This document shows, piece after piece, positions 1 through 64,000 of a stretch of DNA of 64,000 nt. The translations under genes and the position numbers were made by a program. Position 1 is the stretch's first letter. The number at the start of each line of letters is the position of its first letter. The stretch comes from Pontibacter actiniarum. Lineage in GTDB: Bacteria > Bacteroidota > Bacteroidia > Cytophagales > Hymenobacteraceae. The notes beneath the pieces were generated by a model. It was given only the letters and a program-made list of their open reading frames with translations, did not search any database and was not told the origin of the DNA. The stretch covers positions 1,550,001 to 1,614,000 of the forward strand of contig NZ_CP021235.1 of NCBI RefSeq assembly GCF_003585765.1, written 5' to 3'.

Positions 1-1613
1 AGGCTTCCTTCCACAGCAGGATTTAGCGTGCTGCCGAGTTTCACCAACTCTTCGGTGCTCATGCCATACGCGGTAGCTGGGTTACCCTCTCCTACAGGCA
101 CTTTGGCTTCGGTTAACATGGTGCCTGGATTGAACGTAGCTCCTTCGATAACTTCTCCCTTGGCATCGTAGGCAAGGCTCCCTAAAATAGACGACTGCAC
201 GACCGGTACCGTAGCGTCCGGCTCGTAGGCATCCACATCCGGGCCATCGTTCTTCTGCACATTTCCGGACACAATGGAGTTATACATGTTGACAGTGTTG
301 ATGCCTGACCTTCGGTAAATTCCGCCGCCCGGGCCGGCAATAGTGTTTCCGGTGATGGTGGTGTTGACGATGGTAACCATGTTATTGCTGTACAGCATCA
401 CACCGCCGCCCCCGTTTGCAGAAGTACTGCTGTTTCCGTTGATAAGGCAGTTTACCAGTAGTCCTTTGGAGTTCTCCCTGATGTAGAAAGCGGCACCAAA
501 CGACCGGCCTTTGTTGTCAGCCACCACCGTGTTATACATGTTGATCGTCGCCTCCGGGTAGCCGTGTACCCCAGCTGCGGTTCCGCCTTCATTCTCTCGG
601 ACCTCTGAATCATAGATATGAGCGGTAGACTCGCTGATCCAAACCCCGCCGGCGTTACCCGTTGAGATATTCCCGTTTATTTTGCTGTTCCTGATGGTTA
701 CCACTGACCCGCCAAAAGCATACAGGCCCGCCACGTTCTTATCCGATTTATTATCTACAACCTCGGTATTTAGCACTTCCACAACCGCGTTGCCGATGGT
801 AAGGCCACCGCCATAGTCTCTTCTGAAAGCAGTGCCGTTGATGGTGGCAGAGGTAGTGGCCGCAGCGGCTTTGCCGTCTGTAATTCGTAAGCCCTCCAGC
901 ACCACCTTCTGGCCGTCTGTTTTCGGGGCAGACACCGTGACGACGTGATAGGCCACCCCGCCGCCCGAAAGCACTGTTGTGTGTTGCGCAGGGTTTGCCT
1001 CAGCACCTTCCTCCGCATCGGCTGGATAGCCTCCCTTCAGCCTCACATACTTGCTGACTTCAAAAGTCACATCACCGGCATCGGCAGGGTCGCCACCTGT
1101 TACCGTTACAGTGGGCAGGTAGGCCCCCTCCGCTATGTGAATTGTGTTACCGCTTACCGCTATGGCCAGGGCATTGTCGAGGCTGGTGGCCTCGGCCCAG
1201 GAGTAGCCTTCTCCGGTCGCGCCCTCCTTCACATAGATATCATCCCGGTTGCCTGCCTCCTGCTTAACGGTAATCACTTTCTCCGTCGTGTCGTTTGTCA
1301 TGATTTTGATGGTACCAGTTCGGGCATCCTCCTCATTTGCCTGCACCTGGAAAGCGAGCGTCACCTTGCCTTTCTCGCCACTGGTTTCTTCCAGCACGAT
1401 CCAGTCAGCATCTGTTGCCGCCTGCCACGGTTGGTTCGTCAGGAACACAAGGGCATGCGAACTGCTGGTGTTCGCGACATCGAAGGCTTCGTTCTCCAGG
1501 AGTAACTTTGGCTCAAACGCTTCATCGTCCTCCTTACAACCCGACAGGTTTAGAAGTATAAGGGCTCCACATAAGAACCTTGTGATAAAATGAAGGTGTA
1601 TTTTTCTTTTCAT
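1..1613 (-). CDS. BACON-domain plus parallel beta-helix lipoprotein (C-terminus beyond the window)
   Basis: This reading frame starts at ATG 1613 and is still open at base 1, giving 537 visible residues; the C-terminus lies outside the window. Residues 1-22 form a lipoprotein signal ending in a lipobox (LNLSGC), so the mature protein should be a surface or periplasmic lipoprotein. Residues ~35-125 resemble a BACON domain, with conserved tryptophans, the stretch RTGTIKIM and a closing VKQEAG. The remainder is rich in Asn/Gly/Val repeats typical of right-handed parallel beta-helices (for example GGGIYRRSGINTVNMYNSIV). It is the last visible gene of the SusC/SusD operon, 61 bases after the epimerase-like gene. 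A role in binding or processing the imported glycan is inferred from context only. Confidence 0.75.
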   Translation of the reverse strand, partial: MKRKIHLHFITRFLCGALILLNLSGCKEDDEAFEPKLLLENEAFDVANTSSSHALVFLTNQPWQAATDADWIVLEETSGEKGKVTLAFQVQANEEDARTGTIKIMTNDTTEKVITVKQEAGNRDDIYVKEGATGEGYSWAEATSLDNALAIAVSGNTIHIAEGAYLPTVTVTGGDPADAGDVTFEVSKYVRLKGGYPADAEEGAEANPAQHTTVLSGGGVAYHVVTVSAPKTDGQKVVLEGLRITDGKAAAATTSATINGTAFRRDYGGGLTIGNAVVEVLNTEVVDNKSDKNVAGLYAFGGSVVTIRNSKINGNISTGNAGGVWISESTAHIYDSEVRENEGGTAAGVHGYPEATINMYNTVVADNKGRSFGAAFYIRENSKGLLVNCLINGNSSTSANGGGGVMLYSNNMVTIVNTTITGNTIAGPGGGIYRRSGINTVNMYNSIVSGNVQKNDGPDVDAYEPDATVPVVQSSILGSLAYDAKGEVIEGATFNPGTMLTEAKVPVGEGNPATAYGMSTEELVKLGSTLNPAVEGS

Positions 1614-1674
1614 GGGATTAGGCTGTTTATGCGTCAAAAGCGCCTGCCTTGCAGCGGTGCAGGGCAAACCACGT

Positions 1675-2637
1675 TTACTTGCTGTTGCTGTAGTTTTGGT
1701 AAAGCGACTGGTAGCACGGCATTAGGTCCTTCTCATCCTGATAGGCACTCTCATACATAAAAGGGCCTGTGTACTTCACCTCCTCCAAAGCGCCAAGTAT
1801 GGCCGTCCAGTTGTTCTTGCCCTCGCCTGAGCAAGGGAAAAAATGGTTCTCGGCCGCCCCTGTGCCATCAGCCACATGAATCGTCTTCAGCCGGCTTCCC
1901 ATTGCCTTGATCAGGGTTTCCGGGTTCTTGATATGGTTCATGTCTATAGCGGAATAAATGGTGGTGGGCAGCCTGGAGAAAATCTCCACTGTCTCTTCCA
2001 CGGAGCGCATCAGCGGTCTTTCTCTCCCATTGCCCGCCAGCAACTCGGGGCCCAGCATGTTCTCCAGCACCATGGTGGCGTTGATGGCCTGCACTGCTTC
2101 ATCCAGCGTGGTGGCCGACTTGATCAGCTGGCTTTTGCGCATGTCGCGCTCGTTTAGGCCCAGGTAATAGCTGGGGTGGAAAAGAATGACCTCCGGCTCC
2201 AGTATGCGCAGGAAAGTGATCAACTTTTGATGCATCGCCACTATGTCCTGCCGGTCCGCCTCGCTAACCGTGGAGAGGTCGATGCTCTGGCTGTACGGCA
2301 TGTGCACCGACCATACTTTAATGCCGGCTTCGTCCGCCGCTTTCTTTGCCTCTCTCAGCTTTTGCGTAACCTCCTCATCAGACATCTTGAAGTCTCTCCG
2401 GTCATCCACAAAAAGGCTCATTCCGGAGGCCTCCACATAGCTCACGCCTACAGATTTGGCATATGGGAGTTTCTCTTTTGTGAAATTGCCGATTGGCAGA
2501 CTGTAGCCGACCTTTAAGGGGGCTACCGGTGTTTCTTTAGCAGGCACATCGGGTGTTGGTTCCTCCTTACTGGAGTCGCAGCCGGTAAGGCATAGGGAGC
2601 AGGCAAGTAATATCGCTAGCATTTCGTTTCTTATCAT
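1675..2637 (-). CDS. sugar phosphate isomerase/epimerase-like TIM-barrel lipoprotein
   Basis: This is a 320-residue protein with a lipoprotein signal (ACSLCLTGC), followed by a Pro/Glu-rich linker and a xylose-isomerase-like (AP endonuclease 2) TIM barrel. Candidate metal ligands appear in the expected order: Glu in MVLENM, Asp/His in AIDMNH, His in TIHVADG and Glu in FMYES. The family isomerises or epimerises sugars or sugar derivatives, but a lipid-anchored copy outside the cytoplasm is less usual. It lies 12 bases after SusD and is surely co-transcribed. I infer that it modifies a released sugar in the periplasm or on the cell surface; the substrate cannot be read from the sequence. Confidence 0.75.
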   Translation of the reverse strand: MIRNEMLAILLACSLCLTGCDSSKEEPTPDVPAKETPVAPLKVGYSLPIGNFTKEKLPYAKSVGVSYVEASGMSLFVDDRRDFKMSDEEVTQKLREAKKAADEAGIKVWSVHMPYSQSIDLSTVSEADRQDIVAMHQKLITFLRILEPEVILFHPSYYLGLNERDMRKSQLIKSATTLDEAVQAINATMVLENMLGPELLAGNGRERPLMRSVEETVEIFSRLPTTIYSAIDMNHIKNPETLIKAMGSRLKTIHVADGTGAAENHFFPCSGEGKNNWTAILGALEEVKYTGPFMYESAYQDEKDLMPCYQSLYQNYSNSK

Positions 2638-2649
2638 GGGTTAAAATCC

Positions 2650-4389
2650 TTATTTCCAGTTAGGGTTTTGTTCCAGGTTTGGGTTGAGCCTCAGGTCCTC
2701 GATCGGAATCGGATAGTAATAGTCACGGCTTTCGTCGAAGAAGCCGCCCAGCTGGAACGGGGCCAGGTTGCCGGAGCTACCGTTGGTCAGTGGCCGTTGC
2801 TGCACATTAATAATGGTGGATACCCCCTTCGGTGCGCCTGAGGCGTTTCCGTCATGGAGGTACACATCCGGGGTGCCGTCGTTGTTAAAGTCGTGCGCGC
2901 CAAGCCCTGAGAAGTAGATACCCAGCATCGGTTGCTCTATCTTGTCGCCTTCTTTCCAGCGCATGAGGTCATCCCACCGGAGCCCTTCGTTTAGCATCTC
3001 TATTCTGCGCTCACGGCGGATCTCCAGAATCACCCCTTTGTTGGCTCCCTGGTCTACGTTTGGGTACATGGCTGCCAGGTATGGGTCTGGGTTGGCATTC
3101 GCCTGCGCCAGGATAAGGTGTGGCATGTTCACCCGGTCTCTCAGCCTGTTGATAGTGATGTCAAGGTCGTGCTGTGTGAGTGTCCCGAGCTCGGCTTTGG
3201 CCTCTGCCAGAATCAGCAGGGCTTCTGCATAGCGGAAGATGATGATGTCAAAGTAGGAGGCATTCCATTGGTCTCTGGACGGCAGCGCTTTGATGACCCT
3301 GTACCCTGTGGTAGTGCCGGTCAGGTTTACCGGCTCCGGAGTGTTTTCGCCATAAACGGTGAAGTCAGGGCCGGCGGTGGTCTGTGTCAGGCGCGGGTCG
3401 CGGTTCTGCATTTCCTCATAGAAGCCCATGGTCTCGTAGCCGGGCTGGTCTGTAAACCTGCTGCCGTCTTTCATCAGGTAGCTGTTTATTACATCTTTTG
3501 TGATGCCCCATGCCCCCTGGGTAGGCGCTGTCATGAGGTAGCCCAACTTGTGCTGGCCCAGCTCTGAGTCAAAGTCCCGGGCCAGGATTGTTTCTGTCGC
3601 ATCCTGGTTGTTACGGGCAAAGAGCTCACGGTAAGCCGCGTTCGGACCGCCCGTGGTAAACAGGCTATAGGCGCCGGAGTTTATCAAGGCCTCCGATGCC
3701 TCGGCGGCTTCCTGTAACAGTGTTTCATAGTCTCCGAGGCCGTGGTACTTTCTGAACGTGCCCTCATACAAGGCGATCTTGGCTTTCAGGAGCAGCGCGG
3801 TATACTTGGTGATGCGGTTAAGCTTTACCTCCGCGGGGATGTTCTCAATGGTATAGTTGATGTCCGCCATTACGGAATCGATAACCACTTTACGCGAGTC
3901 GCGCCCTTTGTACAGGTCAGGGTCTCCGGCCTCCAGCACTTTGCTGTACCAGGGCACATCGCCGAACCGCTTTACCTTCTCAAAATAAAAGTAAGCCCTG
4001 AAGAAGCGGGCAATGCCGCCATACTTCCGTTTTGCCGCCTCATCGGGCACACGCTGGTAGTTCTGCAGAAAGAAGTTAATGTCCCGCAGATAGCCCCAGG
4101 ACCAGCCCCCACTGCCGCGGGTGGTAGGCACAATGCGGCCACCCCTTACCCTTTCTGAGGCGATCAGGGGGAGGATGTTGTCGGAGGCGTTATCCTCCGT
4201 GTACACCTCGGTGGTGGGCAGCATCGTGTAAAATGCGTTTGTGGCTACTTCCAGGTCGGTAGCCGTTTTAAAGAAGAATTCTGCATCCACTTTATCCTTG
4301 GGAGGGCGGTCGAGAAAGTCTTTCTCACAGGCAGAGAACAAGACCGCTAAAAGCGCGAAAACGGATGTAAGGTATGTTCTGTTCATCAT
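2650..4389 (-). CDS. SusD/RagB family nutrient-binding outer-membrane lipoprotein
   Basis: This is a 579-residue SusD-like protein, close to the usual family length. The signal ends in LLAVLFSAC and is followed by EKDFLDRPPKDKVD, the typical SusD start after the lipid-anchor cysteine. The middle holds the tetratricopeptide-like helices that pack on SusC (RAYFYFEKVKRFGDVPW, a family signature). The C-terminus ends in YYYPIPIEDLRLNPNLEQNPNW, also characteristic. SusD acts as the lid on the SusC channel at the cell surface and binds oligosaccharide or another nutrient. The gene is 23 bases downstream of the SusC gene. No substrate can be assigned, because no polysaccharide-degrading enzyme lies in this window. 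Confidence 0.95.
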   Translation of the reverse strand: MMNRTYLTSVFALLAVLFSACEKDFLDRPPKDKVDAEFFFKTATDLEVATNAFYTMLPTTEVYTEDNASDNILPLIASERVRGGRIVPTTRGSGGWSWGYLRDINFFLQNYQRVPDEAAKRKYGGIARFFRAYFYFEKVKRFGDVPWYSKVLEAGDPDLYKGRDSRKVVIDSVMADINYTIENIPAEVKLNRITKYTALLLKAKIALYEGTFRKYHGLGDYETLLQEAAEASEALINSGAYSLFTTGGPNAAYRELFARNNQDATETILARDFDSELGQHKLGYLMTAPTQGAWGITKDVINSYLMKDGSRFTDQPGYETMGFYEEMQNRDPRLTQTTAGPDFTVYGENTPEPVNLTGTTTGYRVIKALPSRDQWNASYFDIIIFRYAEALLILAEAKAELGTLTQHDLDITINRLRDRVNMPHLILAQANANPDPYLAAMYPNVDQGANKGVILEIRRERRIEMLNEGLRWDDLMRWKEGDKIEQPMLGIYFSGLGAHDFNNDGTPDVYLHDGNASGAPKGVSTIINVQQRPLTNGSSGNLAPFQLGGFFDESRDYYYPIPIEDLRLNPNLEQNPNWK

Positions 4390-4412
4390 TGCTATAAAGT
4401 CTTCAGGGTGAG

Positions 4413-7400
4413 TTACAGGGTCACGTTAATACCCATGGAGTACGTTTTGCCCATCGGGTACGAGCGGAGGTCTGCTCTGTTGACAGCGTCTCCGGGGTTA
4501 GAGTAGTCGATGGCCGAGCCTGCCTGCTCCGGGTCAATGTATTTGGTCAGGTTTCCGAAGCGCCAGGTAAACAGGTTCTCGCCGCTTAAGTACACCCGCA
4601 GCTTTTTAATGCTGGCTCTGGATGTGAGCGCCTCCGGCAAAGTATAGCCGAGCGTCAGGTTCTTCACGCGCAGGTAGCCGATGTTCTCCAGGTAATAATC
4701 GTTCATCTCGTTCAGGGAGCGGCCACTGTTCAGGGCGGCGTACCCGCGCTCAATCTGCGGGTACCTGTTGCCCGGAGTCTCCGGTGTCCAGGCATTGTCT
4801 ACCAGGTCTTTTCTCAGGAAGGATAAATAAGGCCGTTGGTAGGTTCCCCAGTAAATGTCTCCCGTCGGGTACCAGTTCTGCTTGGCAACACCAGCCCCCG
4901 CAACGGAAAGGTCGAGGCCCTTCCAGCTTGCGCTCACGTTAAAGCCAAAGGGGAATTTCGGCATGGCGTTACCGATGGGCTGCAGGTCGCCGTGGTCTTC
5001 CAAAGTATAGTTTCCCCTGTCTATTCTGCCGTCGCCGTCCACATCCACATACTTGATATCGCCTGCGCGAAGCTGGTTCCAGTCGTTGTTCTGCACCACG
5101 TTCAGGATGTAGTTGTACACGTTGCCGAGGCTGTTGGAGGGGTTCACGAAAGAATTCTGGTAAGCGATAGCCTCCTCATCCGACTGAAACTGGCCGTCTA
5201 CGTGGTAGCCCCAGATCTGGCCCAGCTCCTGCCCTTCCCAGTAAGAGCTCATCAGGCCGTTCGGGTTATCGAATTTGGTGATGGTGCCTTTAAAGTTCGT
5301 TACACTGGCCGTGGCGCGCACCGCCAGCGGGGAGCCGACCACCTCAAAGCTGTTGTTATACCCCAGGCTCAGGTCGAAGCCCCGGTTACGGAGAGAGGCC
5401 AGGTTCTCCTTTGGTTCAGTAGCGCCGAACACACCCGGCAGCGGTGTTCCCGGCAAATACATGTCTTCTGTGTCCTTCTGGTACACGTCGATGGAGGCCG
5501 TCAGCCTGTTCCGGAAGAAGCCCATGTCTGCCCCGAAATTGATGGTGCTGGTGGTTTCCCAGCTGACCACCTTTGGAAGGGGAGCCGGGGCACCGGCGTA
5601 AATAATTTGCTGCCCCCCGTCGAGCCACTCAGACCGGCCAATACTCATCGTCTGCTGGAAGGTATTGGTGCTGATGTTCTGGTTGCCCAGCGAGCCGTAG
5701 GAGGCCCGCAGCTTTAAGAAGCTGAAGGTATTCTCAATAGGCTGCCAAAAGCTTTCCCGATTTACCTGCCAGCCTACAGACACGGATGGGAACCAGCCCC
5801 ACCTGCTTTCCGAAGGAAAACGTGAAGAGCCGTCGTAGCGCGCATTCACCTCCAGCAGGTACCTGGCATCATAGTCATAGTTAAAGCGGCCGAAGTACCC
5901 CTGCACGGCCCATAGTTCCGACGAACCGTCAGCGGTCATCAGCTCGGTGCCCAGGGCCAGGTTCGCCAGGTCTCTAATCAGCAGGCCTCCCTGCTGCGCG
6001 AGTACGCGGTCGCGCTCAAACTCCTCCTGGTTAAAGCCCGCCATCACTTTGATGTTGTTTTTGGCTCCCAGGTTCAGGGAGTAGGTGCCGTAGGCATTCA
6101 GAGCGTTATAGTAGTCTCGCCAGCGGTACTCGCTGAGGCGGTTTACGCCCACGGTCTGCAGGTCCATCCGCGCCCCCGTCAGATACTCAAACTCGTTGAG
6201 GCGGTAGGTTCTGGCAGTGTTGGTAATTCTGTTGCTGTAGTTAAAGTTAAGCTCCAGGTTCTCCAGCGGAGTGGCTCTGGCCCTGAAGGTGTTGGTAAAC
6301 TCTTCGGTGTTGAAGCGCTGCCAGTTTTGGGCATCCTCCATCGCGGCCGGGCCGCCCTGCCCGTACAGGTCAAACGGCTTTCCGTCTACCTTATTCGGCA
6401 GGAACGGGAACAGCTGGTACCAGGTGGTCGTGCTCCAGATGCCGCCGTAGCCGTTACGGTAGCCACCGAAGTCCTCTTCTTTGTCGTGGTTGAACAGGAT
6501 GTTGTCGGAGAGCTCCAGCCATTTCGTCGGCTTAAAGCTCACGTTGGCTTTCAGGTTGTAGCGATCCATGCCTGCGTCGGCAATGTTATTGATCGTCTCT
6601 CTTTCGAAAACTCTGCCCGAGAGGTAGCCCTTTATCTTGTCGCTGCCCCCGGACACCGAGATGTTGTGCATGTTGGAGTACTGGTATTTCTTGAACAGGT
6701 AGTCGTACCAGTTGGTCTTGTAAAAGAACTTGTAGGTGCCATTAGGCTGTAGCTCGTGGAAAGGCTCTATCTCGCCGTTGGCCACCATCCGAATCGCTTC
6801 CCAATCCAACTCGTTGTAGCCCGTGTAGCTGGTTCCGTTGTAACCAAAAAGGGCGGCATCCACCGTCTTGCCGTACACATAAGGGTCGGAGATGTAGTCG
6901 GTGCGGGTGGTGGGCGTGGTCCAGCCGAAGTTGTTGGTATAATTCACCACCATTTCGCCAGCCTTGCCTGTCTTGGTGGTGATCAAGATCACGCCAAAGG
7001 CACCTCTTGCCCCGTAGATTGCGGCGGAGGCGGCATCTTTCAGCACGGTCACGCTTTCGATATCCTGCGGGTTAACGCGGGTCAGGTTGCCCTCAATGCC
7101 GTCGATAAGCACGAGCAGGCCGCCGCCGTTAATGGAGTTAAAGCCCCTGATGTTGATGTCAGGCGTGGCTGTCGGGTCACCGGAGTTCATCTGGATGTTT
7201 AAGCCGGGCAGCAGGCCCTGCAAAGAGCTGGTGATGTCTGCGGAAGGGCGCAAGGCAATGTCTTCGGCATTCACCTGATCAACCGCACCGGTCAGGTTCG
7301 CTTTCTTCTGCGTGCCATAGCCTACGACTACCACCTCTTCCAGCGCCTTGGTATCTTCTGCAAGGGTTACGTTTATAATTGCCCGCCCGTTGGTTTCAAC

Positions 7401-7961
7401 CTCCTGGGCCTGAAAGCCGATGTAGGAGAAGACAAGCGTACCGGCACCGCCTGGCACACCGATGGAGAAATTTCCTTCCGCGTCTGTTGAGGTTCCTTTG
7501 CTGGTTCCCTTCAGCACAACGGTTACGCCGGGCAGGCCAACGCCATCCTTATCGGTTACCTTTCCGCTTACAGCCACCTCCTCCTGCCGCTGCCGGGCAG
7601 GGGCAGGTTTTACCACAATGGTATTTTCCACCAGGCTGTACGTTAGCGGCTGGTTCTTGAAACACACCGCCAGCACGTGCTCCAGCGAGGCATCCTTTAG
7701 CTCAAGGGTCACCGGCCGGGCTTTCTCCAGCAGTTCATCGTTGTACAGGAAAAGGTAGCCGCTCTGTTTGCTGATGGCTTTGAAGACCTTTTCGAGGGAG
7801 GCATTCTGCTCATGAATGGAAATACCCTGTGAGAAGCCGTAGGCGTGCGCCTGCAGGTAGGTCACGAGCAAGGCAAAAACCACAAGCCTCCTGGCCGGCA
7901 ACATCCGGTACAGAAGCGCGCGAAGCCCCCTACCGCTCTTGCGTAGTATATGTTGTTTCAT
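4413..7961 (-). CDS. SusC/RagA TonB-linked receptor with N-terminal STN signalling domain
   Basis: This is a 1182-residue outer-membrane receptor. After a signal peptide (to ~residue 45) comes an STN (secretin/TonB N-terminal) domain, ~residues 47-115. Then follow a carboxypeptidase-regulatory-like fold (~130-205, GKVTDKDGVGLPGVTVVLKG), the plug (~215-330, with VVVGYGTQKK and VLKDAASAAIYGARGA), and a 22-strand SusC barrel ending in MGINVTL. The STN domain marks a transducer type that contacts a FecR anti-sigma factor across the inner membrane, and fecR lies 129 bases upstream on the same strand. Such receptors sense their own substrate and raise transcription through an ECF sigma factor. That loop may be broken here by the amber codon in the sigma gene. 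Confidence 0.95.
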   Translation of the reverse strand: MKQHILRKSGRGLRALLYRMLPARRLVVFALLVTYLQAHAYGFSQGISIHEQNASLEKVFKAISKQSGYLFLYNDELLEKARPVTLELKDASLEHVLAVCFKNQPLTYSLVENTIVVKPAPARQRQEEVAVSGKVTDKDGVGLPGVTVVLKGTSKGTSTDAEGNFSIGVPGGAGTLVFSYIGFQAQEVETNGRAIINVTLAEDTKALEEVVVVGYGTQKKANLTGAVDQVNAEDIALRPSADITSSLQGLLPGLNIQMNSGDPTATPDINIRGFNSINGGGLLVLIDGIEGNLTRVNPQDIESVTVLKDAASAAIYGARGAFGVILITTKTGKAGEMVVNYTNNFGWTTPTTRTDYISDPYVYGKTVDAALFGYNGTSYTGYNELDWEAIRMVANGEIEPFHELQPNGTYKFFYKTNWYDYLFKKYQYSNMHNISVSGGSDKIKGYLSGRVFERETINNIADAGMDRYNLKANVSFKPTKWLELSDNILFNHDKEEDFGGYRNGYGGIWSTTTWYQLFPFLPNKVDGKPFDLYGQGGPAAMEDAQNWQRFNTEEFTNTFRARATPLENLELNFNYSNRITNTARTYRLNEFEYLTGARMDLQTVGVNRLSEYRWRDYYNALNAYGTYSLNLGAKNNIKVMAGFNQEEFERDRVLAQQGGLLIRDLANLALGTELMTADGSSELWAVQGYFGRFNYDYDARYLLEVNARYDGSSRFPSESRWGWFPSVSVGWQVNRESFWQPIENTFSFLKLRASYGSLGNQNISTNTFQQTMSIGRSEWLDGGQQIIYAGAPAPLPKVVSWETTSTINFGADMGFFRNRLTASIDVYQKDTEDMYLPGTPLPGVFGATEPKENLASLRNRGFDLSLGYNNSFEVVGSPLAVRATASVTNFKGTITKFDNPNGLMSSYWEGQELGQIWGYHVDGQFQSDEEAIAYQNSFVNPSNSLGNVYNYILNVVQNNDWNQLRAGDIKYVDVDGDGRIDRGNYTLEDHGDLQPIGNAMPKFPFGFNVSASWKGLDLSVAGAGVAKQNWYPTGDIYWGTYQRPYLSFLRKDLVDNAWTPETPGNRYPQIERGYAALNSGRSLNEMNDYYLENIGYLRVKNLTLGYTLPEALTSRASIKKLRVYLSGENLFTWRFGNLTKYIDPEQAGSAIDYSNPGDAVNRADLRSYPMGKTYSMGINVTL

Positions 7962-8090
7962 AAAAGAAGGGTGTTTGGGTAAGTATGTTAAGTCTTATGT
8001 TAAATGGCCCATACTGGCGTTTCATCCGACACGCTCTGCGAGGCATGCCGCAGCCGTGGCCCCGCATCCCGTGAATGGCTTCTGGCCCTC

Positions 8091-9287
8091 TCATTCCTTA
8101 GTTGAGACCGTAACCTTTCTCCCTTCGGCTTTAAACCGGGTGGAGCCTGTCAGCTCCAGCATCTCCAATACTTTAGCCAGCGGCGTATTGCGGGAGATGA
8201 TGCCGGAGAAGTGCTTGGAAGGCATTTCCTCGCCGTAGGCTACCTCTATGCCGTACCACCTCTCCAGTTGCCTCATCACAGTGGCGATTTCTGCCTTTTT
8301 GAAGTAAAACAGCCCGTTCTTCCAGGCCACCGCCTCGTCCACGTCCACCTCTTTGAGCAGAATCTCCTCTCCTATATTGGCTTGCTGGCCGGGTGCCATA
8401 AGCTTGCTCCTGTTGCCGTTCCCGACCTTTACCGACCCTTCCAGCAGCGTGGCCGTGATATTCCCTTCGTTGGGGTAAGCCATTATGTTGAAGTGCGTTC
8501 CCAGCACCTCCACCGTGGCCTTGTGCAGGTGTACCCGGAATGGCTGTTGCTGCTTTTTAGCTACTTCGAAGTAGGCCTCCCCGGTCAGCTCCACCACGCG
8601 CTCCTTCCCTGCAAAGGCTGATGGGAAATGCAGCGTAGATGCGGAGTTGAGCCATACTTTGCTGCCGTCTGGCAGCAGGATCTGGTACTGCCCGCCCACA
8701 GGGGTCGAGATGGTGTTGAAAAAGACCTGGCTGCTGCTGTTCTCGGCTATCTCAAAGGTTAGCAAACCGTCCTGCTTCGAGACTTTTACCCCCTGCTCCT
8801 CCCGTACCGTACCGTTGGGCATCTCCTCCAGCATAAAGACAGCGCCATCGCTGGTTGTCAGCATCGCTTTGTCTCCCCCTGGAAGTATGTCCGCTGCTTG
8901 CTGCTCCTGTACCTCCGCGGCTACAGCCTGTTGCTGATCATGCGTTCTTACCCGTGCCTGGTACAGTACCAGTGCCGCACAAAGTATAAATGCAATGGCC
9001 GCTGCGTACCTCCAGAGCGTGGTGCTTCTCCAGAAGCTTCTCTGCTCTTCCTGGGCTACTGTCTGGGAGGCAATCCGTTGCCAGGCCTGCTCTGTGTCTA
9101 GAGACGAGAAGAAGCGAAGTTCGTCCTCAAGTGCCTTTTCGTCTCTGACCTTATCAAAGAAGCGCCGGTTTTCCTCCGTCTCCTGTACCCACTGCGCCAG
9201 CTCTTCCTCCTCCAATGGCGTTAACTCGCCTTGCAGGTACCTGAGCAGAAGGTCGGCGCTGTTGTATTGCTTTTGGTTGTTCTCCAT
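8091..9287 (-). CDS. FecR-family anti-sigma factor
   Basis: This is a 398-residue protein. I start it at ATG 9287 (MENNQKQYNSADLLLRYL), because the upstream in-frame extension is low-complexity and unlike the family. Residues 1-85 form the cytoplasmic anti-sigma part, with the ELTPLEEEELAQWV motif. One membrane helix follows (~91-110). The periplasmic FecR domain (~130-290) contains the signature TPVGGQYQILLPDGSKVWLNS, and a DUF4974-type domain ends the protein. The family holds an ECF sigma factor inactive until the STN domain of a loaded SusC receptor signals. The gene is divergent from the sigma gene (9809, plus) and upstream of SusC, the standard arrangement in Bacteroidota. Confidence 0.92.
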   Translation of the reverse strand: MENNQKQYNSADLLLRYLQGELTPLEEEELAQWVQETEENRRFFDKVRDEKALEDELRFFSSLDTEQAWQRIASQTVAQEEQRSFWRSTTLWRYAAAIAFILCAALVLYQARVRTHDQQQAVAAEVQEQQAADILPGGDKAMLTTSDGAVFMLEEMPNGTVREEQGVKVSKQDGLLTFEIAENSSSQVFFNTISTPVGGQYQILLPDGSKVWLNSASTLHFPSAFAGKERVVELTGEAYFEVAKKQQQPFRVHLHKATVEVLGTHFNIMAYPNEGNITATLLEGSVKVGNGNRSKLMAPGQQANIGEEILLKEVDVDEAVAWKNGLFYFKKAEIATVMRQLERWYGIEVAYGEEMPSKHFSGIISRNTPLAKVLEMLELTGSTRFKAEGRKVTVSTKE

Positions 9288-9339
9288 AGTGGCTTCGTTG
9301 AAGTAAAGACACCTTGGAAGGAAAAAGGGGTGAAAAGAA

Positions 9340-9356
9340 TCTGAAATATTTTCAGA
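9340..9356. promoter_or_regulatory. 17-bp dyad in the fecR/sigma intergenic region
   Basis: Two perfect 7-base arms (TCTGAAA and TTTCAGA) are separated by TAT, 53 bases upstream of fecR. It may be an operator or an mRNA 5' hairpin. No known consensus is recognised. Confidence 0.3.
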
Positions 9357-9660
9357 AATACATACATAATAATAGAGAAGGCACTGGCTTGGAAGGTTTG
9401 CCAACGCTGTAGCCCAGATAGGAGCAGCAGATTTCCTGCGTTGCCTTTCCCTTAACCGAAAAGTAACATTAAGTTAACCCGCCTGGTTGGCCAGCAAAAT
9501 GGTTTTAGCAATAGCTTTGGGCTTCGAAACAAAGGTTAGGAAGGAACAGAACAAAGCGAGCAATAGCACAGTGACACAGCAGCTAAGCTATATAATAGTG
9601 GCAACAGCAATTTCAACTGAGCGAGCGCTTACTTTCAAACAAAACTTACGTTTTGTTATG

Positions 9661-9691
9661 TTTGATTATGCTGGCTTTCTTTGTATGTTTA
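9661..9691 (+). promoter_or_regulatory. putative housekeeping promoter of the ECF sigma gene
   Basis: A -33 element TTTG (9661-9664), a 19-base spacer and a -7 element TATGTTTA (9684-9691) match the Bacteroidota pattern TTG-N19-TAnnTTTG except for the last base. It would start transcription near 9698, about 110 bases upstream of ATG 9809. The rest of the 521-bp gap (9288-9808) shows only the dyad at 9340 and an open frame without protein-like composition. Confidence 0.4.
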
Positions 9692-9808
9692 TCAGACGAA
9701 GGCATTATTTATACTTGACATCAAGGGCATCGCTGCGTTGCCACCTAAAGTATATGCCTTCGCCTGGGTTAGCCATAGCCATATTTACTATTCTTAAAGT
9801 ATCAAAAG

Positions 9809-10369
9809 ATGAGTGAAAACGAAGCCTCGGCTATTTCTGGAGATGAGTTAACCCTGAAGGAGCTTTTTGACAGGTACTATTCACGCCTGGTTTACTTTTC
9901 TGCCCAGGTTGTAGGCTGTAAGGAAACTGCCGAAGACGTAGTGCAGGAAGCATTTATCAAGTACTGGAACCAGAGAACCTCCGTTGCTGCGCATCCTCTC
10001 GCTATCAAAAGCTACCTGTACAGCACGGTGAAACATGCAAGCCTTAATGTAGCACGGCATCAGAAAGTAAAAGCCACTTACGCGGAAGGTGTGGCTAACA
10101 TGGCGGTTGTAGAAGAAGACGGCCTGGATAACGCAATAGTTTATGCCGAAGTGCTCGCACAACTGCACAGTGCCCTGAGTACCCTCCCTGCCAACTGCCA
10201 GCGTATTTCCCGAATGTGTTACCTGGAGGGGATGAAAAACCAGGAAGTTGCCAACTAGTTGGGAGTTTCGGTGAACACCGTTAAAACCCAGAAGCAGCGC
10301 GCCCTGCAGCTTCTCCGGCTAAGGCTCAACCCCGAGCTATTCGCACTGCTGGTATTCCTGGACTTGTAA
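9809..10369 (+). pseudogene. ECF RNA polymerase sigma factor interrupted by an amber codon
   Basis: The frame begins MSENEASAISGDELTLKELF and shows sigma region 2 (residues ~17-85; YYSRLVYFSAQVV, EDVVQEAFIKYW) and the start of region 4 (NCQRISRMCYLEGMKNQEVAN). A TAG stop at 10256-10258 then interrupts the helix-turn-helix. The same frame continues without shift through LGVSVNTVKTQKQRALQLLR to TAA at 10367-10369. The intact protein would be ~186 residues, normal for the family. The break falls between the two halves of the -35-recognition helix-turn-helix, so the 149-residue product should not recognise promoters unless the stop is read through. It is either a recent nonsense mutation or a sequencing error. 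Its presumed partners are the FecR and SusC to the left. Confidence 0.85.
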
Positions 10370-10460
10370 TCACCTACCGTCCGCAGAGGTTCTTTGGCTG
10401 AAAAAGCCTTTTGTAGGCTGTAAGTGATGTACAGCCGTGCATACCGCAGCAACTGCTGCC

Positions 10461-11717
10461 TCAGCTTTTAAGCGTGGCTTCAAACCATCTCCTGAGCTCT
10501 TTACCCTCCAGCTTTTCTACTTTCTCCAGCAGTTCTTCCGTTGTGGCGATTTTGGCAGCGGCAACCTGCGACAGAAGCTGAAGAAACCTTTTATCTCCAA
10601 TCTTTTTGTGCAGGTGGTACAGCGCTACCGTTCCCTTACCATAGATAACCTGGCGGTACGTTTTGTAGTCATGCTTGCTGACGTCGAAGCCTACTAGGGC
10701 GGGCGAGTTTTTGGAAGAGGCCTGCCTTTTAGCGATTTCCTCCTCATAGGTGGCCGTGTCCCCTATCGCTCGTAGGTAAAGCAGGCTGGCGTACGTTGCA
10801 AAAGCCTCGTTCAGCCAGTTATTGTAGTCGTTCCAGCGCCCGTACGCCCACCATTTGTGGCTGATCTCATGGGCCAGGATCAGCCTGTCTTCTACGTTGT
10901 TGGTGTTGAAGTCTGCATAGGTGATGTTCACGGCGTTATCCAGTAAACCGAAGGCGTCGCGGTTGGTGCCGGGCAGCAAAACGGTGAAAGTGGCGATAGG
11001 GTGCTCCTTTCCGATGGTCTGGTTAAAGTAGGCAATGGCCTCCCTTGTGTGACGGAGCAGGGTGGTATCGGCGGCATTCATCCTTCTACCGGCTTTATAG
11101 ACCGAGACGGTGTGTCCTTCTGAACCTGTGCTGAGTTCTTCAAATTCTGTTGCCGCAATGGCCGTGATCTCTATGTTTGGGGCGCTCCCTCTGAAAGTAT
11201 ACGTTCCCGGCTTTTGCCCCACAGGGTGGCTGGTACTGATAACTTGGTAACCGTCCTCAACCGACACCTCCAGCTCGTAACTAACCAGCTCGTATTCTTT
11301 GCCGGGGATGTTCGGCAGCCAATTGGTGTGGGCACTAAACTCCAGCACATTATCCGTGAAAAAGCGCTCCGGCACGTTACCACTATAGCTGATCGTAACT
11401 TCTCTGGTGGACTTGCTATTATTAGCGAACGCTACTTCTATCCGCTTCAGGGTGTCTTTCTGAAAGAGGTCGAAAAAAGGACGCACTTCATACTTGCTTT
11501 GCCCTTTGCTGCGAACGCCTTCCACATGAAAAGCCTTATTCAGGGTGAACACAAAGTGGCTTCGTTTCGCTTTAGGCTGTAGTTTGATCTGGTACTTGCA
11601 GGTAAAGCTTTTCTTTTCCGGGTTAACAGTAAGATGAACCTTCACCTCGTTTTTAGCGATGCAGCTCATGCTGCTAACAAGCCACACCACACAAATGTAA
11701 AAGAGCTTTATTCTCAT
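10461..11717 (-). CDS. M1-family (gluzincin) metallopeptidase-like exported protein
   Basis: This is a 418-residue protein. I start it at ATG 11717, directly at a signal peptide with a possible lipobox (VSSMSC); an upstream TTG adds six residues without merit. The N-terminal half is a beta-sandwich like that of M1 aminopeptidases. The catalytic part carries HEISHKWW, with the NEAFA motif about 18 residues later, the HExxH-x18-E zinc site of family M1. The GAMEN-type exopeptidase motif is not obvious, and the protein is shorter than typical M1 aminopeptidases (~600 or more), so I call it M1-like. It stands alone, convergent with the broken sigma gene. Confidence 0.75.
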   Translation of the reverse strand: MRIKLFYICVVWLVSSMSCIAKNEVKVHLTVNPEKKSFTCKYQIKLQPKAKRSHFVFTLNKAFHVEGVRSKGQSKYEVRPFFDLFQKDTLKRIEVAFANNSKSTREVTISYSGNVPERFFTDNVLEFSAHTNWLPNIPGKEYELVSYELEVSVEDGYQVISTSHPVGQKPGTYTFRGSAPNIEITAIAATEFEELSTGSEGHTVSVYKAGRRMNAADTTLLRHTREAIAYFNQTIGKEHPIATFTVLLPGTNRDAFGLLDNAVNITYADFNTNNVEDRLILAHEISHKWWAYGRWNDYNNWLNEAFATYASLLYLRAIGDTATYEEEIAKRQASSKNSPALVGFDVSKHDYKTYRQVIYGKGTVALYHLHKKIGDKRFLQLLSQVAAAKIATTEELLEKVEKLEGKELRRWFEATLKS

Positions 11718-11812
11718 TGTCTCGGTTAACGCCAACTATCACAAGTATAGCCAGCTCGTGTTTGAAAGGGTTTTATACTTCTCTTACTGGTCCATAAATT
11801 CCTGGCTTCTGC

Positions 11813-12547
11813 CTACAGACCATTCGTAGCCAGTGCTGCCAACTGATCTTTTAGCTGCAACGCCTGTACGAGTAGTTCGGCGTTGGTTTTAGCCTTTCTA
11901 CCGTCGGGCAAGATCAGCACGTCTTCAAACCCAATTCTTGTCTCGTAATTTTTGCTGAATGCAACTTTTATAAACTCCCAGCAGGTTTTATCAAACCCAT
12001 GTAGCAGGATTGGGAGCCGCACGCCGGCATCATTTAAATGGTTTTCAATTTTCTGAACAGTTTCAAATGCCAAAGCAAACTCCTGCTCTTGTGGCTCCAT
12101 CAGGATTCTTCTAAACCGGCCTTTTGAAAAGAGTTGGCCAAAGCTTTTAGCTGCCTCGAGCTTGCTCAGCCCAGCTTCGATTTGTATGCCTTTTTTAGTA
12201 ACCAACTCCGTTACTTCTTCAGCCCCAGCCTCATCGTAATTTACAGAAACAAAGTCTGGCATCACCTTCCAAGAGCTTATTTGCTCCAGCCTTGTGTTTA
12301 AATCTGGCTCAATCCATTCCCCTGTGCTTATTCCGACTGGCACCCGGCTTAATTCTTTCCGTAGCGCCGCTATTTGTTCTTCCACAAAAATGCTTTCCAA
12401 TGTTTCGTTTCCTTCGGCGTCTCTGGGATGAAAGTGTATGCTGTCTGCTCCTTTTATACATGCTGCAACGGCAGAAGCTACAATTGACTCGGTCGTTTTT
12501 GGGACGATGCTTTCTTTTCTGGCTCCGTTAAGTGCAATCTGAATCAT
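11813..12547 (-). CDS. BKACE (DUF849) family beta-keto acid cleavage enzyme
   Basis: This is a 244-residue protein from ATG 12547 (MIQIALNGARKE). The family consists of zinc-dependent TIM-barrel enzymes that cleave beta-keto acids with acetyl-CoA, such as 3-keto-5-aminohexanoate. The N-terminal strand IALNGARKE and the metal pair in HFHPRD (His38, His40) are visible, as is a later HGFDKTCWEF stretch carrying a further histidine. It is shorter than many members (270-310 residues), so some loops are reduced. The substrate is unknown, and the neighbours (DinB and amidohydrolase genes on the same strand, ~70-90 bases apart) do not suggest one. Confidence 0.75.
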   Translation of the reverse strand: MIQIALNGARKESIVPKTTESIVASAVAACIKGADSIHFHPRDAEGNETLESIFVEEQIAALRKELSRVPVGISTGEWIEPDLNTRLEQISSWKVMPDFVSVNYDEAGAEEVTELVTKKGIQIEAGLSKLEAAKSFGQLFSKGRFRRILMEPQEQEFALAFETVQKIENHLNDAGVRLPILLHGFDKTCWEFIKVAFSKNYETRIGFEDVLILPDGRKAKTNAELLVQALQLKDQLAALATNGL

Positions 12548-12617
12548 ACTTGTGCTCTTTTGTTGGTAATGGTTCTCACCGAAACTTGAAGTATAAAGTG
12601 GCTGGGGCCCGCTCACT

Positions 12618-13073
12618 TTAAGTGGCTAAGAAGTCTTTCATTTCGCCCGGCCAGGGATAGTGCCCGTTTTGCCGCATTAGCAAGACCATTTCCCCGAGGT
12701 GAAAAGACAGATGCACTGACATTTCCTGGATGATGGTCAGCTTTTGCGCAAGGTTCTCACCTCCAGCAGCCAAGGCCATTATTTCCTGTTTGATGTCTTC
12801 AATCTGTTGGTTAAAAGTCCCGATGACTTGCTGTAGCGCTTGTTGCGAATGAACAGCAGGACCAGTTTTCCAGGTATCTAGTTCATCCATACCTGCGGGC
12901 GTTCTTCCTTTTATTTTATCCAGCTGAAATTCTTGCCACAGGACTAAATGGTTTAATATCTGCCAAACGCTTTTAGGAGTATGTGCCGCTTTAAAACTGG
13001 CTTTAGACACGTCCATGTTAGCAAGAACTTTGAAAGTGTCGAACGAATCAGAAAATATGCTGGCAAAGTTCAT
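12618..13073 (-). CDS. DinB-like four-helix protein
   Basis: This is a 151-residue protein from ATG 13073 (MNFASIFSDSFDTFKVL). The pattern of four helices with HTPKSVWQILNHLVLWQEFQ and a late MSVHLSFHLGEMVLLMRQNG fits the DinB/YfiT superfamily. The histidines in NHLVLWQ, SVHLSFH and the same C-terminal stretch could form the usual three-His metal site. These proteins include bacillithiol or mycothiol transferases and many of unknown role. A longer in-frame start exists, but its 41 extra residues (Cys/Arg/Trp-rich) look non-coding. Confidence 0.75.
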   Translation of the reverse strand: MNFASIFSDSFDTFKVLANMDVSKASFKAAHTPKSVWQILNHLVLWQEFQLDKIKGRTPAGMDELDTWKTGPAVHSQQALQQVIGTFNQQIEDIKQEIMALAAGGENLAQKLTIIQEMSVHLSFHLGEMVLLMRQNGHYPWPGEMKDFLAT

Positions 13074-13165
13074 TGGCTTGTCGTTAGCGGTATACCTGAA
13101 GGTTTGTGCAGGCCACAAGGCCCATCGGCGGCTGCACTTGAGGTGTTGGCGTGGACATGTTGCGA

Positions 13166-14320
13166 TTACTTTTTTGTCCGCTTCCCCATCACCCAAACTT
13201 CTTTTATTTTCTGTAAACTTGTGATATCAACGGTTGGGTTGCCTTCAACTAGTATGAAATTGGCGCTGTGGCCTCTCCGGGGTAACAAGTTCTGGTCTAA
13301 ACCAAACGCTTGAATTGGTTTGACCGTAGCCGTTTTCAATGCTTCCGTTTCACTCAGCCCAACCGAAACCAGCAGCTTCATTTCGGTAATCAGGCTTTCC
13401 CCAAACTTTAGACCCAGGTTCGGGGCATCGGTTCCTGCCAGTAGCGTAATTCCCGCCTTGTGAAGCCTGTTTACTTCCTGACGGATATCCTGGAATGGGA
13501 GGTAATGATTCGCCCCGCCCTGCTTTTCCCTAAACTGCAGCAGCTCTCTCGTCACAAGCAAAGTAGGTATCACAAAGGGTTTCTTCTCCTGAAGCAGGCT
13601 AAGCTCTTCATCTGTCATCTTCCTGTCAAGCCATATATGCGATACCACATCAATACCCAATTCACTGATCTTTGTGGCGTCTCCGGCGGTTGATATATGC
13701 CCTACGGCTAGCTTATCGAATTGATGGGAAGCCTTGATAAGGGCGCCTATCGTTTCATAGTCCAGCGTAGGGAGCATAGGCTCCCGTATGATTTTTAGAA
13801 GGTCTGCCCCCTCTTTCACCCTATCCGCTACAAACGTTCGCGGCTCTCGCTCTTTTGTCACCGTTGGAATGGGAGCGCCAAACTGTGTTCCGTGGCCACC
13901 TGCAACCGTCAGCGCCGGGCCAGACGAGAGCAGGCTGGCGTGGAGGAAAGAGTCCCTGCTTGCTTTTAACTTATTTGCTACTCCGGGGGGAGAGTGTAAA
14001 TCAACGACCGCAAACACGCCTTCACGAAGCGACGCATGCAGTTGTGCCAGGGAACTGATGTGCACATGAGCGTCGATCAGCGGAGGTATGATGGTGTAGC
14101 CACCCGCTTCTATCACTTCCTCTGCAATATACCGCCCTATTTCTGAGGTGATGTCTACTATCTTTCCATCGTCCACAACAACACTTACCTCTTCCCTTAC
14201 CTCTACTCCATCGAACAGTCTGACATTATGTATGATGTAGTCGACTTTCTGTTTGGGTTGGCAGGCAGCGGTAAGCCATAAGAAGGTTAAGAGTAGAAAA
14301 GAGTCTAAAGTTATTTTCAT
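13166..14320 (-). CDS. amidohydrolase-family lipoprotein
   Basis: This is a 384-residue protein from ATG 14320, at a lipoprotein signal (LTAAC). The fold is the metal-dependent amidohydrolase TIM barrel: a small beta-domain (NVRLFDGVEVREE), the metal motif LIDAHVHIS (~residues 83-91), a histidine in AVGHISTAG, and the metal-binding Asp in LAGTDAPNLG. The C-terminal strand GHSANFILVEGNP is typical of imidazolonepropionase- and prolidase-like enzymes. It is probably periplasmic and hydrolyses a cyclic amide or a peptide-like bond; the substrate is not predictable. It lies 92 bases upstream of the DinB gene on the same strand. Confidence 0.85.
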   Translation of the reverse strand: MKITLDSFLLLTFLWLTAACQPKQKVDYIIHNVRLFDGVEVREEVSVVVDDGKIVDITSEIGRYIAEEVIEAGGYTIIPPLIDAHVHISSLAQLHASLREGVFAVVDLHSPPGVANKLKASRDSFLHASLLSSGPALTVAGGHGTQFGAPIPTVTKEREPRTFVADRVKEGADLLKIIREPMLPTLDYETIGALIKASHQFDKLAVGHISTAGDATKISELGIDVVSHIWLDRKMTDEELSLLQEKKPFVIPTLLVTRELLQFREKQGGANHYLPFQDIRQEVNRLHKAGITLLAGTDAPNLGLKFGESLITEMKLLVSVGLSETEALKTATVKPIQAFGLDQNLLPRRGHSANFILVEGNPTVDITSLQKIKEVWVMGKRTKK

Positions 14321-14449
14321 TGTTGTTGCGTTGTGTGCGCCGTGGGTTTTATAGTACGGTCCCAATGCAATGGCTTTCTCACTGCTCTGTTTAGCCAATG
14401 TCTGCGTGAAGACGGAACGATGTGCGGCGTATCTTAGCAGCGCCTGTTT

Positions 14450-15790
14450 CTATTTTTGGTTCTCCACTGGGGTCTTGAATCTCACCCTAAAAGGCTTGAG
14501 TGGGTATCCCTCGGCTGACATAAAGCCCTCCGAAACGATAAAATCATACTCCTTGCCCGGGCTCAGGTCCACTTTAAAAGTACAGGATTTTCTATCGGCA
14601 GAAAACTCCCCCTTGCCGACAAGTGGCCATTGCTCTTTTCCTCCAGCCCCATACTTTACACCCGTCGTCGGCCCCATTTCCGTGGAAAAAGAAATACATA
14701 TTTCTTTCGTTGATGCATCCACTGTGCTGTCTCCAGCTACCAAAGGCTTGATGCTGCTTACCACCGGCCTCATGCCTTCATACGCCTGCAAGAGCTGTAC
14801 TTTGTCTATTGCATCCGGGAAGTAGTGTGACTGCTGCAGAAAGGCCTCCACTGCTTTATCGCTGGTGAAGTCAAGTTCTATCATTTCACGGATGGCCTGC
14901 TTCTTGTTCTTTGCGTTGCTGTAATAGGTCTTGCAAATGGCGTAGCCCATGTAGTAGCCGAGGTCCGGGTGGGCTGATGACAGGTTATAAAACCAGTTAT
15001 TGATGTAGGGAGCGAACATCTGTTTCTTAAACTTCTCCTTCAGTTCCTCCTCATGCTGCGCTCCATAAACCATGTACGGAAGGGGCATTTTTTTACCTGT
15101 GACCAGCTCGGTGATAAAATCGGCAGTACCTTCCATAATGCTGCGGCCAAGCAAGTTGTTTCCGTACCCCTTTTGCTGTGTATGCACGTACTCGTGTATG
15201 TTCAGGGGGATGATGTTTTGGAACGGCTGGCTATTAAAGTACCTGCCCAGCCCTACCTGCCAGTTCTGCGGGAACTCCGATATATCGGTTTCGGGGTCTC
15301 CCGTTGCCATTTCCGCTCCAACTAAAACCATCGCGTCCAGGCCTGTTCCGCTGGACTGAAGCGCACCGATCACAAAGTAGATTTTGGCGGGCTTTAGGGC
15401 CGGGTAGAGTTTCTTTAGCTTCTTGAGATAGGGCTCCATTCCCTTTGCCCCTGCCCTGGCCTGCTGTGTGTTTGGCCGTATGGAATCCCAGAACCTGGGA
15501 TAGTTGCGGATGGAGCGGAGACCCTGTTCAGCGTTGTAGCCCTTTGCCTCCATAAATGCCTTCAGGCCGGGCGTACCCTTGTCTATATAGAGCGTCTGAA
15601 TGTAATGAAGCTGCTGAAGACTGTCAGTCGTGGAGCGGATGCTGTCATAGGCGATCCAGAAGTTATCGATATCTGCCGTGATAACCTTTTGCTCCCTGCC
15701 CTGTCCAAAGGCGGAGCAAACAGCAGTGCCGCTAAGAAACAATGCCGCAGCTATGCTTCGGGTTAATGGATGTATTCTACTGTACTTCAT
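14450..15790 (-). CDS. exported zincin-like metalloprotease with C-terminal Ig-like domain
   Basis: This is a 446-residue protein from ATG 15790 (MKYSRIHPLT); an ATG 15 bases upstream is also possible. A signal peptide ends near AVCSAFGQG. A zinc-binding HEYVHTQQ motif (~residue 200) is followed about 24 residues later by EGTADFITE, which provides the third ligand and matches the DUF2268-like predicted Zn-protease family. The last ~100 residues (from VSSIKPLVAGDS to the end) look like an SbsA-type Ig domain, with the motif STEICISFSTEMGP in altered form. It is probably a periplasmic or secreted peptidase. No operon partner is obvious. Confidence 0.7.
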   Translation of the reverse strand: MKYSRIHPLTRSIAAALFLSGTAVCSAFGQGREQKVITADIDNFWIAYDSIRSTTDSLQQLHYIQTLYIDKGTPGLKAFMEAKGYNAEQGLRSIRNYPRFWDSIRPNTQQARAGAKGMEPYLKKLKKLYPALKPAKIYFVIGALQSSGTGLDAMVLVGAEMATGDPETDISEFPQNWQVGLGRYFNSQPFQNIIPLNIHEYVHTQQKGYGNNLLGRSIMEGTADFITELVTGKKMPLPYMVYGAQHEEELKEKFKKQMFAPYINNWFYNLSSAHPDLGYYMGYAICKTYYSNAKNKKQAIREMIELDFTSDKAVEAFLQQSHYFPDAIDKVQLLQAYEGMRPVVSSIKPLVAGDSTVDASTKEICISFSTEMGPTTGVKYGAGGKEQWPLVGKGEFSADRKSCTFKVDLSPGKEYDFIVSEGFMSAEGYPLKPFRVRFKTPVENQK

Positions 15791-16015
15791 TATCTTATGC
15801 AGCATTCATTAAGCTTATTAGAGGTCGCACCCCTTCGTGTACATTCAGGTATAATATCGTTCTCGTTAATGTTAACCTTGGTAAGAAGTATCCATTTATA
15901 AGCGCTATTTAATATGAGATACAAGCTGGAGGCAACGTCTGGTTAGGCCTTCATCAGAAGAAACAGTACACCTAAGCTATAAAGCGCCACCTCTATGGCA
16001 TCTTCACGCATGTGT

Positions 16016-17155
16016 TTAGTTGCCGTGTTTTAGTCGTTCCTTTATCTCTTCCAGCAAACTGTCGCTGTAGCCGTCCCACTTTCCGACCACTAAGCCATTT
16101 TTATCGAACAGGTAATAAGTTGGAGTCATGAAGACACGGTACTTGGTGTAAACATCACTGTATCTGCCGTCTTTATCATAGAGGCTCGTCCAGGTAATTT
16201 TATTGGACGTATACTTTTTGAGCCAGTCTTCCTTGTTGCTATCAACGTTCATGGTTACAATGTCCAGGCTTTCACTTTCCTGCTTCGACAATTCTTTGAT
16301 TTCCGGAAGCGCTTTTACACACCAACTGCAATAGGGAGAGCAAAACTCTAGAAGCACATACTTATCCTTGAAAGAGTTAGCGAAGGGCACATGTTCCCCT
16401 TTTTGGTTTTCTGCTGTAAAATCATAGAACTTGTCTCCGTTCTCCAACGGCTTGCTTCCCAAATAGGTGGTGAGCACCTTCGCAGAAGCTGAATTTTTGT
16501 AGTCAGCATTTAGCCTGCCGAGTTGCCTTTCTATAAACTCTTTGGTGAAATCCGCTTTGTTAAGCACAAGTTGAGAGAGGGCATAATCAGAGTTTATGTT
16601 ATCCTCAATAAAACTCCTGGTGATGTGGCTTATCTGATCGTCAATATGTGTAATAACGCCGCTTTCCTTTGACCAATACGCCCGCTGTAGGCTATCATTC
16701 CATTTCCCCTCTTGCCGTAAGGAAAACATTTCCTGCAGCTTTTCGCTTCGCTTTTTGTTCAGAGGAGCGATACCTTTGTCAAGCTCCGCTTTATACTTTT
16801 GATAGTGGGAACCGGTCACTTCCAAAGCATCAGGAAAGTCTTCTTTCCTACCGCTAACTTTCACGTCCTCATTTCCGATGTAAATGACAGCATAAGCCGT
16901 TTCGTTATTTTCTGAACTGACTTGAATCGTGATAGGTACCGGCGGTTCTTCAATAAGCCCAGTTGCAACAAATTGGTTATCAACCAGTGCTGTCGAGTCT
17001 AACACTTTCCCTGTATTTCCATTCGCGACTATAACTTTCGCCTTTTCAGAGAAGCCGCTGAGGTTAGCTGATACGGTAAAACCCGTCGTGTGCTTTTGGC
17101 AGGCCGTAAAAACTACGATGATACCCGTGGTTAATAAGAATAAGCTTTTCTTCAT
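16016..17155 (-). CDS. TlpA-like thiol-disulfide oxidoreductase lipoprotein
   Basis: This is a 379-residue protein with a lipoprotein signal (FTAC). Residues ~25-120 match the DUF4369-type N-terminal beta-domain. A helical linker follows, then a thioredoxin fold (~235-379) with the active site CSWC inside LEFCSPYCSWCVKALPEI, and a cis-Pro region in FMTPTYYLFDKNG. The family catalyses dithiol-disulfide exchange in the periplasm, often in cytochrome c maturation or oxidative stress. An extra cysteine four residues before the CxxC is worth noting. The gene stands alone. Confidence 0.88.
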   Translation of the reverse strand: MKKSLFLLTTGIIVVFTACQKHTTGFTVSANLSGFSEKAKVIVANGNTGKVLDSTALVDNQFVATGLIEEPPVPITIQVSSENNETAYAVIYIGNEDVKVSGRKEDFPDALEVTGSHYQKYKAELDKGIAPLNKKRSEKLQEMFSLRQEGKWNDSLQRAYWSKESGVITHIDDQISHITRSFIEDNINSDYALSQLVLNKADFTKEFIERQLGRLNADYKNSASAKVLTTYLGSKPLENGDKFYDFTAENQKGEHVPFANSFKDKYVLLEFCSPYCSWCVKALPEIKELSKQESESLDIVTMNVDSNKEDWLKKYTSNKITWTSLYDKDGRYSDVYTKYRVFMTPTYYLFDKNGLVVGKWDGYSDSLLEEIKERLKHGN

Positions 17156-17276
17156 TTTAGCGGATTACCAAAGTTTTATGGAGTAATGTATTGTTGTTTT
17201 ATGATTTTGCAGCTTATGTGCCAAGAGCATGAATATAAGGAGGCCCACTAGCGTCATGGCTAAACTCAGCACAATA

Positions 17277-17879
17277 CTAAGCCACTTGTGGTTGAAGCAC
17301 TTTACTTTCCGCTTTCGTTTCTGTTAACCTGATGAAGTGATAGCTCATGTAGCTATACCACGCCGCCCACCCCATGTGGAAGAACCTCACCACTAAACCC
17401 GGCACCTCTGTTTGTAGTGCAGGGAAAAAGGAGCTTATGCTTACCGCCATGAAAAAGAATGTTGCCAGCGACACCCATCGTAACCTTACATCGCCTCTCC
17501 AGAGGATGAAAGCCAATAAGGGGGCCACATGCATGAGCATCGAAATGACGCCAAAAACACCGTGCAGCAATTGAGGTGTTGGAAACAAAGCCACTCCAAA
17601 CATAGAAACGGAGAAGGCCGCCAATATATAAACAGGCGCTACCCGCATGCGCAGTGCTTTACATGCCCGAAACAATCCCAGCACAAAAAGTGCATTAAAA
17701 ACGGCACACAGCATAATGCCACCAGTGAAAAGTGATTGTGTTGGCGTACCGACCGCCCCTATTTCGCTTACAGATCCGGTTAAATGATTGTAGTTGATCA
17801 GATAGCCACATCCAAGATTGGTTACCCAAAATGCCAGGGCGGCTAATGCTCCGAAGCGAAGCAGTTGGTTTGTATTCAT
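17277..17879 (-). CDS. DUF998 family integral membrane protein
   Basis: This is a 200-residue protein from ATG 17879 (MNTNQLLRFGALAAL), with about six hydrophobic helices. The N-terminal SVSEIGAVGTPTQSLFTGG is the family-typical first periplasmic loop and second helix, and HVAPLLAFILWRGDVRLR is a late one. DUF998 proteins have no established biochemical role. A longer in-frame start (57 bases upstream) adds residues without hydrophobic or conserved character. Confidence 0.75.
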   Translation of the reverse strand: MNTNQLLRFGALAALAFWVTNLGCGYLINYNHLTGSVSEIGAVGTPTQSLFTGGIMLCAVFNALFVLGLFRACKALRMRVAPVYILAAFSVSMFGVALFPTPQLLHGVFGVISMLMHVAPLLAFILWRGDVRLRWVSLATFFFMAVSISSFFPALQTEVPGLVVRFFHMGWAAWYSYMSYHFIRLTETKAESKVLQPQVA

Positions 17880-18245
17880 GCTGTTTTTTGTTGTTGGGTA
17901 GGTTACGTTTACTTTCGGCAAAGCATATTCCCACAACGGCTGAGACAGGCTGCGTAGCCGGGGAAAGAGTTTGCCTCAGCTAATATAGCACAATCCTATA
18001 AAAAGTCTATATCTATAACAGCTTTATCCAAGGCCCAGGCGGAAACGCGCCCTGTATCATGGTTGCTTCTGGCTTTCCGTCTTTCAGCTGCTGCTTTGCG
18101 CTGGTCTGACAAGTACAACTCAAGGGGGCTGTTTCCCGTTTTTGACTACCCTGCCACCTTCCATGTAGCAGCCTGTGACTTTGCAGAACGGTAGGGGCAG
18201 CAACTGTTTTTGTTTAAGCGGCCTCCCTCTTAACCTTGTGGTGCC
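17880..18245. other. intergenic gap without recognised features
   Basis: This 366-bp stretch lies between two divergent membrane-protein genes. I see no convincing promoter, riboswitch or repeat. The first ~60 bases hold the non-coding extension of the DUF998 frame. Confidence 0.5.
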
Positions 18246-19544
18246 ATGAAGATTGCCAAAGCAAAATATTCCATCAAGAAAGCCTACATGCTGGCAATCA
18301 ACAGCATTGCCTTCTATCCGATCATGATTGCCTTTACATTGCTCGCGTTTTCCTGGCTCTGCACTTATCTGGATAAAATTTCGGTGGGTGAGGCAGTGAT
18401 AAGGCAGGTTCCTTTTTTGAGGATGGATAATGCGGACACCGTGCGAAGTCTGCTCTCCTCGTTACTGACGGGCCTGATCAGCCTCGTTACCTTTACCTTT
18501 GCCATGGTAATGATCGTGCTGTCTCAGGTTACGTCCAGCTTTTCTCCAAGGCTGCTGCCGGACTTAATCAGTAAAAGAGGGAGCCAGATTGTACTCGGAA
18601 CGATAGTAGGCACCGTAGGCTTTATCATTGTCGTGCTCAGCAATGTGCAGACCATGCAAGGGGGGCCAGAGGTACCACTCCTTTCCACTGTGCTGGGTAT
18701 GTTTTTAGGCTTTGCCAGCCTTATTTGCTTCATCTATTTTATCCATAAAATCTCCAACGAGATACAGATCGGGAACATACTGAACAACCTGTACCGCAGC
18801 ACACGGGATGTGCTGAACAGAGAAATCAGCAGCGGGAGCTATGAGGAAGACTGGGAGGAGGACCCAGATGCTGTGCTGGTGAAAGCCTGGGACTCCGGGT
18901 ATTTTGACACCATTACTGAGGAGGGAATCAAAAAGGCGTCCGAAAAAAAGGGGCTGCAGCTCAGGATACTCAAAGTGCAGGGAGCCTATCTGCTGAAGGG
19001 AGAGCCGTTCCTCAAAATTAACAAGCCCCTCGACAAGGAAATACAGGAACTGCTGGAAGAAAACGTGTTGCTCCGCCACCAGGAAATAGTAAAGGAGAAC
19101 TTTTACTATGGCTTTAAGCAGCTTACCGAAATTGCGGTAAAAGGACTGAGCCCTGGCGTAAACGACCCGGGCACGGCAATCCAGGCAATCGATTACCTCA
19201 TGGATCTGCTCTGCCGGCTTCAGGAGCTAAGGGGGCAGAAAGTTGCCCGGAACAGTAAAGGAGCGCCGTTCATCGTGTACGCTCCCGTCCCTTTCGAAAA
19301 GACCTTTTATTTGTGTGCAGCCAGTATTCGGGCTTACTCCACAACGGATGTGGCCGTACAGTCGCGCCTGATCGACCTGATAGCAAAAATAAGCGAGCGT
19401 GATGAGCAGAACAGGCACAAAGCGCTGCTGGAGAAAGAGCTAGATTCTATTGAGGAGGCCTCCGGCAAAGATTTAAAAGCTCAGGAAGACAAAGAGTATC
19501 TGCAGACCCTCCTACAGCATGCCCGCAAAAAGTATCTGACCTAA
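18246..19544 (+). CDS. DUF2254 family membrane protein
   Basis: This is a 432-residue protein with four membrane helices in its first ~170 residues (AFTLLAFSWLCTYLDKISV, LLTGLISLVTFTFAMVMIVL, VGTVGFIIVVLSNVQTM, LGMFLGFASLICFIYFIHKI). The long cytoplasmic part contains GLSPGVNDPGTAIQAIDYL, the most conserved DUF2254 motif. The C-terminus is charged and probably coiled. The family has no confirmed function; permease or mechanosensitive roles have been guessed. The start ATG 18246 follows a G/T-rich stretch without a ribosome-binding site, as is usual here. Confidence 0.85.
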   Translation: MKIAKAKYSIKKAYMLAINSIAFYPIMIAFTLLAFSWLCTYLDKISVGEAVIRQVPFLRMDNADTVRSLLSSLLTGLISLVTFTFAMVMIVLSQVTSSFSPRLLPDLISKRGSQIVLGTIVGTVGFIIVVLSNVQTMQGGPEVPLLSTVLGMFLGFASLICFIYFIHKISNEIQIGNILNNLYRSTRDVLNREISSGSYEEDWEEDPDAVLVKAWDSGYFDTITEEGIKKASEKKGLQLRILKVQGAYLLKGEPFLKINKPLDKEIQELLEENVLLRHQEIVKENFYYGFKQLTEIAVKGLSPGVNDPGTAIQAIDYLMDLLCRLQELRGQKVARNSKGAPFIVYAPVPFEKTFYLCAASIRAYSTTDVAVQSRLIDLIAKISERDEQNRHKALLEKELDSIEEASGKDLKAQEDKEYLQTLLQHARKKYLT

Positions 19545-19646
19545 GGCACCGTGCCCTATCGCGCAGCGGCAAGTATAACGAACAGAGATAAGCCACTTTT
19601 GCCTTAGTTATCCGGAAGCGAATAGTTCTCACTAATTTAAACCATC

Positions 19647-20225
19647 ATGCTAATTCAGAATCAGGGGTTTTATTTAGAAGGCTTTGACTTTCCTGCTTTT
19701 ACTTTAAATCACGGGGAAATGGTAAGGTTTTGGGTGGAGGCGGCGCCACAATCCCAAACAGCCACTAACGGGAGTTGGGTGGCAAACAAAGTGATAGCGT
19801 CCATGCAGACCAGCCTACCAGGGGGAGAAAAAATAAGGCTTAGCCCAGCAAGGGTGAGAAGAAGTTTCTTCGACTTTATCCAACCTATAACATTAGAGGG
19901 TTACCTGAGAAGCAGATTAAACCTTGCTACACCAGCAATCTACGAAAGGCTCTCCTTCTTTAGCTTAGCACCTCAATGGAAGCTCAAAGACCTTGGATAC
20001 GCTCATCAAAAGATATTCGCCATTATTTGTGCGTTTCAAAGAGGAAGCATCGTTTGCTACGACTACTATGGACTTGCTCCAGAGAGTGAAGCTCAACTGA
20101 CAAACTATGTGAAGGCAGAACTAGGGCTGGGCAAATCAGCGGTAAGCTTTGATGACCTTTCCTACAAGCCAGAGAACCCTGACACGGAAAGAATAACAAA
20201 TCTGGATATTAGGCAGAGAAGATGA
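19647..20225 (+). CDS. hypothetical protein
   Basis: This is a 192-residue soluble protein beginning MLIQNQGFYLEGFDFPAFTL. I do not recognise a family. It has no signal peptide or membrane helix. The composition is mixed alpha/beta, with a central Arg-rich helix (LSPARVRRSFFDFIQP) and a following IFAIICAFQRGSIVCYDYYG strand pair. The phrase FAIICAFQRGSIVCYDYYGLAPESE superficially recalls the core of nucleotide-binding proteins, but no Walker motif is present. It runs in the same direction as the DUF2254 gene, 102 bases downstream. Confidence 0.6.
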   Translation: MLIQNQGFYLEGFDFPAFTLNHGEMVRFWVEAAPQSQTATNGSWVANKVIASMQTSLPGGEKIRLSPARVRRSFFDFIQPITLEGYLRSRLNLATPAIYERLSFFSLAPQWKLKDLGYAHQKIFAIICAFQRGSIVCYDYYGLAPESEAQLTNYVKAELGLGKSAVSFDDLSYKPENPDTERITNLDIRQRR

Positions 20226-20253
20226 AGGTAAAGAGAGTAACAGCTAAACGCCA

Positions 20254-20281
20254 GTCTTCGGCCAGTGACGCTGCCGAAGAC
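20254..20281. terminator. stem-loop between convergent genes
   Basis: A perfect 9-bp stem (GTCTTCGGC / GCCGAAGAC, loop of 10) lies between the converging 19647 gene and the Rrf2 gene. It lacks a T-tract, so it may stop transcription weakly or only protect mRNA ends. Confidence 0.4.
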
Positions 20282-20295
20282 ATTAAACACCGCTG

Positions 20296-20745
20296 CTAGA
20301 CCTCATCATGCACGTTCGTGATAAAGTACTTCCCTGTTTTGATGCTATCCACCAGGTCCTGGATCGTTTTAGTGCTAAATACTTTTAACAGATGGTCGCG
20401 GTAAGCTTTAATGTCGTTGTGCAGGGGGCACGGGTGCTTATCGGAGCATTGCTTCATGCCCATGCCGCACCTTTTAAAAGCTTCTAAGCCATCTATGGTG
20501 CGCACAATTTCCAGGATGCTGATATCATTGGCGGGGCGGTGCATGTAAAACCCGCCGCCGGGCCCTTTTGCCGAGGAGAAAACGTTTTTACGCACCAGGT
20601 CCTGTAATATTTTACCGATAAAGTGCACCGGCAGGTCCAGTTCTTTGGCAATCTCTTTTATTCCCACCTTGTGTCCGTCGGCATTGCCCATAGCAATGTA
20701 CACAACGGCCCGCAGGGCATACTCGGTAGTCTTGGACAGCATCAT
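20296..20745 (-). CDS. Rrf2-family Fe-S transcription regulator (IscR/NsrR type)
   Basis: This is a 149-residue protein. The winged helix-turn-helix (KTTEYALRAVVYIA, GIKEIAKELDLPVHFIGKIL, GPGGGFYMHRP) is a clear Rrf2 match. Cysteines at 93, 100 and 106 (C-x6-C-x5-C) can bind an iron-sulfur cluster, as in NsrR, which senses NO, and IscR, which senses cluster supply. It is the last gene of a minus-strand set with a MIP18-type assembly protein, an oxidase-like membrane protein, a DUF2249 protein and a hemerythrin. I favour an NsrR-like NO or Fe-S sensor, by context. A promoter and a palindrome lie directly in front of it. Confidence 0.88.
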   Translation of the reverse strand: MMLSKTTEYALRAVVYIAMGNADGHKVGIKEIAKELDLPVHFIGKILQDLVRKNVFSSAKGPGGGFYMHRPANDISILEIVRTIDGLEAFKRCGMGMKQCSDKHPCPLHNDIKAYRDHLLKVFSTKTIQDLVDSIKTGKYFITNVHDEV

Positions 20746-20753
20746 CTCATGTA

Positions 20754-20772
20754 TACGTACGTAGCAAAGATA
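20754..20772 (-). promoter_or_regulatory. Rrf2 gene promoter -7 element with overlapping palindrome
   Basis: The minus strand reads TATCTTTG at 20772-20765, a perfect TAnnTTTG -7 element. Just downstream, a 10-bp palindrome TACGTACGTA (20754-20763) covers the expected start site, 9 bases before ATG 20745. This position suits autorepression by the Rrf2 protein. No -33 element is evident. Confidence 0.5.
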
Positions 20773-21090
20773 CTAATTACTCCTGTTCAGTTGCCGCTTT
20801 CCTTCTTCACTGATCATGTCAGTTGTCCAGGGAGGCAGCCACACCAGCTCTACTGTAACCTCATACTGAGGGAAACGGTGTTGCAGGATCTGCTCAGCCG
20901 CCTTTAGGATGGTGCTGCTCATGGGGCAGCCCGGCGTGGTCAGGGTGAGCTCTACCTGCAGCTGGTTCTCTTTCAGGCGCACTAGGTAAACAAGGCCAAG
21001 GTCCACAATGTTAATCCCGATTTCTGGATCAATGATGTACCGGAGCGTGTGCCATACCTCCGGCTCTAGTTCAGGTGTTTGCGCTTCCAT
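20773..21090 (-). CDS. MIP18/DUF59 family iron-sulfur assembly protein
   Basis: This is a 105-residue single-domain protein of the SufT/PaaD/YitW type. Conserved features are DPEIGINIVDLGLVY near the N-terminus and LTTPGCPMSSTI with the invariant cysteine (~residue 62), ending in VWLPPWTTDMISEEGKR. Members help insert Fe-S clusters. The start codon overlaps the end of the oxidase-like gene by 20 bases, so translation is probably coupled. Together with the Rrf2 gene 27 bases downstream it suggests that this operon deals with Fe-S clusters damaged by NO. Confidence 0.88.
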   Translation of the reverse strand: MEAQTPELEPEVWHTLRYIIDPEIGINIVDLGLVYLVRLKENQLQVELTLTTPGCPMSSTILKAAEQILQHRFPQYEVTVELVWLPPWTTDMISEEGKRQLNRSN

Positions 21091-22378
21091 AGGTAAAAGG
21101 TTTTAAGTCATGTGCCCTGTGCAGTAGCAGTTGAAATACATTGGCCGTGTACAAGGATGCTGCAATGCTGAAAACAATACTTCCGGCAAGTATGAGTTGG
21201 CGCTGGCCTAAAAGCACGCCAGCTAACAGCATCACAAAACCTGCCAAATAGCTGATGTTTTGCCAGCGCAGCAACGTGTGGCTGTACAAGTCTTTCGGGA
21301 GCGGTGTTTTATACTTGCCCACGTGGTCTTCGTACGCATGCATCCAGACGATGAAGGGAAGCGTTTTAAACGTTTGCCCCAGTATGAGCGCCGTCACAAA
21401 GCCAAGGAACACCGAAATGCCATACACGAGGTAAAGGGAGAGCTGGAGCCCCTGCGGCAGCTTCAGATCGCTGCTCACGACAAACACCAGCACCAGGGGC
21501 AACAGCAGGAGAGCCAGGGCCACAAACGTCTGCTGCATGCCTAAGTCAACTTCTTTTCGCTGCATCGTTTTCCGGGCTTCCTGCAGGTAAGAGAGAAACA
21601 GCAACAGGCCTGCCGCTACAAGCCCGGCGTACAAAGGCAGCCAGCCGGTGTGCAGCAGCATGTGATCAACTATAAACAGCAGCAGTCCGCCATTGATCAG
21701 GTTGTAGGCCCAGTTGAGTTTGCGGGTGCCTTGCGGGTGCGCCAGCAGGAACATCGGGATTAGCTTAGCCCCAACCCCGATAATGAGGAGCAGGAACCAG
21801 CCCGCCATGCCAATGTGCGCGTGCAGCTTCAGGTAGTGCACATGCTCCTGGGGCAGAAAGGGATAGGTGAAGTTAAGGGCCATTAACACGCCAACCAAGC
21901 CGGTTACCAGCAGCCAGACAGCAGAGGTCACGATAAAGTCTGCCTCAATCGTCCACTTCGGTGCTTTCCGGGCTGTCTGGATGACGTTGATGTTAAACAG
22001 CAGAAAAGCGATCAACAGCAGGCAGGCGGCCAGGTGCATGGTCCAGCCTAGCTGGAAATACCAGAATGAATAGGCCAGCGAAATTGTGCCACTGCTCAAC
22101 AAGCCACAGGTATAAACGGCCAGTTTTTCACTATAGAGCCTGCACTCCAGCACCACCGGCAACAGCTGGTACAGCGCACCGAAAATAAGCATGGTGGCCC
22201 AGCCCAGTACGGCTACGTGTGTGAGCGTTAGCAGCTTTGGGTGGAAGTAGTGCCCCCCGAAAGCATCGGTAGAAAAAAGCAGCAGAACGCTCAGCGCCAT
22301 AAAAGAAAGGGCAGCAAAAGCGAAGTGCGGCAGCACGACCCATTTAGAAGGAGAGTTAGAAACAGTGGCGGTAGACAT
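21071..22378 (-). CDS. heme-copper-oxidase-like membrane protein of NO-response operons
   Basis: This is a 435-residue protein from ATG 22378 (MSTATVSNSPSKWV), with about twelve hydrophobic helices. Histidines stand in helix contexts that recall subunit I/NorB: LTLTHVAVLGW, HYLKLHAHIGMAGWF and VWMHAYEDHVG. The catalytic CuB/FeB ligand set of a real oxidase is not visible, and the protein is shorter than NorB. It starts four bases after the DUF2249 gene ends and overlaps the MIP18 gene, so it belongs to the same transcript. It may bind heme or copper and handle NO, as proposed for NnrS-type proteins. That function is inference. Confidence 0.65.
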   Translation of the reverse strand: MSTATVSNSPSKWVVLPHFAFAALSFMALSVLLLFSTDAFGGHYFHPKLLTLTHVAVLGWATMLIFGALYQLLPVVLECRLYSEKLAVYTCGLLSSGTISLAYSFWYFQLGWTMHLAACLLLIAFLLFNINVIQTARKAPKWTIEADFIVTSAVWLLVTGLVGVLMALNFTYPFLPQEHVHYLKLHAHIGMAGWFLLLIIGVGAKLIPMFLLAHPQGTRKLNWAYNLINGGLLLFIVDHMLLHTGWLPLYAGLVAAGLLLFLSYLQEARKTMQRKEVDLGMQQTFVALALLLLPLVLVFVVSSDLKLPQGLQLSLYLVYGISVFLGFVTALILGQTFKTLPFIVWMHAYEDHVGKYKTPLPKDLYSHTLLRWQNISYLAGFVMLLAGVLLGQRQLILAGSIVFSIAASLYTANVFQLLLHRAHDLKPFTYGSANT

Positions 22379-22382
22379 GGGT

Positions 22383-23201
22383 TTATACTTTATAGATGAG
22401 CAGGAAGACCTCACCCGGTTCAGCCTGTTGGATGGCCACGGCAAAACCGCGCTCCTGCAGCTTGGGCAGCAGGAACTGCGGCACTTGCCTGTGCGTCACA
22501 TAGAGGGCGGCACCTGCGGGGAGTGTCTCCAGGTGACTTAGAATAGACACCATCGGCTGCGGCATTTCCAGGTGGCGCACATCGAGGTGTACCAGCTTGC
22601 CCTCGTAGGCGTGCATAAGAGCCTTTAAATCAGCGGAAGCCGGTTCCTTTTCTGCAACGGCCTCCCCTACTTCCGTTAGGTGCTCCAGCCAAAAAAAAGT
22701 ATGCACCAGGTCCGGGCTTTGCTCCTCTGCATATGCGGCGTACCCTTTCTTTTTCAGGATGTCTATCAGAGGCGTAGGTTCAAAGGTGTTGATGAGCTGC
22801 AACGCATTGGAGCTATCCAGCCTGCCCACAGCGGCCATGATACGCAGAAACGGATCGTTACCCGTGGTTATATCCTCGCGCACGTCCAGCGTAAGCAGAT
22901 TTTCGGGGCGCAGTTGCTCCAGGTAAGCCGGTATCGCTACTACAGCAGCGGTTTGTTTTGCCGTGTTACCGGTGGCCGCACGAGGGCAAAAGCCCAGGGG
23001 CTCCAGTATCCGGTAAAAATCCTCTTCCGAACACCCGCCGATGCGAGCGGCGTCGGCAACGGTTACACGCGAGGCCAGCACCTTTCTCAGCAGGGGGTTG
23101 CGCAGCTTCTCAAAATGCCTGTTGATAGAGGCAATGGCTTCTATCGCCGCAGGGTTGGCCTTCAGAATAGCCGATATCTTTGTGTTGGCAGCTATTTCCA
23201 T
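22383..23201 (-). CDS. DUF1858-DUF2249-DUF2249 protein
   Basis: This is a 272-residue soluble protein. Residues 1-75 look like a DUF1858/ScdA-N type helical domain (ISAILKANPAAIEAIASIN, GFCPRA). Two DUF2249 (SirA/TusA-like) domains follow: ~95-165 (LLTLDVREDITTGNDPF) and ~200-272 (LVHLDVRHLEMPQPMVSIL, ending VFLLIYKV). The same module occurs in the N-terminus of the RIC protein at 23911. Functions of DUF2249 are not established; its fold is shared with sulfur carriers. It overlaps the upstream hemerythrin gene by 10 bases. Confidence 0.8.
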   Translation of the reverse strand: MEIAANTKISAILKANPAAIEAIASINRHFEKLRNPLLRKVLASRVTVADAARIGGCSEEDFYRILEPLGFCPRAATGNTAKQTAAVVAIPAYLEQLRPENLLTLDVREDITTGNDPFLRIMAAVGRLDSSNALQLINTFEPTPLIDILKKKGYAAYAEEQSPDLVHTFFWLEHLTEVGEAVAEKEPASADLKALMHAYEGKLVHLDVRHLEMPQPMVSILSHLETLPAGAALYVTHRQVPQFLLPKLQERGFAVAIQQAEPGEVFLLIYKV

Positions 23202-23701
23202 GCTTCTTCGGTTGGTGCCCCATCAGCCCAGAAGGCGGGGGTAAAGGTGTCTGTTCGCGGCGTATGCTTCAGCTCGAGCAACTTCATTGCCAGTTCCAGC
23301 TCATCTGGTTTAACCACCGCCTGCAGGTACGGAAACAACTCCCGCTCCTCCCAACGAATGTGGTCTACCAGGTCCTGCTGCAATGTCTGGAAAAGAGCTG
23401 CTGTCGGGTTATGCTCGCAGATGAGGTGTATGATCTCGTGCAGGAGACGGTGCTCCTCCTCTATCCTGATGTTCACGGTTTCGTTTGTCAGGAGCCTGTT
23501 CAGCAGCCACTCCTCTTCCTCGCAGTGTTCTCTCAAATTACTGTCCCAGAAGTAGCGGACGTAGTCCTGCAGGATGCGAAGATCTGTTCCGTTCTTCAGG
23601 CCCTGGCGCAGTTTCCAGCAAAACAACAGCCCATGATGGTGCTCCCGGGAAAGTGGCACCAGGCTTTTAACTCTCTTTTGGGGTTTTGTGGCAATTTTCA
23701 T
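23192..23701 (-). CDS. hemerythrin HHE-domain protein
   Basis: This is a 169-residue four-helix protein with the di-iron ligand pattern: SREHHHGLLFCW (helix 1), HCEEEEWLL (helix 2), EEHRLLHEII (helix 3) and HIRWEERELFPYL (helix 4). Hemerythrin-like proteins bind O2 or NO at a non-heme di-iron site. It is the first gene of the five-gene minus-strand operon 23701-20296. Upstream lies an inverted repeat rather than the dyad seen at the other NO-related promoters, so its control may differ. Binding of NO is inferred from the company it keeps. Confidence 0.85.
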   Translation of the reverse strand: MKIATKPQKRVKSLVPLSREHHHGLLFCWKLRQGLKNGTDLRILQDYVRYFWDSNLREHCEEEEWLLNRLLTNETVNIRIEEEHRLLHEIIHLICEHNPTAALFQTLQQDLVDHIRWEERELFPYLQAVVKPDELELAMKLLELKHTPRTDTFTPAFWADGAPTEEAWK

Positions 23702-23715
23702 GTGGTTTCTCTTTT

Positions 23716-23905
23716 AGGATCAGGATTTTTAGGATGGGAAAGGATGGGCAGGATTGATTTAGCTAGTAAATGATTTTTCTGATTTGTGGCAGATAAGGCG
23801 CTTGCAGGCGCTGCGCACAAACGAAATCAACTTAAAGTCATCAAATCATTTCAAACCAAAACAGAAAATCCTGCCCATCCATAAATCCAGTAAATCCTGA
23901 TTCAG
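23716..23905. repeat. long imperfect inverted repeat between ric and the hemerythrin gene
   Basis: The left side (23716-23772) and the right side (23842-23905) are reverse complements in pieces: GGATGGGCAGGATT/AATCCTGCCCATCC (14 bp), ATCAGGATTT/AAATCCTGAT (10 bp) and AAATGATTT/AAATCATTT (9 bp). This AGGATTT-rich type of intergenic repeat can fold into one long hairpin. It may separate the two transcripts. Confidence 0.7.
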
Positions 23906-23910
23906 ATGAA

Positions 23911-24867
23911 CTACTTCAGTACTTCTTTCTCCAGCTCCAGCGCTTTCGGGAACAGGATGTTGTTTTCCAGGTGGATGTGGCGGTGCAGATCCTCCTCAAA
24001 CTCCTGTAGCTTTTTAAAGGCAATAGTATAAGTGGCGCAGGCATCGGCTGGTAGAGTGTAGTTATCCGTCAGTTCGCGGATAGCCACCAGTTCATCGCCG
24101 GCTGCTTCATGCTCCATTTCCATCATGTTGATGGGGTTCTGGATAGAGCCGAAAGCGGGTTTGTCCAGTTTTATACCTTGCTTCTTCGCCTCATCCAGCT
24201 GTTTGATGAATGGGAACAGCACGCGCTCCTCTTTCGGCATGTGCGCCTCCAGCTCGTTGGCTACGTTCACAAAATGTTTGGCTACTTCCAGCAGCTCCGG
24301 GTGACGCTTGCCGTGCACGCGGGCAATTTTGGTCGTGTACTCGTACAGGGCCGGAATCGCCTCTCGTACATACTTGTGGTGCATGTTCACGATGTAGTCC
24401 GCCAGAAAAGGAAGCTCCCAGCTACCGAAGTCTGTTTCGCGGCTTTCTGCTGCAGAAGTAACTTCCAGCTCTCGTTCCAGCGCCTGTTGGTCCACGCCTT
24501 TTTCCTCGCATACCTGCTTCACGGACTTTTTACCGCCACAGCAGAAGTCGATGCCATACTTCTTAAATACCTGCGCTTTGCGGAAATCCTTTGCTACCAG
24601 TTCGCCTACCGTCTCGCCTTCCTGCTGCGTTAGCTTGGAAATCTTCACTTCCCATACTTCAGGCCCCTGCTCCAGGTACTCCCACTGAAAAGTGTTGCCG
24701 CGTTCGCCGAGCAGCTGGTAGTAGAGCGGCTTCGGGTCGTGGTCGTTGTATATGATAAAAGCTTCGCCGCCTTTGCGGGCATCAAACCACTCAAAAATGG
24801 TAGGGTGCTTCAGGCGTGGCTCCAGCAGCGTTACATCCAGTACTTCAATTGTCTGTGTAGTTTCCAT
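23911..24867 (-). CDS. ric: iron-sulfur cluster repair di-iron protein RIC (YtfE/ScdA)
   Basis: This is a 318-residue protein from ATG 24867 (METTQTIEVLDVTLLEPR). It has three parts: an N-terminal DUF2249 module (~1-80, HPTIFEWFDARKGGEAF), an ScdA-N domain with the paired cysteines (~95-135, KYGIDFCCGGKKSVKQVC), and a hemerythrin-like di-iron domain (~155-318; NMHHKYVREAIP, HMPKEERVLFPFI, EMEHEAAGDEL, HRHIHLENNILFP). RIC proteins repair Fe-S clusters damaged by NO or oxidants. The extra DUF2249 module makes it longer than the ~220-residue enterobacterial YtfE. It is divergent from nrdJ, and the shared gap carries a Crp/Fnr-type dyad. Confidence 0.92.
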   Translation of the reverse strand: METTQTIEVLDVTLLEPRLKHPTIFEWFDARKGGEAFIIYNDHDPKPLYYQLLGERGNTFQWEYLEQGPEVWEVKISKLTQQEGETVGELVAKDFRKAQVFKKYGIDFCCGGKKSVKQVCEEKGVDQQALERELEVTSAAESRETDFGSWELPFLADYIVNMHHKYVREAIPALYEYTTKIARVHGKRHPELLEVAKHFVNVANELEAHMPKEERVLFPFIKQLDEAKKQGIKLDKPAFGSIQNPINMMEMEHEAAGDELVAIRELTDNYTLPADACATYTIAFKKLQEFEEDLHRHIHLENNILFPKALELEKEVLK

Positions 24868-24933
24868 GTTGAATTCTTTTATGTATATCAGGTTTAAATC
24901 ACTGATGTAAAAGTATAAAGCGCACTTTAGAAT

Positions 24934-24975
24934 AAAAGACACAAAAGTCTTTTTATAGAATGATCTTTGTCATTC
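24934..24975. promoter_or_regulatory. Crp/Fnr-type dyad in the ric/nrdJ divergent promoter, with a second dyad
   Basis: GAATGA-TCTTTG-TCATTC (24958-24975) is a perfect 6-base-arm dyad with a 6-base spacer and contains the ATGA-N6-TCAT core seen at other NO-related promoters here. A second dyad, AAAAGAC-N6-GTCTTTT (24934-24953), lies 23 bases to the left, about two helical turns. Toward nrdJ, CAGTTTTA sits 30-37 bases from the centre, a weak -7 match. Confidence 0.6.
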
Positions 24976-25049
24976 TTTTTCGGTTTAACATAAGGCAGTT
25001 TTAGGTCTTGATTTTTCCTTTACTATATATAAGAAACCTATCCTGCCGT

Positions 25050-28000
25050 ATGACAAAGCATACACCTCCCCTTCCAAAGGGTATCTCCATCAACAGAAAG
25101 TTTACCTCTCCGCAGCAGTCGCCCTACGACATGTTCCGCTACGAGCTCCGCTCCTCTACCATTCGCAACCCTTCCGGCGATGTAGTGGCAGAGCTTAAAG
25201 ACGTGGAAGTACCAGCGCAATGGTCGCAGATAGCCACCGATATACTCGCACAGAAATACCTGCGCCGCGCCGGTGTGCCACAGCCGGAAAGCAGCACCGG
25301 TGCTGAAAGCTCTGTGAAGCAAGTGGTGCACCGGCTGGCAAATTGCTGGCGCACCTGGGGCAGTAAGTATGGCTATTTTGCAAGTGAGGCAGATGCGCAG
25401 GCATTTTATGATGAGCTGGTGTACATGCTGCTGGGGCAATATGCGGCGCCAAACTCTCCGCAGTGGTTTAATACCGGGCTCCATGCCTCTTATGGCATCA
25501 CAGGCCAGGCACAGGGGCATTATTATGTTGATCCCGAAACAGAGGAGCTCAAAGAGTCTGGCTCTGCGTTTGAGCGACCACAACCACACGCCTGTTTTAT
25601 ACTTTCGGTGCAGGATGATTTAGCTAACAAAGGCGGCATTATGGACCTACTGGTGCAGGAGGCGCGCATTTTCAAGTATGGCTCGGGCGTGGGCACCAAC
25701 TACTCTGCCATCCGGGGCAAAGATGAGGTTCTTTCCGGTGGTGGCACCTCTTCGGGGCTGATGTCCTTTTTACGTGTAGGCGACCGTGCAGCCGGAGCTA
25801 TTAAATCTGGAGGCACTACACGCCGGGCCGCTAAAATGGTGAGCCTCGACCTGGACCATCCCGAGATAGAGGCTTTTATCAACTGGAAAAAAGAGGAAGA
25901 AAAGAAAGTAGCCGCCCTGATTGCCGCTGGATATTCCGCTGACTATGAAGGGGAGGCTTACGCTACTGTATCGGGACAAAACTCAAATAACTCGGTGCGT
26001 GTACCCAACAGTTTTTTTGAAGCGCTGCACCAGAATGCGCCCTGGCACCTGACCGCCCGCACCGATGGCAGCACGTTAAAACAAGTGCCTGCCCACGACT
26101 TATGGCAACAGATTGCAGAGGCAGCTTGGGCCTGTGCCGACCCGGGCGTACAGTTCGATACCACGATAAACGAGTGGCATACCTGCCCGGCAGAAGGACC
26201 GATAAAAGGCTCCAACCCCTGCTCCGAGTACATGTTCCTGGACGACACTGCCTGTAACCTCGCCTCGCTGAACCTGCTCCGCTTCTACAACCAAGAGCAG
26301 CAGGAATTTGATGCAAATGCCTTTGAACACGCCTGTCGCCTCTGGACGGTGGTGCTGGAGATATCGGTGCTGATGGCGCAGTTCCCATCCGAGGCAGTGG
26401 CGCAACGCTCCTACGACTACCGCACCATTGGGCTGGGTTATGCTAACTTGGGTGCATTGCTCATGGTACAGGGCCTGCCTTACGACAGCGACCAGGCGCG
26501 CGCCGTGGCAGCTGGCATTACTTCGCTGATGACAGGCACGGCTTACAAAACTTCCGCAGAAATGGCCGCTGCATTAGGTGCTTTTGCCAAGTATGCACCT
26601 AACCGGGAGGCTATGCTGCGCGTAATTCGTAATCACCGCTACACGGCCTATAACCAACCTGACAAGTATGAGCATCTAAGTATAAAACCTGTTGGCCTGA
26701 AACATGATCTGTGTCCGCCAAACTTACTGGCAGCCGCACAGCAGGCGTGGGACAAAGCGCTACAACAGGGCGAGAAGTATGGCTTCCGCAATGCGCAGGC
26801 CACTGTTATCGCCCCCACCGGCACTATCGGGCTGCTGATGGATTGTGATACCACGGGCGTGGAGCCGGACTATGCACTCGTAAAGTATAAAAAGCTTTCG
26901 GGCGGTGGCTATTTCAAAATCATCAACCAGTCTATCCCGGCAGCACTCCAAAAACTAAAGTATACTTCTGATGAAATACAGTCCATTGTAAACTACGCCA
27001 AAGGCCACGCTACGCTGAAAGGGGCACCGCATATCAACCCAGAGGCACTGCTCCAGCGAGGGTTGCTGCCGGAAGAGCTGGAAAAGCTTGAAGCAGCTAC
27101 ACCTTCTGCCTACGATGTAAATACGCTTTTTCATGCGTATACTTTAGGTGATAACTGCCTGCAACGGCTTGGTTTTGCCCCTGTGCAATACCAGCATCCA
27201 GACTTTAACCTGCTATGCCAGCTTGGCTATACACTTAAGCAAATAGAGGAGGCCAACGACTACGTCTGCGGCACCATGACGGTGGAAGGCGCTCCTTTTC
27301 TGAAGCCGGAGCACTATGCTGTCTTCGACTGTGCCAACCGCTGCGGCAACAAGGGTACGCGCTTTATCAAGGCCGATGGACATATACAGATGATGGCAGC
27401 AGTACAGCCTTTTATTTCCGGGGCCATTTCGAAAACCATAAACCTGCCAAACGAAACGACAGTAGCCGAGGTAGCACAATGCTATGAGCGTTCTTGGGAA
27501 CTGGGGCTAAAAGCCTGCTCCCTTTACCGCGATGGAAGCAAACTTTCGCAGCCACTTACTTCTAAGAGCAGCTCTTCGGGAGAAGAAGCAGCGGAAGCCA
27601 CCATTACAACAGAAACCGCGACCAATGCAGAGCAGGTGCTTCAGGCAGCCAAAGCCATACTTGCAGGAGCCGGCAACCAGAACTTCCGCCAGCAGCTTAC
27701 CGCTATGGTGGAGCGCCATAAACTGCCAGATAAACGCAAAGGCTTTACACAAAAGGCTAAGATTGATGGACACACGGTTTACATCCGCACCGGCGAGTAC
27801 ACTGATGGTTCTTTGGGCGAGGTGTTTATTGATATGTACAAAGAAGGTGCTTCGTTCCGCTCCATCCTTAACTGCTTTGCAATTGCTGTGTCTTTGGGGC
27901 TACAGTATGGCGTGCCGCTGGAAGAGTATGTCAGCCGCTTTACCTTTACCCGCTTTGAGCCTGCCGGACGCGTGGAGCACCCTAACATCAAGTCTGCCAC

Positions 28001-28331
28001 TTCGGTGTTTGACTACCTGTTCCGCCTGCTCGGCTACGAGTACCTGAACCGCACCGACCTGGTGCATGTGCAGCAAGAGAAAGATGCACAGGATGATGTT
28101 CCGTCTGCCTTTTCTGCATCACTGACAACACCTCCAGAAAAGCCTGTACTAAAAGGTACAGAGTATAAAGTGGTATCGCAGAGCAAAACACTGCTGATGG
28201 AGCAAACGCAGCAGGTGCTGGCGAACATGATGGGCGATGCTCCTATCTGCAATACCTGCGGCCACATTACCATCCGCTCTGGAACATGCTATAAATGCCT
28301 GAACTGCGGCAATAGCCTCGGGTGCAGCTAA
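25050..28331 (+). CDS. nrdJ: adenosylcobalamin-dependent (class II) ribonucleotide reductase
   Basis: This is a 1093-residue protein from ATG 25050 ([18 protein letters not shown]). It makes deoxyribonucleotides with a B12-generated radical and needs no oxygen. Visible landmarks are [12 protein letters not shown] (N-terminal domain), the catalytic region [40 protein letters not shown] and [14 protein letters not shown]. A DUF2492/TSCPD-like segment follows ([19 protein letters not shown]), then a C-terminal zinc-ribbon with CNTCGH and CYKCLNCG, ending in a cysteine. The length fits the large NrdJ type and there is no intein. It is divergent from ric and shares its regulatory dyad, which suggests use under NO or low oxygen. 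No B12 riboswitch is seen in the short leader. Confidence 0.95.
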   Translation: [1093 protein letters not shown]

Positions 28332-28342
28332 GGAATTAACCT

Positions 28343-28388
28343 AAAACAGCAAGGGCTGCCTCTACATAGAAGCAGCCCTTGCTGTTTT
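28343..28388. terminator. bidirectional intrinsic terminator between nrdJ and the oxidase-like gene
   Basis: A ~17-bp stem with GC core (CAGCAAGGGCTGC / GCAGCCCTTGCTG), a 12-base loop, A-tract on the left and T-tract on the right. It can end nrdJ on the plus strand and the 28412 gene on the minus strand. Confidence 0.9.
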
Positions 28389-28411
28389 TAATGTAGACTG
28401 TTTACACGAGT

Positions 28412-29704
28412 TTAACTTGTTTGATGCTGCAGCTCTTTTGCTGCTTTGCCTTCCGAAATATAAACTTCTTTCCGCCACACCTGTGCTACAAAAAACAGAA
28501 GTATACCAACAGGCAAACAGATGCTTAGTCCGAAAAGCAACTTGTGGTAAGCAGGTATAGCTCCTACTCCTAACCAAAAGAAAATGCCCTGCAGAAAAAG
28601 CAAAGCTTCGGTTCCGGCAAAGGCAGCCAGAAAAAATCCCATCCCCCACCGGCTCATACCTTGCTTAAAACTTAACCAACCTTGCTGTGCAAAAAAGGCA
28701 AATAGAAACATGCTGACGAAGCCAATTAGTACCAGGTGCAGATAGCCGATGATAAAGAAGCGTAGCCTGTAGGCCAAATCCGCCATGTACGGAATGCCCG
28801 TTGTTAGTTGCATCAGGATTTTAGCTGTAAAAGCCATTCCAGCCAGTACAAGTATAAAGCGGCTCCAGTTGCTGAATAATGCCAGCACCTGCTTGCTTAT
28901 AGAGTTTACAAGCAGAAGCAGCACAACCAACGCGACCACTTGCGCCAGCGCAGCCGCTCCCCCCACCGCATACACCACAGCGGCAGGTTTAATCCAGAGC
29001 ACAGACAACAGGTAAGCAGGCAGGCAGGACCAGAACATCAAGCGAAAGAAGAGCCTGCCATACTTGACACTGAAGTTGACCTTGTACTGCTCCAGCAGCC
29101 AGAACAGGAGCCCCAGCACCGCAAACGTAAACCAACCGTTGTACTGAAAGTGCAGGTAAAAGTAGATGGCGTTAAAGTATAACTCGCTACCGCTTTGGCC
29201 TGTCGCCATGATCGGTCCCATTGCCCATGGCCCCAGCGACGACAGCACCAGGAAAAACAGTGCCGCCTTTACGAAAGCATAAGACTGCTGATGCTTTCCC
29301 TGGCCTAGCTGCGCGGCTTTTCCATCCTTCAGAAACTGGTAAGTAAACCAGTAGCTCATTAAGATATGCGCTGTGGAAAAGAATATTGAAACAGGTCCAT
29401 ACCCTTGCACCGGAAAGCTAAGCAGCATCCCCAGCACTGTCCCCTGCGACAGCCAAAACTGCCAGGTATAGGTCTTCTTTTGTTGTAGTGCCGGCGGTAA
29501 AAAAAAAGCCACCAGCGCCACAAAAACAGCAGAGTATAGCCAGCCCAGCAATGCCACGTGTGAGTGGCCGTGCAACAGGTATTTATAGTTGATCCCAGCC
29601 ACTGGTGCCACAAACATCCACCGCAGCAGCAGCCCCAGAAAAGCTACCACTACCAGGTTGAACAGCGCTACCAGCAGCCAGTTTCGTTTTGACTGTATAT
29701 TCAT
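28412..29704 (-). CDS. heme-copper-oxidase-like membrane protein under the denitrification regulator
   Basis: This is a 430-residue protein of about twelve membrane helices. Histidine-bearing helices are LLHGHSHVALLGWLYSA, YFYLHFQYNGWFTFAVLG and FIIGYLHLVLIGFVSMF, a pattern like subunit I/NorB helices (compare VHAHTALFGVYGML in the NorB of this window). A full CuB/FeB site is not visible. It resembles in style the protein at 21071, but pairwise similarity outside the His motifs is low by eye. A perfect Crp/Fnr-type dyad and a -7 element lie 32-77 bases upstream of the start. I infer heme binding and a role in NO handling or electron transfer, with moderate confidence. Confidence 0.65.
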   Translation of the reverse strand: MNIQSKRNWLLVALFNLVVVAFLGLLLRWMFVAPVAGINYKYLLHGHSHVALLGWLYSAVFVALVAFFLPPALQQKKTYTWQFWLSQGTVLGMLLSFPVQGYGPVSIFFSTAHILMSYWFTYQFLKDGKAAQLGQGKHQQSYAFVKAALFFLVLSSLGPWAMGPIMATGQSGSELYFNAIYFYLHFQYNGWFTFAVLGLLFWLLEQYKVNFSVKYGRLFFRLMFWSCLPAYLLSVLWIKPAAVVYAVGGAAALAQVVALVVLLLLVNSISKQVLALFSNWSRFILVLAGMAFTAKILMQLTTGIPYMADLAYRLRFFIIGYLHLVLIGFVSMFLFAFFAQQGWLSFKQGMSRWGMGFFLAAFAGTEALLFLQGIFFWLGVGAIPAYHKLLFGLSICLPVGILLFFVAQVWRKEVYISEGKAAKELQHQTS

Positions 29705-29735
29705 TTTGTCTTCGTCTTCACTATCAACGGGACTG

Positions 29736-29781
29736 CAAGTGTAGGGAAATGGAGGTTAGTATAAAATGATGTCTGTCATTT
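29736..29781 (-). promoter_or_regulatory. Crp/Fnr-type dyad plus -7 element for the 28412 gene
   Basis: AAATGA-TGTCTG-TCATTT (29764-29781) is a perfect dyad. On the minus strand TACACTTG (29743-29736) lies 30-37 bases from its centre and matches TAnnTTTG in all but one position. The dyad would therefore sit about 41 bases before the start site, the class II activator position. Confidence 0.65.
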
Positions 29782-29825
29782 CTGTTAATGTATTGTTTCT
29801 GATGATGTTATTTAGGTATAACTTT

Positions 29826-30375
29826 TTCCTCTGGCGCAAGTCTTCAGACTTGTGTCTTACTATAATGTCGAGTTTGCAACTCGACTGGCTTGCAAAGCCA
29901 CACTTACAGTTGATATTCAAAACAGCTTTTCTGGCGCATGCGTCAGCTTGTGCCTGTGACTGACTCTGCTTATCGCAGGGCATACTTCCCCGCTGGCGCT
30001 AGCTTGCAGCTAGTGCCTACTGTAGCGTAAAGCGTCCAGCTTTACTGGCTCACAGAACCATACATGTACAGCCTTCCATAGCCACTTCTTACCTCATCTT
30101 CAAACAAGCTATCCTTTCTAGTTTCTGTTCATCCTCCAGCTCCCACATACCTACTGTTTCACCTTTTGCTTTGGAGCGCTCACGGCCGCGGGGCCTCGTC
30201 CTCGGGCATCGCGCTGTGTAGCCTTCCTTTGCTACCCTTCGGTCGCAATGCCCTTACGGGCACCGGAACTCTACAAGGCGCTCAACCCAAGGACTGGAAA
30301 CATTTCAGATAACTTCTGCTAACGGAGCTACTTAAAGGTACAGGACTTGTAGGGACAGGTCGCGACCTGTCCGCG
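29826..30375. repeat. complex intergenic repeat, left copy
   Basis: This gene-free block consists of tandem palindromes. In order they are CAAGTCTTCAGACTTG, GTCGAGTTTGCAACTCGAC (flanked by GGCTTGCAAAGCC), GCGCATGCGTCAGC, GCTAGCTTGCAGCTAG and TAAAGCGTCCAGCTTTA. Then come a CATCCTCCAGCT...TTTCACCTTTTGC segment, a GC-rich GAGCGCTCACGGCCGCG...GCATCGCGCT segment, GGCGCTCAAC, and last GGACAGGTCGCGACCTGTCC. The same elements recur in the same order, reverse-complemented, at 41097-41575. The rest of the gap (30376-30495) shows nothing more than an AT-rich stretch and a short AGAGCACAGA/TCTGTGCTCT hairpin (30420-30447). Confidence 0.8.
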
Positions 30376-30495
30376 GGAAAGCGCCCGCTCTGAAATTTAG
30401 ATTTGCTTCTAAAAACAAAAGAGCACAGAACGTAGCTCTGTGCTCTCTAAATCACCAAAACACCTGTTAATCCACCTGCCGAAGCAGGCACTACA

Positions 30496-31263
30496 CTATA
30501 AATCTCTTTTCGAAAATATTTTTCCGGAGCTCAGCAGCGGCACCAGCACCCACACTAGCAGCATTCCGAAGGCCAAACCTACTCCCCAGATGCTACCGAA
30601 GATGCTCTTGTACAAAGCCCCGGTATAGCCCATCAGCGCCGACACATCCAATTTTAGCAGTACCATAATGCGGCCCAGGTCTATTGGGTTGAGGGCGGTA
30701 AGCGCCAGCGAAGCTTGTTCCAGTGGGTAATCAGCGAAGTAGTAAAGTATAAACAGCACAATGCCATCGTAGATCAGGGCGAAGTAGAACCAGAGCAGCA
30801 GCGCGATGCCAATGCCTTTGGCTTTGTCGCGGGTAATGACGGAGGCCAGGAAAGCTAGAGCTACGAAGATGAAGGTGATGAACACACCTGTCAGTACCAA
30901 GTATAAACCTGTAACGCTGGCCCCGAAAAGCAGCACCGGCACCCCCACGCCAAGTATAAACGCAGCCGACAAAGACAGCGCCACACCCAGGTACTCGCTC
31001 ATGAATATCTTTTTGCGGTTAATCGGCTGTGCTACCAGCAGCTCCATAAACTCATAGGAGTTGTAGAAGTGCGTGGTGGCAAATACAATGCTGATAAGCG
31101 GCACCGTCAGCAGCACCAGATTCAGCAGGCTAAGGATGGCTTTGTCCGTGCTGCCACCCAGGTTGAACAAACCAATAGAAAGCAGCAGCAGAAACAACGT
31201 ATATGCCAGCACAATTTTGCTCCGGATAATATCATAGAGTACATATTTGATGATCTTGTTCAT
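30496..31263 (-). CDS. nosY: NosY, ABC transporter permease for NosZ copper-site assembly
   Basis: This is a 255-residue protein with six membrane helices (ABC-2 type). The motif ATTHFYNSYEFMELLVAQPINRKKI is the coupling-helix region typical of NosY. With NosF and periplasmic NosD it forms the machine that supplies sulfur or remodels the tetranuclear CuZ site of nitrous oxide reductase. It lies three bases downstream of nosF and is the last gene of the nos operon, followed by the left complex repeat. Confidence 0.88.
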   Translation of the reverse strand: MNKIIKYVLYDIIRSKIVLAYTLFLLLLSIGLFNLGGSTDKAILSLLNLVLLTVPLISIVFATTHFYNSYEFMELLVAQPINRKKIFMSEYLGVALSLSAAFILGVGVPVLLFGASVTGLYLVLTGVFITFIFVALAFLASVITRDKAKGIGIALLLWFYFALIYDGIVLFILYYFADYPLEQASLALTALNPIDLGRIMVLLKLDVSALMGYTGALYKSIFGSIWGVGLAFGMLLVWVLVPLLSSGKIFSKRDL

Positions 31264-31266
31264 GGC

Positions 31267-31977
31267 TTAGTCCTCCTCTTCGTTCATGATTTTAGCAATG
31301 GCACGGCTTAGGCGATTTTCATGCGTTTGCTGTTTAATGGCGGCAATGGTTTCGTAGAACTTCAGCTTGCCATCCATCATACACATCACCTCGTCGGCCA
31401 CCTCCTCTACCTCGCTCATGATATGGGACGTAATGAGTATAAGCTTGCCGTTTTTCTTTTCTTTCAGGATTTTACTCTTCAGGATTTCGGCCGAAACAGG
31501 ATCAAGGCCGGCGGTAGGTTCATCTAATATAAGCACCTGCGGGTGGAACAGGAAGGCTAGTGCCGCACTCACTTTTTGCTTCGTTCCACCCGACAGAGCG
31601 CCCATACGTTTGTCATATAGCTGCTCCAGGCCATACAGCCCTACCAGCTCCTCGTCTGTATTTTTGATGTCTTTGCGAATGTCTTTCACCATACCGATCA
31701 CTTGGCGGATTTTCATATTTTCGGGGTAGCGGCCAATCTGCGGCATATAGCCTATCTGGCTGCGGTAGTCGTGCTGGTTCAGCACACTCTGCCCGCTCAT
31801 TTTAATGTCGCCGCTGTCGGGCAGCGCCATGCCCAGTATGCACTTGATCATAGTGGTTTTACCGGTACCGTTAGGCCCGATAACCGACACGACTTTGCCA
31901 GTCCCAAAATTCACACTCACGTGCTGCAGCACTTTCAGCTTGCCATAAGATTTGCAGAGGTTTTCTATCGCTAACAT
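31267..31977 (-). CDS. nosF: NosF, ABC transporter ATPase for NosZ maturation
   Basis: This is a 236-residue ATPase from ATG 31977 (MLAIENLCKSYGKLKVL). The upstream in-frame extension runs into nosD and is ignored. Walker A is GPNGTGKTT (34-42), the signature is LSGGTKQKV, Walker B is VLILDEPTAGLDP, and the switch histidine is in ITSHIMSEVEE. The start lies two bases from the nosD stop region, so the genes are coupled. Its role is to energise the NosDFY complex. Confidence 0.93.
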   Translation of the reverse strand: MLAIENLCKSYGKLKVLQHVSVNFGTGKVVSVIGPNGTGKTTMIKCILGMALPDSGDIKMSGQSVLNQHDYRSQIGYMPQIGRYPENMKIRQVIGMVKDIRKDIKNTDEELVGLYGLEQLYDKRMGALSGGTKQKVSAALAFLFHPQVLILDEPTAGLDPVSAEILKSKILKEKKNGKLILITSHIMSEVEEVADEVMCMMDGKLKFYETIAAIKQQTHENRLSRAIAKIMNEEED

Positions 31978-31979
31978 GG

Positions 31980-33224
31980 CTATATTTTTTTCATGGATGG
32001 GCTGTTGTCTAGGAGCTGCTCCGGTATGAAACTTGGCAGCACACGCTCCACCTGGTCCATCAGGTCTACTATAAAACTGCGCATAAACATCACCGAAGGC
32101 GGCACCCGCTCTACCAGCATCGAGTATAAGCTTACCGGGCGATAAGGCACATCGCCTGTTTTGTCTTTGTTCAGGTCGTAGCCGGTATACTTGTCCCAAT
32201 AGTTGCCTGCAAAGTGGTTCTGTGCAGCTGTGCCGTTCGTGGCCACATCAAAGGTGTTTCCGATAAAGTTGTTCAACAGAAACGTGTCCTGCTCGCAATT
32301 TGAGAGCAGGCGCATGGCCCAACCGTTGTTTTCGAAGCTGTTCTGTTTCACATCTAACTTGCTGGAGCCCTCCAGGTAAATGCCGGTTGTGTTGCGCCTA
32401 AAGGTGTTGTTGCTGATGGAGCTACGGCTGATGTCTTTCAGGAGCAGGCCATATGCGGCAGCGCCCCAGTTGCCTTCAAACAGGTTTTGCTGCATCACAA
32501 TGTTCTTAGTGTACATCACGGCCACACCCGCCCCGTTTTGGCGGAAGGTATTATACTTGTACACGTTACCATCAGAGAACATAAAGTGCAGGCCGTAGCG
32601 CAGATTGCCCTGGCTCAGGTTTCGTTGAATGTCACTGTTGGTGGCAAACTCAAAGTATATTCCGTCGCGGTGGCCGGATACTTTGTTATCGTGTACCTTG
32701 ATGGTATTGCAGTACCACAGGTGAATGGCATTGCCCGAACCAGATTCTGTAGTGGCCTTGCCCTGTACTACATTGCCGCGCACTTCGCAGCTATCGGCGC
32801 GCTGCAGGTAAATGCCGAAAAAAGCGTTCTGTACTTTGTTGTTCAGCACTTTTACATGGCTGGCTTCTGCCACACGTATGGCGGCAAAATCGCTCAGGTA
32901 GCTTACCTCCACATCTTTCAGCGTAAAGCCCTGCACGGTTACATAATTTGCCCGGATGTTCAGTATCTCTCCTTTGTGCTGCCCGTCCAGCACTGGGTTA
33001 TTCAGCCCAATTAGGTGTATAGATTTAGTTATATCGATGGTTCCCTCGCGGTAAATGCCTCCGTCTACCACCACCTTATCGCCGGGCTTTGCGAGGGCAA
33101 TGGCCTTTTTGATAGACGTATTGGGGCAGCTGGCACATACCTTCAGCGTAGCCGCCTGCACCTGCTGGATTAGCACGAACAGCACAGCTATACTTGCGAA
33201 GAAATATTTATAGAGGCTTTTCAT
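31980..33224 (-). CDS. nosD: NosD, periplasmic beta-helix protein for NosZ maturation
   Basis: This is a 414-residue protein with a Sec signal peptide (residues 1-24, ending VQQA-like). It folds as a right-handed beta-helix of CASH/PbH1 repeats, with recurring NAFFGIYLQRADSCEVRGN-type turns. The family-typical NYWDKYTGYDLNKDKTGD stretch stands near residue 345. NosD docks on the NosFY transporter and interacts with apo-NosZ and NosL. It begins inside the end of nosL (17-base overlap). Confidence 0.93.
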   Translation of the reverse strand: MKSLYKYFFASIAVLFVLIQQVQAATLKVCASCPNTSIKKAIALAKPGDKVVVDGGIYREGTIDITKSIHLIGLNNPVLDGQHKGEILNIRANYVTVQGFTLKDVEVSYLSDFAAIRVAEASHVKVLNNKVQNAFFGIYLQRADSCEVRGNVVQGKATTESGSGNAIHLWYCNTIKVHDNKVSGHRDGIYFEFATNSDIQRNLSQGNLRYGLHFMFSDGNVYKYNTFRQNGAGVAVMYTKNIVMQQNLFEGNWGAAAYGLLLKDISRSSISNNTFRRNTTGIYLEGSSKLDVKQNSFENNGWAMRLLSNCEQDTFLLNNFIGNTFDVATNGTAAQNHFAGNYWDKYTGYDLNKDKTGDVPYRPVSLYSMLVERVPPSVMFMRSFIVDLMDQVERVLPSFIPEQLLDNSPSMKKI

Positions 33225-33666
33225 TTTTTTGAACGGCTAGCATGGCTTCTTTCCAGGAGAGCAGGCGACCAGTATGTTTTTGCTGAAACTGTGTGGCTGT
33301 TTGCGCATCAGCAAAGGCAGTCAGGAACATGCCCATCGGGCTTGGCAACTGCTCGCTTTGCAGAAAGGCTGCCTGCTTTGCATCAACCAGCGTGTTAGGC
33401 TTTGTAAAATCTGTCACCAGTACAAAAGCAGCTTCTTGCTCCTGCTTTGGGTTATCGTTCAGGTAAGCAGCCAGGCATTCAGCAGAGTCGAAGAAAAAGG
33501 CTTTGCCCTTAGAGTTTACAAGCTCTGCTCCGTAGCGGCTGTCCGACACGGTCATGTTGCAATGGCCGCAGTTTGTTTGGCCGTAGCTTATCTGTTGTGG
33601 CTCCGGTTTGCAGGCAAACAGCAGCAGGCCAACAAGTATAAACAGGATGTTTTGGTAAGTTTTCAT
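33208..33666 (-). CDS. nosL: NosL copper-chaperone lipoprotein
   Basis: This is a 152-residue lipoprotein (signal LLLFAC). The copper-binding region CGHCNMTVSDSRYGAEL (~residues 33-50) is the NosL signature, with a conserved FFFDSAECLAAYL and a late PSPMGMFLTAFAD. NosL delivers Cu(I) to apo-NosZ. It lies 17 bases after the NosB-position gene and overlaps nosD. Confidence 0.93.
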   Translation of the reverse strand: MKTYQNILFILVGLLLFACKPEPQQISYGQTNCGHCNMTVSDSRYGAELVNSKGKAFFFDSAECLAAYLNDNPKQEQEAAFVLVTDFTKPNTLVDAKQAAFLQSEQLPSPMGMFLTAFADAQTATQFQQKHTGRLLSWKEAMLAVQKNEKPL

Positions 33667-33683
33667 GGTGCGGCGGAATCAGT

Positions 33684-34280
33684 TTAAGCAAGTGTTTTGA
33701 TGCGCTGCGGCTCACGATTGCGTTCCAGAAAGTACACGCCCAAGCCAAGTATAACTGCCAGGGCTATACCTATACTTCCGGCGCCCGGCAGCGATACTGC
33801 GTGGAAGTTGAGCAGGTCTTTCCCGCCAAGAAAAGGCGGAATGTAGGTCATACCCGGTATTTTAATTGGCGCATTTGGATCGAGGTTGGTACCGAACTTG
33901 TGCAGCCACATGTAGAAGTCTAAGAGGCCAGCGCCACCAGCTACCATCAGCAAGGCTACCCATGGCAGCACCAGGCGCTTCAGGTTAAGCAGGGCAATCA
34001 GCACACCAGAGATTATAAAGAAAACAACGATGTACGGCATGTAAGTCAGCTCTTTAAAAGAGTCTGGCTCTATTTTTTCCATGCCGATGTAGTGGTTCAG
34101 GATGTTGAAGTTCTGCAGCGTATAGTCTGTGTTACCGGATATCTTGTTTATCCAGATGTGCATCTGCAAACCTTCCGGGTACTGGGGGGCCTGCACCAAA
34201 ATCTTCCACATCGGGAACAGAAAGAGCAAACCAATTGAGATTGCCGCCAGAAACATCAGCAGCCTGCTTACAGTTTTCAT
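33684..34280 (-). CDS. membrane protein directly after nosZ (NosB position)
   Basis: This is a 198-residue protein with four predicted membrane helices (residues ~6-26, ~85-103, ~108-127 and ~168-186) and a periplasmic loop with LNHYIGMEKI and GMTYIPPFLGGKDLLNF. Clade II nos clusters, such as that of Wolinella, carry a membrane protein of unknown function called NosB immediately after nosZ. The position and topology fit, but I cannot confirm homology by eye, so I give no symbol. It lies 72 bases after nosZ and 17 before nosL. A role in electron transfer or NosZ assembly is inferred. Confidence 0.65.
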   Translation of the reverse strand: MKTVSRLLMFLAAISIGLLFLFPMWKILVQAPQYPEGLQMHIWINKISGNTDYTLQNFNILNHYIGMEKIEPDSFKELTYMPYIVVFFIISGVLIALLNLKRLVLPWVALLMVAGGAGLLDFYMWLHKFGTNLDPNAPIKIPGMTYIPPFLGGKDLLNFHAVSLPGAGSIGIALAVILGLGVYFLERNREPQRIKTLA

Positions 34281-34352
34281 CCTTGTAATTTTAAGGGGTA
34301 AGAGATTAGAAAGCAGAGGGCGTGGTGCCCCCTGCTTTCAGAATATCAGAGT

Positions 34353-36380
34353 TTAAGCTTTTGGCTTTTTGGCACCTGTTGAGAAGGCCAGCGGTACTTT
34401 AGATCCTTTTGGAGATACCTTGATATAGCCTTGCATTTCCTGGTGCAGCGCAGAGCAGAAGTCGGTGCAATACATCGGGATGATACCTGCTCTTTGTGGC
34501 ACCCACTTCAGGGTTTGGGTAGCACCTGGCATCACCAGCAACTCGGCATTGTTGTTACCCATGATCGCGAAGCCGTGCGGCACGTCCCAGTCTTGCTCCA
34601 GGTTTGTCACGTGGAAGTATACTTCGTCGCCCACGTTTATACCTTCAATGTTATCCGGTGTCAAGTGGCTTCGGATGGCGGTCATGTACACGTGTACCTC
34701 GTTGCCTTTGCGCTCAACTCGAGCTTCTTTCTCATTTTTGGCAGCATAAGGATGGCTGTTCTCTTCCAGGCTATACATCTTCACGCTGTTCGGAGCAATC
34801 TTCTTCGCCTCAATGGCTTGGGCGTAGTGCGGTTCACCGATAGTCGGGAAGTCGAGCAGGAGCTTCATTTTCTCGCCGCTGATGTCAATCAATTGGGCAG
34901 ATTGCGCCAGTTCAGGACCAGTTGGCAGGTAGCGGTCTTTGGTGATTTTGTTCATGGCGATCAGGTACTTGCCATAAGGCTTCTTCGTATCGCCGCCAGG
35001 TATCACTAAGTGACCAACTGAGTAGTACACCGGAATTCTGTCTTTTACCTGCAGGTCTTTCAGCGTCCATTTCACGATCTCAGAAGACACGAACATAGAA
35101 GAATAAGCATTGCCCTTATCGTCAAACTCGGTGTGCAACGGTCCTAAGCCCGGCTCTTTCACCTCCCCCTGTAGTACAGACTCGTAGCGCAGAATCGGAA
35201 TGCCACCCACGTTGCCAATGAAGTCTTTCTTCTCAATAGTCTTCAGCATTTTAGAGAAAGAGTGCACCGGAATAACAGAGGCCAGCTTACCACTCACCAC
35301 CATGTATTCACCTGTTGGGTCTACGTCGATGCCGTGTGGTGATTTAGGAACCGGAATCAGGTACATCAGGCCAGGGCAATCTTCCGGACGAAGGATTCTA
35401 ACAGTCTTCTTGATCTCAGACTTGGCGATATGTGATTTCTCATCCAGCTTGTTGTGGTAGTAGTAGGCAGGCATTTCTTTCGCTTTGCCTTCTTTGGCAT
35501 ACTTTACAGCCAGCTTCCAGTTAATTGCCGCCAGGTAATCTTTGTCGTTTTGTGAGGCACCAATTTCTTTCAGGGTATTGGCTTGCTCCGTGTTGTAAGT
35601 GGTAAAGAAAACCCAGTCAGAAGATGGGCCTTTGCCACCGTTAGCCAGGTCATAGTCGAAGCCAGGCACCAGAATCTGGAAGTCCAGGTCCATGTCGCCA
35701 TGCTCTTTGTCTACTTTGATGAAGGAGATGGAGCCTCTGAACTTTTCTTTGTATTCATCAAAGTTCACGTCCTCATACTTGCCATCTCCCTCCACGTTGA
35801 TCGGCACACTAAAGCGGGTACCGGCCAGCACGTACTCGTTGTCATTGGTGGGGTAAGGAGAGCAGTGGTTACCGGCACTGTTCGGGATCTCAAGGATCTC
35901 AGCTGTCTCAAATGTTTTCAGGTCGAGACGGGCGACACGTGGCGTGTTGTTGGCGTTCACGAACAGCCAGCGGCCGTCTGTCATACCTGCGGCACGCGAG
36001 AGTTTCGGGTGGTGCAAATCATCCCAGGGCACAAAACCGAAGGAGGTGTTCAGCATGGCCTTGGTTTCTTCGTTGTAGCCGTAGCCGTTCTCCGGATTCT
36101 GCGAGAACACCGGCACCACTTTCAGCAGCCTGCCGGACGGTACGCCATACACGGCCACCTGGCCGCTGAAGCCACCAGACATAAACGTATAAAGCTCATC
36201 ATGCTGGCCAGGGGCCACATACACTTTGGAGGCGGCATCGCCGGCAACACCGGAAACAAGGGCAGCTGCCTCGCTGCTTTCGGTGCTGCTACAGCCCTGC
36301 AGCATGGCCCCGGCTGCCACTGCCATCAGCAGGGCGGCCTTTGGGGCTGATTTTCGAACTTTGTTGAATACAGTTTCCAT
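34353..36380 (-). CDS. nosZ: nitrous oxide reductase, clade II, Sec-exported lipoprotein type
   Basis: This is a 675-residue enzyme that reduces N2O to N2 in the periplasm. The N-terminus has a Sec/lipobox signal (AGAMLQGC) instead of a Tat motif, which defines clade II. All seven CuZ histidines can be found: the pair in DDLHHPK, then GNHCSP, SPHGID, PLHTEF, VGHLVI and EPHYAQ. The CuA site is complete (VPHGFAIM, CTDFCSALHQEMQG). The gene heads the nos genes, 30 bases after a cytochrome c gene on the same strand. The promoter is presumably at the dyad near 37070. Confidence 0.97.
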   Translation of the reverse strand: METVFNKVRKSAPKAALLMAVAAGAMLQGCSSTESSEAAALVSGVAGDAASKVYVAPGQHDELYTFMSGGFSGQVAVYGVPSGRLLKVVPVFSQNPENGYGYNEETKAMLNTSFGFVPWDDLHHPKLSRAAGMTDGRWLFVNANNTPRVARLDLKTFETAEILEIPNSAGNHCSPYPTNDNEYVLAGTRFSVPINVEGDGKYEDVNFDEYKEKFRGSISFIKVDKEHGDMDLDFQILVPGFDYDLANGGKGPSSDWVFFTTYNTEQANTLKEIGASQNDKDYLAAINWKLAVKYAKEGKAKEMPAYYYHNKLDEKSHIAKSEIKKTVRILRPEDCPGLMYLIPVPKSPHGIDVDPTGEYMVVSGKLASVIPVHSFSKMLKTIEKKDFIGNVGGIPILRYESVLQGEVKEPGLGPLHTEFDDKGNAYSSMFVSSEIVKWTLKDLQVKDRIPVYYSVGHLVIPGGDTKKPYGKYLIAMNKITKDRYLPTGPELAQSAQLIDISGEKMKLLLDFPTIGEPHYAQAIEAKKIAPNSVKMYSLEENSHPYAAKNEKEARVERKGNEVHVYMTAIRSHLTPDNIEGINVGDEVYFHVTNLEQDWDVPHGFAIMGNNNAELLVMPGATQTLKWVPQRAGIIPMYCTDFCSALHQEMQGYIKVSPKGSKVPLAFSTGAKKPKA

Positions 36381-36410
36381 AATGATTTATGGTTTGAGTA
36401 GAGATTTTGC

Positions 36411-36965
36411 TTAAATCGCCTGGTCGTTTTGTCTCAGGAACTCCAGAATCGCTCTGGCATCCTGCTCGTTCACGTTTTGGTTCGTCATCTGGGTAAGGTG
36501 CTCGGCCAGCAGCTTTTTAGCAACCGGGTCTTTCTTGGTCATCTCCTCCGGGTTCACGATCATGTTCATCACCCATTCTGGTTTGCGGCGCTCGGTTACG
36601 CCTGCCAGGCCCGGCCCCACTACTTTCTGATCAGACAGTTGGTGGCAGGCAGAGCATTTGCCTTCGAAAATGGTTTTGCCGTTGGCGGCCATCGCGTCTT
36701 CTATGCCCTCTCCCAGTGCTACTGTTGTTACCGGGCCTACCCCTTTGCCATCGTCAGCAGCGGGAGCCTCAGTTGCTGCCGCAGTTGCATTTGCCCCCTG
36801 CTCCTGCTTGTACTCATCATAGTAGGTTTCATTTTCTCCTGATGAGCAGCCAACGAGCATCATGCCGCAGAGCAGCGCCATGGCACCACCCTTTACAGAG
36901 CTCAGAAACATATTGTTGTTTTTGTCTCTCAGGCCTCTTTCTTGTTTTTTAACGCCGTTTTTCAT
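36411..36965 (-). CDS. class I cytochrome c lipoprotein, probable electron donor to NosZ
   Basis: This is a 184-residue protein. The lipobox is LVGC; an internal ATG at 36911 would give a tighter signal sequence, so the start is uncertain. One heme-binding CSACH lies near residue 107, and the distal methionine may be in NMIVNPEEMTKKD. It is first in the nos operon and probably passes electrons to the NosZ CuA site, in line with cytochromes in other clade II clusters. That is inference from position. Confidence 0.85.
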   Translation of the reverse strand: MKNGVKKQERGLRDKNNNMFLSSVKGGAMALLCGMMLVGCSSGENETYYDEYKQEQGANATAAATEAPAADDGKGVGPVTTVALGEGIEDAMAANGKTIFEGKCSACHQLSDQKVVGPGLAGVTERRKPEWVMNMIVNPEEMTKKDPVAKKLLAEHLTQMTNQNVNEQDARAILEFLRQNDQAI

Positions 36966-37063
36966 GACTCTAAATTTTAATGATTGGTCTGTTTAGCGAT
37001 TGATTACAGAACAAAAGTAGGAGCATGGTTCAAAATAATAAAAGACCTTTATCTCTTTTAATT

Positions 37064-37107
37064 ATGATCAATGTCATTTTTCCCCTTGATGCTTCCAAAG
37101 ACCTTTG
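37064..37107. promoter_or_regulatory. Crp/Fnr-type dyad between the nos and nor transcripts
   Basis: ATGA-TCAATG-TCAT (37064-37077) has the same core as at the other NO promoters. On the plus strand GACCTTTG (37100-37107) lies exactly 30-37 bases from the centre and resembles TAnnTTTG. On the minus strand TATTATTTTG lies 31-40 bases from it. One site could activate both cytochrome c/nosZ and the norB transcript. Confidence 0.65.
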
Positions 37108-37127
37108 AACCTGAAAAGAGAAGAGAA

Positions 37128-37499
37128 ATGAAACGGTTTGCCTGGTTCTTATTAATGATATGCGCAGTGGCTCAGCCCATGAGCAAAACAGCTACCTGTC
37201 TGCTGTTTCAGGCTAACCGTGCCTATATCAGCCAGTACCTTTGCGAACAGCGGGAAGCGCCTGCCTCCGCCTGCAAAGGCAGCTGCTATTTAAAGAAGCA
37301 ACTTAAAAAGAGCGAGAAGCAATCTTCGCCCACTCGGGAGCGGCAGCCGCTGCAGGATGTTGTCTTTCTGGCTGAGGCGTTCCGGCTGCAGGAGGTGCTG
37401 TTTGTAGCGGCAACACAGGCAAAAGAGCCAATCCTTACTTTACAGGTATATGCCTCCCCTGCCTTTTGCATTTTCCACCCTCCAAAAACAATGGCTTAA
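37128..37499 (+). CDS. small exported cysteine-motif protein upstream of norB
   Basis: This is a 123-residue protein from ATG 37128, preceded by AAGAGAA. A signal peptide (residues 1-22) is followed by the motif LCEQREAPASACKGSCYLKK (~40-60). The pattern LC-x7-9-C-x-G-x-C-x-LxK recurs in small Bacteroidota proteins found beside membrane metalloproteins. The spaced cysteines could hold metal or form disulfides. Function is unknown. It is the first gene of the plus-strand nor transcript. Confidence 0.65.
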   Translation: MKRFAWFLLMICAVAQPMSKTATCLLFQANRAYISQYLCEQREAPASACKGSCYLKKQLKKSEKQSSPTRERQPLQDVVFLAEAFRLQEVLFVAATQAKEPILTLQVYASPAFCIFHPPKTMA

Positions 37500-37560
37500 C
37501 CTCCGCACAAAACACCGCCACACCTGCGTGGCACCTTTAACACATCCAAAAAGTTAAGTC

Positions 37561-38478
37561 ATGAAAAAGTTATTTATACTTGCAGTAGCCTTCTTAGGCA
37601 TAAATTTCAGCAGCCAGGCCTGTGACGGCGGCTGTACCATGGGCGGCAGTTACCTGGGCATTTTGCCGCAGGTGCACAAAAACCTCTTCGGCGTGCGCTA
37701 CCTGAGCAGCACTTATACGATCACCAGCACCTACACCCACACGCATGATGGCGTGCCTGAAACACACCACGAAGAAACCGACAACATCTTCCGTTCTGCC
37801 GAGCTTTGGGGGCGCTACACTCCTATAAAAGGCGTGCAGCTGTTTGCCTTTGTGCCATACCGCTTTAACGAGCACGTAATGCCCAACATGACGCACCGCA
37901 GCAGCGGCTTCGGCGACATTACCCTGCTGGCTAACTATGCCATTGTAAACACCGGCGATAGCGCAAAATATAGCCTGCGCCATACCCTGCGCCTGGGTGG
38001 CGGTGTAAAATTACCTACAGGAGAGTTTAAGCAGAGCGGACACGAAGGCGGACCGGCTAACATGCAGCCCGGCACCGGCAGCACCGACTACATCCTGACC
38101 GGCATCTACACCATCCGCTACAATAAAATCGGTTTGAACTCTGATGTGACCTACAACCAGAACACCGAGAACAACGACGGGTACGAATTCGGCGACCGCC
38201 TGAGCGCTTCCTCTAACCTGTTTTACTGGGAGAACGTGGGCACTACCTCACTGCTGCCAAGCGCAGGCGTGTACTATGAAAAAGCCACGAAAGACAAAGT
38301 GCAGGGGGAGGAAAACAAGCAGACAGGCGGCGAAAGCATCTACGCCAACCTGGGCCTGAGCGTGTACCTCCAGAAACTATCTGTGAGTGCCATGCTGCAG
38401 AAAAACATCAGCACAACCACTGTGCGCGACACCAAAGGAAACAACCGGGCACAGGTAAGCGTGGCTTATCTCTTTTAA
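37561..38478 (+). CDS. outer-membrane beta-barrel protein of the nor cluster
   Basis: This is a 305-residue protein with a Sec signal (GINFSSQA), followed at once by CDGGC. The rest alternates short beta strands and ends in VSVAYLF, an aromatic C-terminal strand as in outer-membrane barrels. The His-rich segment THTHDGVPETHHEET (~residues 60-75) and the CxxxC at the mature N-terminus hint at metal binding. It sits between the small Cys protein and norB, so it may bring copper or iron to the system; this is only context. I do not recognise a named family. Confidence 0.65.
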   Translation: MKKLFILAVAFLGINFSSQACDGGCTMGGSYLGILPQVHKNLFGVRYLSSTYTITSTYTHTHDGVPETHHEETDNIFRSAELWGRYTPIKGVQLFAFVPYRFNEHVMPNMTHRSSGFGDITLLANYAIVNTGDSAKYSLRHTLRLGGGVKLPTGEFKQSGHEGGPANMQPGTGSTDYILTGIYTIRYNKIGLNSDVTYNQNTENNDGYEFGDRLSASSNLFYWENVGTTSLLPSAGVYYEKATKDKVQGEENKQTGGESIYANLGLSVYLQKLSVSAMLQKNISTTTVRDTKGNNRAQVSVAYLF

Positions 38479-38565
38479 ACCAAAGTGCAGGTGCAGGTGG
38501 TTTGATTTGCCACCTGCACCTGACTTGGCTCACTTCCAAGTAATCAACATCCAATCTATATTATC

Positions 38566-40869
38566 ATGAAATACAAAAAACTTTGGCTGGGGTTTTTAGC
38601 CGTGATCGTCGGCTCCTTCGCCGTGCTCGGGTACTACGGTTCCGAGATTTACCGACAGGCCCCACCTATTCCGAAAAAAGTAGTAACAACCTCCGGCAAG
38701 GTAGTCTTTACCGATCAGGACATACAGGACGGTCAGAACGTGTGGCAGTCCATTGGCGGCCAGGAACTAGGCTCTATCTGGGGCCACGGTGCCTATGTTG
38801 CGCCCGACTGGAGTGCAGAGTGGCTGCATAAGGAAGCTATGTACTTTCTGGATACCTGGGCGCAGCAGGAGAAAGGCGTGAACCACGATGCCTTAGATCC
38901 CGAACTACAAGCCATGCTGCAGGCCCGCCTGCAAAAACAGATCCGCGCCAATACCTATGATCCGGCAACTGGCGTGCTTACCATTTCGGACCTTCGTGCC
39001 GAAGCCATTGCAGACGTAAGCAAACATTACACGGCGCTGTTTACAGATGATCCGGCCCTTGCCAAACACCGCGATGCCTATGCTATGGCAAACAATACGG
39101 TGAAAGACCCGGAGCGCATGCGCAAGCTAAACGCTTTCTTCTTCTGGACCTCCTGGGCCTGCGTTACCGAACGCCCTGATCAAAAGATCACCTACACCAA
39201 CAACTGGCCTGCTGAGAAATTGGTGGCCAACGAGCCAAGTTCAGACCTGATTATCTGGACAGGTTTCAGCGTGATCATACTTATAGCTGGTGTTGGATTG
39301 CTGGCCTACTACTATGCCTCTAACCGCGAAGAAGAGATAGACCATTCTAAGCTGCCAAAGCAAGATCCACTGCTGGGCCTGAAAGCAACCCCTTCTATGA
39401 AGGCGACGCTGAAGTACTTTTGGATCGTAACTGCGCTAATTGTGGTGCAGGTAACGCTGGGGGTGGTAACGGCGCACTACGGCGTAGAGGGGCAGGCGCT
39501 GTACGGCTTCCCGCTGGCTGACTTTCTGCCTTATTCCATTACCCGTACCTGGCACGTGCAACTGGCTATTTTCTGGATCGCTACCTCCTGGCTGGCAACG
39601 GGTTTATACATTGCCCCTGCCGTGTCAGGACATGAGCCGAAGTTCCAGCGTTTGGGCGTTAACTTCCTGTTCATTTGCTTGCTGATTATTGTGGCTGGCT
39701 CGCTGGCTGGTCAGTGGTACGGTGTGATGCAGAAATTGGGCTACGGCGAAAACTTCTGGTTCGGCCATCAGGGCTATGAGTATGTAGACTTGGGCCGCTT
39801 CTGGCAAATCTTCCTGCTGGTAGGCTTGTTCCTGTGGTTGGGCCTGATGGTACGTGCTATTATGCCTGCCTTTAAAAATGATGTGGAAGGTCGCCACCTG
39901 CTGGGTATGTTCCTGATCTCTTCTGCTGCCATTGCTATTTTCTATGCTTCTGGCCTGATGTGGGGACAGCACACCAACCTGGCTATTGCCGAGTACTGGC
40001 GCTGGTGGGTAGTGCACCTGTGGGTAGAGGGCTTCTTTGAAGTGTTTGCCACCGTAGTGATTGCCTTCCTGTTTGTGCGCATGGGCCTGCTGGAAACTAA
40101 AATGGCGACAGCCACGGTACTTTTCTCCACCATCATCTTCTTGTTCGGCGGTATCATCGGCACCTTCCACCACTTATACTTCAGTGGCACGCCAACTTCG
40201 GTTATGGCGTTGGGTGCTACCTTTAGTGCCCTGGAAGTAGTGCCGCTGGTGCTCATCGGTTTCGAAGCGTATCACAACCTGCAGATCAGTCGCGCCACGC
40301 AATGGATTAAAGCCTACAAATGGCCTATCTACAGCTTTATTGCCGTGGCTTTCTGGAACCTGGTGGGTGCCGGCGTGTTCGGCTTCGTCATCAACCCACC
40401 CATTGCGCTCTACTATATGCAAGGCCTGAACACCACACCTGTTCACGCGCACACTGCCCTGTTTGGTGTATATGGCATGCTGGGCATTGGTTTGATGCTG
40501 TTTGTGGTGAAGGGTCTCTCTGCCCGTCGCCGCTGGAAAGACGGCGTGATCAGCTTCGCGTTCTGGTCTATTAACATTGGCCTGATGTTGATGGTGGTGA
40601 TCAGTGTGCTGCCGATTGGACTGATGCAAACCTGGGCTAGCGTAGAGCACGGTCTGTGGTACGCCCGCTCCATGGAGTTCATGCAGACCGACACCATGGA
40701 GATGCTGCGCTGGCTTCGCGTTGTAGGTGACACCATTTTTGCCGGCGGTGTGATAGCCCTTGCCTGGTTCATCATCGGCCTGAAAACGGGCTGGTCATTA
40801 GAGGCAGACACGGATGTTTCCTTGGAAGACTATCCCTCTGCAAAGAATAAAAAAGAAGCGACGCTGTAA
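38566..40869 (+). CDS. norB: quinol-dependent nitric oxide reductase (qNor)
   Basis: This 767-residue membrane enzyme reduces 2 NO to N2O with quinol electrons. The N-terminal extension (VWQSIGGQELGSIWGHGAY, AEWLHKEAMYFLDTWA) is the NorC-like part without a CxxCH heme motif, which marks the quinol type. Helix motifs carry the heme and non-heme iron ligands: TWHVQLAIFW, VVHLWVEGFFEVF, GTFHHLYFSGTP and PVHAHTALFGVYGML. About 14 helices are seen, and the length is normal. It follows the barrel gene by 87 bases. A strong terminator follows at 40935. Confidence 0.97.
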   Translation: MKYKKLWLGFLAVIVGSFAVLGYYGSEIYRQAPPIPKKVVTTSGKVVFTDQDIQDGQNVWQSIGGQELGSIWGHGAYVAPDWSAEWLHKEAMYFLDTWAQQEKGVNHDALDPELQAMLQARLQKQIRANTYDPATGVLTISDLRAEAIADVSKHYTALFTDDPALAKHRDAYAMANNTVKDPERMRKLNAFFFWTSWACVTERPDQKITYTNNWPAEKLVANEPSSDLIIWTGFSVIILIAGVGLLAYYYASNREEEIDHSKLPKQDPLLGLKATPSMKATLKYFWIVTALIVVQVTLGVVTAHYGVEGQALYGFPLADFLPYSITRTWHVQLAIFWIATSWLATGLYIAPAVSGHEPKFQRLGVNFLFICLLIIVAGSLAGQWYGVMQKLGYGENFWFGHQGYEYVDLGRFWQIFLLVGLFLWLGLMVRAIMPAFKNDVEGRHLLGMFLISSAAIAIFYASGLMWGQHTNLAIAEYWRWWVVHLWVEGFFEVFATVVIAFLFVRMGLLETKMATATVLFSTIIFLFGGIIGTFHHLYFSGTPTSVMALGATFSALEVVPLVLIGFEAYHNLQISRATQWIKAYKWPIYSFIAVAFWNLVGAGVFGFVINPPIALYYMQGLNTTPVHAHTALFGVYGMLGIGLMLFVVKGLSARRRWKDGVISFAFWSINIGLMLMVVISVLPIGLMQTWASVEHGLWYARSMEFMQTDTMEMLRWLRVVGDTIFAGGVIALAWFIIGLKTGWSLEADTDVSLEDYPSAKNKKEATL

Positions 40870-40934
40870 TGACTACGGCCACCAAAAGCTAGACATGGTT
40901 TAGTGCTGTGAACGTGCAAACTTGATACGGAACG

Positions 40935-40965
40935 CCCCGGCTACACAGCCGGGGTTTTCTGTTTT
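40935..40965 (+). terminator. intrinsic terminator of the nor transcript
   Basis: An 8-bp GC stem CCCCGGCT/AGCCGGGG with an ACAC loop is followed by TTTTCTGTTTT. It lies 66 bases after norB. The remaining gap to nirK (40966-41812) holds the right complex repeat and the nirK regulatory sites. Confidence 0.92.
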
Positions 40966-41096
40966 ATACTTCCTGGCATCGTGCTGCTGTAGTTTGTGGT
41001 TACCGGACCCAACCCTCCCTTCCCCTCCTTAGCCAAGGCGGGGAATCTGTAGATGCCATTTTAGAAGTATAAGTACTGTAGTCAGTGGTGTTCAGC

Positions 41097-41575
41097 GGAC
41101 AAGTCGCGATCTGTCCCTACAAAGCAGTTTCAGGAACCGCCTCAGCTTTGGCTACTGAAAACTTATCCAGTCTTTCCGTTGAGCGCCTATGCGAGTTTTT
41201 CCGGTGACGAGCGCGAGCGAGGCAGCCCGAGGCACGAGTAAGAGGGCCCCTACCCCCGGCAGGAAAAGCTCCAAGCGCGATGCGGGAAGACGAGCCCTCG
41301 CGGGCATGAGCGCCCCAGAGCAAGAGGTGAAACGATAGGTATGTGTAAGCTGGAGGATGAACGGGAGCTAACAAAGATAGCTTGGTAGAAGATGCATCAG
41401 CAGAAGCAGCTATAGAAGTATAGCCAAGGCAGTAGCAGGTGTGGCTTTGTAAGCCAGTCGAGTTGCAAACTCGACACTATAGTAGGACACAAGTCTGAAG
41501 ACTTGCGCCAGCAGGGGACTATGGAAGTACAAACAGAGGCAGTCTAAGGCACAAGCGGACGCTTGCGCCAGGCAA
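41097..41575. repeat. complex intergenic repeat, right copy (inverted relative to 29826-30375)
   Basis: Read in plus orientation this copy shows GGACAAGTCGCGATCTGTCC, GTTGAGCGCCT, AGCGCGATGCGGG, GAGCGCC...GCAAGAGGTGAAAC, TAGGTATGTG, AGCTGGAGGATGAAC, and then GTGGCTTTGTAAGCCAGTCG with the GTCGAGTTGCAAACTCGAC palindrome. ACAAGTCTGAAGACTTGCGCCAG and a last GCACAAGCGGACGCTTGCGCC follow. All of these are the reverse complement of, and in the matching order with, the left copy. The spacer between the GGCGCTCAAC and CGCGAT blocks differs strongly, so the copies are old or modular. Confidence 0.8.
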
Positions 41576-41717
41576 TTTAGAAAAAGCAACGGGGTGAAGT
41601 ATGGCTTTTCAAAACAGGTTAGTTGCAAACTCAATACCTCAAGCATATATAAACAAACGCTTACACCCACAGTTGCCTTACTATCCAAAACCTCCTTTCA
41701 TACTTCCAAATACCTTA

Positions 41718-41753
41718 GTGACGAAAATCACCGCTGCACATGACCTGCATCAT
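41718..41753 (+). promoter_or_regulatory. tandem Crp/Fnr-type dyads upstream of nirK
   Basis: GTGA-CGAAAA-TCAC (41718-41731) and ATGA-CCTGCA-TCAT (41740-41753) are both TGA-N6-TCA dyads, with centres 22 bp apart (two helical turns, same DNA face). TATTTAGC at 41777-41784 is a weak -7 candidate at the expected distance from the second site. nirK starts at 41813. Confidence 0.65.
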
Positions 41754-41812
41754 AAAATAAGAGAGCTCGACATCCTTATTTAGCATTATCAATTCTACCA
41801 CACCTATACGTC

Positions 41813-43288
41813 ATGAAAAGGTTATCCATCACCCAGACAGTACAGACACTCGCCATAGCTATTTATTGTGCGGGTATCCTCAGCTCTTGTAGCACAAAGA
41901 CAACAGAAGCAGAAAAAGTCCTAACCTCCGGCACGGCCACGCCTAAAGAGCTGCCTGTATTAGAGGCGCAGTTAACTGACGCACCGAATGTACCAGCCCC
42001 CATCACCCGCAAGCACGCTGCGAAGGTAGTGGTGCGCCTGGAGGTAACCGAAGTCGTAAAGAAGCTGGCCGATGGTGTGGATTATACTTTCTGGACCTTT
42101 GGTGGCTCAGTGCCGGGTAAGTTTATCCGTATCCGACAGAACGATGAGGTAGAGTTTCACCTCATGAACCACCCCGACAGTAAGAACCCGCACAACATAG
42201 ACCTGCACGCCGTTACTGGCCAGGGCGGTGGCGCGGCCTCCACTTTTACAGCACCCGGTCACGAAACGGTGTTCTCTTTTAAAGCGCTGAACCCAGGCCT
42301 GTACGTGTACCATTGTGCCACCGCGCCGGTGGGTATGCACATCGCCAACGGTATGTACGGGCTTATACTTGTGGAGCCGGAAGAAGGGCTGCCAGCGGTA
42401 GATAAAGAATACTACGTGATGCAAGGCGACTTCTACACCAAGGGAGGTTTTGGCGATGCTGGCCTGCAGCCGTTCGACATGGGCAAAGCCCTGAACGAAG
42501 ACCCGACCTATGTAGTGTTTAACGGTTCTGTGGGTGCCTTGAACGGTGAGAATGCCCTTACCGCCAAAACAGGCGAAACTGTACGCCTCTTTGTAGGCAA
42601 CGGTGGTCCTAACCTGGTATCTTCTTTCCACGTGATCGGTGAAATCTTCGACAAAGTATACACCGAGGGTGGCTCTAAAGCAAACGAGAACGTGCAGACT
42701 ACCCTGGTGCCTGCCGGTGGCGCTGCTATCACAGAGTTTAAAACCGATGTACCGGGCAGCTATATTCTGGTAGACCACTCTATCTTCCGAGCCTTCAATA
42801 AAGGCGCGCTGGGCATGCTGAAAGTGGAAGGACCAGAAAATAAGGACATTTACTCTGGTCAGATTCTTGACAAAATATACTTACCAGAAGGTGCTACCAT
42901 ACAGGAAATGCCGCTGGCAAAAGCTCCTGCTGCACCTGTGGCCGCCAACAAAGACCAACGACTGGCACTTGGCAAAACAGTGTTTGCTCAAAACTGCCAG
43001 GCCTGCCACCAAGCCGAAGGCCAGGGTATAAAAGGAGCCTTCCCTCCGCTTGCTAAATCTGACTACCTGAATGCAAACGTAGACAGAGCCATCGGTGTAA
43101 TTGCCCATGGCTTGGAAGGACAGATAAAAGTAAACGGCGAACTGTACAACAGCACTATGCCAAAGCTTAAACTGACTGACGAAGAGATTGCCAACGTGAT
43201 GACCTTCGTACTGAACAGCTGGGGCAACAAAGGTGGCGAGGTTACCACCCAACAGGTAGCCAAGGCAAAGGCCAGCAACAAGCACTAA
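41813..43288 (+). CDS. nirK: copper nitrite reductase NirK with C-terminal cytochrome c domain
   Basis: This 491-residue protein reduces nitrite to NO. A lipoprotein signal (AGILSSC) anchors it in the periplasm or outer face. The two cupredoxin domains (~60-350) have all copper ligands: type 1 His in PHNIDLH, and Cys-His-Met in [16 protein letters not shown]. The type 2 histidines are in [14 protein letters not shown] and VDHSIF. Residues ~385-475 form a class I cytochrome c (CQACH, distal Met in NSTMPKL) fused to the C-terminus, so electrons can be delivered within one chain. It is preceded by tandem regulatory dyads and followed 11 bases later by a nirV-like gene. Confidence 0.96.
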
Positions 43289-43298
43289 TCTGTTAATC

Positions 43299-44102
43299 AT
43301 GGCCCGACAGTTACCCCTTATACTGATGCTCTGTTTTCTGTGCCACATAACGGTGGCACAGAAAACACCTCCCCAGCAGATGGCTACTATCAAGAGCGGC
43401 ACGTTTGTGCCGCTCTATGGTGCTGATAAAGCACCAGTGCCTGTAAAGGCGTTCCTGCTGGATACCTACCCTGTTACGAACGCAGAATTTCTGGCGTTTG
43501 TGAAGCAGAACCCGCAGTGGCAGAAATCAAAAGTAAAGCGCCTGTTTGCCGACCAGAACTACCTCCGCCACTGGGCATCCGATGAAAGTATAGGTGCAGA
43601 CGCTGCCAAGATCAGCAATAGCCCTATAGTAAATGTGTCGTGGTTTGCGGCCAAGGCTTATTGTGAGTGCCAAGGCAAACGCCTGCCTTCCGTAAACGAA
43701 TGGGAGTATGCCGCACTAGCCAGCGAATCAAAGGCCGATGCCACCAACGATGAGCGCTTTTACCAGCGCAGCCTGGAGTGGTACAGCCAGCCCAACCCGC
43801 AATACCTACCACCAGTGCAAAAGAGCTTTCGCAACTACTATGGCGTGTACGGCATGATTGGCCTGGTATGGGAATGGACCTCAGACTATAACTCTGCCAT
43901 GCTGGTGGATGATGCCCGCAGCACCGGCAGTAGCGACCAGCAGCAGTTCTGCGGCAGTGGGGCCAGCAATGCTTCCAATGTAAAGAACTACGTCGCTTTT
44001 ATGCGCTATGCCTTCCGCTCCAGCCTGAAGGCCAACTATACGGTAGCAAACCTTGGCTTCAGATGCGCTCAAAGCTCCAAAGTATCAGTCGCTCAGAAGT
44101 AG
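43299..44102 (+). CDS. SUMF1/formylglycine-generating-like protein, NirV type
   Basis: This 267-residue protein has a signal peptide and the FGE-sulfatase (SUMF1) fold: FLLDTYPVTNAEFLAFVK, PIVNVSWFAAKAYCECQGKRLPSVNEWEYAA, WEWTSDYN and RYAFRSSLKANYTVANLGFRC. Proteins of this fold called NirV lie beside nirK in several denitrifiers and have no settled role. The redox cysteine pair of true formylglycine-generating enzymes is not evident in the final motif, so copper or cofactor work on NirK is more likely than sulfatase activation. It is tightly coupled to nirK. Confidence 0.85.
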   Translation: MARQLPLILMLCFLCHITVAQKTPPQQMATIKSGTFVPLYGADKAPVPVKAFLLDTYPVTNAEFLAFVKQNPQWQKSKVKRLFADQNYLRHWASDESIGADAAKISNSPIVNVSWFAAKAYCECQGKRLPSVNEWEYAALASESKADATNDERFYQRSLEWYSQPNPQYLPPVQKSFRNYYGVYGMIGLVWEWTSDYNSAMLVDDARSTGSSDQQQFCGSGASNASNVKNYVAFMRYAFRSSLKANYTVANLGFRCAQSSKVSVAQK

Positions 44103-44155
44103 CACCGGCTAATAACATGTATAAATTAAGCATTCCCCCAACAACAGTTTTAAGT

Positions 44156-44797
44156 ATGAAAAGCGCCCCCTATCCCCTCCTCTTTGCCCTGGCTTTAGGC
44201 TTTGCCGCCTGCCAGCAGGAAGAACACAGCTGCTGCGTAAAACCAAACACTACAGCCAACCGCACCACAACTGCCGCGGCCCAGCCAGTTGGTGCCCTGA
44301 CTGATATGTCGCTGTACAACCTTAGCTCTAGCTGGAGCAATCAAAACGGTGAAGACCTGAAGCTAGAAAAGCTGCAAGGGAAAACCCAGTTGGTGGCTAT
44401 GATCTATACCAGCTGCGGCTATGCCTGCCCCAGAACAGTGGCCGACCTGAAAGTGCTGGAAAACCGCCTCAGCAAGTATAGCTCCGATGAACTAGGTATT
44501 GTGCTCGTCACCATGGACCCTGCCCGCGACACACCTGCCGTACTTAAGGACTTTGCCGCCAGCAACAGCCTGTCACCTGACCGCTGGACGCTGCTCACCA
44601 GCACCCCCGACAACATACAGGAACTGGCTGCCTTGCTGAACGTGAAGTATAAAAACGACCTGAAAGGCAACATCTCCCACTCTAACATTATCACCCTACT
44701 GAACGCCCAGGGCGAGATCGTGCATCAACAGGAAGGCCTTGGCACTGACCCTGCTGAAACGGTAAAAGCAGTTGAAGGGCTTAGAATTAACTTGTAA
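44156..44797 (+). CDS. SCO1/SenC family copper-chaperone thioredoxin lipoprotein
   Basis: This is a 213-residue protein from ATG 44156, at a lipoprotein signal (ALGFAAC). The copper site CGYAC (CxxxC, in MIYTSCGYACPRTV) and the later histidine in NISHSNIITLL are the canonical SCO ligands. SCO proteins load copper into CuA-type centres. As the third gene after nirK and nirV it may serve NirK or NosZ. An upstream in-frame extension overlaps nirV and lacks signal character. Confidence 0.9.
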   Translation: MKSAPYPLLFALALGFAACQQEEHSCCVKPNTTANRTTTAAAQPVGALTDMSLYNLSSSWSNQNGEDLKLEKLQGKTQLVAMIYTSCGYACPRTVADLKVLENRLSKYSSDELGIVLVTMDPARDTPAVLKDFAASNSLSPDRWTLLTSTPDNIQELAALLNVKYKNDLKGNISHSNIITLLNAQGEIVHQQEGLGTDPAETVKAVEGLRINL

Positions 44798-45012
44798 AAT
44801 TCATACTTGGGAAGGAGCCTGGTAACAGCAGGTGCAGCTTAATGAACGAGTGTGTACGGAGAGTAATCAGCACTTTCCTGCTCATAAAGATAAGAATGCG
44901 GTGGAGTGTTTCTACTGCAAGCAAAAGGTATTGAAGGTTCCGGAAATATCACTGGCAAAGCCAATATAATATCAGGAGATAGCCATATATTGCCTGCATA
45001 ATACCTGCAGCT

Positions 45013-45735
45013 ATGATACAAACTCCAGAATACCAGAAGACACCGTTCCCTGCTTTATTCAGCATCACCCGAAACAGGCGAGCGCCTGCCACAGCACTAG
45101 GCTGTTTGCTGGTACTCCTGATCAGCATGGGCGTTGGCGGTATCTTCCGTCAGGTGCATGGGCATGGGCATGTGCTCACGCCCACTGTTTCTTACTTCAC
45201 CTGGCTTATGCCAGGGCCTCTATTTTTCCTGGCCCTGGTGCTGCCCAACCTCGACATGCGATACAAGCACCTCGGCCACTTGTCTGCTGATGCATTTTAC
45301 AACCCGCTGCTGAAAAGTGCTGCTTATTTTCTTTTAACAGCTGCAGGTATGTATGTCTGCTTTATGCTGTTTTTCATCGCCCCGTTTTTTCTATACGTAG
45401 CCATTATTCCTGCAGGAGCTTTACTGTACCTCTACTTTTTAAAGATGGCAAAGCTCGCAATCCGCTTTCTGGGACGGGAGCAGAATCTTTATGGTGAGAA
45501 CGCAAACTACCATATATATGCCTTGAGTGGTATAGCAGCTGTTGTTGTTACCTTCCTGGTACCGCTGCTTCTGCCTGATAGCATCAGCAGGTCTTTAAGT
45601 AGCGAGCTATCTCTTTTGATAGGTGGCATGGCCGGCCTTGGCTACATGCTAGGCAGAACCTTACAGCAACAGTATGATGAGGAGCAGTTTTACCTGGAGA
45701 ATTATACTTCATCTGACTCTCAGACTTCTCTGTAA
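45013..45735 (+). CDS. integral membrane protein of unknown function
   Basis: This is a 240-residue protein with about six hydrophobic helices in two groups (LGCLLVLLISMGVGGIF, WLMPGPLFFLALVLPNL, SAAYFLLTAAGMYVCFMLFF, FLYVAIIPAGALLYLYFL, YALSGIAAVVVTFLVPLLL, LLIGGMAGLGYMLG). A first-loop QVHGHGHV (~residues 47-54) offers three histidines. I do not recognise the family. It stands 215 bases after the SCO gene in the same direction; the gap shows no promoter that I can defend. Confidence 0.6.
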   Translation: MIQTPEYQKTPFPALFSITRNRRAPATALGCLLVLLISMGVGGIFRQVHGHGHVLTPTVSYFTWLMPGPLFFLALVLPNLDMRYKHLGHLSADAFYNPLLKSAAYFLLTAAGMYVCFMLFFIAPFFLYVAIIPAGALLYLYFLKMAKLAIRFLGREQNLYGENANYHIYALSGIAAVVVTFLVPLLLPDSISRSLSSELSLLIGGMAGLGYMLGRTLQQQYDEEQFYLENYTSSDSQTSL

Positions 45736-45764
45736 ACAAGCTTTATGAACCGAAAACGCTATAG

Positions 45765-47177
45765 CTACGGTTTGTTTACCAACAGAGAATCTGTGCCAGC
45801 AAGAGGAGTAGCGGCATTGGTCTCTTTAATAAAAATAAAGGCATCATATAGCTTGGCAACACTTGCTCTAACGTAGCTGTCTTTTCCGCTATCAGTGCCA
45901 AACCCAACCGCCCAATGGGGAAGCTTCTCTGGAAGTTTAGCCAGTGTTGCTGCGGTAAGATAAAAAGCGGCGGCAGGCACCTGTTCCAGCTCTCCTTCCA
46001 AAGATCCGGCCGTAGCAGGTTGTAAAGTATAACTGGCCATAGGGCTCTGCTTTGTTATAACTCTGTCTGTTGTTGCAGCAAAGCTTCCTCCGGCAGTGCC
46101 CATACCTAACACATAGTAGCCATCCGGAAACTTTCGAGAAATGTAGGCTCCCATGCCTCCTACAGGATAGCCACTCATAGTTACTTCTTGCTTGCCTGCA
46201 TGAATGTTATGTGCCCAGATAATAAGTTTATCACCCTCTCCTCTTACTATCCAGCTAGCCATCTCTGCCATACAGCTGTCGCGGGAGCTCTCACGTTTAA
46301 AACGGTCATATTGGTAAAAAGCATCATACGCCAGCTTTGCATTTAGCAGCACCCCCTCCAATTTATCTTTATCCTTGGCTGCAAGGTTTAGTGCAGGAAC
46401 AGCTCCTTCTATGCTATCAAGTAGTTGATACGCTTTCACTCCGTTCCTGAACCACTCTTTCGCGTTGTAAGTAAAGCCTTCTTTATTTGTGTTGTTCCAA
46501 ATAGAGTCTTGGTAGATTGCTAGCCTCTCAAAACTCTTTGCCATTGTGGCTGTTGCTTTATGCGCGCCCATTGCTGTCAGCTCCTGTATCATCCTGGCAT
46601 CGTATAAAACAAAGGGATGGTCGATACCTAGTAGGTCTATTTTATCAGTGTTTGCTGTGTTTCGAGCCTGTATCCACTTTAATAATTCCTCAACTTCTTT
46701 GTTCTGCCAGATGCTTAGAAGGTAAGTCTTCATCAGCTGCTTATGCTCCTGATTTCCTCCCTGCAGTGCCTCATTTAAGAGGTAAGCATCTGCATAATCT
46801 GTCTCAAATGCTATTTTGTCAAATCCATATTCCTCTACCAGCAAGCGCGTTATCCAAAACCGAGCTTTGTAGAACTCACGGCTTCCGTGCGTCCCCTCTC
46901 CCAGCGATACTACTTTTTTACTGGCCATCTCGTCCAGCAGTGGTTTGATTTGTTTTTTGAAGTTTTCGTAGTCGTGTAAGTCCAGAGAGGTAAACTGATC
47001 TGCCTGGATATAACTCTCGGTCGTATCGGGTTCTGTAAACCTCAGCTTAATAGTGGCTGGAGTTTCTTTTGCCGCTATGGTAGGTGCTAGCTTTGCCCTG
47101 CAACTCGCAAGGTGTAGCAGAAGAAACAAAATTGTAAAAAGTATAACGCCTAATCGGGTGATAGAATAATTGCTCAT
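45765..47177 (-). CDS. erythromycin-esterase family lipoprotein
   Basis: This is a 470-residue protein from ATG 47177 (MSNYSITRLGVILF), with a lipoprotein signal (LLHLASC). The fold is that of the EreA/EreB/succinoglycan-biosynthesis esterase family. Visible motifs are SLGEGTHGSREFYKARFW, with the catalytic His region, IAFETDYADAYLLNEAL, and LIIWAHNIHAGKQ, with the second His. Some family members open macrolide rings, but many chromosomal copies have other substrates, so resistance should not be assumed. It is divergent from the LytS-type kinase gene. Confidence 0.85.
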   Translation of the reverse strand: MSNYSITRLGVILFTILFLLLHLASCRAKLAPTIAAKETPATIKLRFTEPDTTESYIQADQFTSLDLHDYENFKKQIKPLLDEMASKKVVSLGEGTHGSREFYKARFWITRLLVEEYGFDKIAFETDYADAYLLNEALQGGNQEHKQLMKTYLLSIWQNKEVEELLKWIQARNTANTDKIDLLGIDHPFVLYDARMIQELTAMGAHKATATMAKSFERLAIYQDSIWNNTNKEGFTYNAKEWFRNGVKAYQLLDSIEGAVPALNLAAKDKDKLEGVLLNAKLAYDAFYQYDRFKRESSRDSCMAEMASWIVRGEGDKLIIWAHNIHAGKQEVTMSGYPVGGMGAYISRKFPDGYYVLGMGTAGGSFAATTDRVITKQSPMASYTLQPATAGSLEGELEQVPAAAFYLTAATLAKLPEKLPHWAVGFGTDSGKDSYVRASVAKLYDAFIFIKETNAATPLAGTDSLLVNKP

Positions 47178-47300
47178 GATGTATACCTGTATTTTTAGCC
47201 TGACAGAAGAATCTATCACAAAGCAAAAGCTTCTATCGACTCCTCTGAAAAAAACTCGACAAGCGTTTCTGATTATCTTACGAAGCGGAGACAGTGGCTT

Positions 47301-47330
47301 TTTCGTAGAAAAAAGCAGCCTTTCGTCGAA
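47301..47330. promoter_or_regulatory. paired direct repeats, candidate LytTR binding site
   Basis: TTTCGTAGAA (47301-47310) and TTTCGTCGAA (47321-47330) are direct repeats exactly 20 bp apart, between the esterase-like gene and the kinase gene. LytTR regulators bind pairs of direct repeats about 20-22 bp apart, and a LytTR regulator is encoded 1.2 kb downstream. Confidence 0.45.
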
Positions 47331-47381
47331 GCACTGCTGCTGAAATTTTGACCTTTACTGGCACAAGCTTATTTTCAGAGA

Positions 47382-48503
47382 ATGAAGTATACGGCCGCAA
47401 TATCTGCCGCTAAAAAGTGGACATCTTTTCCTTTTATTTTTGAACTCCTGATATGGCTGCTTTATGTATGCCTCTACAAGTATGGCTATTATCTGAACAC
47501 AGAAAGTATCGTAGTTTCCAGGGAAGAAAACTTTCCGTTTATCTCCGTGATGGGGTACGCTGTGGCTTCTACACTTTACCTTATCCCGCTTTACAGGTAC
47601 ATCGCCCCTTACCTGCTGGATAAGAGTAGGTACGGTTTGTTGGGAATGATCACAGTTTTATACTTGGCCTACATTTCAAAAGCAAGTTACCTGCTAGTCA
47701 GCTATGCCTTTCTGTCGATCAATACAAACCCGGCGCTTACACAGTTTTACCAGCAACATTTTAGGATAGCTTTACAGCAAAGCATGATTCTGCTGAGAGG
47801 CTGGGACCTGCAGATTCTGCTCATGGACCTACTGGCGTTCGGCTCTGTTGTGTTTGTGCAGTATGGCTATAAAAACCAACAAGAGCGGCTCCAAAGCGAG
47901 CAACGGCAGCGTCAGTTAGAAAAAGACAACTTTGCGCTGCAGCTAAGCATGCTAAAAGCACAACTACAACCGCATTTCCTGTTCAACACCCTGAACAGCC
48001 TTTACGGGCTAAGCCTGACTGGTTCACGAGATACGCCACGGTATATCCTGCTGCTTTCCCAGATGATGCAGTATATTTTATATGAATGTGATAAAGAACG
48101 TCAGCCCCTAGAGCAGGAGAGAACTTTTCTGGAAAACTATTTTGAGCTGGAACAACTGAAGTTTCCATCGGCTTCCATAGATTTTAAGTATACATCACCT
48201 GCTGGTAATATCCTGATTCCTCCCCTTCTGTTCCTGCCCTTGGTAGAGAACAGCTTTAAACACGGCAGCCACCGCGCCACAGACCATGCAGCCATACATG
48301 CCAGCCTTACCAGCGAAGAAAATTGCATCCGCTTCCGTATTGAAAATGACATCTTTTCGGCCCCTACTTTAGGTAAGCAACCCGGAGGAATAGGCTTAGT
48401 GAACCTGCGCCAACGGCTTGCTCTCTACTACCCTAACAGACACCAGCTCGTTACTATGGAAAAGGCCAATAAGTATGTTGCCGAGCTGACAATTAATTTA
48501 TAA
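47382..48503 (+). CDS. LytS/YehU-type sensor histidine kinase
   Basis: This is a 373-residue protein. Four membrane helices occupy residues ~15-165. A short coiled segment (QQERLQSEQRQRQLEKDN) leads to the His_kinase domain, with the phospho-histidine in LKAQLQPHFLFNTLNSLYGL. The ATPase part contains IPPLLFLPLVENSFKHGS and GGIGLVNLRQRL. The kinase lacks any periplasmic domain, so the signal is probably membrane-borne. It is 23 bases upstream of the LytTR regulator. Confidence 0.93.
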   Translation: MKYTAAISAAKKWTSFPFIFELLIWLLYVCLYKYGYYLNTESIVVSREENFPFISVMGYAVASTLYLIPLYRYIAPYLLDKSRYGLLGMITVLYLAYISKASYLLVSYAFLSINTNPALTQFYQQHFRIALQQSMILLRGWDLQILLMDLLAFGSVVFVQYGYKNQQERLQSEQRQRQLEKDNFALQLSMLKAQLQPHFLFNTLNSLYGLSLTGSRDTPRYILLLSQMMQYILYECDKERQPLEQERTFLENYFELEQLKFPSASIDFKYTSPAGNILIPPLLFLPLVENSFKHGSHRATDHAAIHASLTSEENCIRFRIENDIFSAPTLGKQPGGIGLVNLRQRLALYYPNRHQLVTMEKANKYVAELTINL

Positions 48504-48526
48504 GCTGTATACCACTTCAAACTGTT

Positions 48527-49216
48527 ATGATCAAATGTTTGCTTGTAGATGATGAACCGTTAGCCCACCAGGTACTGGAGCATTATATTGCTCAAATACC
48601 TGCACTTGTAGTGGTAGGAAAATGCCGGCATGCCATAGAGGCACATGAGTTCTTGAGCAGCAATACTGTTGATCTTTTATTCCTGGATGTGGAGATGCCT
48701 CTTGTAAATGGTATTCATTTCCTGAAGACAACACCTCAGGCTCCTAAAACCATTCTGACGACAGCTTTTAAGGCCTATGCTTATGAGGGCTATGAACTGG
48801 ATGTTGTGGACTACCTGCTAAAGCCTTTTTCTTTTGAGCGCTTCTCCAAAGCCATTGAGAAGTATTATCAATCTACTTCCCAAAATCAAGTTGCGCCTAC
48901 TCAAGAAAAGCACCTGCTGGTAAAAGACCTAAAGGGCTTGACAAAGATTAACTACAACGATGTTCTCTACATTGAAGCCCGCAAAGACTACATGCAGATT
49001 GTCACCACAACTAAAACCTATCTGCTGCACGAAACCATGAAAGCACTGGCCGCACAGTTAGCTGATGAAAATTTTGTACGGGTACATCGCTCCTACTTAG
49101 TTGCCCTTGAGCAGATAAAATTTCTTCAGAACGATGTGCTTACGCTGTGCAACGGCACAAAAATCCCTATTGGAAGCGCCTACAAGCAAGAGCTGCTTGA
49201 TAAGTTTAAAAGATGA
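48527..49216 (+). CDS. LytTR-family response regulator
   Basis: This is a 229-residue protein. The receiver domain (1-120) has the acidic pocket DDEP, the phospho-Asp in LLFLDVEMP, and the switch Lys in LLKPFSFERF. The LytTR DNA-binding domain (~128-229) has LYIEARKDYMQIVTT and FVRVHRSYLVAL. It works with the preceding kinase. The direct repeats at 47301 are a plausible target. Confidence 0.95.
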   Translation: MIKCLLVDDEPLAHQVLEHYIAQIPALVVVGKCRHAIEAHEFLSSNTVDLLFLDVEMPLVNGIHFLKTTPQAPKTILTTAFKAYAYEGYELDVVDYLLKPFSFERFSKAIEKYYQSTSQNQVAPTQEKHLLVKDLKGLTKINYNDVLYIEARKDYMQIVTTTKTYLLHETMKALAAQLADENFVRVHRSYLVALEQIKFLQNDVLTLCNGTKIPIGSAYKQELLDKFKR

Positions 49217-49305
49217 GGCGGAGAATGTAGGCATCCGTCCACGAAGGAAATAAACTGTCGACGTGCGGCAAAAACTGCCACAACGGTTAGCGGCAGCAAA
49301 TGGCC

Positions 49306-49347
49306 GGATAGCCTTTGCCACCGCTCAACCGGCAGCAAAGGCTATCC
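49306..49347. terminator. stem-loop between convergent lytTR and ilvC transcripts
   Basis: A perfect 13-bp stem (GGATAGCCTTTGC / GCAAAGGCTATCC) has a 16-base loop. No T-tract follows on either strand, so its efficiency is uncertain. Confidence 0.5.
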
Positions 49348-49361
49348 TAAGGCCAGTTCTG

Positions 49362-50408
49362 TTATTTACTTAGTGATCGGAGCTGGCGCACCGTAGCACC
49401 TGTCTGCCATAACTCCGATTCGCGCAGCTCGGCAAGCTCAGCCTCCAGCTCCTGGCGGTAGCCCTGCGTGGAGCCGCGCTGTATCGTGCGTTCTGCTTCT
49501 TTGCCCGAAGCCACGCTGTCGTACAGCTCGTTGAGTACCGGCAAAGTGGCCTCCCTAAACCTGCCTTTCCAGTCCAAAGCACCGCGCTGTGCCGTTACCG
49601 AGCAGTTAGCGTACATCCAGTCCATGCCGTTCTCGCCCACCAGCGGCACCAGGCTTTGGGTCAGTTCTTCCACCGTTTCGTTAAACGCCTCCGATGGCGA
49701 GTGCCCACGCTGCCGCAGCACCTGATACTGTGCCTCTATGATACCGGCCAGTGCGCCCATCAGCACACCGCGCTCACCTGTGAGGTCGCTGTACACTTCT
49801 TTTTTGAAGTCAGTTTCAAACAGGTAGCCGGAGCCGATGCCAATACCCATCGCCACTGCCTTTTCGTACGCCTTGCCGGTGGCATCCTGGTATACAGCAA
49901 AAGAAGAGTTCAAGCCGCCGCCACTCAGGAACAGCCTGCGCAGGCTGGTGCCGCTGCCTTTCGGTGCTGCCAGAATCACGTCCACCTCAGCAGGCGGCAC
50001 AATGCTGGTGTGCTCCTTAAATGTAATGCCAAAGCCGTGCGAGAAGTACAGCGTCTTACCCGGGGTGAGCCTTTCTTTCAGTGTGGGCCACACTGCTATC
50101 TGCCCGGCATCCGACAGTAGGTTAGCGATGATCGTTCCGTGTGCGGCCGCCTCCTCTATCGGGAAAAGCGTTTCGCCCTCTATCCAGCCGTCACTCTTAG
50201 CTTTCTCCCAGGAGGAGGAGTCTTGGCGCTGGCCCACTATTACGTTAAAGCCATTGTCTCGTAGGTTCAGCGCCTGCCCCGGCCCCTGCACTCCGTAACC
50301 GATCACGGCAATGGTTTCGTCTCTCAGCACTTGGCGCGCCTTGTCCAGCGGAAATTCGTCGCGGGTAATAACGGTTTCGTCTACTCCTCCGAAGTTGATA
50401 GTTGCCAT
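49362..50408 (-). CDS. ilvC: ketol-acid reductoisomerase
   Basis: This 348-residue class I enzyme carries out the isomerisation-reduction step of valine, leucine and isoleucine synthesis. The Rossmann motif is GYGVQGPGQALNLRDNGF (~residues 38-55), and RQDSSS likely contacts NADPH. The knotted C-terminal domain carries SDLTGERGVLMGALAGIIEAQ, with Mg-binding Asp/Glu. It is the last gene of the ilv operon, 130 bases after ilvN. Confidence 0.96.
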   Translation of the reverse strand: MATINFGGVDETVITRDEFPLDKARQVLRDETIAVIGYGVQGPGQALNLRDNGFNVIVGQRQDSSSWEKAKSDGWIEGETLFPIEEAAAHGTIIANLLSDAGQIAVWPTLKERLTPGKTLYFSHGFGITFKEHTSIVPPAEVDVILAAPKGSGTSLRRLFLSGGGLNSSFAVYQDATGKAYEKAVAMGIGIGSGYLFETDFKKEVYSDLTGERGVLMGALAGIIEAQYQVLRQRGHSPSEAFNETVEELTQSLVPLVGENGMDWMYANCSVTAQRGALDWKGRFREATLPVLNELYDSVASGKEAERTIQRGSTQGYRQELEAELAELRESELWQTGATVRQLRSLSK

Positions 50409-50538
50409 TCTTTAGTTTGATTTAAGGTTAGATGATTTGGTTTCTTGACTATGGGGTACTTGACAAAGGACAAATTGCCAGCGCTGCCTCATACTTCCCG
50501 GCAGTTCCTTCTTTTGTCAAAAAGTCCTTCGTCTAAAA

Positions 50539-51147
50539 CTACATGGTGAAGACTTTTTCGCGGCTACTGAGGTACTCGTTTTCCACCACCTCATCGTGCG
50601 GCTCGCTTTGCTCAAACTCCTGCAGCTTTCTGTGGAAGCCCTCGCTGTCTTTGATGATGGCGATGCGGGCGCTGCGCACAAACTCAATCAGGCCGTAGGG
50701 CTCCAGCACCCTGAGCAGGTTGTCTGTTTCCTCCCGGTGGCCGGTGGTTTCGAACACGGTGTAGTCCTTCCGGATCACCACCGCGCGGGCCCCATTCTCC
50801 CGCAGCAGGCGCTCCACCACGGCACGCTCGGCAATGACGTCGGTAGGCACCTTGTAAAGCGCCATCTCCTGCCAGACCACGTCCTGGTTAGTGTTAAAGT
50901 ATACTTTCAGCACGCCCACCTGCTTCTCTATCTGCCCGGCAATCTTGCGCACCGTTTCCGCTGTTTCTGTCATCACGATACTGAAGCGGTGGATACCCTC
51001 AACTTCGGAGGGAGACGTGTTAAGGCTCTCCACGTTGATCTTTCTCCGGGAGAAAATGATGGCGATACGGGTGAGGAGCCCGATGTGGTTTTCGGTGTAC
51101 ACCGTGATGTTGAACTCCTCTTTTTGGGTATGGTTCTCATTACGCAT
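50539..51147 (-). CDS. ilvN: acetolactate synthase small (regulatory) subunit
   Basis: This is a 202-residue protein with an N-terminal ACT domain (TVYTENHIGLLTRIAIIFSRRKINVESL) and a C-terminal regulatory domain. It binds the catalytic subunit and gives feedback inhibition by valine. It is 23 bases downstream of ilvB. The symbol ilvH would be equally justified. Confidence 0.95.
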   Translation of the reverse strand: MRNENHTQKEEFNITVYTENHIGLLTRIAIIFSRRKINVESLNTSPSEVEGIHRFSIVMTETAETVRKIAGQIEKQVGVLKVYFNTNQDVVWQEMALYKVPTDVIAERAVVERLLRENGARAVVIRKDYTVFETTGHREETDNLLRVLEPYGLIEFVRSARIAIIKDSEGFHRKLQEFEQSEPHDEVVENEYLSSREKVFTM

Positions 51148-51170
51148 ACGTATGTCTGTTTATGCTGAAG

Positions 51171-52904
51171 CTAACTCAGCCTGATCTCACTTACACTACA
51201 GCCCTGCGGCACCATCGGAAACACGTTGTTCTCTTTGGTCACCATCACCTCCAGCAGGTAGGAGCCCTGGTGTGAGAGCATTTGCTGCAGCGCCCCCCTT
51301 AGCTCTTCCCGTTTGCTCACACTTTTGCCGCTGATGCCGTAGCCATCCGCCACCTTTACAAAGTCCGGGCTGGCGATGTCCACAAAGGAGTAGCGGCGCT
51401 CGTGGAAGAGCTCCTGCCACTGGCGCACCATCCCTAGGAAGCGGTTGTTGAGGATCAGGAGCTTTACATCCGCCCCAGACTGCATAATAGTACCCAACTC
51501 CTGCAGCGTCATCTGAAAACCGCCGTCGCCGATTACGGCCACCACGGTTCGCTCTGGCGCGCCGTACTTAGCACCAATGGCGGCGGGCAGGGCAAAACCC
51601 ATCGTGCCCAGGCCACCGCTGGTGATGTTGCTGCGGGTATGGTTGAGGCTGGCGTAGCGGCAGGCCACCATTTGGTGCTGCCCCACATCCGACACCACAA
51701 TGGCATCGCCACCGGTGAGTTCGTTCAGCTGCTGCACCACCTCCCCCATGGTCATCTCTTCGGAGGTCGGGAACAGTTCCTCCTGTATCACCGCCTCGAT
51801 TTCCTGCTCGTTGTACCTGCGAAACTGCTGTAGCCATGCTGTATGCTGCCTAGGCTCAACCAGCTCCGTCAGAAGCGGCAGGGTTTCTTTGCAGTCGCCC
51901 CACACCGGCACTGTTACGGGCACGTTCTTGCCGATCTCAGTGGGGTCTATGTCGAGGTGGATGATGCGGGCCTGCCGGGCGTACTTGTCCAGCCGCCCGG
52001 TAACGCGGTCATCAAAGCGCATCCCGATGGCAATAAGCACATCGCATTCGTTGGTGAGCACGTTGGGACCGTAGTTGCCGTGCATGCCCAGCATGCCCAC
52101 ATTCTGCGGGTGTCTGCTGGGGAGTGCCCCTGCACCCATAATGGTCCAGGCGGCCGGGATACCGCTCTTCTCAACAAAAGCCCTGAACTCTTTTTCTGCC
52201 GCGCCCAGCATCACCCCCTGCCCCCAAAGTATAAATGGCTTTTGGGCCTGATTGATTAGCTCCGCTGCCTGCAGAATGTACTCCTGTCGCACAACGGGTT
52301 TCGGGCGGTAGCTGCGGATATGTTGGCAGGGCTGGTAGCCGCTAAACTCGAACTGCTGCAGCTGCGCATTTTTGGTGATATCGATCAGCACCGGGCCCGG
52401 ACGCCCGCTTTTGGCAATGTAGAAGGCCTTTGCCAGTACATCGGGTATCTCCTCGGCGTTGGCTACCTGGTAATTCCATTTGGTAACCGGGGTTGTGATG
52501 TTCAGAATGTCGATTTCCTGGAAGGCATCGGTTCCCAGCAAATGCGCATACACCTGGCCGGAGATGCAGACAAGCGGAGTGCTGTCGATCTGTGCGTCGG
52601 CCAGGCCGGTAACCAGGTTGGTGGCGCCGGGGCCGCTGGTGGCAAACACCACCCCTACCTTGCCGGAGGCGCGGGCGTAGCCCTGTCCGGCGTGGATGCC
52701 TCCCTGCTCGTGGCGCACCAGCACATGGTTTAGCCTGTCCGTATAGTCAAATAAGGCATCATACACCGGCATTATAGCCCCGCCCGGGTAGCCGAAAACG
52801 GTGTCTACTTTTTCCTCCAGCAGCGCAAGGATAACCGCCTCTGCCCCGGAAATTGATGTTGCCTGCTTAGGCAAGGCTGTGGCTTGCTTCTCTTTCGTTA
52901 ACAT
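51171..52904 (-). CDS. ilvB: acetolactate synthase large (catalytic) subunit
   Basis: This 577-residue thiamine-diphosphate enzyme makes acetolactate or acetohydroxybutyrate. Landmarks are [16 protein letters not shown], the catalytic Glu in [16 protein letters not shown], the FAD-binding middle, and the ThDP motif [17 protein letters not shown]...NNRFLGM. The start overlaps the 3' end of ilvD by 38 bases, indicating translational coupling. Confidence 0.97.
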
Positions 52905-54585
52905 GGGCTTCCTCTAAATCAGTGATACATCCGTTGCTCGCATCGCTTACCGTTTTCAGGTACTTGAGTAGCACCCCCTGCCCCACGACAGTCTCGGGTC
53001 TTCGCCAGTTGCTGCGCCGCAGCTGTAGCAGCGCCTCCTCCACGTGCAGGTGCACGGTGTTGGCCTTGGCGTCGAGCGTGATCAGGTCCCCGTTCTCCAC
53101 CAGGGCGATTGTGCCGCCATCATAAGCTTCCGGGCAAACGTGGCCGATCACAAAGCCGTGGGTGCCGCCGGAGAAGCGGCCGTCGGTGATCAGGGCCACC
53201 TTATCACCAAGCCCGGCACCCATGATGGCAGAGGTAGGCTTCAGCATCTCGGGCATGCCCGGGCCACCTTTGGGACCTACATAGCGGATAACGACGACCT
53301 GGCCGGCCTGTATCTTGCCCTGTGTAATACCCTCGTTAAGTTCATCTTCTGAGTTGAACACTATAGCTGGCCCCTCAAACCGGTGGCCCTCCTTGCCTGA
53401 GATTTTGGCCACTGCCCCTTTGGGAGCCAGGTTGCCGTATAGCGTCTGGATGTGTCCATCCACTTTGATCGGGTTCGAGAGCGGGCGCAGCAAGTCTTGC
53501 TCCGCCCCGAGCGGTTTTACATGTGCCAGGTTTTCGGCCAGTGTTTCGCCTGTCACCGTCAGCAGGTCTCCTGTCAGCAAGCCTTCGTTCAGCAGGGTGC
53601 GCATCACAGCGGGCACGCCACCCAAAGCCGACAGATCCTCCATCAGGTACTTGCCGCTCGGCTTCAGGTCGGCCAGTACCGGCACCCGGTCACTCACAGC
53701 CTGAAAATCCTGCAGCGTGAGCTTTATGCCCGCCGCGTGTGCGATGGCAATCAGGTGCAGCACCGCATTGGTGGAGCCGCCGAGTACGGTAATCAGAACA
53801 AGTGCATTCTCAAAGGCTTCGCGCACCAGGATGTCCCGCGGCTTGATGTCGCGCTCCAGCAGGCGCAGCAGGTATTGGCCTGTTTGCAGGCACTCGGCCT
53901 GTTTTTCCGCACTGGCCGCCGGAGAGGAAGAAGAGAACGGTACGGACATACCCAATGCTTCGGCAGCCGAGGCCATGGTGTTGGCTGTGTACATACCGCC
54001 ACAGGCACCCGGCCCGGGGCAGGCGTTCCGGATAATGCCTTTGTAATCTTCTTCTGAGATAGCCCCATTCAACTTCTTGCCATAGGCTTCGAAGCAGGAA
54101 ACGATGTTAAGCTTTTGCCCTTTGAAGTCGCCGCCCTTTATCGTGCCGCCGTACACCATCAGCGCCGGGCGGTTCAGGCGTGCCATGGCCATCAGAGAAC
54201 CGGGCATATTTTTATCGCAACCCACCACGCAGGCGAGGGCGTCATAGTTATGTGCACCGGTGATGGTTTCGATGGAATCTGCGATTACCTCGCGGGACAC
54301 GAGGGAGTAGCGCATGCCAGGCGTGCCGTTGGTGATGCCGTCGCTCACCCCGATGGTATTGAAGCGCAGGCCTACCATTCCGAACTGGCTCACCCCCTTC
54401 TTTACCTCATCGGCCAGCCCGTTGAGGTGCATGTTGCACGTGTTTCCGTCGAAGCCGGTGGAGCAGATGCCTACAAAAGGTTTCCGCAGGTCTTCTTCCG
54501 ACAACCCGGAGCCAATGAGCATGGCCTGTGAGGCCGGCAGGCTCTCGTCCTGCGTATAGATGCGGCTGTACTTGTTTAAAGCCAT
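52867..54585 (-). CDS. ilvD: dihydroxy-acid dehydratase
   Basis: This 572-residue Fe-S enzyme dehydrates dihydroxy-acids to 2-keto acids. I start it at ATG 54585 ([17 protein letters not shown]), the family's usual beginning. An in-frame ATG at 54660 adds 25 residues, but its coding sequence overlaps a hairpin. Cluster ligands are in [19 protein letters not shown] and [17 protein letters not shown]. The gap to ilvE (273 bp) holds the terminator-like element at 54607. This enzyme is NO-sensitive in other bacteria, relevant next to the denitrification genes. Confidence 0.96.
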
Positions 54586-54606
54586 GGTATAACGGTGGTT
54601 ATAGGT

Positions 54607-54654
54607 AAAATAAAAGCCCTCTCCAAAGTCTGACACGGCCGTATCGCGGGCTTT
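54607..54654 (-). terminator. terminator-like hairpin just upstream of ilvD
   Basis: On the minus strand AAAGCCC pairs with GGGCTTT across a 28-base loop and is followed by TATTTT. It lies 22-69 bases before ATG 54585. It may tune ilvD expression relative to ilvE, but the stem is short. The remainder of the 273-bp ilvE-ilvD gap shows nothing clear. Confidence 0.3.
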
Positions 54655-54858
54655 ATGCAATGGGCGCGCAAGTGAATTGCAGTGTCAGGAGAAGGCCAAT
54701 ATCAGGGATAAGCCTACACCACCAAAACCATAGTTGCTCCCCACTAATATTTCTATCAGCAGGAAGCAATTCAATAACTACTTAGATGTCAATTATTTAC
54801 ACTTTGTCGTGTTACAAAATCTAAAGCGACCCTTGGTTGAAGGCGGACGGGAGGATTT

Positions 54859-55743
54859 TTACAGGGCAGGTGTTAACTTGCCCGTAACCAACTCCGTGTA
54901 GCGGCCGGCCAGGAAAGCCCCCAGGCTTTGCTCGTAAGGCTTCGGAAATACATATTCATCGACAGACTGTACCCCTATCACTTCTGCAGCGGTACCGGTC
55001 ATGAAGGCGGCATCGGCCTCACGCAGCGTATCGGGGGTAAAGAACCGCTCGTGTACCGTAATACCCGCTTCGCGCGCCAGCGTTAGGATGGTGTTGCGGG
55101 TAATGCCACGCAGGATGCTGCCGGGAGGGGCGGTGAACAGCTCCCCGTCTTTCTCATAGAAGAAGTTAGCCCCGGGGCCCTCCGCCACAAAGCCGTTCAT
55201 GTCCAGCAGCAGGGCCTCGTCATAGCCTTTGGCCTTGGCATCAGAGCTGGCGATAATGGAGTTAACGTAGTGGCCAGCTACTTTCGCCTCAATGGGAACT
55301 GCCTTCGGATTTGGCCGCTCATACGGCGATACCATCAAGCGCAGGGTTTTATCGCCCAGGTACTTGCCCCACTCCCACGCCGCCAGCAGCAGGCTGCTTT
55401 CCCGCGCTTCTGTCAGGCTCATGTTTGGCGCGGCGGCATACACCAGCGGTCGGATGTAAGCATCCTGCAGGTTGTTCTCCTCCAGCAGTTGATAGGTTAA
55501 CTCAGTCAGCGCTTCGACGGAGTAGGCAAGGGGTAAGCCGACTGCCTTGCAGGAGTAGTGCAGCCGCTCATAATGCTCTTTCGCCTTGAATACATGGGTG
55601 CCTGCCGGCGTGGCGTACGACCGGATACCTTCAAAAACGGAGTAGCCGTAGTGAAGTGTCTGGGCATAAGCAGAACAAGTTGCCGCGGTGGCTTTCACGA
55701 ATTGGCCGTCCAGGAAGACGATGGTTTCACTGTTAAAGTACAT
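54859..55743 (-). CDS. ilvE: branched-chain amino acid aminotransferase (class IV)
   Basis: This 294-residue PLP enzyme makes the last step to Leu, Ile and Val. Landmarks are HYGYSVFEGIRSY near the N-terminus, the PLP-lysine region VPIEAKVAGHYVNSI, the AEGPGANFFYEKDG loop and the cofactor motif GITRNTILTLA. It is the first gene of the operon ilvE-D-B-N-C and lies behind a ~315-base leader with an attenuator-like arrangement. Confidence 0.95.
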   Translation of the reverse strand: MYFNSETIVFLDGQFVKATAATCSAYAQTLHYGYSVFEGIRSYATPAGTHVFKAKEHYERLHYSCKAVGLPLAYSVEALTELTYQLLEENNLQDAYIRPLVYAAAPNMSLTEARESSLLLAAWEWGKYLGDKTLRLMVSPYERPNPKAVPIEAKVAGHYVNSIIASSDAKAKGYDEALLLDMNGFVAEGPGANFFYEKDGELFTAPPGSILRGITRNTILTLAREAGITVHERFFTPDTLREADAAFMTGTAAEVIGVQSVDEYVFPKPYEQSLGAFLAGRYTELVTGKLTPAL

Positions 55744-55778
55744 GATACATGAAGGTTAAGGTTAGATATAGCTACCAT

Positions 55779-55813
55779 AAAAAAAGCCTTTCCTGCCGGA
55801 GGGCAAGAAAGGC
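55779..55813 (-). terminator. leader terminator upstream of ilvE
   Basis: On the minus strand GCCTTTCTTGCC pairs with GGCAGGAAAGGC (12 bp, one G-U) across a CTCC loop. Seven T residues follow, 36 bases before ATG 55743. The orientation is toward ilvE, so it stops transcription before the operon unless prevented. Confidence 0.85.
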
Positions 55814-55843
55814 CTGCTGTTAGGTACTACACAGCCTCTCCTG
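55804..55843 (-). promoter_or_regulatory. antiterminator alternative to the ilvE leader terminator
   Basis: RNA from 55843-55834 (CAGGAGAGGC) can pair over 10 bases (two G-U) with RNA from 55813-55804 (GCCUUUCUUG), which is the left arm of the terminator. The two structures exclude each other. Confidence 0.55.
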
Positions 55844-55906
55844 TCAACGCGGCGGTTGAGGATAGATTAAAAACATGCTAAAATTCACTGTGCGTAGTGA
55901 AGCCAT
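55844..55906 (-). CDS. candidate 20-residue leader peptide of the ilv operon
   Basis: The frame ATG 55906 to TGA 55844 encodes MASLRTVNFSMFLIYPQPPR. The stop codon abuts the antiterminator arm (55834-55843). A ribosome finishing here would cover that arm and let the terminator form. One stalled at the Leu-Ile codons (TTA ATC, residues 13-14) would leave it free. The run of regulatory codons is short compared with enteric ilv leaders. An alternative 57-codon frame (55885-56058) starts nearly at the inferred transcription start and is Leu-rich, so which is translated is open. Confidence 0.45.
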   Translation of the reverse strand: MASLRTVNFSMFLIYPQPPR

Positions 55907-56066
55907 ACTTGTTTTTGATTCCAGTGGGCAGGTATAAAAAAACCACCTCCTTGAAAGAGACGGCTGTTGTTGATTAGGGTCTGGAGGCGTTCTGTAGCGG
56001 CAAGCTGGCACCATTCTCTTAAGCCGAGAACAAGGCTCTGCTGTGCTTGCTGTAACATAGTAAAAG

Positions 56067-56096
56067 CAAATATACTTTCAAAAGCATAACATCAAA
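56067..56096 (-). promoter_or_regulatory. promoter of the ilv operon
   Basis: On the minus strand a -33 TTTG (56096-56093), an 18-base spacer and a -7 TATATTTG (56074-56067) match the Bacteroidota consensus. The start would fall near 56060, giving a 315-base leader. The gap beyond to the SDR gene (56097-56224) shows nothing else. Confidence 0.65.
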
Positions 56097-56224
56097 GCAG
56101 AATCCCAAAAAAGTGTCGTATAGCTCTAAGAGCCACTGCCTCCGGTGGTGCTTTCGCCGGGGTGTGTACAAAACCAAACACTGCTACCGGCGTTTGAAAG
56201 TATAAAGGCTAAGAAGGAAAAAGA

Positions 56225-57013
56225 ATGGACCTACAGAATAAAAAAGTTTTAATCACGGGCGGAAGCGCCGGAATAGGGAAAGCAATTATCAAGGAACTTG
56301 CGCAGCGCGGTGTAAAGCAGATAGCGGTGGTGGGCAGGCGGCAGGAGGCCCTGGATGCACTTAAAGAAGAATTCACGGCCGTCGATTTCCTCACCACCCG
56401 CAGTAATGTGGCTAAGCCGGAGGACCTGGACAATGCGGTTGCTGCCGTAGCGGCTGCATGGGGCGAGTTAGACATGCTCATCAACAACGCAGGTGTCGTG
56501 AGTGCCGGTCTGCTCTCCGAACTGAGCGACGAAGACATTATCAACCAGATCAACATTAACGTTACCGGACTGATCCTGTTAACCAAGAAGGCCCTCCCGC
56601 TTCTAACCAAAAGCAAGGAGGCCGCAATCATGAACATGTCTTCCGGCTACGGATACATTGCCATGCCTTTCTACAGCGTGTACGCAGCGACCAAAGCGGC
56701 CGTCGGCCAGTTCTCTGATGCGATGCGAAGAGAGCTGCACCAGTACCCGATCCATGTGATGACAGTTTATCCCTCGGCCACAGACACGGATATGATGAAG
56801 ACTGCCGTGGTAAGCGAGATGGACACGGCTGAGGATGTTGCCAAAGCTGCCGTAGCAGGCCTGCTGCAGGGAGAAATTAACGTAATACTAGGTGGCAAAC
56901 AGCGGGAAGAGCAAATAAAGGTAAACTTCCTGGAGCCGAAAAAGATAGACGCGTTCGCAGCCGCCAACTACGAGCAACTCAGGGAAAGAACGAAGCAGCA
57001 CCGCTCCATGTAG
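56225..57013 (+). CDS. short-chain dehydrogenase/reductase
   Basis: This is a 262-residue Rossmann-fold oxidoreductase. Landmarks are the cofactor motif TGGSAGIGKAI, NNAG in MLINNAGVVSAG, Ser in MNMSSGYGYI, and the catalytic YxxxK in YSVYAATKAAVG. Arg-Arg after the second strand (VGRRQEA) suggests NADP. The substrate is unknown. The gene stands alone, divergent from the ilv promoter. Confidence 0.92.
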   Translation: MDLQNKKVLITGGSAGIGKAIIKELAQRGVKQIAVVGRRQEALDALKEEFTAVDFLTTRSNVAKPEDLDNAVAAVAAAWGELDMLINNAGVVSAGLLSELSDEDIINQININVTGLILLTKKALPLLTKSKEAAIMNMSSGYGYIAMPFYSVYAATKAAVGQFSDAMRRELHQYPIHVMTVYPSATDTDMMKTAVVSEMDTAEDVAKAAVAGLLQGEINVILGGKQREEQIKVNFLEPKKIDAFAAANYEQLRERTKQHRSM

Positions 57014-57064
57014 CGGTGCACCTGCGCCTATCTCCTGTAGCCCCTAACGCAGGAGCAGCGCCTA

Positions 57065-57655
57065 CTAAGACTGTAGCGCTCTCATTACATCCGGGCTGAG
57101 GGGAGAAACAGCCGGCCCAAAATAGTGGGTCAAGGCTCCCTTTTCATCCACCAGATACTTGCTGAAATTCCAGTCGGGCTGATGGGTGTTCCAGCCGTTT
57201 TGCTCGGCCTGGGTTAGCCACTGGTACACCGGGTTCTGCTCCTGGCCTTTCACGACGCTGCTTTTTTTGACAAGGGGGAACGTAACCCCAAAGTTAACCT
57301 GGCAGAACTGGGCAATATCCGTATCGTTGCTTTTTTCCTGCTCCCGGAAATCGTTGGCCGGAAATCCTACCACAACCACCTTATCCTGCAGCTCTTCGTG
57401 CAACTGCTGCAACTCCTCGTACTGGCCGGTATAGCCGCAGTTCGACGCGGTATTCACCAATAGTACCTTCTTGTCTTTGAGCTGGCTAAAATCCAGCAGT
57501 TCACCATTATTTTGCAACACTTTGAGTTGGTAGAAAGGCACCTTTGGTGCCGCTCCCTGCTTGTTGCTTAGCACTTTCCCTTTCGCATCAGAGGATTTGC
57601 TTAAGCGCATGATAAGCGGGTAAAGCTTTTTAAGGATTAGTTGTTTGATCGTCAT
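57065..57655 (-). CDS. glutathione peroxidase-family thiol peroxidase
   Basis: This is a 196-residue protein. The peroxidatic Cys73 is in LLVNTASNCGYTGQYEEL, followed by the family motif VVVGFPANDFREQE and by WNFSKYLVDEKG. It uses Cys, not selenocysteine. The ~35-residue N-terminal extension is basic and may be a weak membrane anchor. It reduces hydroperoxides, probably with thioredoxin. Confidence 0.93.
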   Translation of the reverse strand: MTIKQLILKKLYPLIMRLSKSSDAKGKVLSNKQGAAPKVPFYQLKVLQNNGELLDFSQLKDKKVLLVNTASNCGYTGQYEELQQLHEELQDKVVVVGFPANDFREQEKSNDTDIAQFCQVNFGVTFPLVKKSSVVKGQEQNPVYQWLTQAEQNGWNTHQPDWNFSKYLVDEKGALTHYFGPAVSPLSPDVMRALQS

Positions 57656-57772
57656 CGTATCTAAGTGTTGAAGAAAGTACAGCGCTCGCGATGGGAACGC
57701 CCAACGGACGTAGCGCTGTACTTCTCAGTAAATATAAGATTCTTTCTCCGCAGCAAAGACAGTTTTACAGCC

Positions 57773-58780
57773 TTAGCGGCGCTGCATGATCTCCGAAAAT
57801 ATCCTGTAAGAGTTCACCCTGTCCTGCTGATCGTAGATATGAGACACCACCATCACCTCGTTTACCCCGGTCTCCTGTATAAAGGCCTCGGTCTTTTCCT
57901 TTACCGTTTCTTTGCTGCCGATAAAAGCGTACTTCAGCATTCGCTCAAAAGCCGGGTTTTGCAGCAACTCTCGCAAGTCAGGCGTCATGTCTGTAGGCGC
58001 CTGCAGGTAGTCAAGGTTGCCGGTCAGTACGCCAAACATCATGCGAATCAGGGAGGTCGATATTCTTTCTGCCTCCTGGTCTGTTTCAGCTGCAATCACG
58101 TTGATACAGGCAATGGTGTAAGGCTCCTGCAGGTACTCTGAAGGCTTGAAGTTGTTGTAGTAAATCGACAGCGCCTCGAATAACTGCCCGGGGGCAAAAT
58201 GGCTGGCAAAGGCATAAGGCAGCCCCTTCTCTGCCGCCAGGTATGCGCTGTCGGTGCTGGAGCCCAGGATGTAGATCGGCACGCCGACCCCTTCTGCCAC
58301 CGTTGCCCGTACCTGTGCGGCACGGTTATCAGGCGAAAAGTACTGCTGGATCTGGCTTACCTCCTCCGGGAATTTGTACACCGACTGCATTCTGTCGGAG
58401 CGGATGGCATGCGCCGTTACCTGATCGGTTCCGGGTGCTCTGCCCAGGCCCAGGTCAATGCGGTCGGGAAACAGGGCGCCCAAGGTGCCAAACTGCTCCG
58501 CCACAATCAAGGGGGAATGGTTGGGCAGCATAATACCGCCAGAGCCAACCTTTATTTTTTTGGTACCTGCAGCAATGTAGCTGATCAGCACCGAAGTGGC
58601 CGAACTGGCAATACTGACCATGTTGTGATGCTCAGCTAGCCAAAAGCGTGTATAGCCCATTTCTTCGGCTTTGCGGGCTAACTCTAAACTGTTCTTTAGC
58701 GCATCGCCCGGGGTAGAGCCTGCTGCCACTGTGGCCAGTTCTAAAACGGAATAAGGTATATTTTTTTCTGTTGTTGCCAT
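57773..58780 (-). CDS. luciferase-like flavin monooxygenase
   Basis: This is a 335-residue TIM-barrel protein of the bacterial-luciferase superfamily. It begins MATTEKNIPYSVLELATV and shows YTRFWLAEHHNMVSIASS, VGSGGIMLPNHSPLIVAEQ and GSSTDSAYLAAEKGLPYAFA. The F420/FMN pocket is conserved in outline. The substrate is unknown; many homologues are uncharacterised YhbW-like proteins. Confidence 0.9.
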   Translation of the reverse strand: MATTEKNIPYSVLELATVAAGSTPGDALKNSLELARKAEEMGYTRFWLAEHHNMVSIASSATSVLISYIAAGTKKIKVGSGGIMLPNHSPLIVAEQFGTLGALFPDRIDLGLGRAPGTDQVTAHAIRSDRMQSVYKFPEEVSQIQQYFSPDNRAAQVRATVAEGVGVPIYILGSSTDSAYLAAEKGLPYAFASHFAPGQLFEALSIYYNNFKPSEYLQEPYTIACINVIAAETDQEAERISTSLIRMMFGVLTGNLDYLQAPTDMTPDLRELLQNPAFERMLKYAFIGSKETVKEKTEAFIQETGVNEVMVVSHIYDQQDRVNSYRIFSEIMQRR

Positions 58781-58901
58781 CGTATTTTTCCTTCTGTTGC
58801 TATGTTAATATGCCCCTGCAGGTTACCTACAGCCTTTCTGCCAACAGCAATCCGCTGTGAGAAAAACTTTTCCTGTGGGGCAGTCGTGCAGTGCTACTTT
58901 T

Positions 58902-59564
58902 TTAAGCCTGATCAGTCTCTGCCAATAGAAACAGCTCATCCAGCGTGTAGACATGCACGCCGGGCGTAGCGGCTACAGCTGCCTGCACCATGGCCTGCGC
59001 CACTTCCCTGCCCGAGATTGGGCGGTACTTCTGCAGCAGGCCAAGCCTGTTCAGAAAACTCAAGACTTTGTAGCTAACCTCCTCCCCGGTGCGCTCCTCG
59101 GGCCGGTCGCCGTGCAAGAGGCTGGGCTGGATGATGTGCATACTTGGGAACCCGAGCTTTTTCACATCCTGCTCCAGTGTTCCTTTCATTCTTGATTAAA
59201 ACAAAACCGAATGGGGGCTGGCGCCCGGTGCAGAGACAAGCACATAGACAGGCACGCCATTTTGTGCAGCTGCCTGGGCAAAACGGAACTGGTACAGGTA
59301 ATCCACCTTGTACTGCTGGTTCTGCCCGCCCGCCTGCTTCAGGGTAGTTCCCAGGGTGGAGAAAAGCACATCGCCCTTCACCAGGTGCCGCCAGTTTTCC
59401 GGCGCATCGAAATCTATGAGGTGCTCCTCCAGCTTCGCGTTGTCTATACCCAAAGAGTGTCTTCCAAAAACAATGATTTTGTTAAACCTCTGATCTGCGA
59501 GCAGCAAATGCACAAGCTGTTTGCCAACCAGGCCTGTTGCTCCAATGATGATTGCTGTTTTCAT
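58902..59564 (-). pseudogene. NAD(P)-binding oxidoreductase split by an in-frame ochre codon
   Basis: The frame opens with MKTAIIIGATGLVGKQLVHLL, an NAD(P)-binding Rossmann motif. It continues through LVSAPGASPHSVLF, is cut by TAA at 59196-59198, and goes on in the same frame as SRMKGTLEQDVKKLGFPS up to 58902. Homologous proteins read ...SxxFYSRxKGxxE, so a tyrosine codon has probably become TAA. Intact length would be ~220 residues. The Tyr-x-x-x-Lys step is central to catalysis in this group, so the loss should inactivate it. A sequencing error remains possible. Confidence 0.8.
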
Positions 59565-59702
59565 AGTTAAATAAGTATAAGCGGTTTCTGTTAAGGTAAC
59601 GTAACGGGTACAAGCATGGGTTATCTAAATCAGGCCCTGCTAAAAACATAACAGCGGAAGGCTTTCCCCCTCCCGCTGCTAGATATAGTAATGCTCCAGG
59701 TA

Positions 59703-60128
59703 CTAAGCTCCTACAGTAGCATTTGTCGTCACGACGAGTTCTACGTTTACGTTGCCTCTGATGGCATTGGAATAAGGGCATACCTCATGTGCCGCCTCTA
59801 CCAGTTGCTGCGCCACTCCCGGCACGTTTACCTCCAGGGTAACAGCCAGGCCGTAACCGCCGTTGTCTAACTTGCCCATACTTACATGCGCAGTGGTTGT
59901 AGTGGTACCGGCCTTTACTTTCTGAGTGCGGATGATCATGAGCAGGGCATTGTCAAAGCAGGCGGCATAACCACCCGCAAAAAGAATTTCAGGGTTCAGG
60001 AAATCTCCCTTTGCGCCGCCCAGCGACTCCGGCGTGCGCACTTCAATATCCAGCACTCCTGTTTCAGATTTCACGTGTCCGTTTCTGCCTCCTGTGGCAG
60101 TTGCTTTGGTACTATATAAGGCTTCCAT
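59703..60128 (-). CDS. ohr: Ohr organic hydroperoxide resistance protein
   Basis: This is a 141-residue OsmC-fold peroxidase. Both reactive cysteines are in family context: FAGGYAACFDNAL and HEVCPYSNAIRGN. It destroys organic hydroperoxides with lipoylated or thiol donors. It lies 23 bases downstream of the ohrR-like gene on the same strand, so they form an operon. Confidence 0.95.
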   Translation of the reverse strand: MEALYSTKATATGGRNGHVKSETGVLDIEVRTPESLGGAKGDFLNPEILFAGGYAACFDNALLMIIRTQKVKAGTTTTTAHVSMGKLDNGGYGLAVTLEVNVPGVAQQLVEAAHEVCPYSNAIRGNVNVELVVTTNATVGA

Positions 60129-60151
60129 ATTTTATACTTTGAGTATGTAGT

Positions 60152-60577
60152 TTATTTGGGTATTTGGTTCATCATCTTGTTTAGTGTAGAGAAGAGCTGC
60201 TTCACCTCGTCGGCCTCCAGCGAAACACCTTCCACTAACTGCTCCGGAATGCAGGCGGCTTTTTGCTTTGCCTCTCTTCCTTCTGCTGTCAGGCTGACAT
60301 TCACTTTCCGCTCGTCCTCCGTACTTCTGTTTCTGCTGAGCAGCCCTTTTTGCTCCAGCCGCTTCAGCAGAGGCGTTAAGGTGCCACTATCGAGCATTAG
60401 CTGCTCCCCTACTGCCTTCACCGACATCACTTCGTGCTCCCACAGCACCAGCATGACCAGGTATTGCGGATAAGTAAGGTCCAGCTCATCGAGCAAGGGT
60501 TTGTACAAAGAGGTGATGTGCCGGGACAAGGCATAAAACTTAAAGCACAGCTGGTTTTTTAATAGCAGGTTTTCCAT
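60152..60577 (-). CDS. ohrR: OhrR-type MarR regulator
   Basis: This is a 141-residue winged-helix protein from ATG 60577 (MENLLLKNQLCFKFYALSR). The sensing cysteine (Cys11) stands in the LCFxxYALSR motif shared by OhrR proteins. DNA-binding parts are MLDSGTLTPLLKRLEQKGLLSR and the wing RSTEDERKVNVSLT. It should repress ohr until a hydroperoxide oxidises Cys11. A 22-bp palindrome lies just upstream. Confidence 0.93.
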   Translation of the reverse strand: MENLLLKNQLCFKFYALSRHITSLYKPLLDELDLTYPQYLVMLVLWEHEVMSVKAVGEQLMLDSGTLTPLLKRLEQKGLLSRNRSTEDERKVNVSLTAEGREAKQKAACIPEQLVEGVSLEADEVKQLFSTLNKMMNQIPK

Positions 60578-60601
60578 TCGCTCACAAATATATGAAGCAC
60601 A

Positions 60602-60623
60602 ATTATATTGTGCACAATATAAT
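60602..60623 (-). promoter_or_regulatory. OhrR operator palindrome
   Basis: A perfect 22-bp palindrome with the core TATATTGTGCACAATATA lies 25-46 bases before ATG 60577, where a repressor would block the promoter. It is AT-rich, as are known OhrR sites. Confidence 0.7.
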
Positions 60624-60800
60624 ATACATAAAAATTGACGCGATGGTTTCAAAGCACCTGCAAATAAGTCACTCCCTGCCCCCATTTACCGAAAACTTAT
60701 GGCAGCATAATAGCATACAAAGTACAGTTGCCCCTGCCGTAGCTGTTTAAACCACCAACAGCAGATTCTGGAAAGGGCTGAAAAAAGAAGGTTGAGCTCG

Positions 60801-61451
60801 TTACTGCTCAACCTCGTCTGCTATTTTATCTACCCTGACCCACTCCATTCCGGCTGCCTCTGCTGCTTGCACGCCCGGTTCGCCATCTTCAAACACGAGG
60901 CATAACTCCGGAGCGACACCCAGCTGCTCCGCGGCAAACAGGAAGGGGTCCGGGTAAGGCTTTCCCTGAGGTGTTTCACCGGCACAAACCAGCACTTCCA
61001 CCAGGCTGTCCACCCCCAGCACCTGCAGCGTTTTCTGTATCATCTTTCGTGAGCCTCCGGACACCACGCCTATCTTTATTTTACTAGCGTGTGCAATTAG
61101 GTGGTCCACCACAAACTGCACCGGCTTCGTTTGCTCAATAAACTCCTCGTAGAACAGCTCCGACTTTAGCCGCTCAAATACTATAGGATCAAAGCTACTG
61201 CCGTACCTGGCATTTATCTGCTCCACCACCGCAGGGATAGGCAGTCCGGCAAACTCATCTACAATGGCAGGGTCGATCACCACGCCACTGCCGGCGGCTA
61301 TTTTGACATAGGTGTCTTTATGCGCCTGCATGTTATCTGCCAGCGTGCCGTCGCAGTCGTACAGAAAGGCCTTATACTTTCCGGTGCTGTGCTGCAACAG
61401 CGCTTGCATGGCCCGCTCATACTCTAAGGATTCCCTTTTCTCTATGCTCAT
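60801..61451 (-). CDS. HAD-family hydrolase, beta-phosphoglucomutase-like
   Basis: This is a 216-residue protein. The nucleophile motif FLYDCDGTLADN stands near residue 30, then VVSGGSRKMIQKTL (motif II), KPYPDPFLFA (motif III Lys) and VFEDGEPGVQAAEAAGM (motif IV). The unusual YDCDGT, with Cys between the two aspartates, still keeps both acidic residues. It is a phosphatase or mutase on small sugar phosphates. Confidence 0.9.
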   Translation of the reverse strand: MSIEKRESLEYERAMQALLQHSTGKYKAFLYDCDGTLADNMQAHKDTYVKIAAGSGVVIDPAIVDEFAGLPIPAVVEQINARYGSSFDPIVFERLKSELFYEEFIEQTKPVQFVVDHLIAHASKIKIGVVSGGSRKMIQKTLQVLGVDSLVEVLVCAGETPQGKPYPDPFLFAAEQLGVAPELCLVFEDGEPGVQAAEAAGMEWVRVDKIADEVEQ

Positions 61452-61462
61452 GTGTCAGTTTT

Positions 61463-62077
61463 TTACAAAGATACTTTTACACCCAAAGCCAGGTGGAAAA
61501 TTTTGCCCGGTCCTAAATAGCCGGGGTTTTGAAGGTACGAAATAAGGTATTTGCCTATGGTGCCGACTTCATAGTACAGCCCCAGCTTTTCCAAGCCTTC
61601 TACCCTTGCCAGGTCCAGCTCGCCGCCCATAAAGTAGTACAGGTGCAAGGCCGTGGAGAAACCATAGTAGCCCTTGGGGTACTGGTCGCGGGGCTCAATA
61701 CCGAAATAGTCGTCTCCGAACGTATAGCCAAGTTGCAGGCCGGTTCTGAAGGGCTGCCAGTCGAGCATCGCCAGCGGAATGTCCTGAAACGGAATGTACG
61801 TCGCTTTCAAGGCCGCCGTAAGAATCTGCTCACCGCCAACACTTGCCGGAAGATAGCCCAAAAATAGGTCTGTTTCCAGCTTCTCCTGCAAATGTTCCCT
61901 GCCAAAGCCAACAGCAACCAAACCGATGTCGCCGGCAAACTGTGTTTTGAGGTAGTAGGGCGAGCGCTCCACCTCCTGACCGTGAACCTTGCCCGGCACC
62001 TGTAGCAGTAGGGCAGTTGCTAGTAGTATAAAAGCCGCTCTCACCTTAGTAATGCACCCGTTGAATTTTGAACCCAT
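61463..62077 (-). CDS. outer-membrane beta-barrel-like protein of unknown function
   Basis: This is a 204-residue protein with a signal peptide (LATALLLQVPGKVHG). The rest is strand-rich and ends in LALGVKVSL, like a small outer-membrane barrel. The ATG at 62077 overlaps the phosphoesterase gene by 32 bases. A GTG at 62044, right after that gene's stop, is an alternative start. No named family is recognised. Confidence 0.65.
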   Translation of the reverse strand: MGSKFNGCITKVRAAFILLATALLLQVPGKVHGQEVERSPYYLKTQFAGDIGLVAVGFGREHLQEKLETDLFLGYLPASVGGEQILTAALKATYIPFQDIPLAMLDWQPFRTGLQLGYTFGDDYFGIEPRDQYPKGYYGFSTALHLYYFMGGELDLARVEGLEKLGLYYEVGTIGKYLISYLQNPGYLGPGKIFHLALGVKVSL

Positions 62078-62855
62078 CTGACCAGATTTTAATGTAGGAG
62101 AACCCCCTGTTGTTCATAGAGGTCGTGATTTGATAAGTGACGTTGCCTTCTTCCGGTTGGTAGAACTCCCAGTTGTGCTCATGGCCGTGCAGGCTCAACT
62201 GCACGCGCCCGCTTTGCTCAAGTGCTTGCTGGAAAGGAAGACGCAACTTGCCGTCATAGTCACTGCCGAACGGTGACATGTGCGAGATGATGACCGCCTG
62301 TTCCCAGGTATCCTCAGGTGTGGGCGTAAGTTGCCGCTGCAGCCAGCCAACATCGGGTACTTTGCCGTTAAAGCGGTACTCGCGGCCGTTTGTATCGATG
62401 AAGATGAACTTTACCTTTCCGTACACAAAAGCATAGTTCATGTCGCCGTACATCTGCTGGTAAACGTCCTTGCCGTTAGACATCATGTCATGGTTTCCGA
62501 TCACGGTCAGGTAAGGCACAGGGAGCCTTTTCATGATGTCATGCACCCACCGGAACTCCTTGGCGAGCCCAAAGTCGGAAATATCCCCCTGGTGCACCAC
62601 AAAGTCAACACCCTCCATTGCGCTGACCGCCTTCACAAAGTCTTCCGCATCATCATAGAAACGCTGCGTATCCCCCATCACTACAAGCCGGAGGGTATCG
62701 CCGGGTGTCTGCTGCTGAATGCGGTTGATGTTCCGCTGGGTCAGGTTCTTCTCGCTGTCCCGCAGCCGTATCTGATTCGGGTGGTATTCAAAAATCTCCT
62801 CACAGGAAGTCAGGAGCAACACAGGAAACAGGAGAAGTATATAAATCTTTCTCAT
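62046..62855 (-). CDS. calcineurin-like metallophosphoesterase lipoprotein
   Basis: This is a 269-residue protein with a lipoprotein signal (LLLTSC). The two-metal site is seen in VVMGDTQ, VVHQGDISDFG, TVIGNHDMM, VIISHMSPFG and SLHGHEHNWEF. It is an exported phosphoesterase with unknown substrate, probably co-transcribed with the overlapping barrel-like gene. Confidence 0.9.
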   Translation of the reverse strand: MRKIYILLLFPVLLLTSCEEIFEYHPNQIRLRDSEKNLTQRNINRIQQQTPGDTLRLVVMGDTQRFYDDAEDFVKAVSAMEGVDFVVHQGDISDFGLAKEFRWVHDIMKRLPVPYLTVIGNHDMMSNGKDVYQQMYGDMNYAFVYGKVKFIFIDTNGREYRFNGKVPDVGWLQRQLTPTPEDTWEQAVIISHMSPFGSDYDGKLRLPFQQALEQSGRVQLSLHGHEHNWEFYQPEEGNVTYQITTSMNNRGFSYIKIWSDGFKIQRVHY

Positions 62856-63026
62856 GAGTTAAAGTATAATAGTGAAACGAAAACCAGAACGACCAGACCA
62901 TAAAGGGATTCTGGTCGAAGTCTGGGGTGTAAAACGCACCCTCTCTGTAAGAGGGCCGGGCGGTACAGAAAGTACCATTACCTCGCGTTTAAGATGATGT
63001 TTGTGAAGCTGCCTTAGCGCCCCATG

Positions 63027-63977
63027 CTACCGCACAGCCGCGACCAGCCTTTCAATTGCCCTGCTTAGGGCTGTATCTTGTTTGACCAGCCAGTTAAAGA
63101 GCAGGATGCCGGTGGTGGCGCACGTAATGCCGGCCAATACATCCAGCACATAGTGGTGCGAAGTATAAACCGCCGCAAACCAGATACCTACTGTAATGAT
63201 CCCAAAGACAACCTTCGCAGCTATACTTAAGTTATTTCTCAGGGCATAGTAAAGCACGATCAGCGGATAGGCCGAGTGCAGGGACGGCATGGCCGCGAAC
63301 ACGTTGGAGCCTTTCGCATAGAGGGCGTTAAAAATGGTAATTCCGAAGAACCCGTCGAACCGGGATAAGCCTGCTGTATTGCCAGGGGTTTTGGCGATAA
63401 AATCAAACCCGTGCAACTGTACGTACCAAGGAGGTGCCGCCGGATAAAGGTAGTACACGACAAAGCCCAGCAGGTTTACCAGCAAAAAAGTAAGCAGAAA
63501 GTGAACGAACTGCCTTCTGTTTCTGAAAAACCAGAAGAAGGCAAAGCCGATCGGCACCGGAACCCAGGTCAGGTAAAAGGCCCCGCTCATTACATCCAGA
63601 AACGGGTGGCTGTGCTGCAGCCAGAACTCGTTTGGCGTAAGTATAACCCCGCCGCTCTCCACGCCAAACCAGGCTTTCTCCGCCATGTACAGGCTTTCGA
63701 TGTGCACCGGGTTAAACCAGTAGTTCGGGAAAGCCTTCATGTAATCATACAGGATCCAGAAAACGACGAAAATAGAGAAGCCTGTGATAAACTTGCGCGT
63801 GATGGGCCTAAGGAAGTACAGCAGGTTTATAAGCCCCACCAACACCAGCTGGTCCGTTTTAAAGCCAACCAGCAGGTAAGACAGCAGCAGGTAACCAACG
63901 GATAGCGCCGCCAGCACCAGCACAGCCTTGCGGGTAATGCCCTTCTTCTCCCCTGCCGCCGTAGCCGTTACACTCAT
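63027..63977 (-). CDS. PAP2/Aur1-like membrane phospho-transferase
   Basis: This is a 316-residue protein from ATG 63977, with about seven membrane helices. The lipid-phosphatase motifs are MPSLHSAYPLIV (PSxH) and YTSHHYVLDVLAGI (SHHx3D). The arrangement and length fit the Aur1/Ipt1-like PAP2_3 group, which moves phospho-head groups onto ceramide or diacylglycerol. Sphingolipid makers are common in this phylum, so a sphingolipid role is plausible but unproven. Confidence 0.8.
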   Translation of the reverse strand: MSVTATAAGEKKGITRKAVLVLAALSVGYLLLSYLLVGFKTDQLVLVGLINLLYFLRPITRKFITGFSIFVVFWILYDYMKAFPNYWFNPVHIESLYMAEKAWFGVESGGVILTPNEFWLQHSHPFLDVMSGAFYLTWVPVPIGFAFFWFFRNRRQFVHFLLTFLLVNLLGFVVYYLYPAAPPWYVQLHGFDFIAKTPGNTAGLSRFDGFFGITIFNALYAKGSNVFAAMPSLHSAYPLIVLYYALRNNLSIAAKVVFGIITVGIWFAAVYTSHHYVLDVLAGITCATTGILLFNWLVKQDTALSRAIERLVAAVR

Positions 63978-64000
63978 ATTATTTTTTGTCAAAATCGGAT

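What the first reader, a model, noticed from the sequence alone, without database searches (positions are those of the whole stretch)
1554..63645. Heavily over-represented short word AAGTATA (TATACTT), HIP1-like or uptake-signal-like
Counting by hand I find about 67 copies of AAGTATA/TATACTT on both strands; a random 7-mer would give about 8 in 64 kb. Extended to AAGTATAAA/TTTATACTT there are more than 20 against about 0.5 expected, and the 10-bp palindrome AAGTATACTT occurs three times (26958, 34615, 50897) against about 0.06. The copies lie inside genes and between them. In nrdJ alone they fall in different frames: AGT-ATA-AAA (26678), AAG-TAT-AAA (26883), ATA-CTT (25595) and TAT-ACT-T (27138). 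Codon preference or a peptide motif therefore cannot explain them. They are scarce in the susCD genes (one in 2-8.9 kb) and most of the ilv operon, and densest in 20-48 kb. Possible explanations are a DNA-uptake sequence, a nucleoid-protein or methylase-linked word, or a mutational bias like cyanobacterial HIP1. I know of no described word of this kind for this group.
Basis: seen in the sequence. Interest (0 to 1): 0.75.

Follow-up and report, generated by a model that had tools for sequence, protein, structure and literature searches.

The report
Pontibacter's genome-wide DNA word, with dialects
Many Pontibacter genomes are strewn with thousands of copies of one short DNA word that differs between groups of species like a dialect, is kept letter for letter even where the protein would allow change, and likely serves as a "self" tag for taking up relatives' DNA, although no full pilus motor of the kind used by the known tagged systems was found in these bacteria.

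Summary
AAGTATA occurs 69 times in the window (7.9 expected) and 4,114 times in the genome (352 for the reversed word). Codon use does not explain it: shuffling synonymous codons gives 37 copies in sampled genes where 199 are seen. Across 50 genomes of the genus (Pontibacter by NrdJ) the word is NNN-TAT[A/G] with dialects: AAG in 19 (window included), AAC 4, both 5, AGG 12, ATA 1, GGG 1; one unclear, seven none. ARSTATAR (AAG, AAC, AGG) is at most about 1.4-fold over control in 110 genomes of other genera of the family. Third codon bases inside words are kept in sister species 90% of the time against 64% expected (z 17.9; permuted-word control z 2.6). AAG and AAC words interconvert at the same site about 4-17 times more often than background. 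The second contig is much poorer (2.7-fold against 8.4-fold). No replication-strand bias was seen. Best reading: a DNA-uptake/self-recognition tag with dialects, as in Neisseriaceae. comEC and dprA are in all 50 genomes, but no full pilus ATPase, so any receptor must differ and is unidentified. Uptake itself is untested; a HIP1-like repair/methylation word or a chromosome-binding word remain rivals.

The parts
1554..63645 (.). Field of 69 copies of the AAG-dialect word AAGTATA (core AAGTAT[A/G]) on both strands. Starts (+): 1554 4640 5003 8982 9748 11195 11743 12589 19571 24911 26678 26883 26958 28499 28850 29175 30745 30899 30952 32653 33634 33747 34615 41065 41416 42654 43586 44474 44645 46025 47139 47385 48186 50897 52227 56198 59573 62835 62862 63161 63639. 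Starts (-): 3801 9710 11774 16210 16792 21310 22384 25598 26961 27138 32186 32552 33189 33771 34618 37575 40175 40965 42083 42364 42876 45703 47659 50900 56071 60133 61373 63222
   Evidence: 69 against 7.9 expected, order 2
26958..26967 (.). AAGTATACTT: two overlapping words on opposite strands, inside nrdJ
34615..34624 (.). AAGTATACTT: two overlapping words on opposite strands, inside the nos_propeller gene
50897..50906 (.). AAGTATACTT: two overlapping words on opposite strands
26678..26684 (+). word inside nrdJ, read xxA-AGT-ATA
   Evidence: frame from the listed nrdJ start 25008
26883..26889 (+). word inside nrdJ, read AAG-TAT-A
25598..25604 (-). word inside nrdJ on the other strand, read xxT-ATA-CTT
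27138..27144 (-). word inside nrdJ on the other strand, read TAT-ACT-T
25008..28331 (+). nrdJ (class II ribonucleotide reductase), used as anchor for the 40-species tree and for site-by-site comparison

Best explanation
The word NNN-TAT[A/G] (AAGTAT[A/G] in the window's species) is a genome-wide, species-group-specific DNA word that likely marks 'self' DNA for uptake or exchange between relatives, working like the DNA uptake sequences of Neisseria and Haemophilus but read by an unknown receptor that would not be a type IV pilin. Shown: thousands of copies beyond codon and dinucleotide use, in all stop-free frames and on both strands; a sharp footprint of about 7-9 bp; synonymous bases inside words protected; dialects that share TAT[A/G] and cluster on the tree; change between AAG and AAC by single substitutions at the same sites; much weaker enrichment on the second contig; ComEC and DprA genes in 50 of 50 genomes and an HHH protein of 304-346 aa in 49 (broken in the other); no full pilus ATPase. 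Inferred: a surface receptor prefers fragments carrying the word; taken-up fragments recombine, so alleles with the word replace alleles without it and words accumulate and persist (molecular drive); a change of receptor specificity in the NNN half shifts the dialect and isolates the lineage. Not shown: competence of any Pontibacter, the receptor, or any effect of the word on uptake.
For: Copy number. Synonymous-codon shuffle: window genome 199 against 37.1, other AAG species 392 against 44.8, AAC 381 against 44.8, AGG 359 against 32.5. Dialect map of 50 genomes. The 11 AGG genomes on the nrdJ tree form one clade with 100% support (G016 is not on it). Words kept in sisters 349 of 494 against 1442 of 3187 permuted words. 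Third bases inside words kept 767 of 856 against 548.2 expected; permutations 1868 of 2685 against 1812.8; reversed words 12 of 23 against 15.1. AAG/AAC interconversion with the other six letters kept: 4 of 9 and 4 of 5, 6 of 20 and 6 of 33, 2 of 17 and 2 of 5, 3 of 21 and 3 of 4, against 2.4-4.9% background; 6 of 8 tests p < 0.01, the others 0.05 and 0.08. Cores 33-, 65- and 38-fold enriched, variants at positions 1-6 only 0.3-9.4-fold. Chromosome 277 against 33.1 expected, second contig 80 against 30.1. comEC, dprA and the HHH_3 family in 50 of 50. In G021, which keeps words, comEC, dprA and the HHH gene all carry stops; comEC and dprA are also broken in word-bearing G009. In Riemerella, of the same phylum, none of the eight genes reported essential for transformation is described as a pilus gene, and they include ComEC, DprA and an HHH protein (PMC8459023); R. 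columbina prefers its own DNA (PMC7965970).
Against: No Pontibacter is shown here to be competent. The seven genomes without a word (G023 G024 G025 G027 G033 G141 G147) keep comEC, dprA and the HHH gene in open frames, so the word does not track those genes. DUF5689 (family of a Riemerella surface protein essential for transformation) is in 22 of 50 genomes and not in the window's. No receptor was recognised beside comEC (20 genomes), the HHH gene (11) or dprA (9). G060 (ATA) and the window species (AAG) share no words at aligned sites: 0 of 25 AAGTAT[A/G] sites are ATATAT[A/G] in G060. AAG/AGG conversion: 6 of 8 tests not significant. The ATA and GGG dialects rest on one genome each, and GGG is not denser between genes (1 GGGTATA in 9.5 kb of spacer). 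Cyanobacterial HIP words also switch type between species (PMC4390886), so dialects alone do not prove uptake.
Confidence: 0.56

Rival explanations
1. HIP1-like word: a word-specific DNA methylase and/or mismatch-repair activity converts near-matches into the word and repairs its mutations, without any role in DNA uptake; a change of enzyme specificity gives a new dialect.
For: HIP words in cyanobacteria have similar density (1000-2000 per Mb) and alternate types with matching methylases (PMC4390886, abstract and section 3.1). Our words spread by substitution and are protected. AAC words often overlap head to head (75 opposite-strand pairs within 6 bp in 180 kb; the form AACTATAGTT tops the 10-mers of L001 and L002), and ATATAT is itself palindromic.
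Against: HIPs are palindromic and GC-rich; the AAG, AGG and GGG words are not palindromic and none of the words is GC-rich; in AAG position 8 favours A or G over the C a palindrome needs. The methylase family PF01555 is missing from 13 of 40 genomes with ARSTATAR ratio 3 or more, all four AAC genomes among them, and present in 4 of 10 below it; other methylase families were not searched.
Confidence: 0.17
2. Binding site of a chromosome-organising or nucleoid protein, held by selection across the chromosome; the protein's specificity differs between clades.
For: Spread over all 13 sampled chromosome stretches, both strands, sharp footprint, protected synonymous bases. The second contig is poorer, as an addressing system might be.
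Against: Thousands of sites would have to change when specificity changes; known site systems of this sort (recalled: matS, SBS, KOPS) have far fewer sites or a strand or regional bias; seven species do without the word; tandem word arrays look driven, not spaced.
Confidence: 0.14
3. Chi-like word that steers the AddAB/RecBCD recombination machine.
For: Short, frequent, species-specific, inside genes.
Against: No orientation bias with replication: 59:50 in stretches of positive GC skew, 81:87 in negative, Fisher p 0.39 (unevenness among the 13 stretches p 0.056). Densities of about 0.9-4 per kb (one search counts) with dialects inside one genus would be extreme (recalled knowledge of Chi). AddAB was not looked for.
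Confidence: 0.08
4. By-product of codon, dinucleotide or AT-tract bias, with no function.
For: Codon use explains a minor part: synonymous shuffles still give 37 of the 199 in-gene copies. Permuted words show a slight protection too (z 2.6).
Against: 5- to 11-fold excess over synonymous shuffles in the AAG, AAC and AGG sets, all allowed frames, two- to three-fold denser between genes than in them in the AAG and AAC sets (1.5-fold in AGG), and protected third bases.
Confidence: 0.02

Closest known systems
DNA uptake sequence (DUS) dialects of Neisseriaceae (PMC3630211: passages read, abstract included)
   Same: Short asymmetric word in thousands of copies; dialects that follow the species tree; one constant core (CTG there, TAT[A/G] here) with variable flanking bases; some relatives without the word.
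   Different: Neisseria's word is bound by the type IV minor pilin ComP; no full pilus ATPase was found in 50 Pontibacter genomes. Uptake effect proven there, untested here. Different phylum.
Uptake signal sequence (USS) of Pasteurellaceae (PMC1626085, PMC12616744: starts of abstracts in search listings only)
   Same: Genome-wide short word tied to competence; more than one type in the family (recalled).
   Different: Different word, linked to pilus-type competence; no sequence relation.
HIP1 and alternate HIPs of cyanobacteria (PMC4390886: abstract and section 3.1 read)
   Same: Highly iterated word, about 1-2 per kb, with replacement types in some species.
   Different: Palindromic, GC-rich, tied to methylases; ours is mostly asymmetric and AT-rich, and the one methylase family searched does not track it.
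Natural transformation machinery of Riemerella (PMC8459023: abstract, sections 19-21; PMC7965970: section 16 and passages; PMC8383284: passages)
   Same: ComEC, DprA and an HHH protein essential, with no pilus gene described among the eight essential ones; R. columbina prefers own DNA.
   Different: No clear uptake word was found there (only A/T-rich k-mers listed); of the Riemerella surface pair, the DUF5689 family is not found in the window's genome; the partner was not searched for here.

Membership tests
DNA uptake sequence (DUS/USS) | Short word far above expectation genome-wide on both strands | tested here: met
DNA uptake sequence (DUS/USS) | Excess not due to codon use; copies in genes and between genes | tested here: met
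DNA uptake sequence (DUS/USS) | Lineage dialects around a constant core | tested here: met
DNA uptake sequence (DUS/USS) | Scarce in recently acquired or extrachromosomal DNA | tested here: inconclusive
   80 against 30.1 on the 204-kb second contig, 277 against 33.1 on the chromosome sample; only this one contig tested, and that it is a plasmid is assumed
DNA uptake sequence (DUS/USS) | Core competence genes (ComEC, DprA) present | tested here: met
   50 of 50, broken in G009 and G021; also present in the seven genomes without a word
DNA uptake sequence (DUS/USS) | Type IV pilus with a word-binding minor pilin (known members) | tested here: not met
   best PF00437 matches cover about 50-65 of 370 positions with at most 25.9 bits in 50 of 50 (3 just over the 24.9-bit cut-off); other pilus genes not searched
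DNA uptake sequence (DUS/USS) | The word raises DNA uptake | not testable with these tools
   needs an uptake assay
HIP1 / HIP class | Palindromic, GC-rich word | tested here: not met
   3 palindromic sites in the window; AAG position 8 A 32.9-fold, G 14.2, C 7.9. AAC words do overlap often as a palindrome
HIP1 / HIP class | Matching DNA methylase in the same genomes | tested here: inconclusive
   PF01555 in 31 of 50 and not tracking the word; other families not searched
Chi / KOPS-type oriented words | Orientation bias with replication direction | tested here: not met
   (277 copies in 304 kb)

The most novel reading that the evidence does not exclude
Pontibacter runs a self-recognition code for DNA exchange in which at least five dialects (AAG, AAC, AGG, ATA, GGG before TAT[A/G]) mark each group's genome, read by a receptor class unrelated to type IV pilins: a pilus-free uptake-sequence system in Bacteroidota whose dialects were caught in mid-switch in species that carry two.
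Probability: 0.5. Interest if true: 0.95.

Novelty: new variant of a known kind. Interest (0 to 1): 0.88.

Why it matters
Uptake words with dialects are known to me from two pilus-bearing proteobacterial families (recalled). A Bacteroidota genus with its own word, dialects and no pilus motor would show that genome-wide self-tagging of DNA evolved again with other machinery. It would also give a receptor hunt with a ready comparative design (sister species with different words) and make the old question of how such words start, spread and change directly testable. Even if the cause is not uptake, a word with protected synonymous bases and switching dialects is a strong, unexplained genome-wide constraint.

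Tried and rejected
Rejected: codon or dinucleotide bias; peptide motif (all stop-free frames); oriented Chi/KOPS word; a single fixed word; PF01555 methylases as partner.

Led nowhere: DUF5689 as recogniser (22 of 50; in the five of twelve ~413-450 aa forms that I looked at, the neighbours look by eye like SusD, TonB-receptor or nuclease-type genes); neighbours of comEC, dprA and the HHH gene; site carry-over between the AAG and ATA dialects (none). G060 and G036 were first called wordless (G036 not in 28 or 53) and later found to have their own words, so the 'wordless' set (G060 G025 G147 G027 G023) and the 'poor' set include one or both of them. G074 was counted as AAC; one search shows it also has AAG words, so it is listed here as carrying both. 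In G025/G147 the top word AATTATTC is intergenic (40 of 42) and is not a word of this kind. In G027, AGGTAGAG is partly tandem and only 3.2-fold over shuffles.

Limits: dialect calls rest on 15-68 kb of genes per genome (161 kb for the window's); pairs share some species; genome size is higher in the 10 genomes with ARSTATAR ratio below 3 (median 5.8 against 4.6 Mb) but not corrected for descent, and two of the ten have another dialect. Papers: looked for AAGTATA, Bacteroidetes uptake words and Pontibacter; among the titles listed none describes this word. That is a limited open-access search.
Full report
WHAT WAS CHECKED. The window is C1:1550001-1614000 of a 4.97-Mb, two-contig genome; its closest named relatives by NrdJ are mostly Pontibacter species. 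AAGTATA occurs 69 times on both strands of the window, against 4.8 (order 1) or 7.9 (order 2) expected, and it or its extension heads the lists of over-represented 6- to 9-mers at those orders. In the whole genome it occurs 2062+2052 times against 177+175 for the reversed word.

NOT CODON USE. In 304 kb of the chromosome (13 stretches, window included), genes hold 199 copies; shuffling synonymous codons within each gene, which keeps every protein and each gene's codon use, gives 37.1 (sd 5.1). Spacers hold 1.80 per kb against 0.75 in genes. All six phases are used; for the 8-mer AAGTATAA only the phase that would create an in-frame stop is empty. The reversed word is below expectation (10 against 19.1).

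DIALECTS. Among 36 congeners the AAGTATA count ran from 786 to 11,818 per genome, while 22 genomes of other families of the order were near the control, at most 1.8-fold. Many of the low congeners have another word: AGGTATAG or AACTATAG. A codon-corrected scan of all NNN-TAT[A/G] words in 50 genomes (15-68 kb of genes each, 161 kb for the window's) gives: AAG in 19 (G000 G001 G004 G006 G007 G008 G012 G013 G014 G019 G020 G021 G029 G031 G034 G035 G108 G118 G146; G007 weakly), AAC in 4 (G018 G030 G130 G144), both in 5 (G022 G026 G032 G074 G095), AGG in 12 (G003 G005 G009 G010 G011 G015 G016 G017 G028 G125 G133 G139), ATA in 1 (G060: ATATATA 51 against 6.4, ATATATG 45 against 8.6), GGG in 1 (G036: 20 against 3.7, 21 against 4.3), unclear in G002, none in 7 (G023 G024 G025 G027 G033 G141 G147; their ARSTATAR ratios are 0.95-2.0). 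The right half TAT[A/G] is constant and the left triplet varies; AAC tolerates the final G least (3.5-fold against 8.2 in AAG and 5.9 in AGG). In the 40-species nrdJ tree the 11 AGG genomes present are one clade (100% support; G016 is not on the tree), and the five labels used there need 9 changes against 22.4 in shuffles. By nrdJ, the ATA species G060 is the window species' sister (98% SH-aLRT).

TAXONOMIC RANGE. ARSTATAR (covers AAG, AAC and AGG, not ATA or GGG) against its reversed control: 50 genus members 0.95 to 15.8-fold; 110 genomes of other genera in the family at most about 1.4-fold (read from the table). Of 394 other genomes in a sample of the class, the highest I read is about 2.5-fold (G347).

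SPECIFICITY. The 8-mer cores are 33-, 65- and 38-fold enriched (AAG, AAC, AGG). Single-base variants at positions 1-6 are far below that: 0.9-3.8 in AAG, 0.5-9.4 in AAC, 0.3-8.3 in AGG. Position 7 A>G (3.5-8.2) and position 8 (up to 16) are tolerant. Identity between sister species is raised at the 7-9 word positions and falls back within a base or two outside them.

SELECTION OR DRIVE. In 14 species pairs, aligned words are intact in the partner in 349 of 494 cases, permuted words in 1442 of 3187 (odds ratio 2.9). In codons whose amino acid is unchanged, third bases inside words are the same in the sister in 767 of 856 cases, against 548.2 expected from the same codons outside words (z 17.9; 13 pairs); permuted words give 1868 of 2685 against 1812.8 (z 2.6) and reversed words 12 of 23 against 15.1. 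So the sequence, not only the protein, is kept.

DIALECT SWITCHING. Where the other six letters are kept, AAGTATA in G029 is AACTATA in G018 in 4 of 9 cases (background for the same change 4.9%), and AACTATA in G018 is AAGTATA in G029 in 4 of 5 (4.7%). G095 to G074 gives 6 of 20 (2.6%) and the reverse 6 of 33 (2.4%). G034/G022 gives 2 of 17 (p 0.08) and 2 of 5 (p 0.0075); G020/G026 3 of 21 (p 0.05) and 3 of 4 (p 0.0004). AAG/AGG comparisons are few: 6 of 8 not significant, G013/G017 3 of 6 (p 0.03) and 3 of 5 (p 0.004). Between the ATA and AAG species no site carried over (0 of 25).

WHERE THE WORDS LIE. Chromosome sample 277 against 33.1 expected (8.4-fold); the 204-kb second contig, likely a second replicon, 80 against 30.1 (2.7-fold). 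In it one 20-kb stretch (20001-40000) has 1.0 per kb, two (140001-180000) have 0.55-0.60, and the other eight 0-0.35. There is no bias with GC skew: 59:50 and 81:87, p 0.39. Words also stand in tandem, e.g. ten AGGTAT units in G010 and five words in G013.

MACHINERY. ComEC (PF03772) and DprA (PF02481) are in 50 of 50 genomes. The HHH_3 family is in 50 of 50, and a protein of 304-346 aa open frame with it is listed for 49, broken in G021; the window genome's has three HHH stretches, the make-up reported for a Riemerella protein essential for transformation (PMC8459023, sections 19-21). The pilus/secretion ATPase PF00437 gives only partial matches, at most 25.9 bits and about 50-65 of 370 positions for the best of each genome, 3 of 50 just over the cut-off; other pilus genes were not searched. 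In G021, comEC, dprA and the HHH gene all carry stops. At its comEC locus 5 of 7 other aligned reading frames are free of stops (one of the two others is short and doubtful, one has 3 stops, perhaps in a misread start), and at its HHH locus 10 of 11. G009 has broken comEC and dprA. Both genomes still carry words. DUF5689 does not track the word, nor does methylase family PF01555. No receptor candidate was recognised beside the competence genes.

HOW IT LIKELY WORKS. Inference: a surface receptor prefers DNA carrying the group's word, and recombination of such fragments spreads and preserves words, as modelled for proteobacterial uptake words (recalled). A receptor change in the half that reads NNN starts a new dialect, and the five two-word genomes may be such transitions. 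Against this, the seven genomes without a word keep comEC, dprA and the HHH gene open, and HIP words in cyanobacteria also change type (PMC4390886). R. columbina, in the same phylum, takes up its own DNA preferentially; its authors listed only A/T-rich k-mers as candidate words (PMC7965970, section 16). Neisseriaceae have eight dialects with a constant CTG core (PMC3630211, passages), the closest parallel.

MEMBERSHIP. It behaves like an uptake sequence but is not filed as one: the effect on uptake is untested and the pilus motor of known members was not found.

Noticed in passing
G021 (L249, L311 and the dprA match) and G009: comEC and dprA (and in G021 the HHH gene) are broken together, with mostly stop-free neighbours at the G021 comEC and HHH loci (5 of 7 and 10 of 11 frames), in genomes that still carry words: likely recent loss of competence.
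   Followed up: partly
L256 (G032) and L210 (G095): G032 and G095 are sisters by nrdJ (about 90% DNA identity) but their ComEC proteins fall far apart on the ComEC tree, as if one was exchanged.
   Followed up: no
L116, L250, L298, L308 (G025) and L129, L251, L299, L309 (G147): An intergenic element around AATTATTC-N-AATGAAA occurs repeatedly (AATTATTC 40 of 42 copies between genes); it looks like a regulatory or repeat element, not the word.
   Followed up: partly
L253:12109-12267, L297:3409-3468, L304:14733-14763: Tandem runs of the word overlapping by one base (6-bp period, up to ten units).
   Followed up: no
G000 C2:20001-40000 (L313): The stretch of the second contig with the highest word density (1.0 per kb); it holds the genome's single PF01555 methylase match.
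   Followed up: no
50 genus genomes: The 10 genomes with ARSTATAR ratio below 3 are larger (median 5.8 against 4.6 Mb, p 3e-6, not corrected for descent; two of the ten have another dialect).
   Followed up: partly
window 34353-43288: Genes with nos_propeller, NorB and multicopper-oxidase/cytochrome c domains: a likely denitrification cluster.
   Followed up: no
L160-L171: About 413-450-aa DUF5689 proteins in 12 of 50 genomes; in the five loci looked at the neighbours look by eye like SusD, TonB-receptor or nuclease-type genes, possibly loci for feeding on DNA or phosphate.
   Followed up: partly
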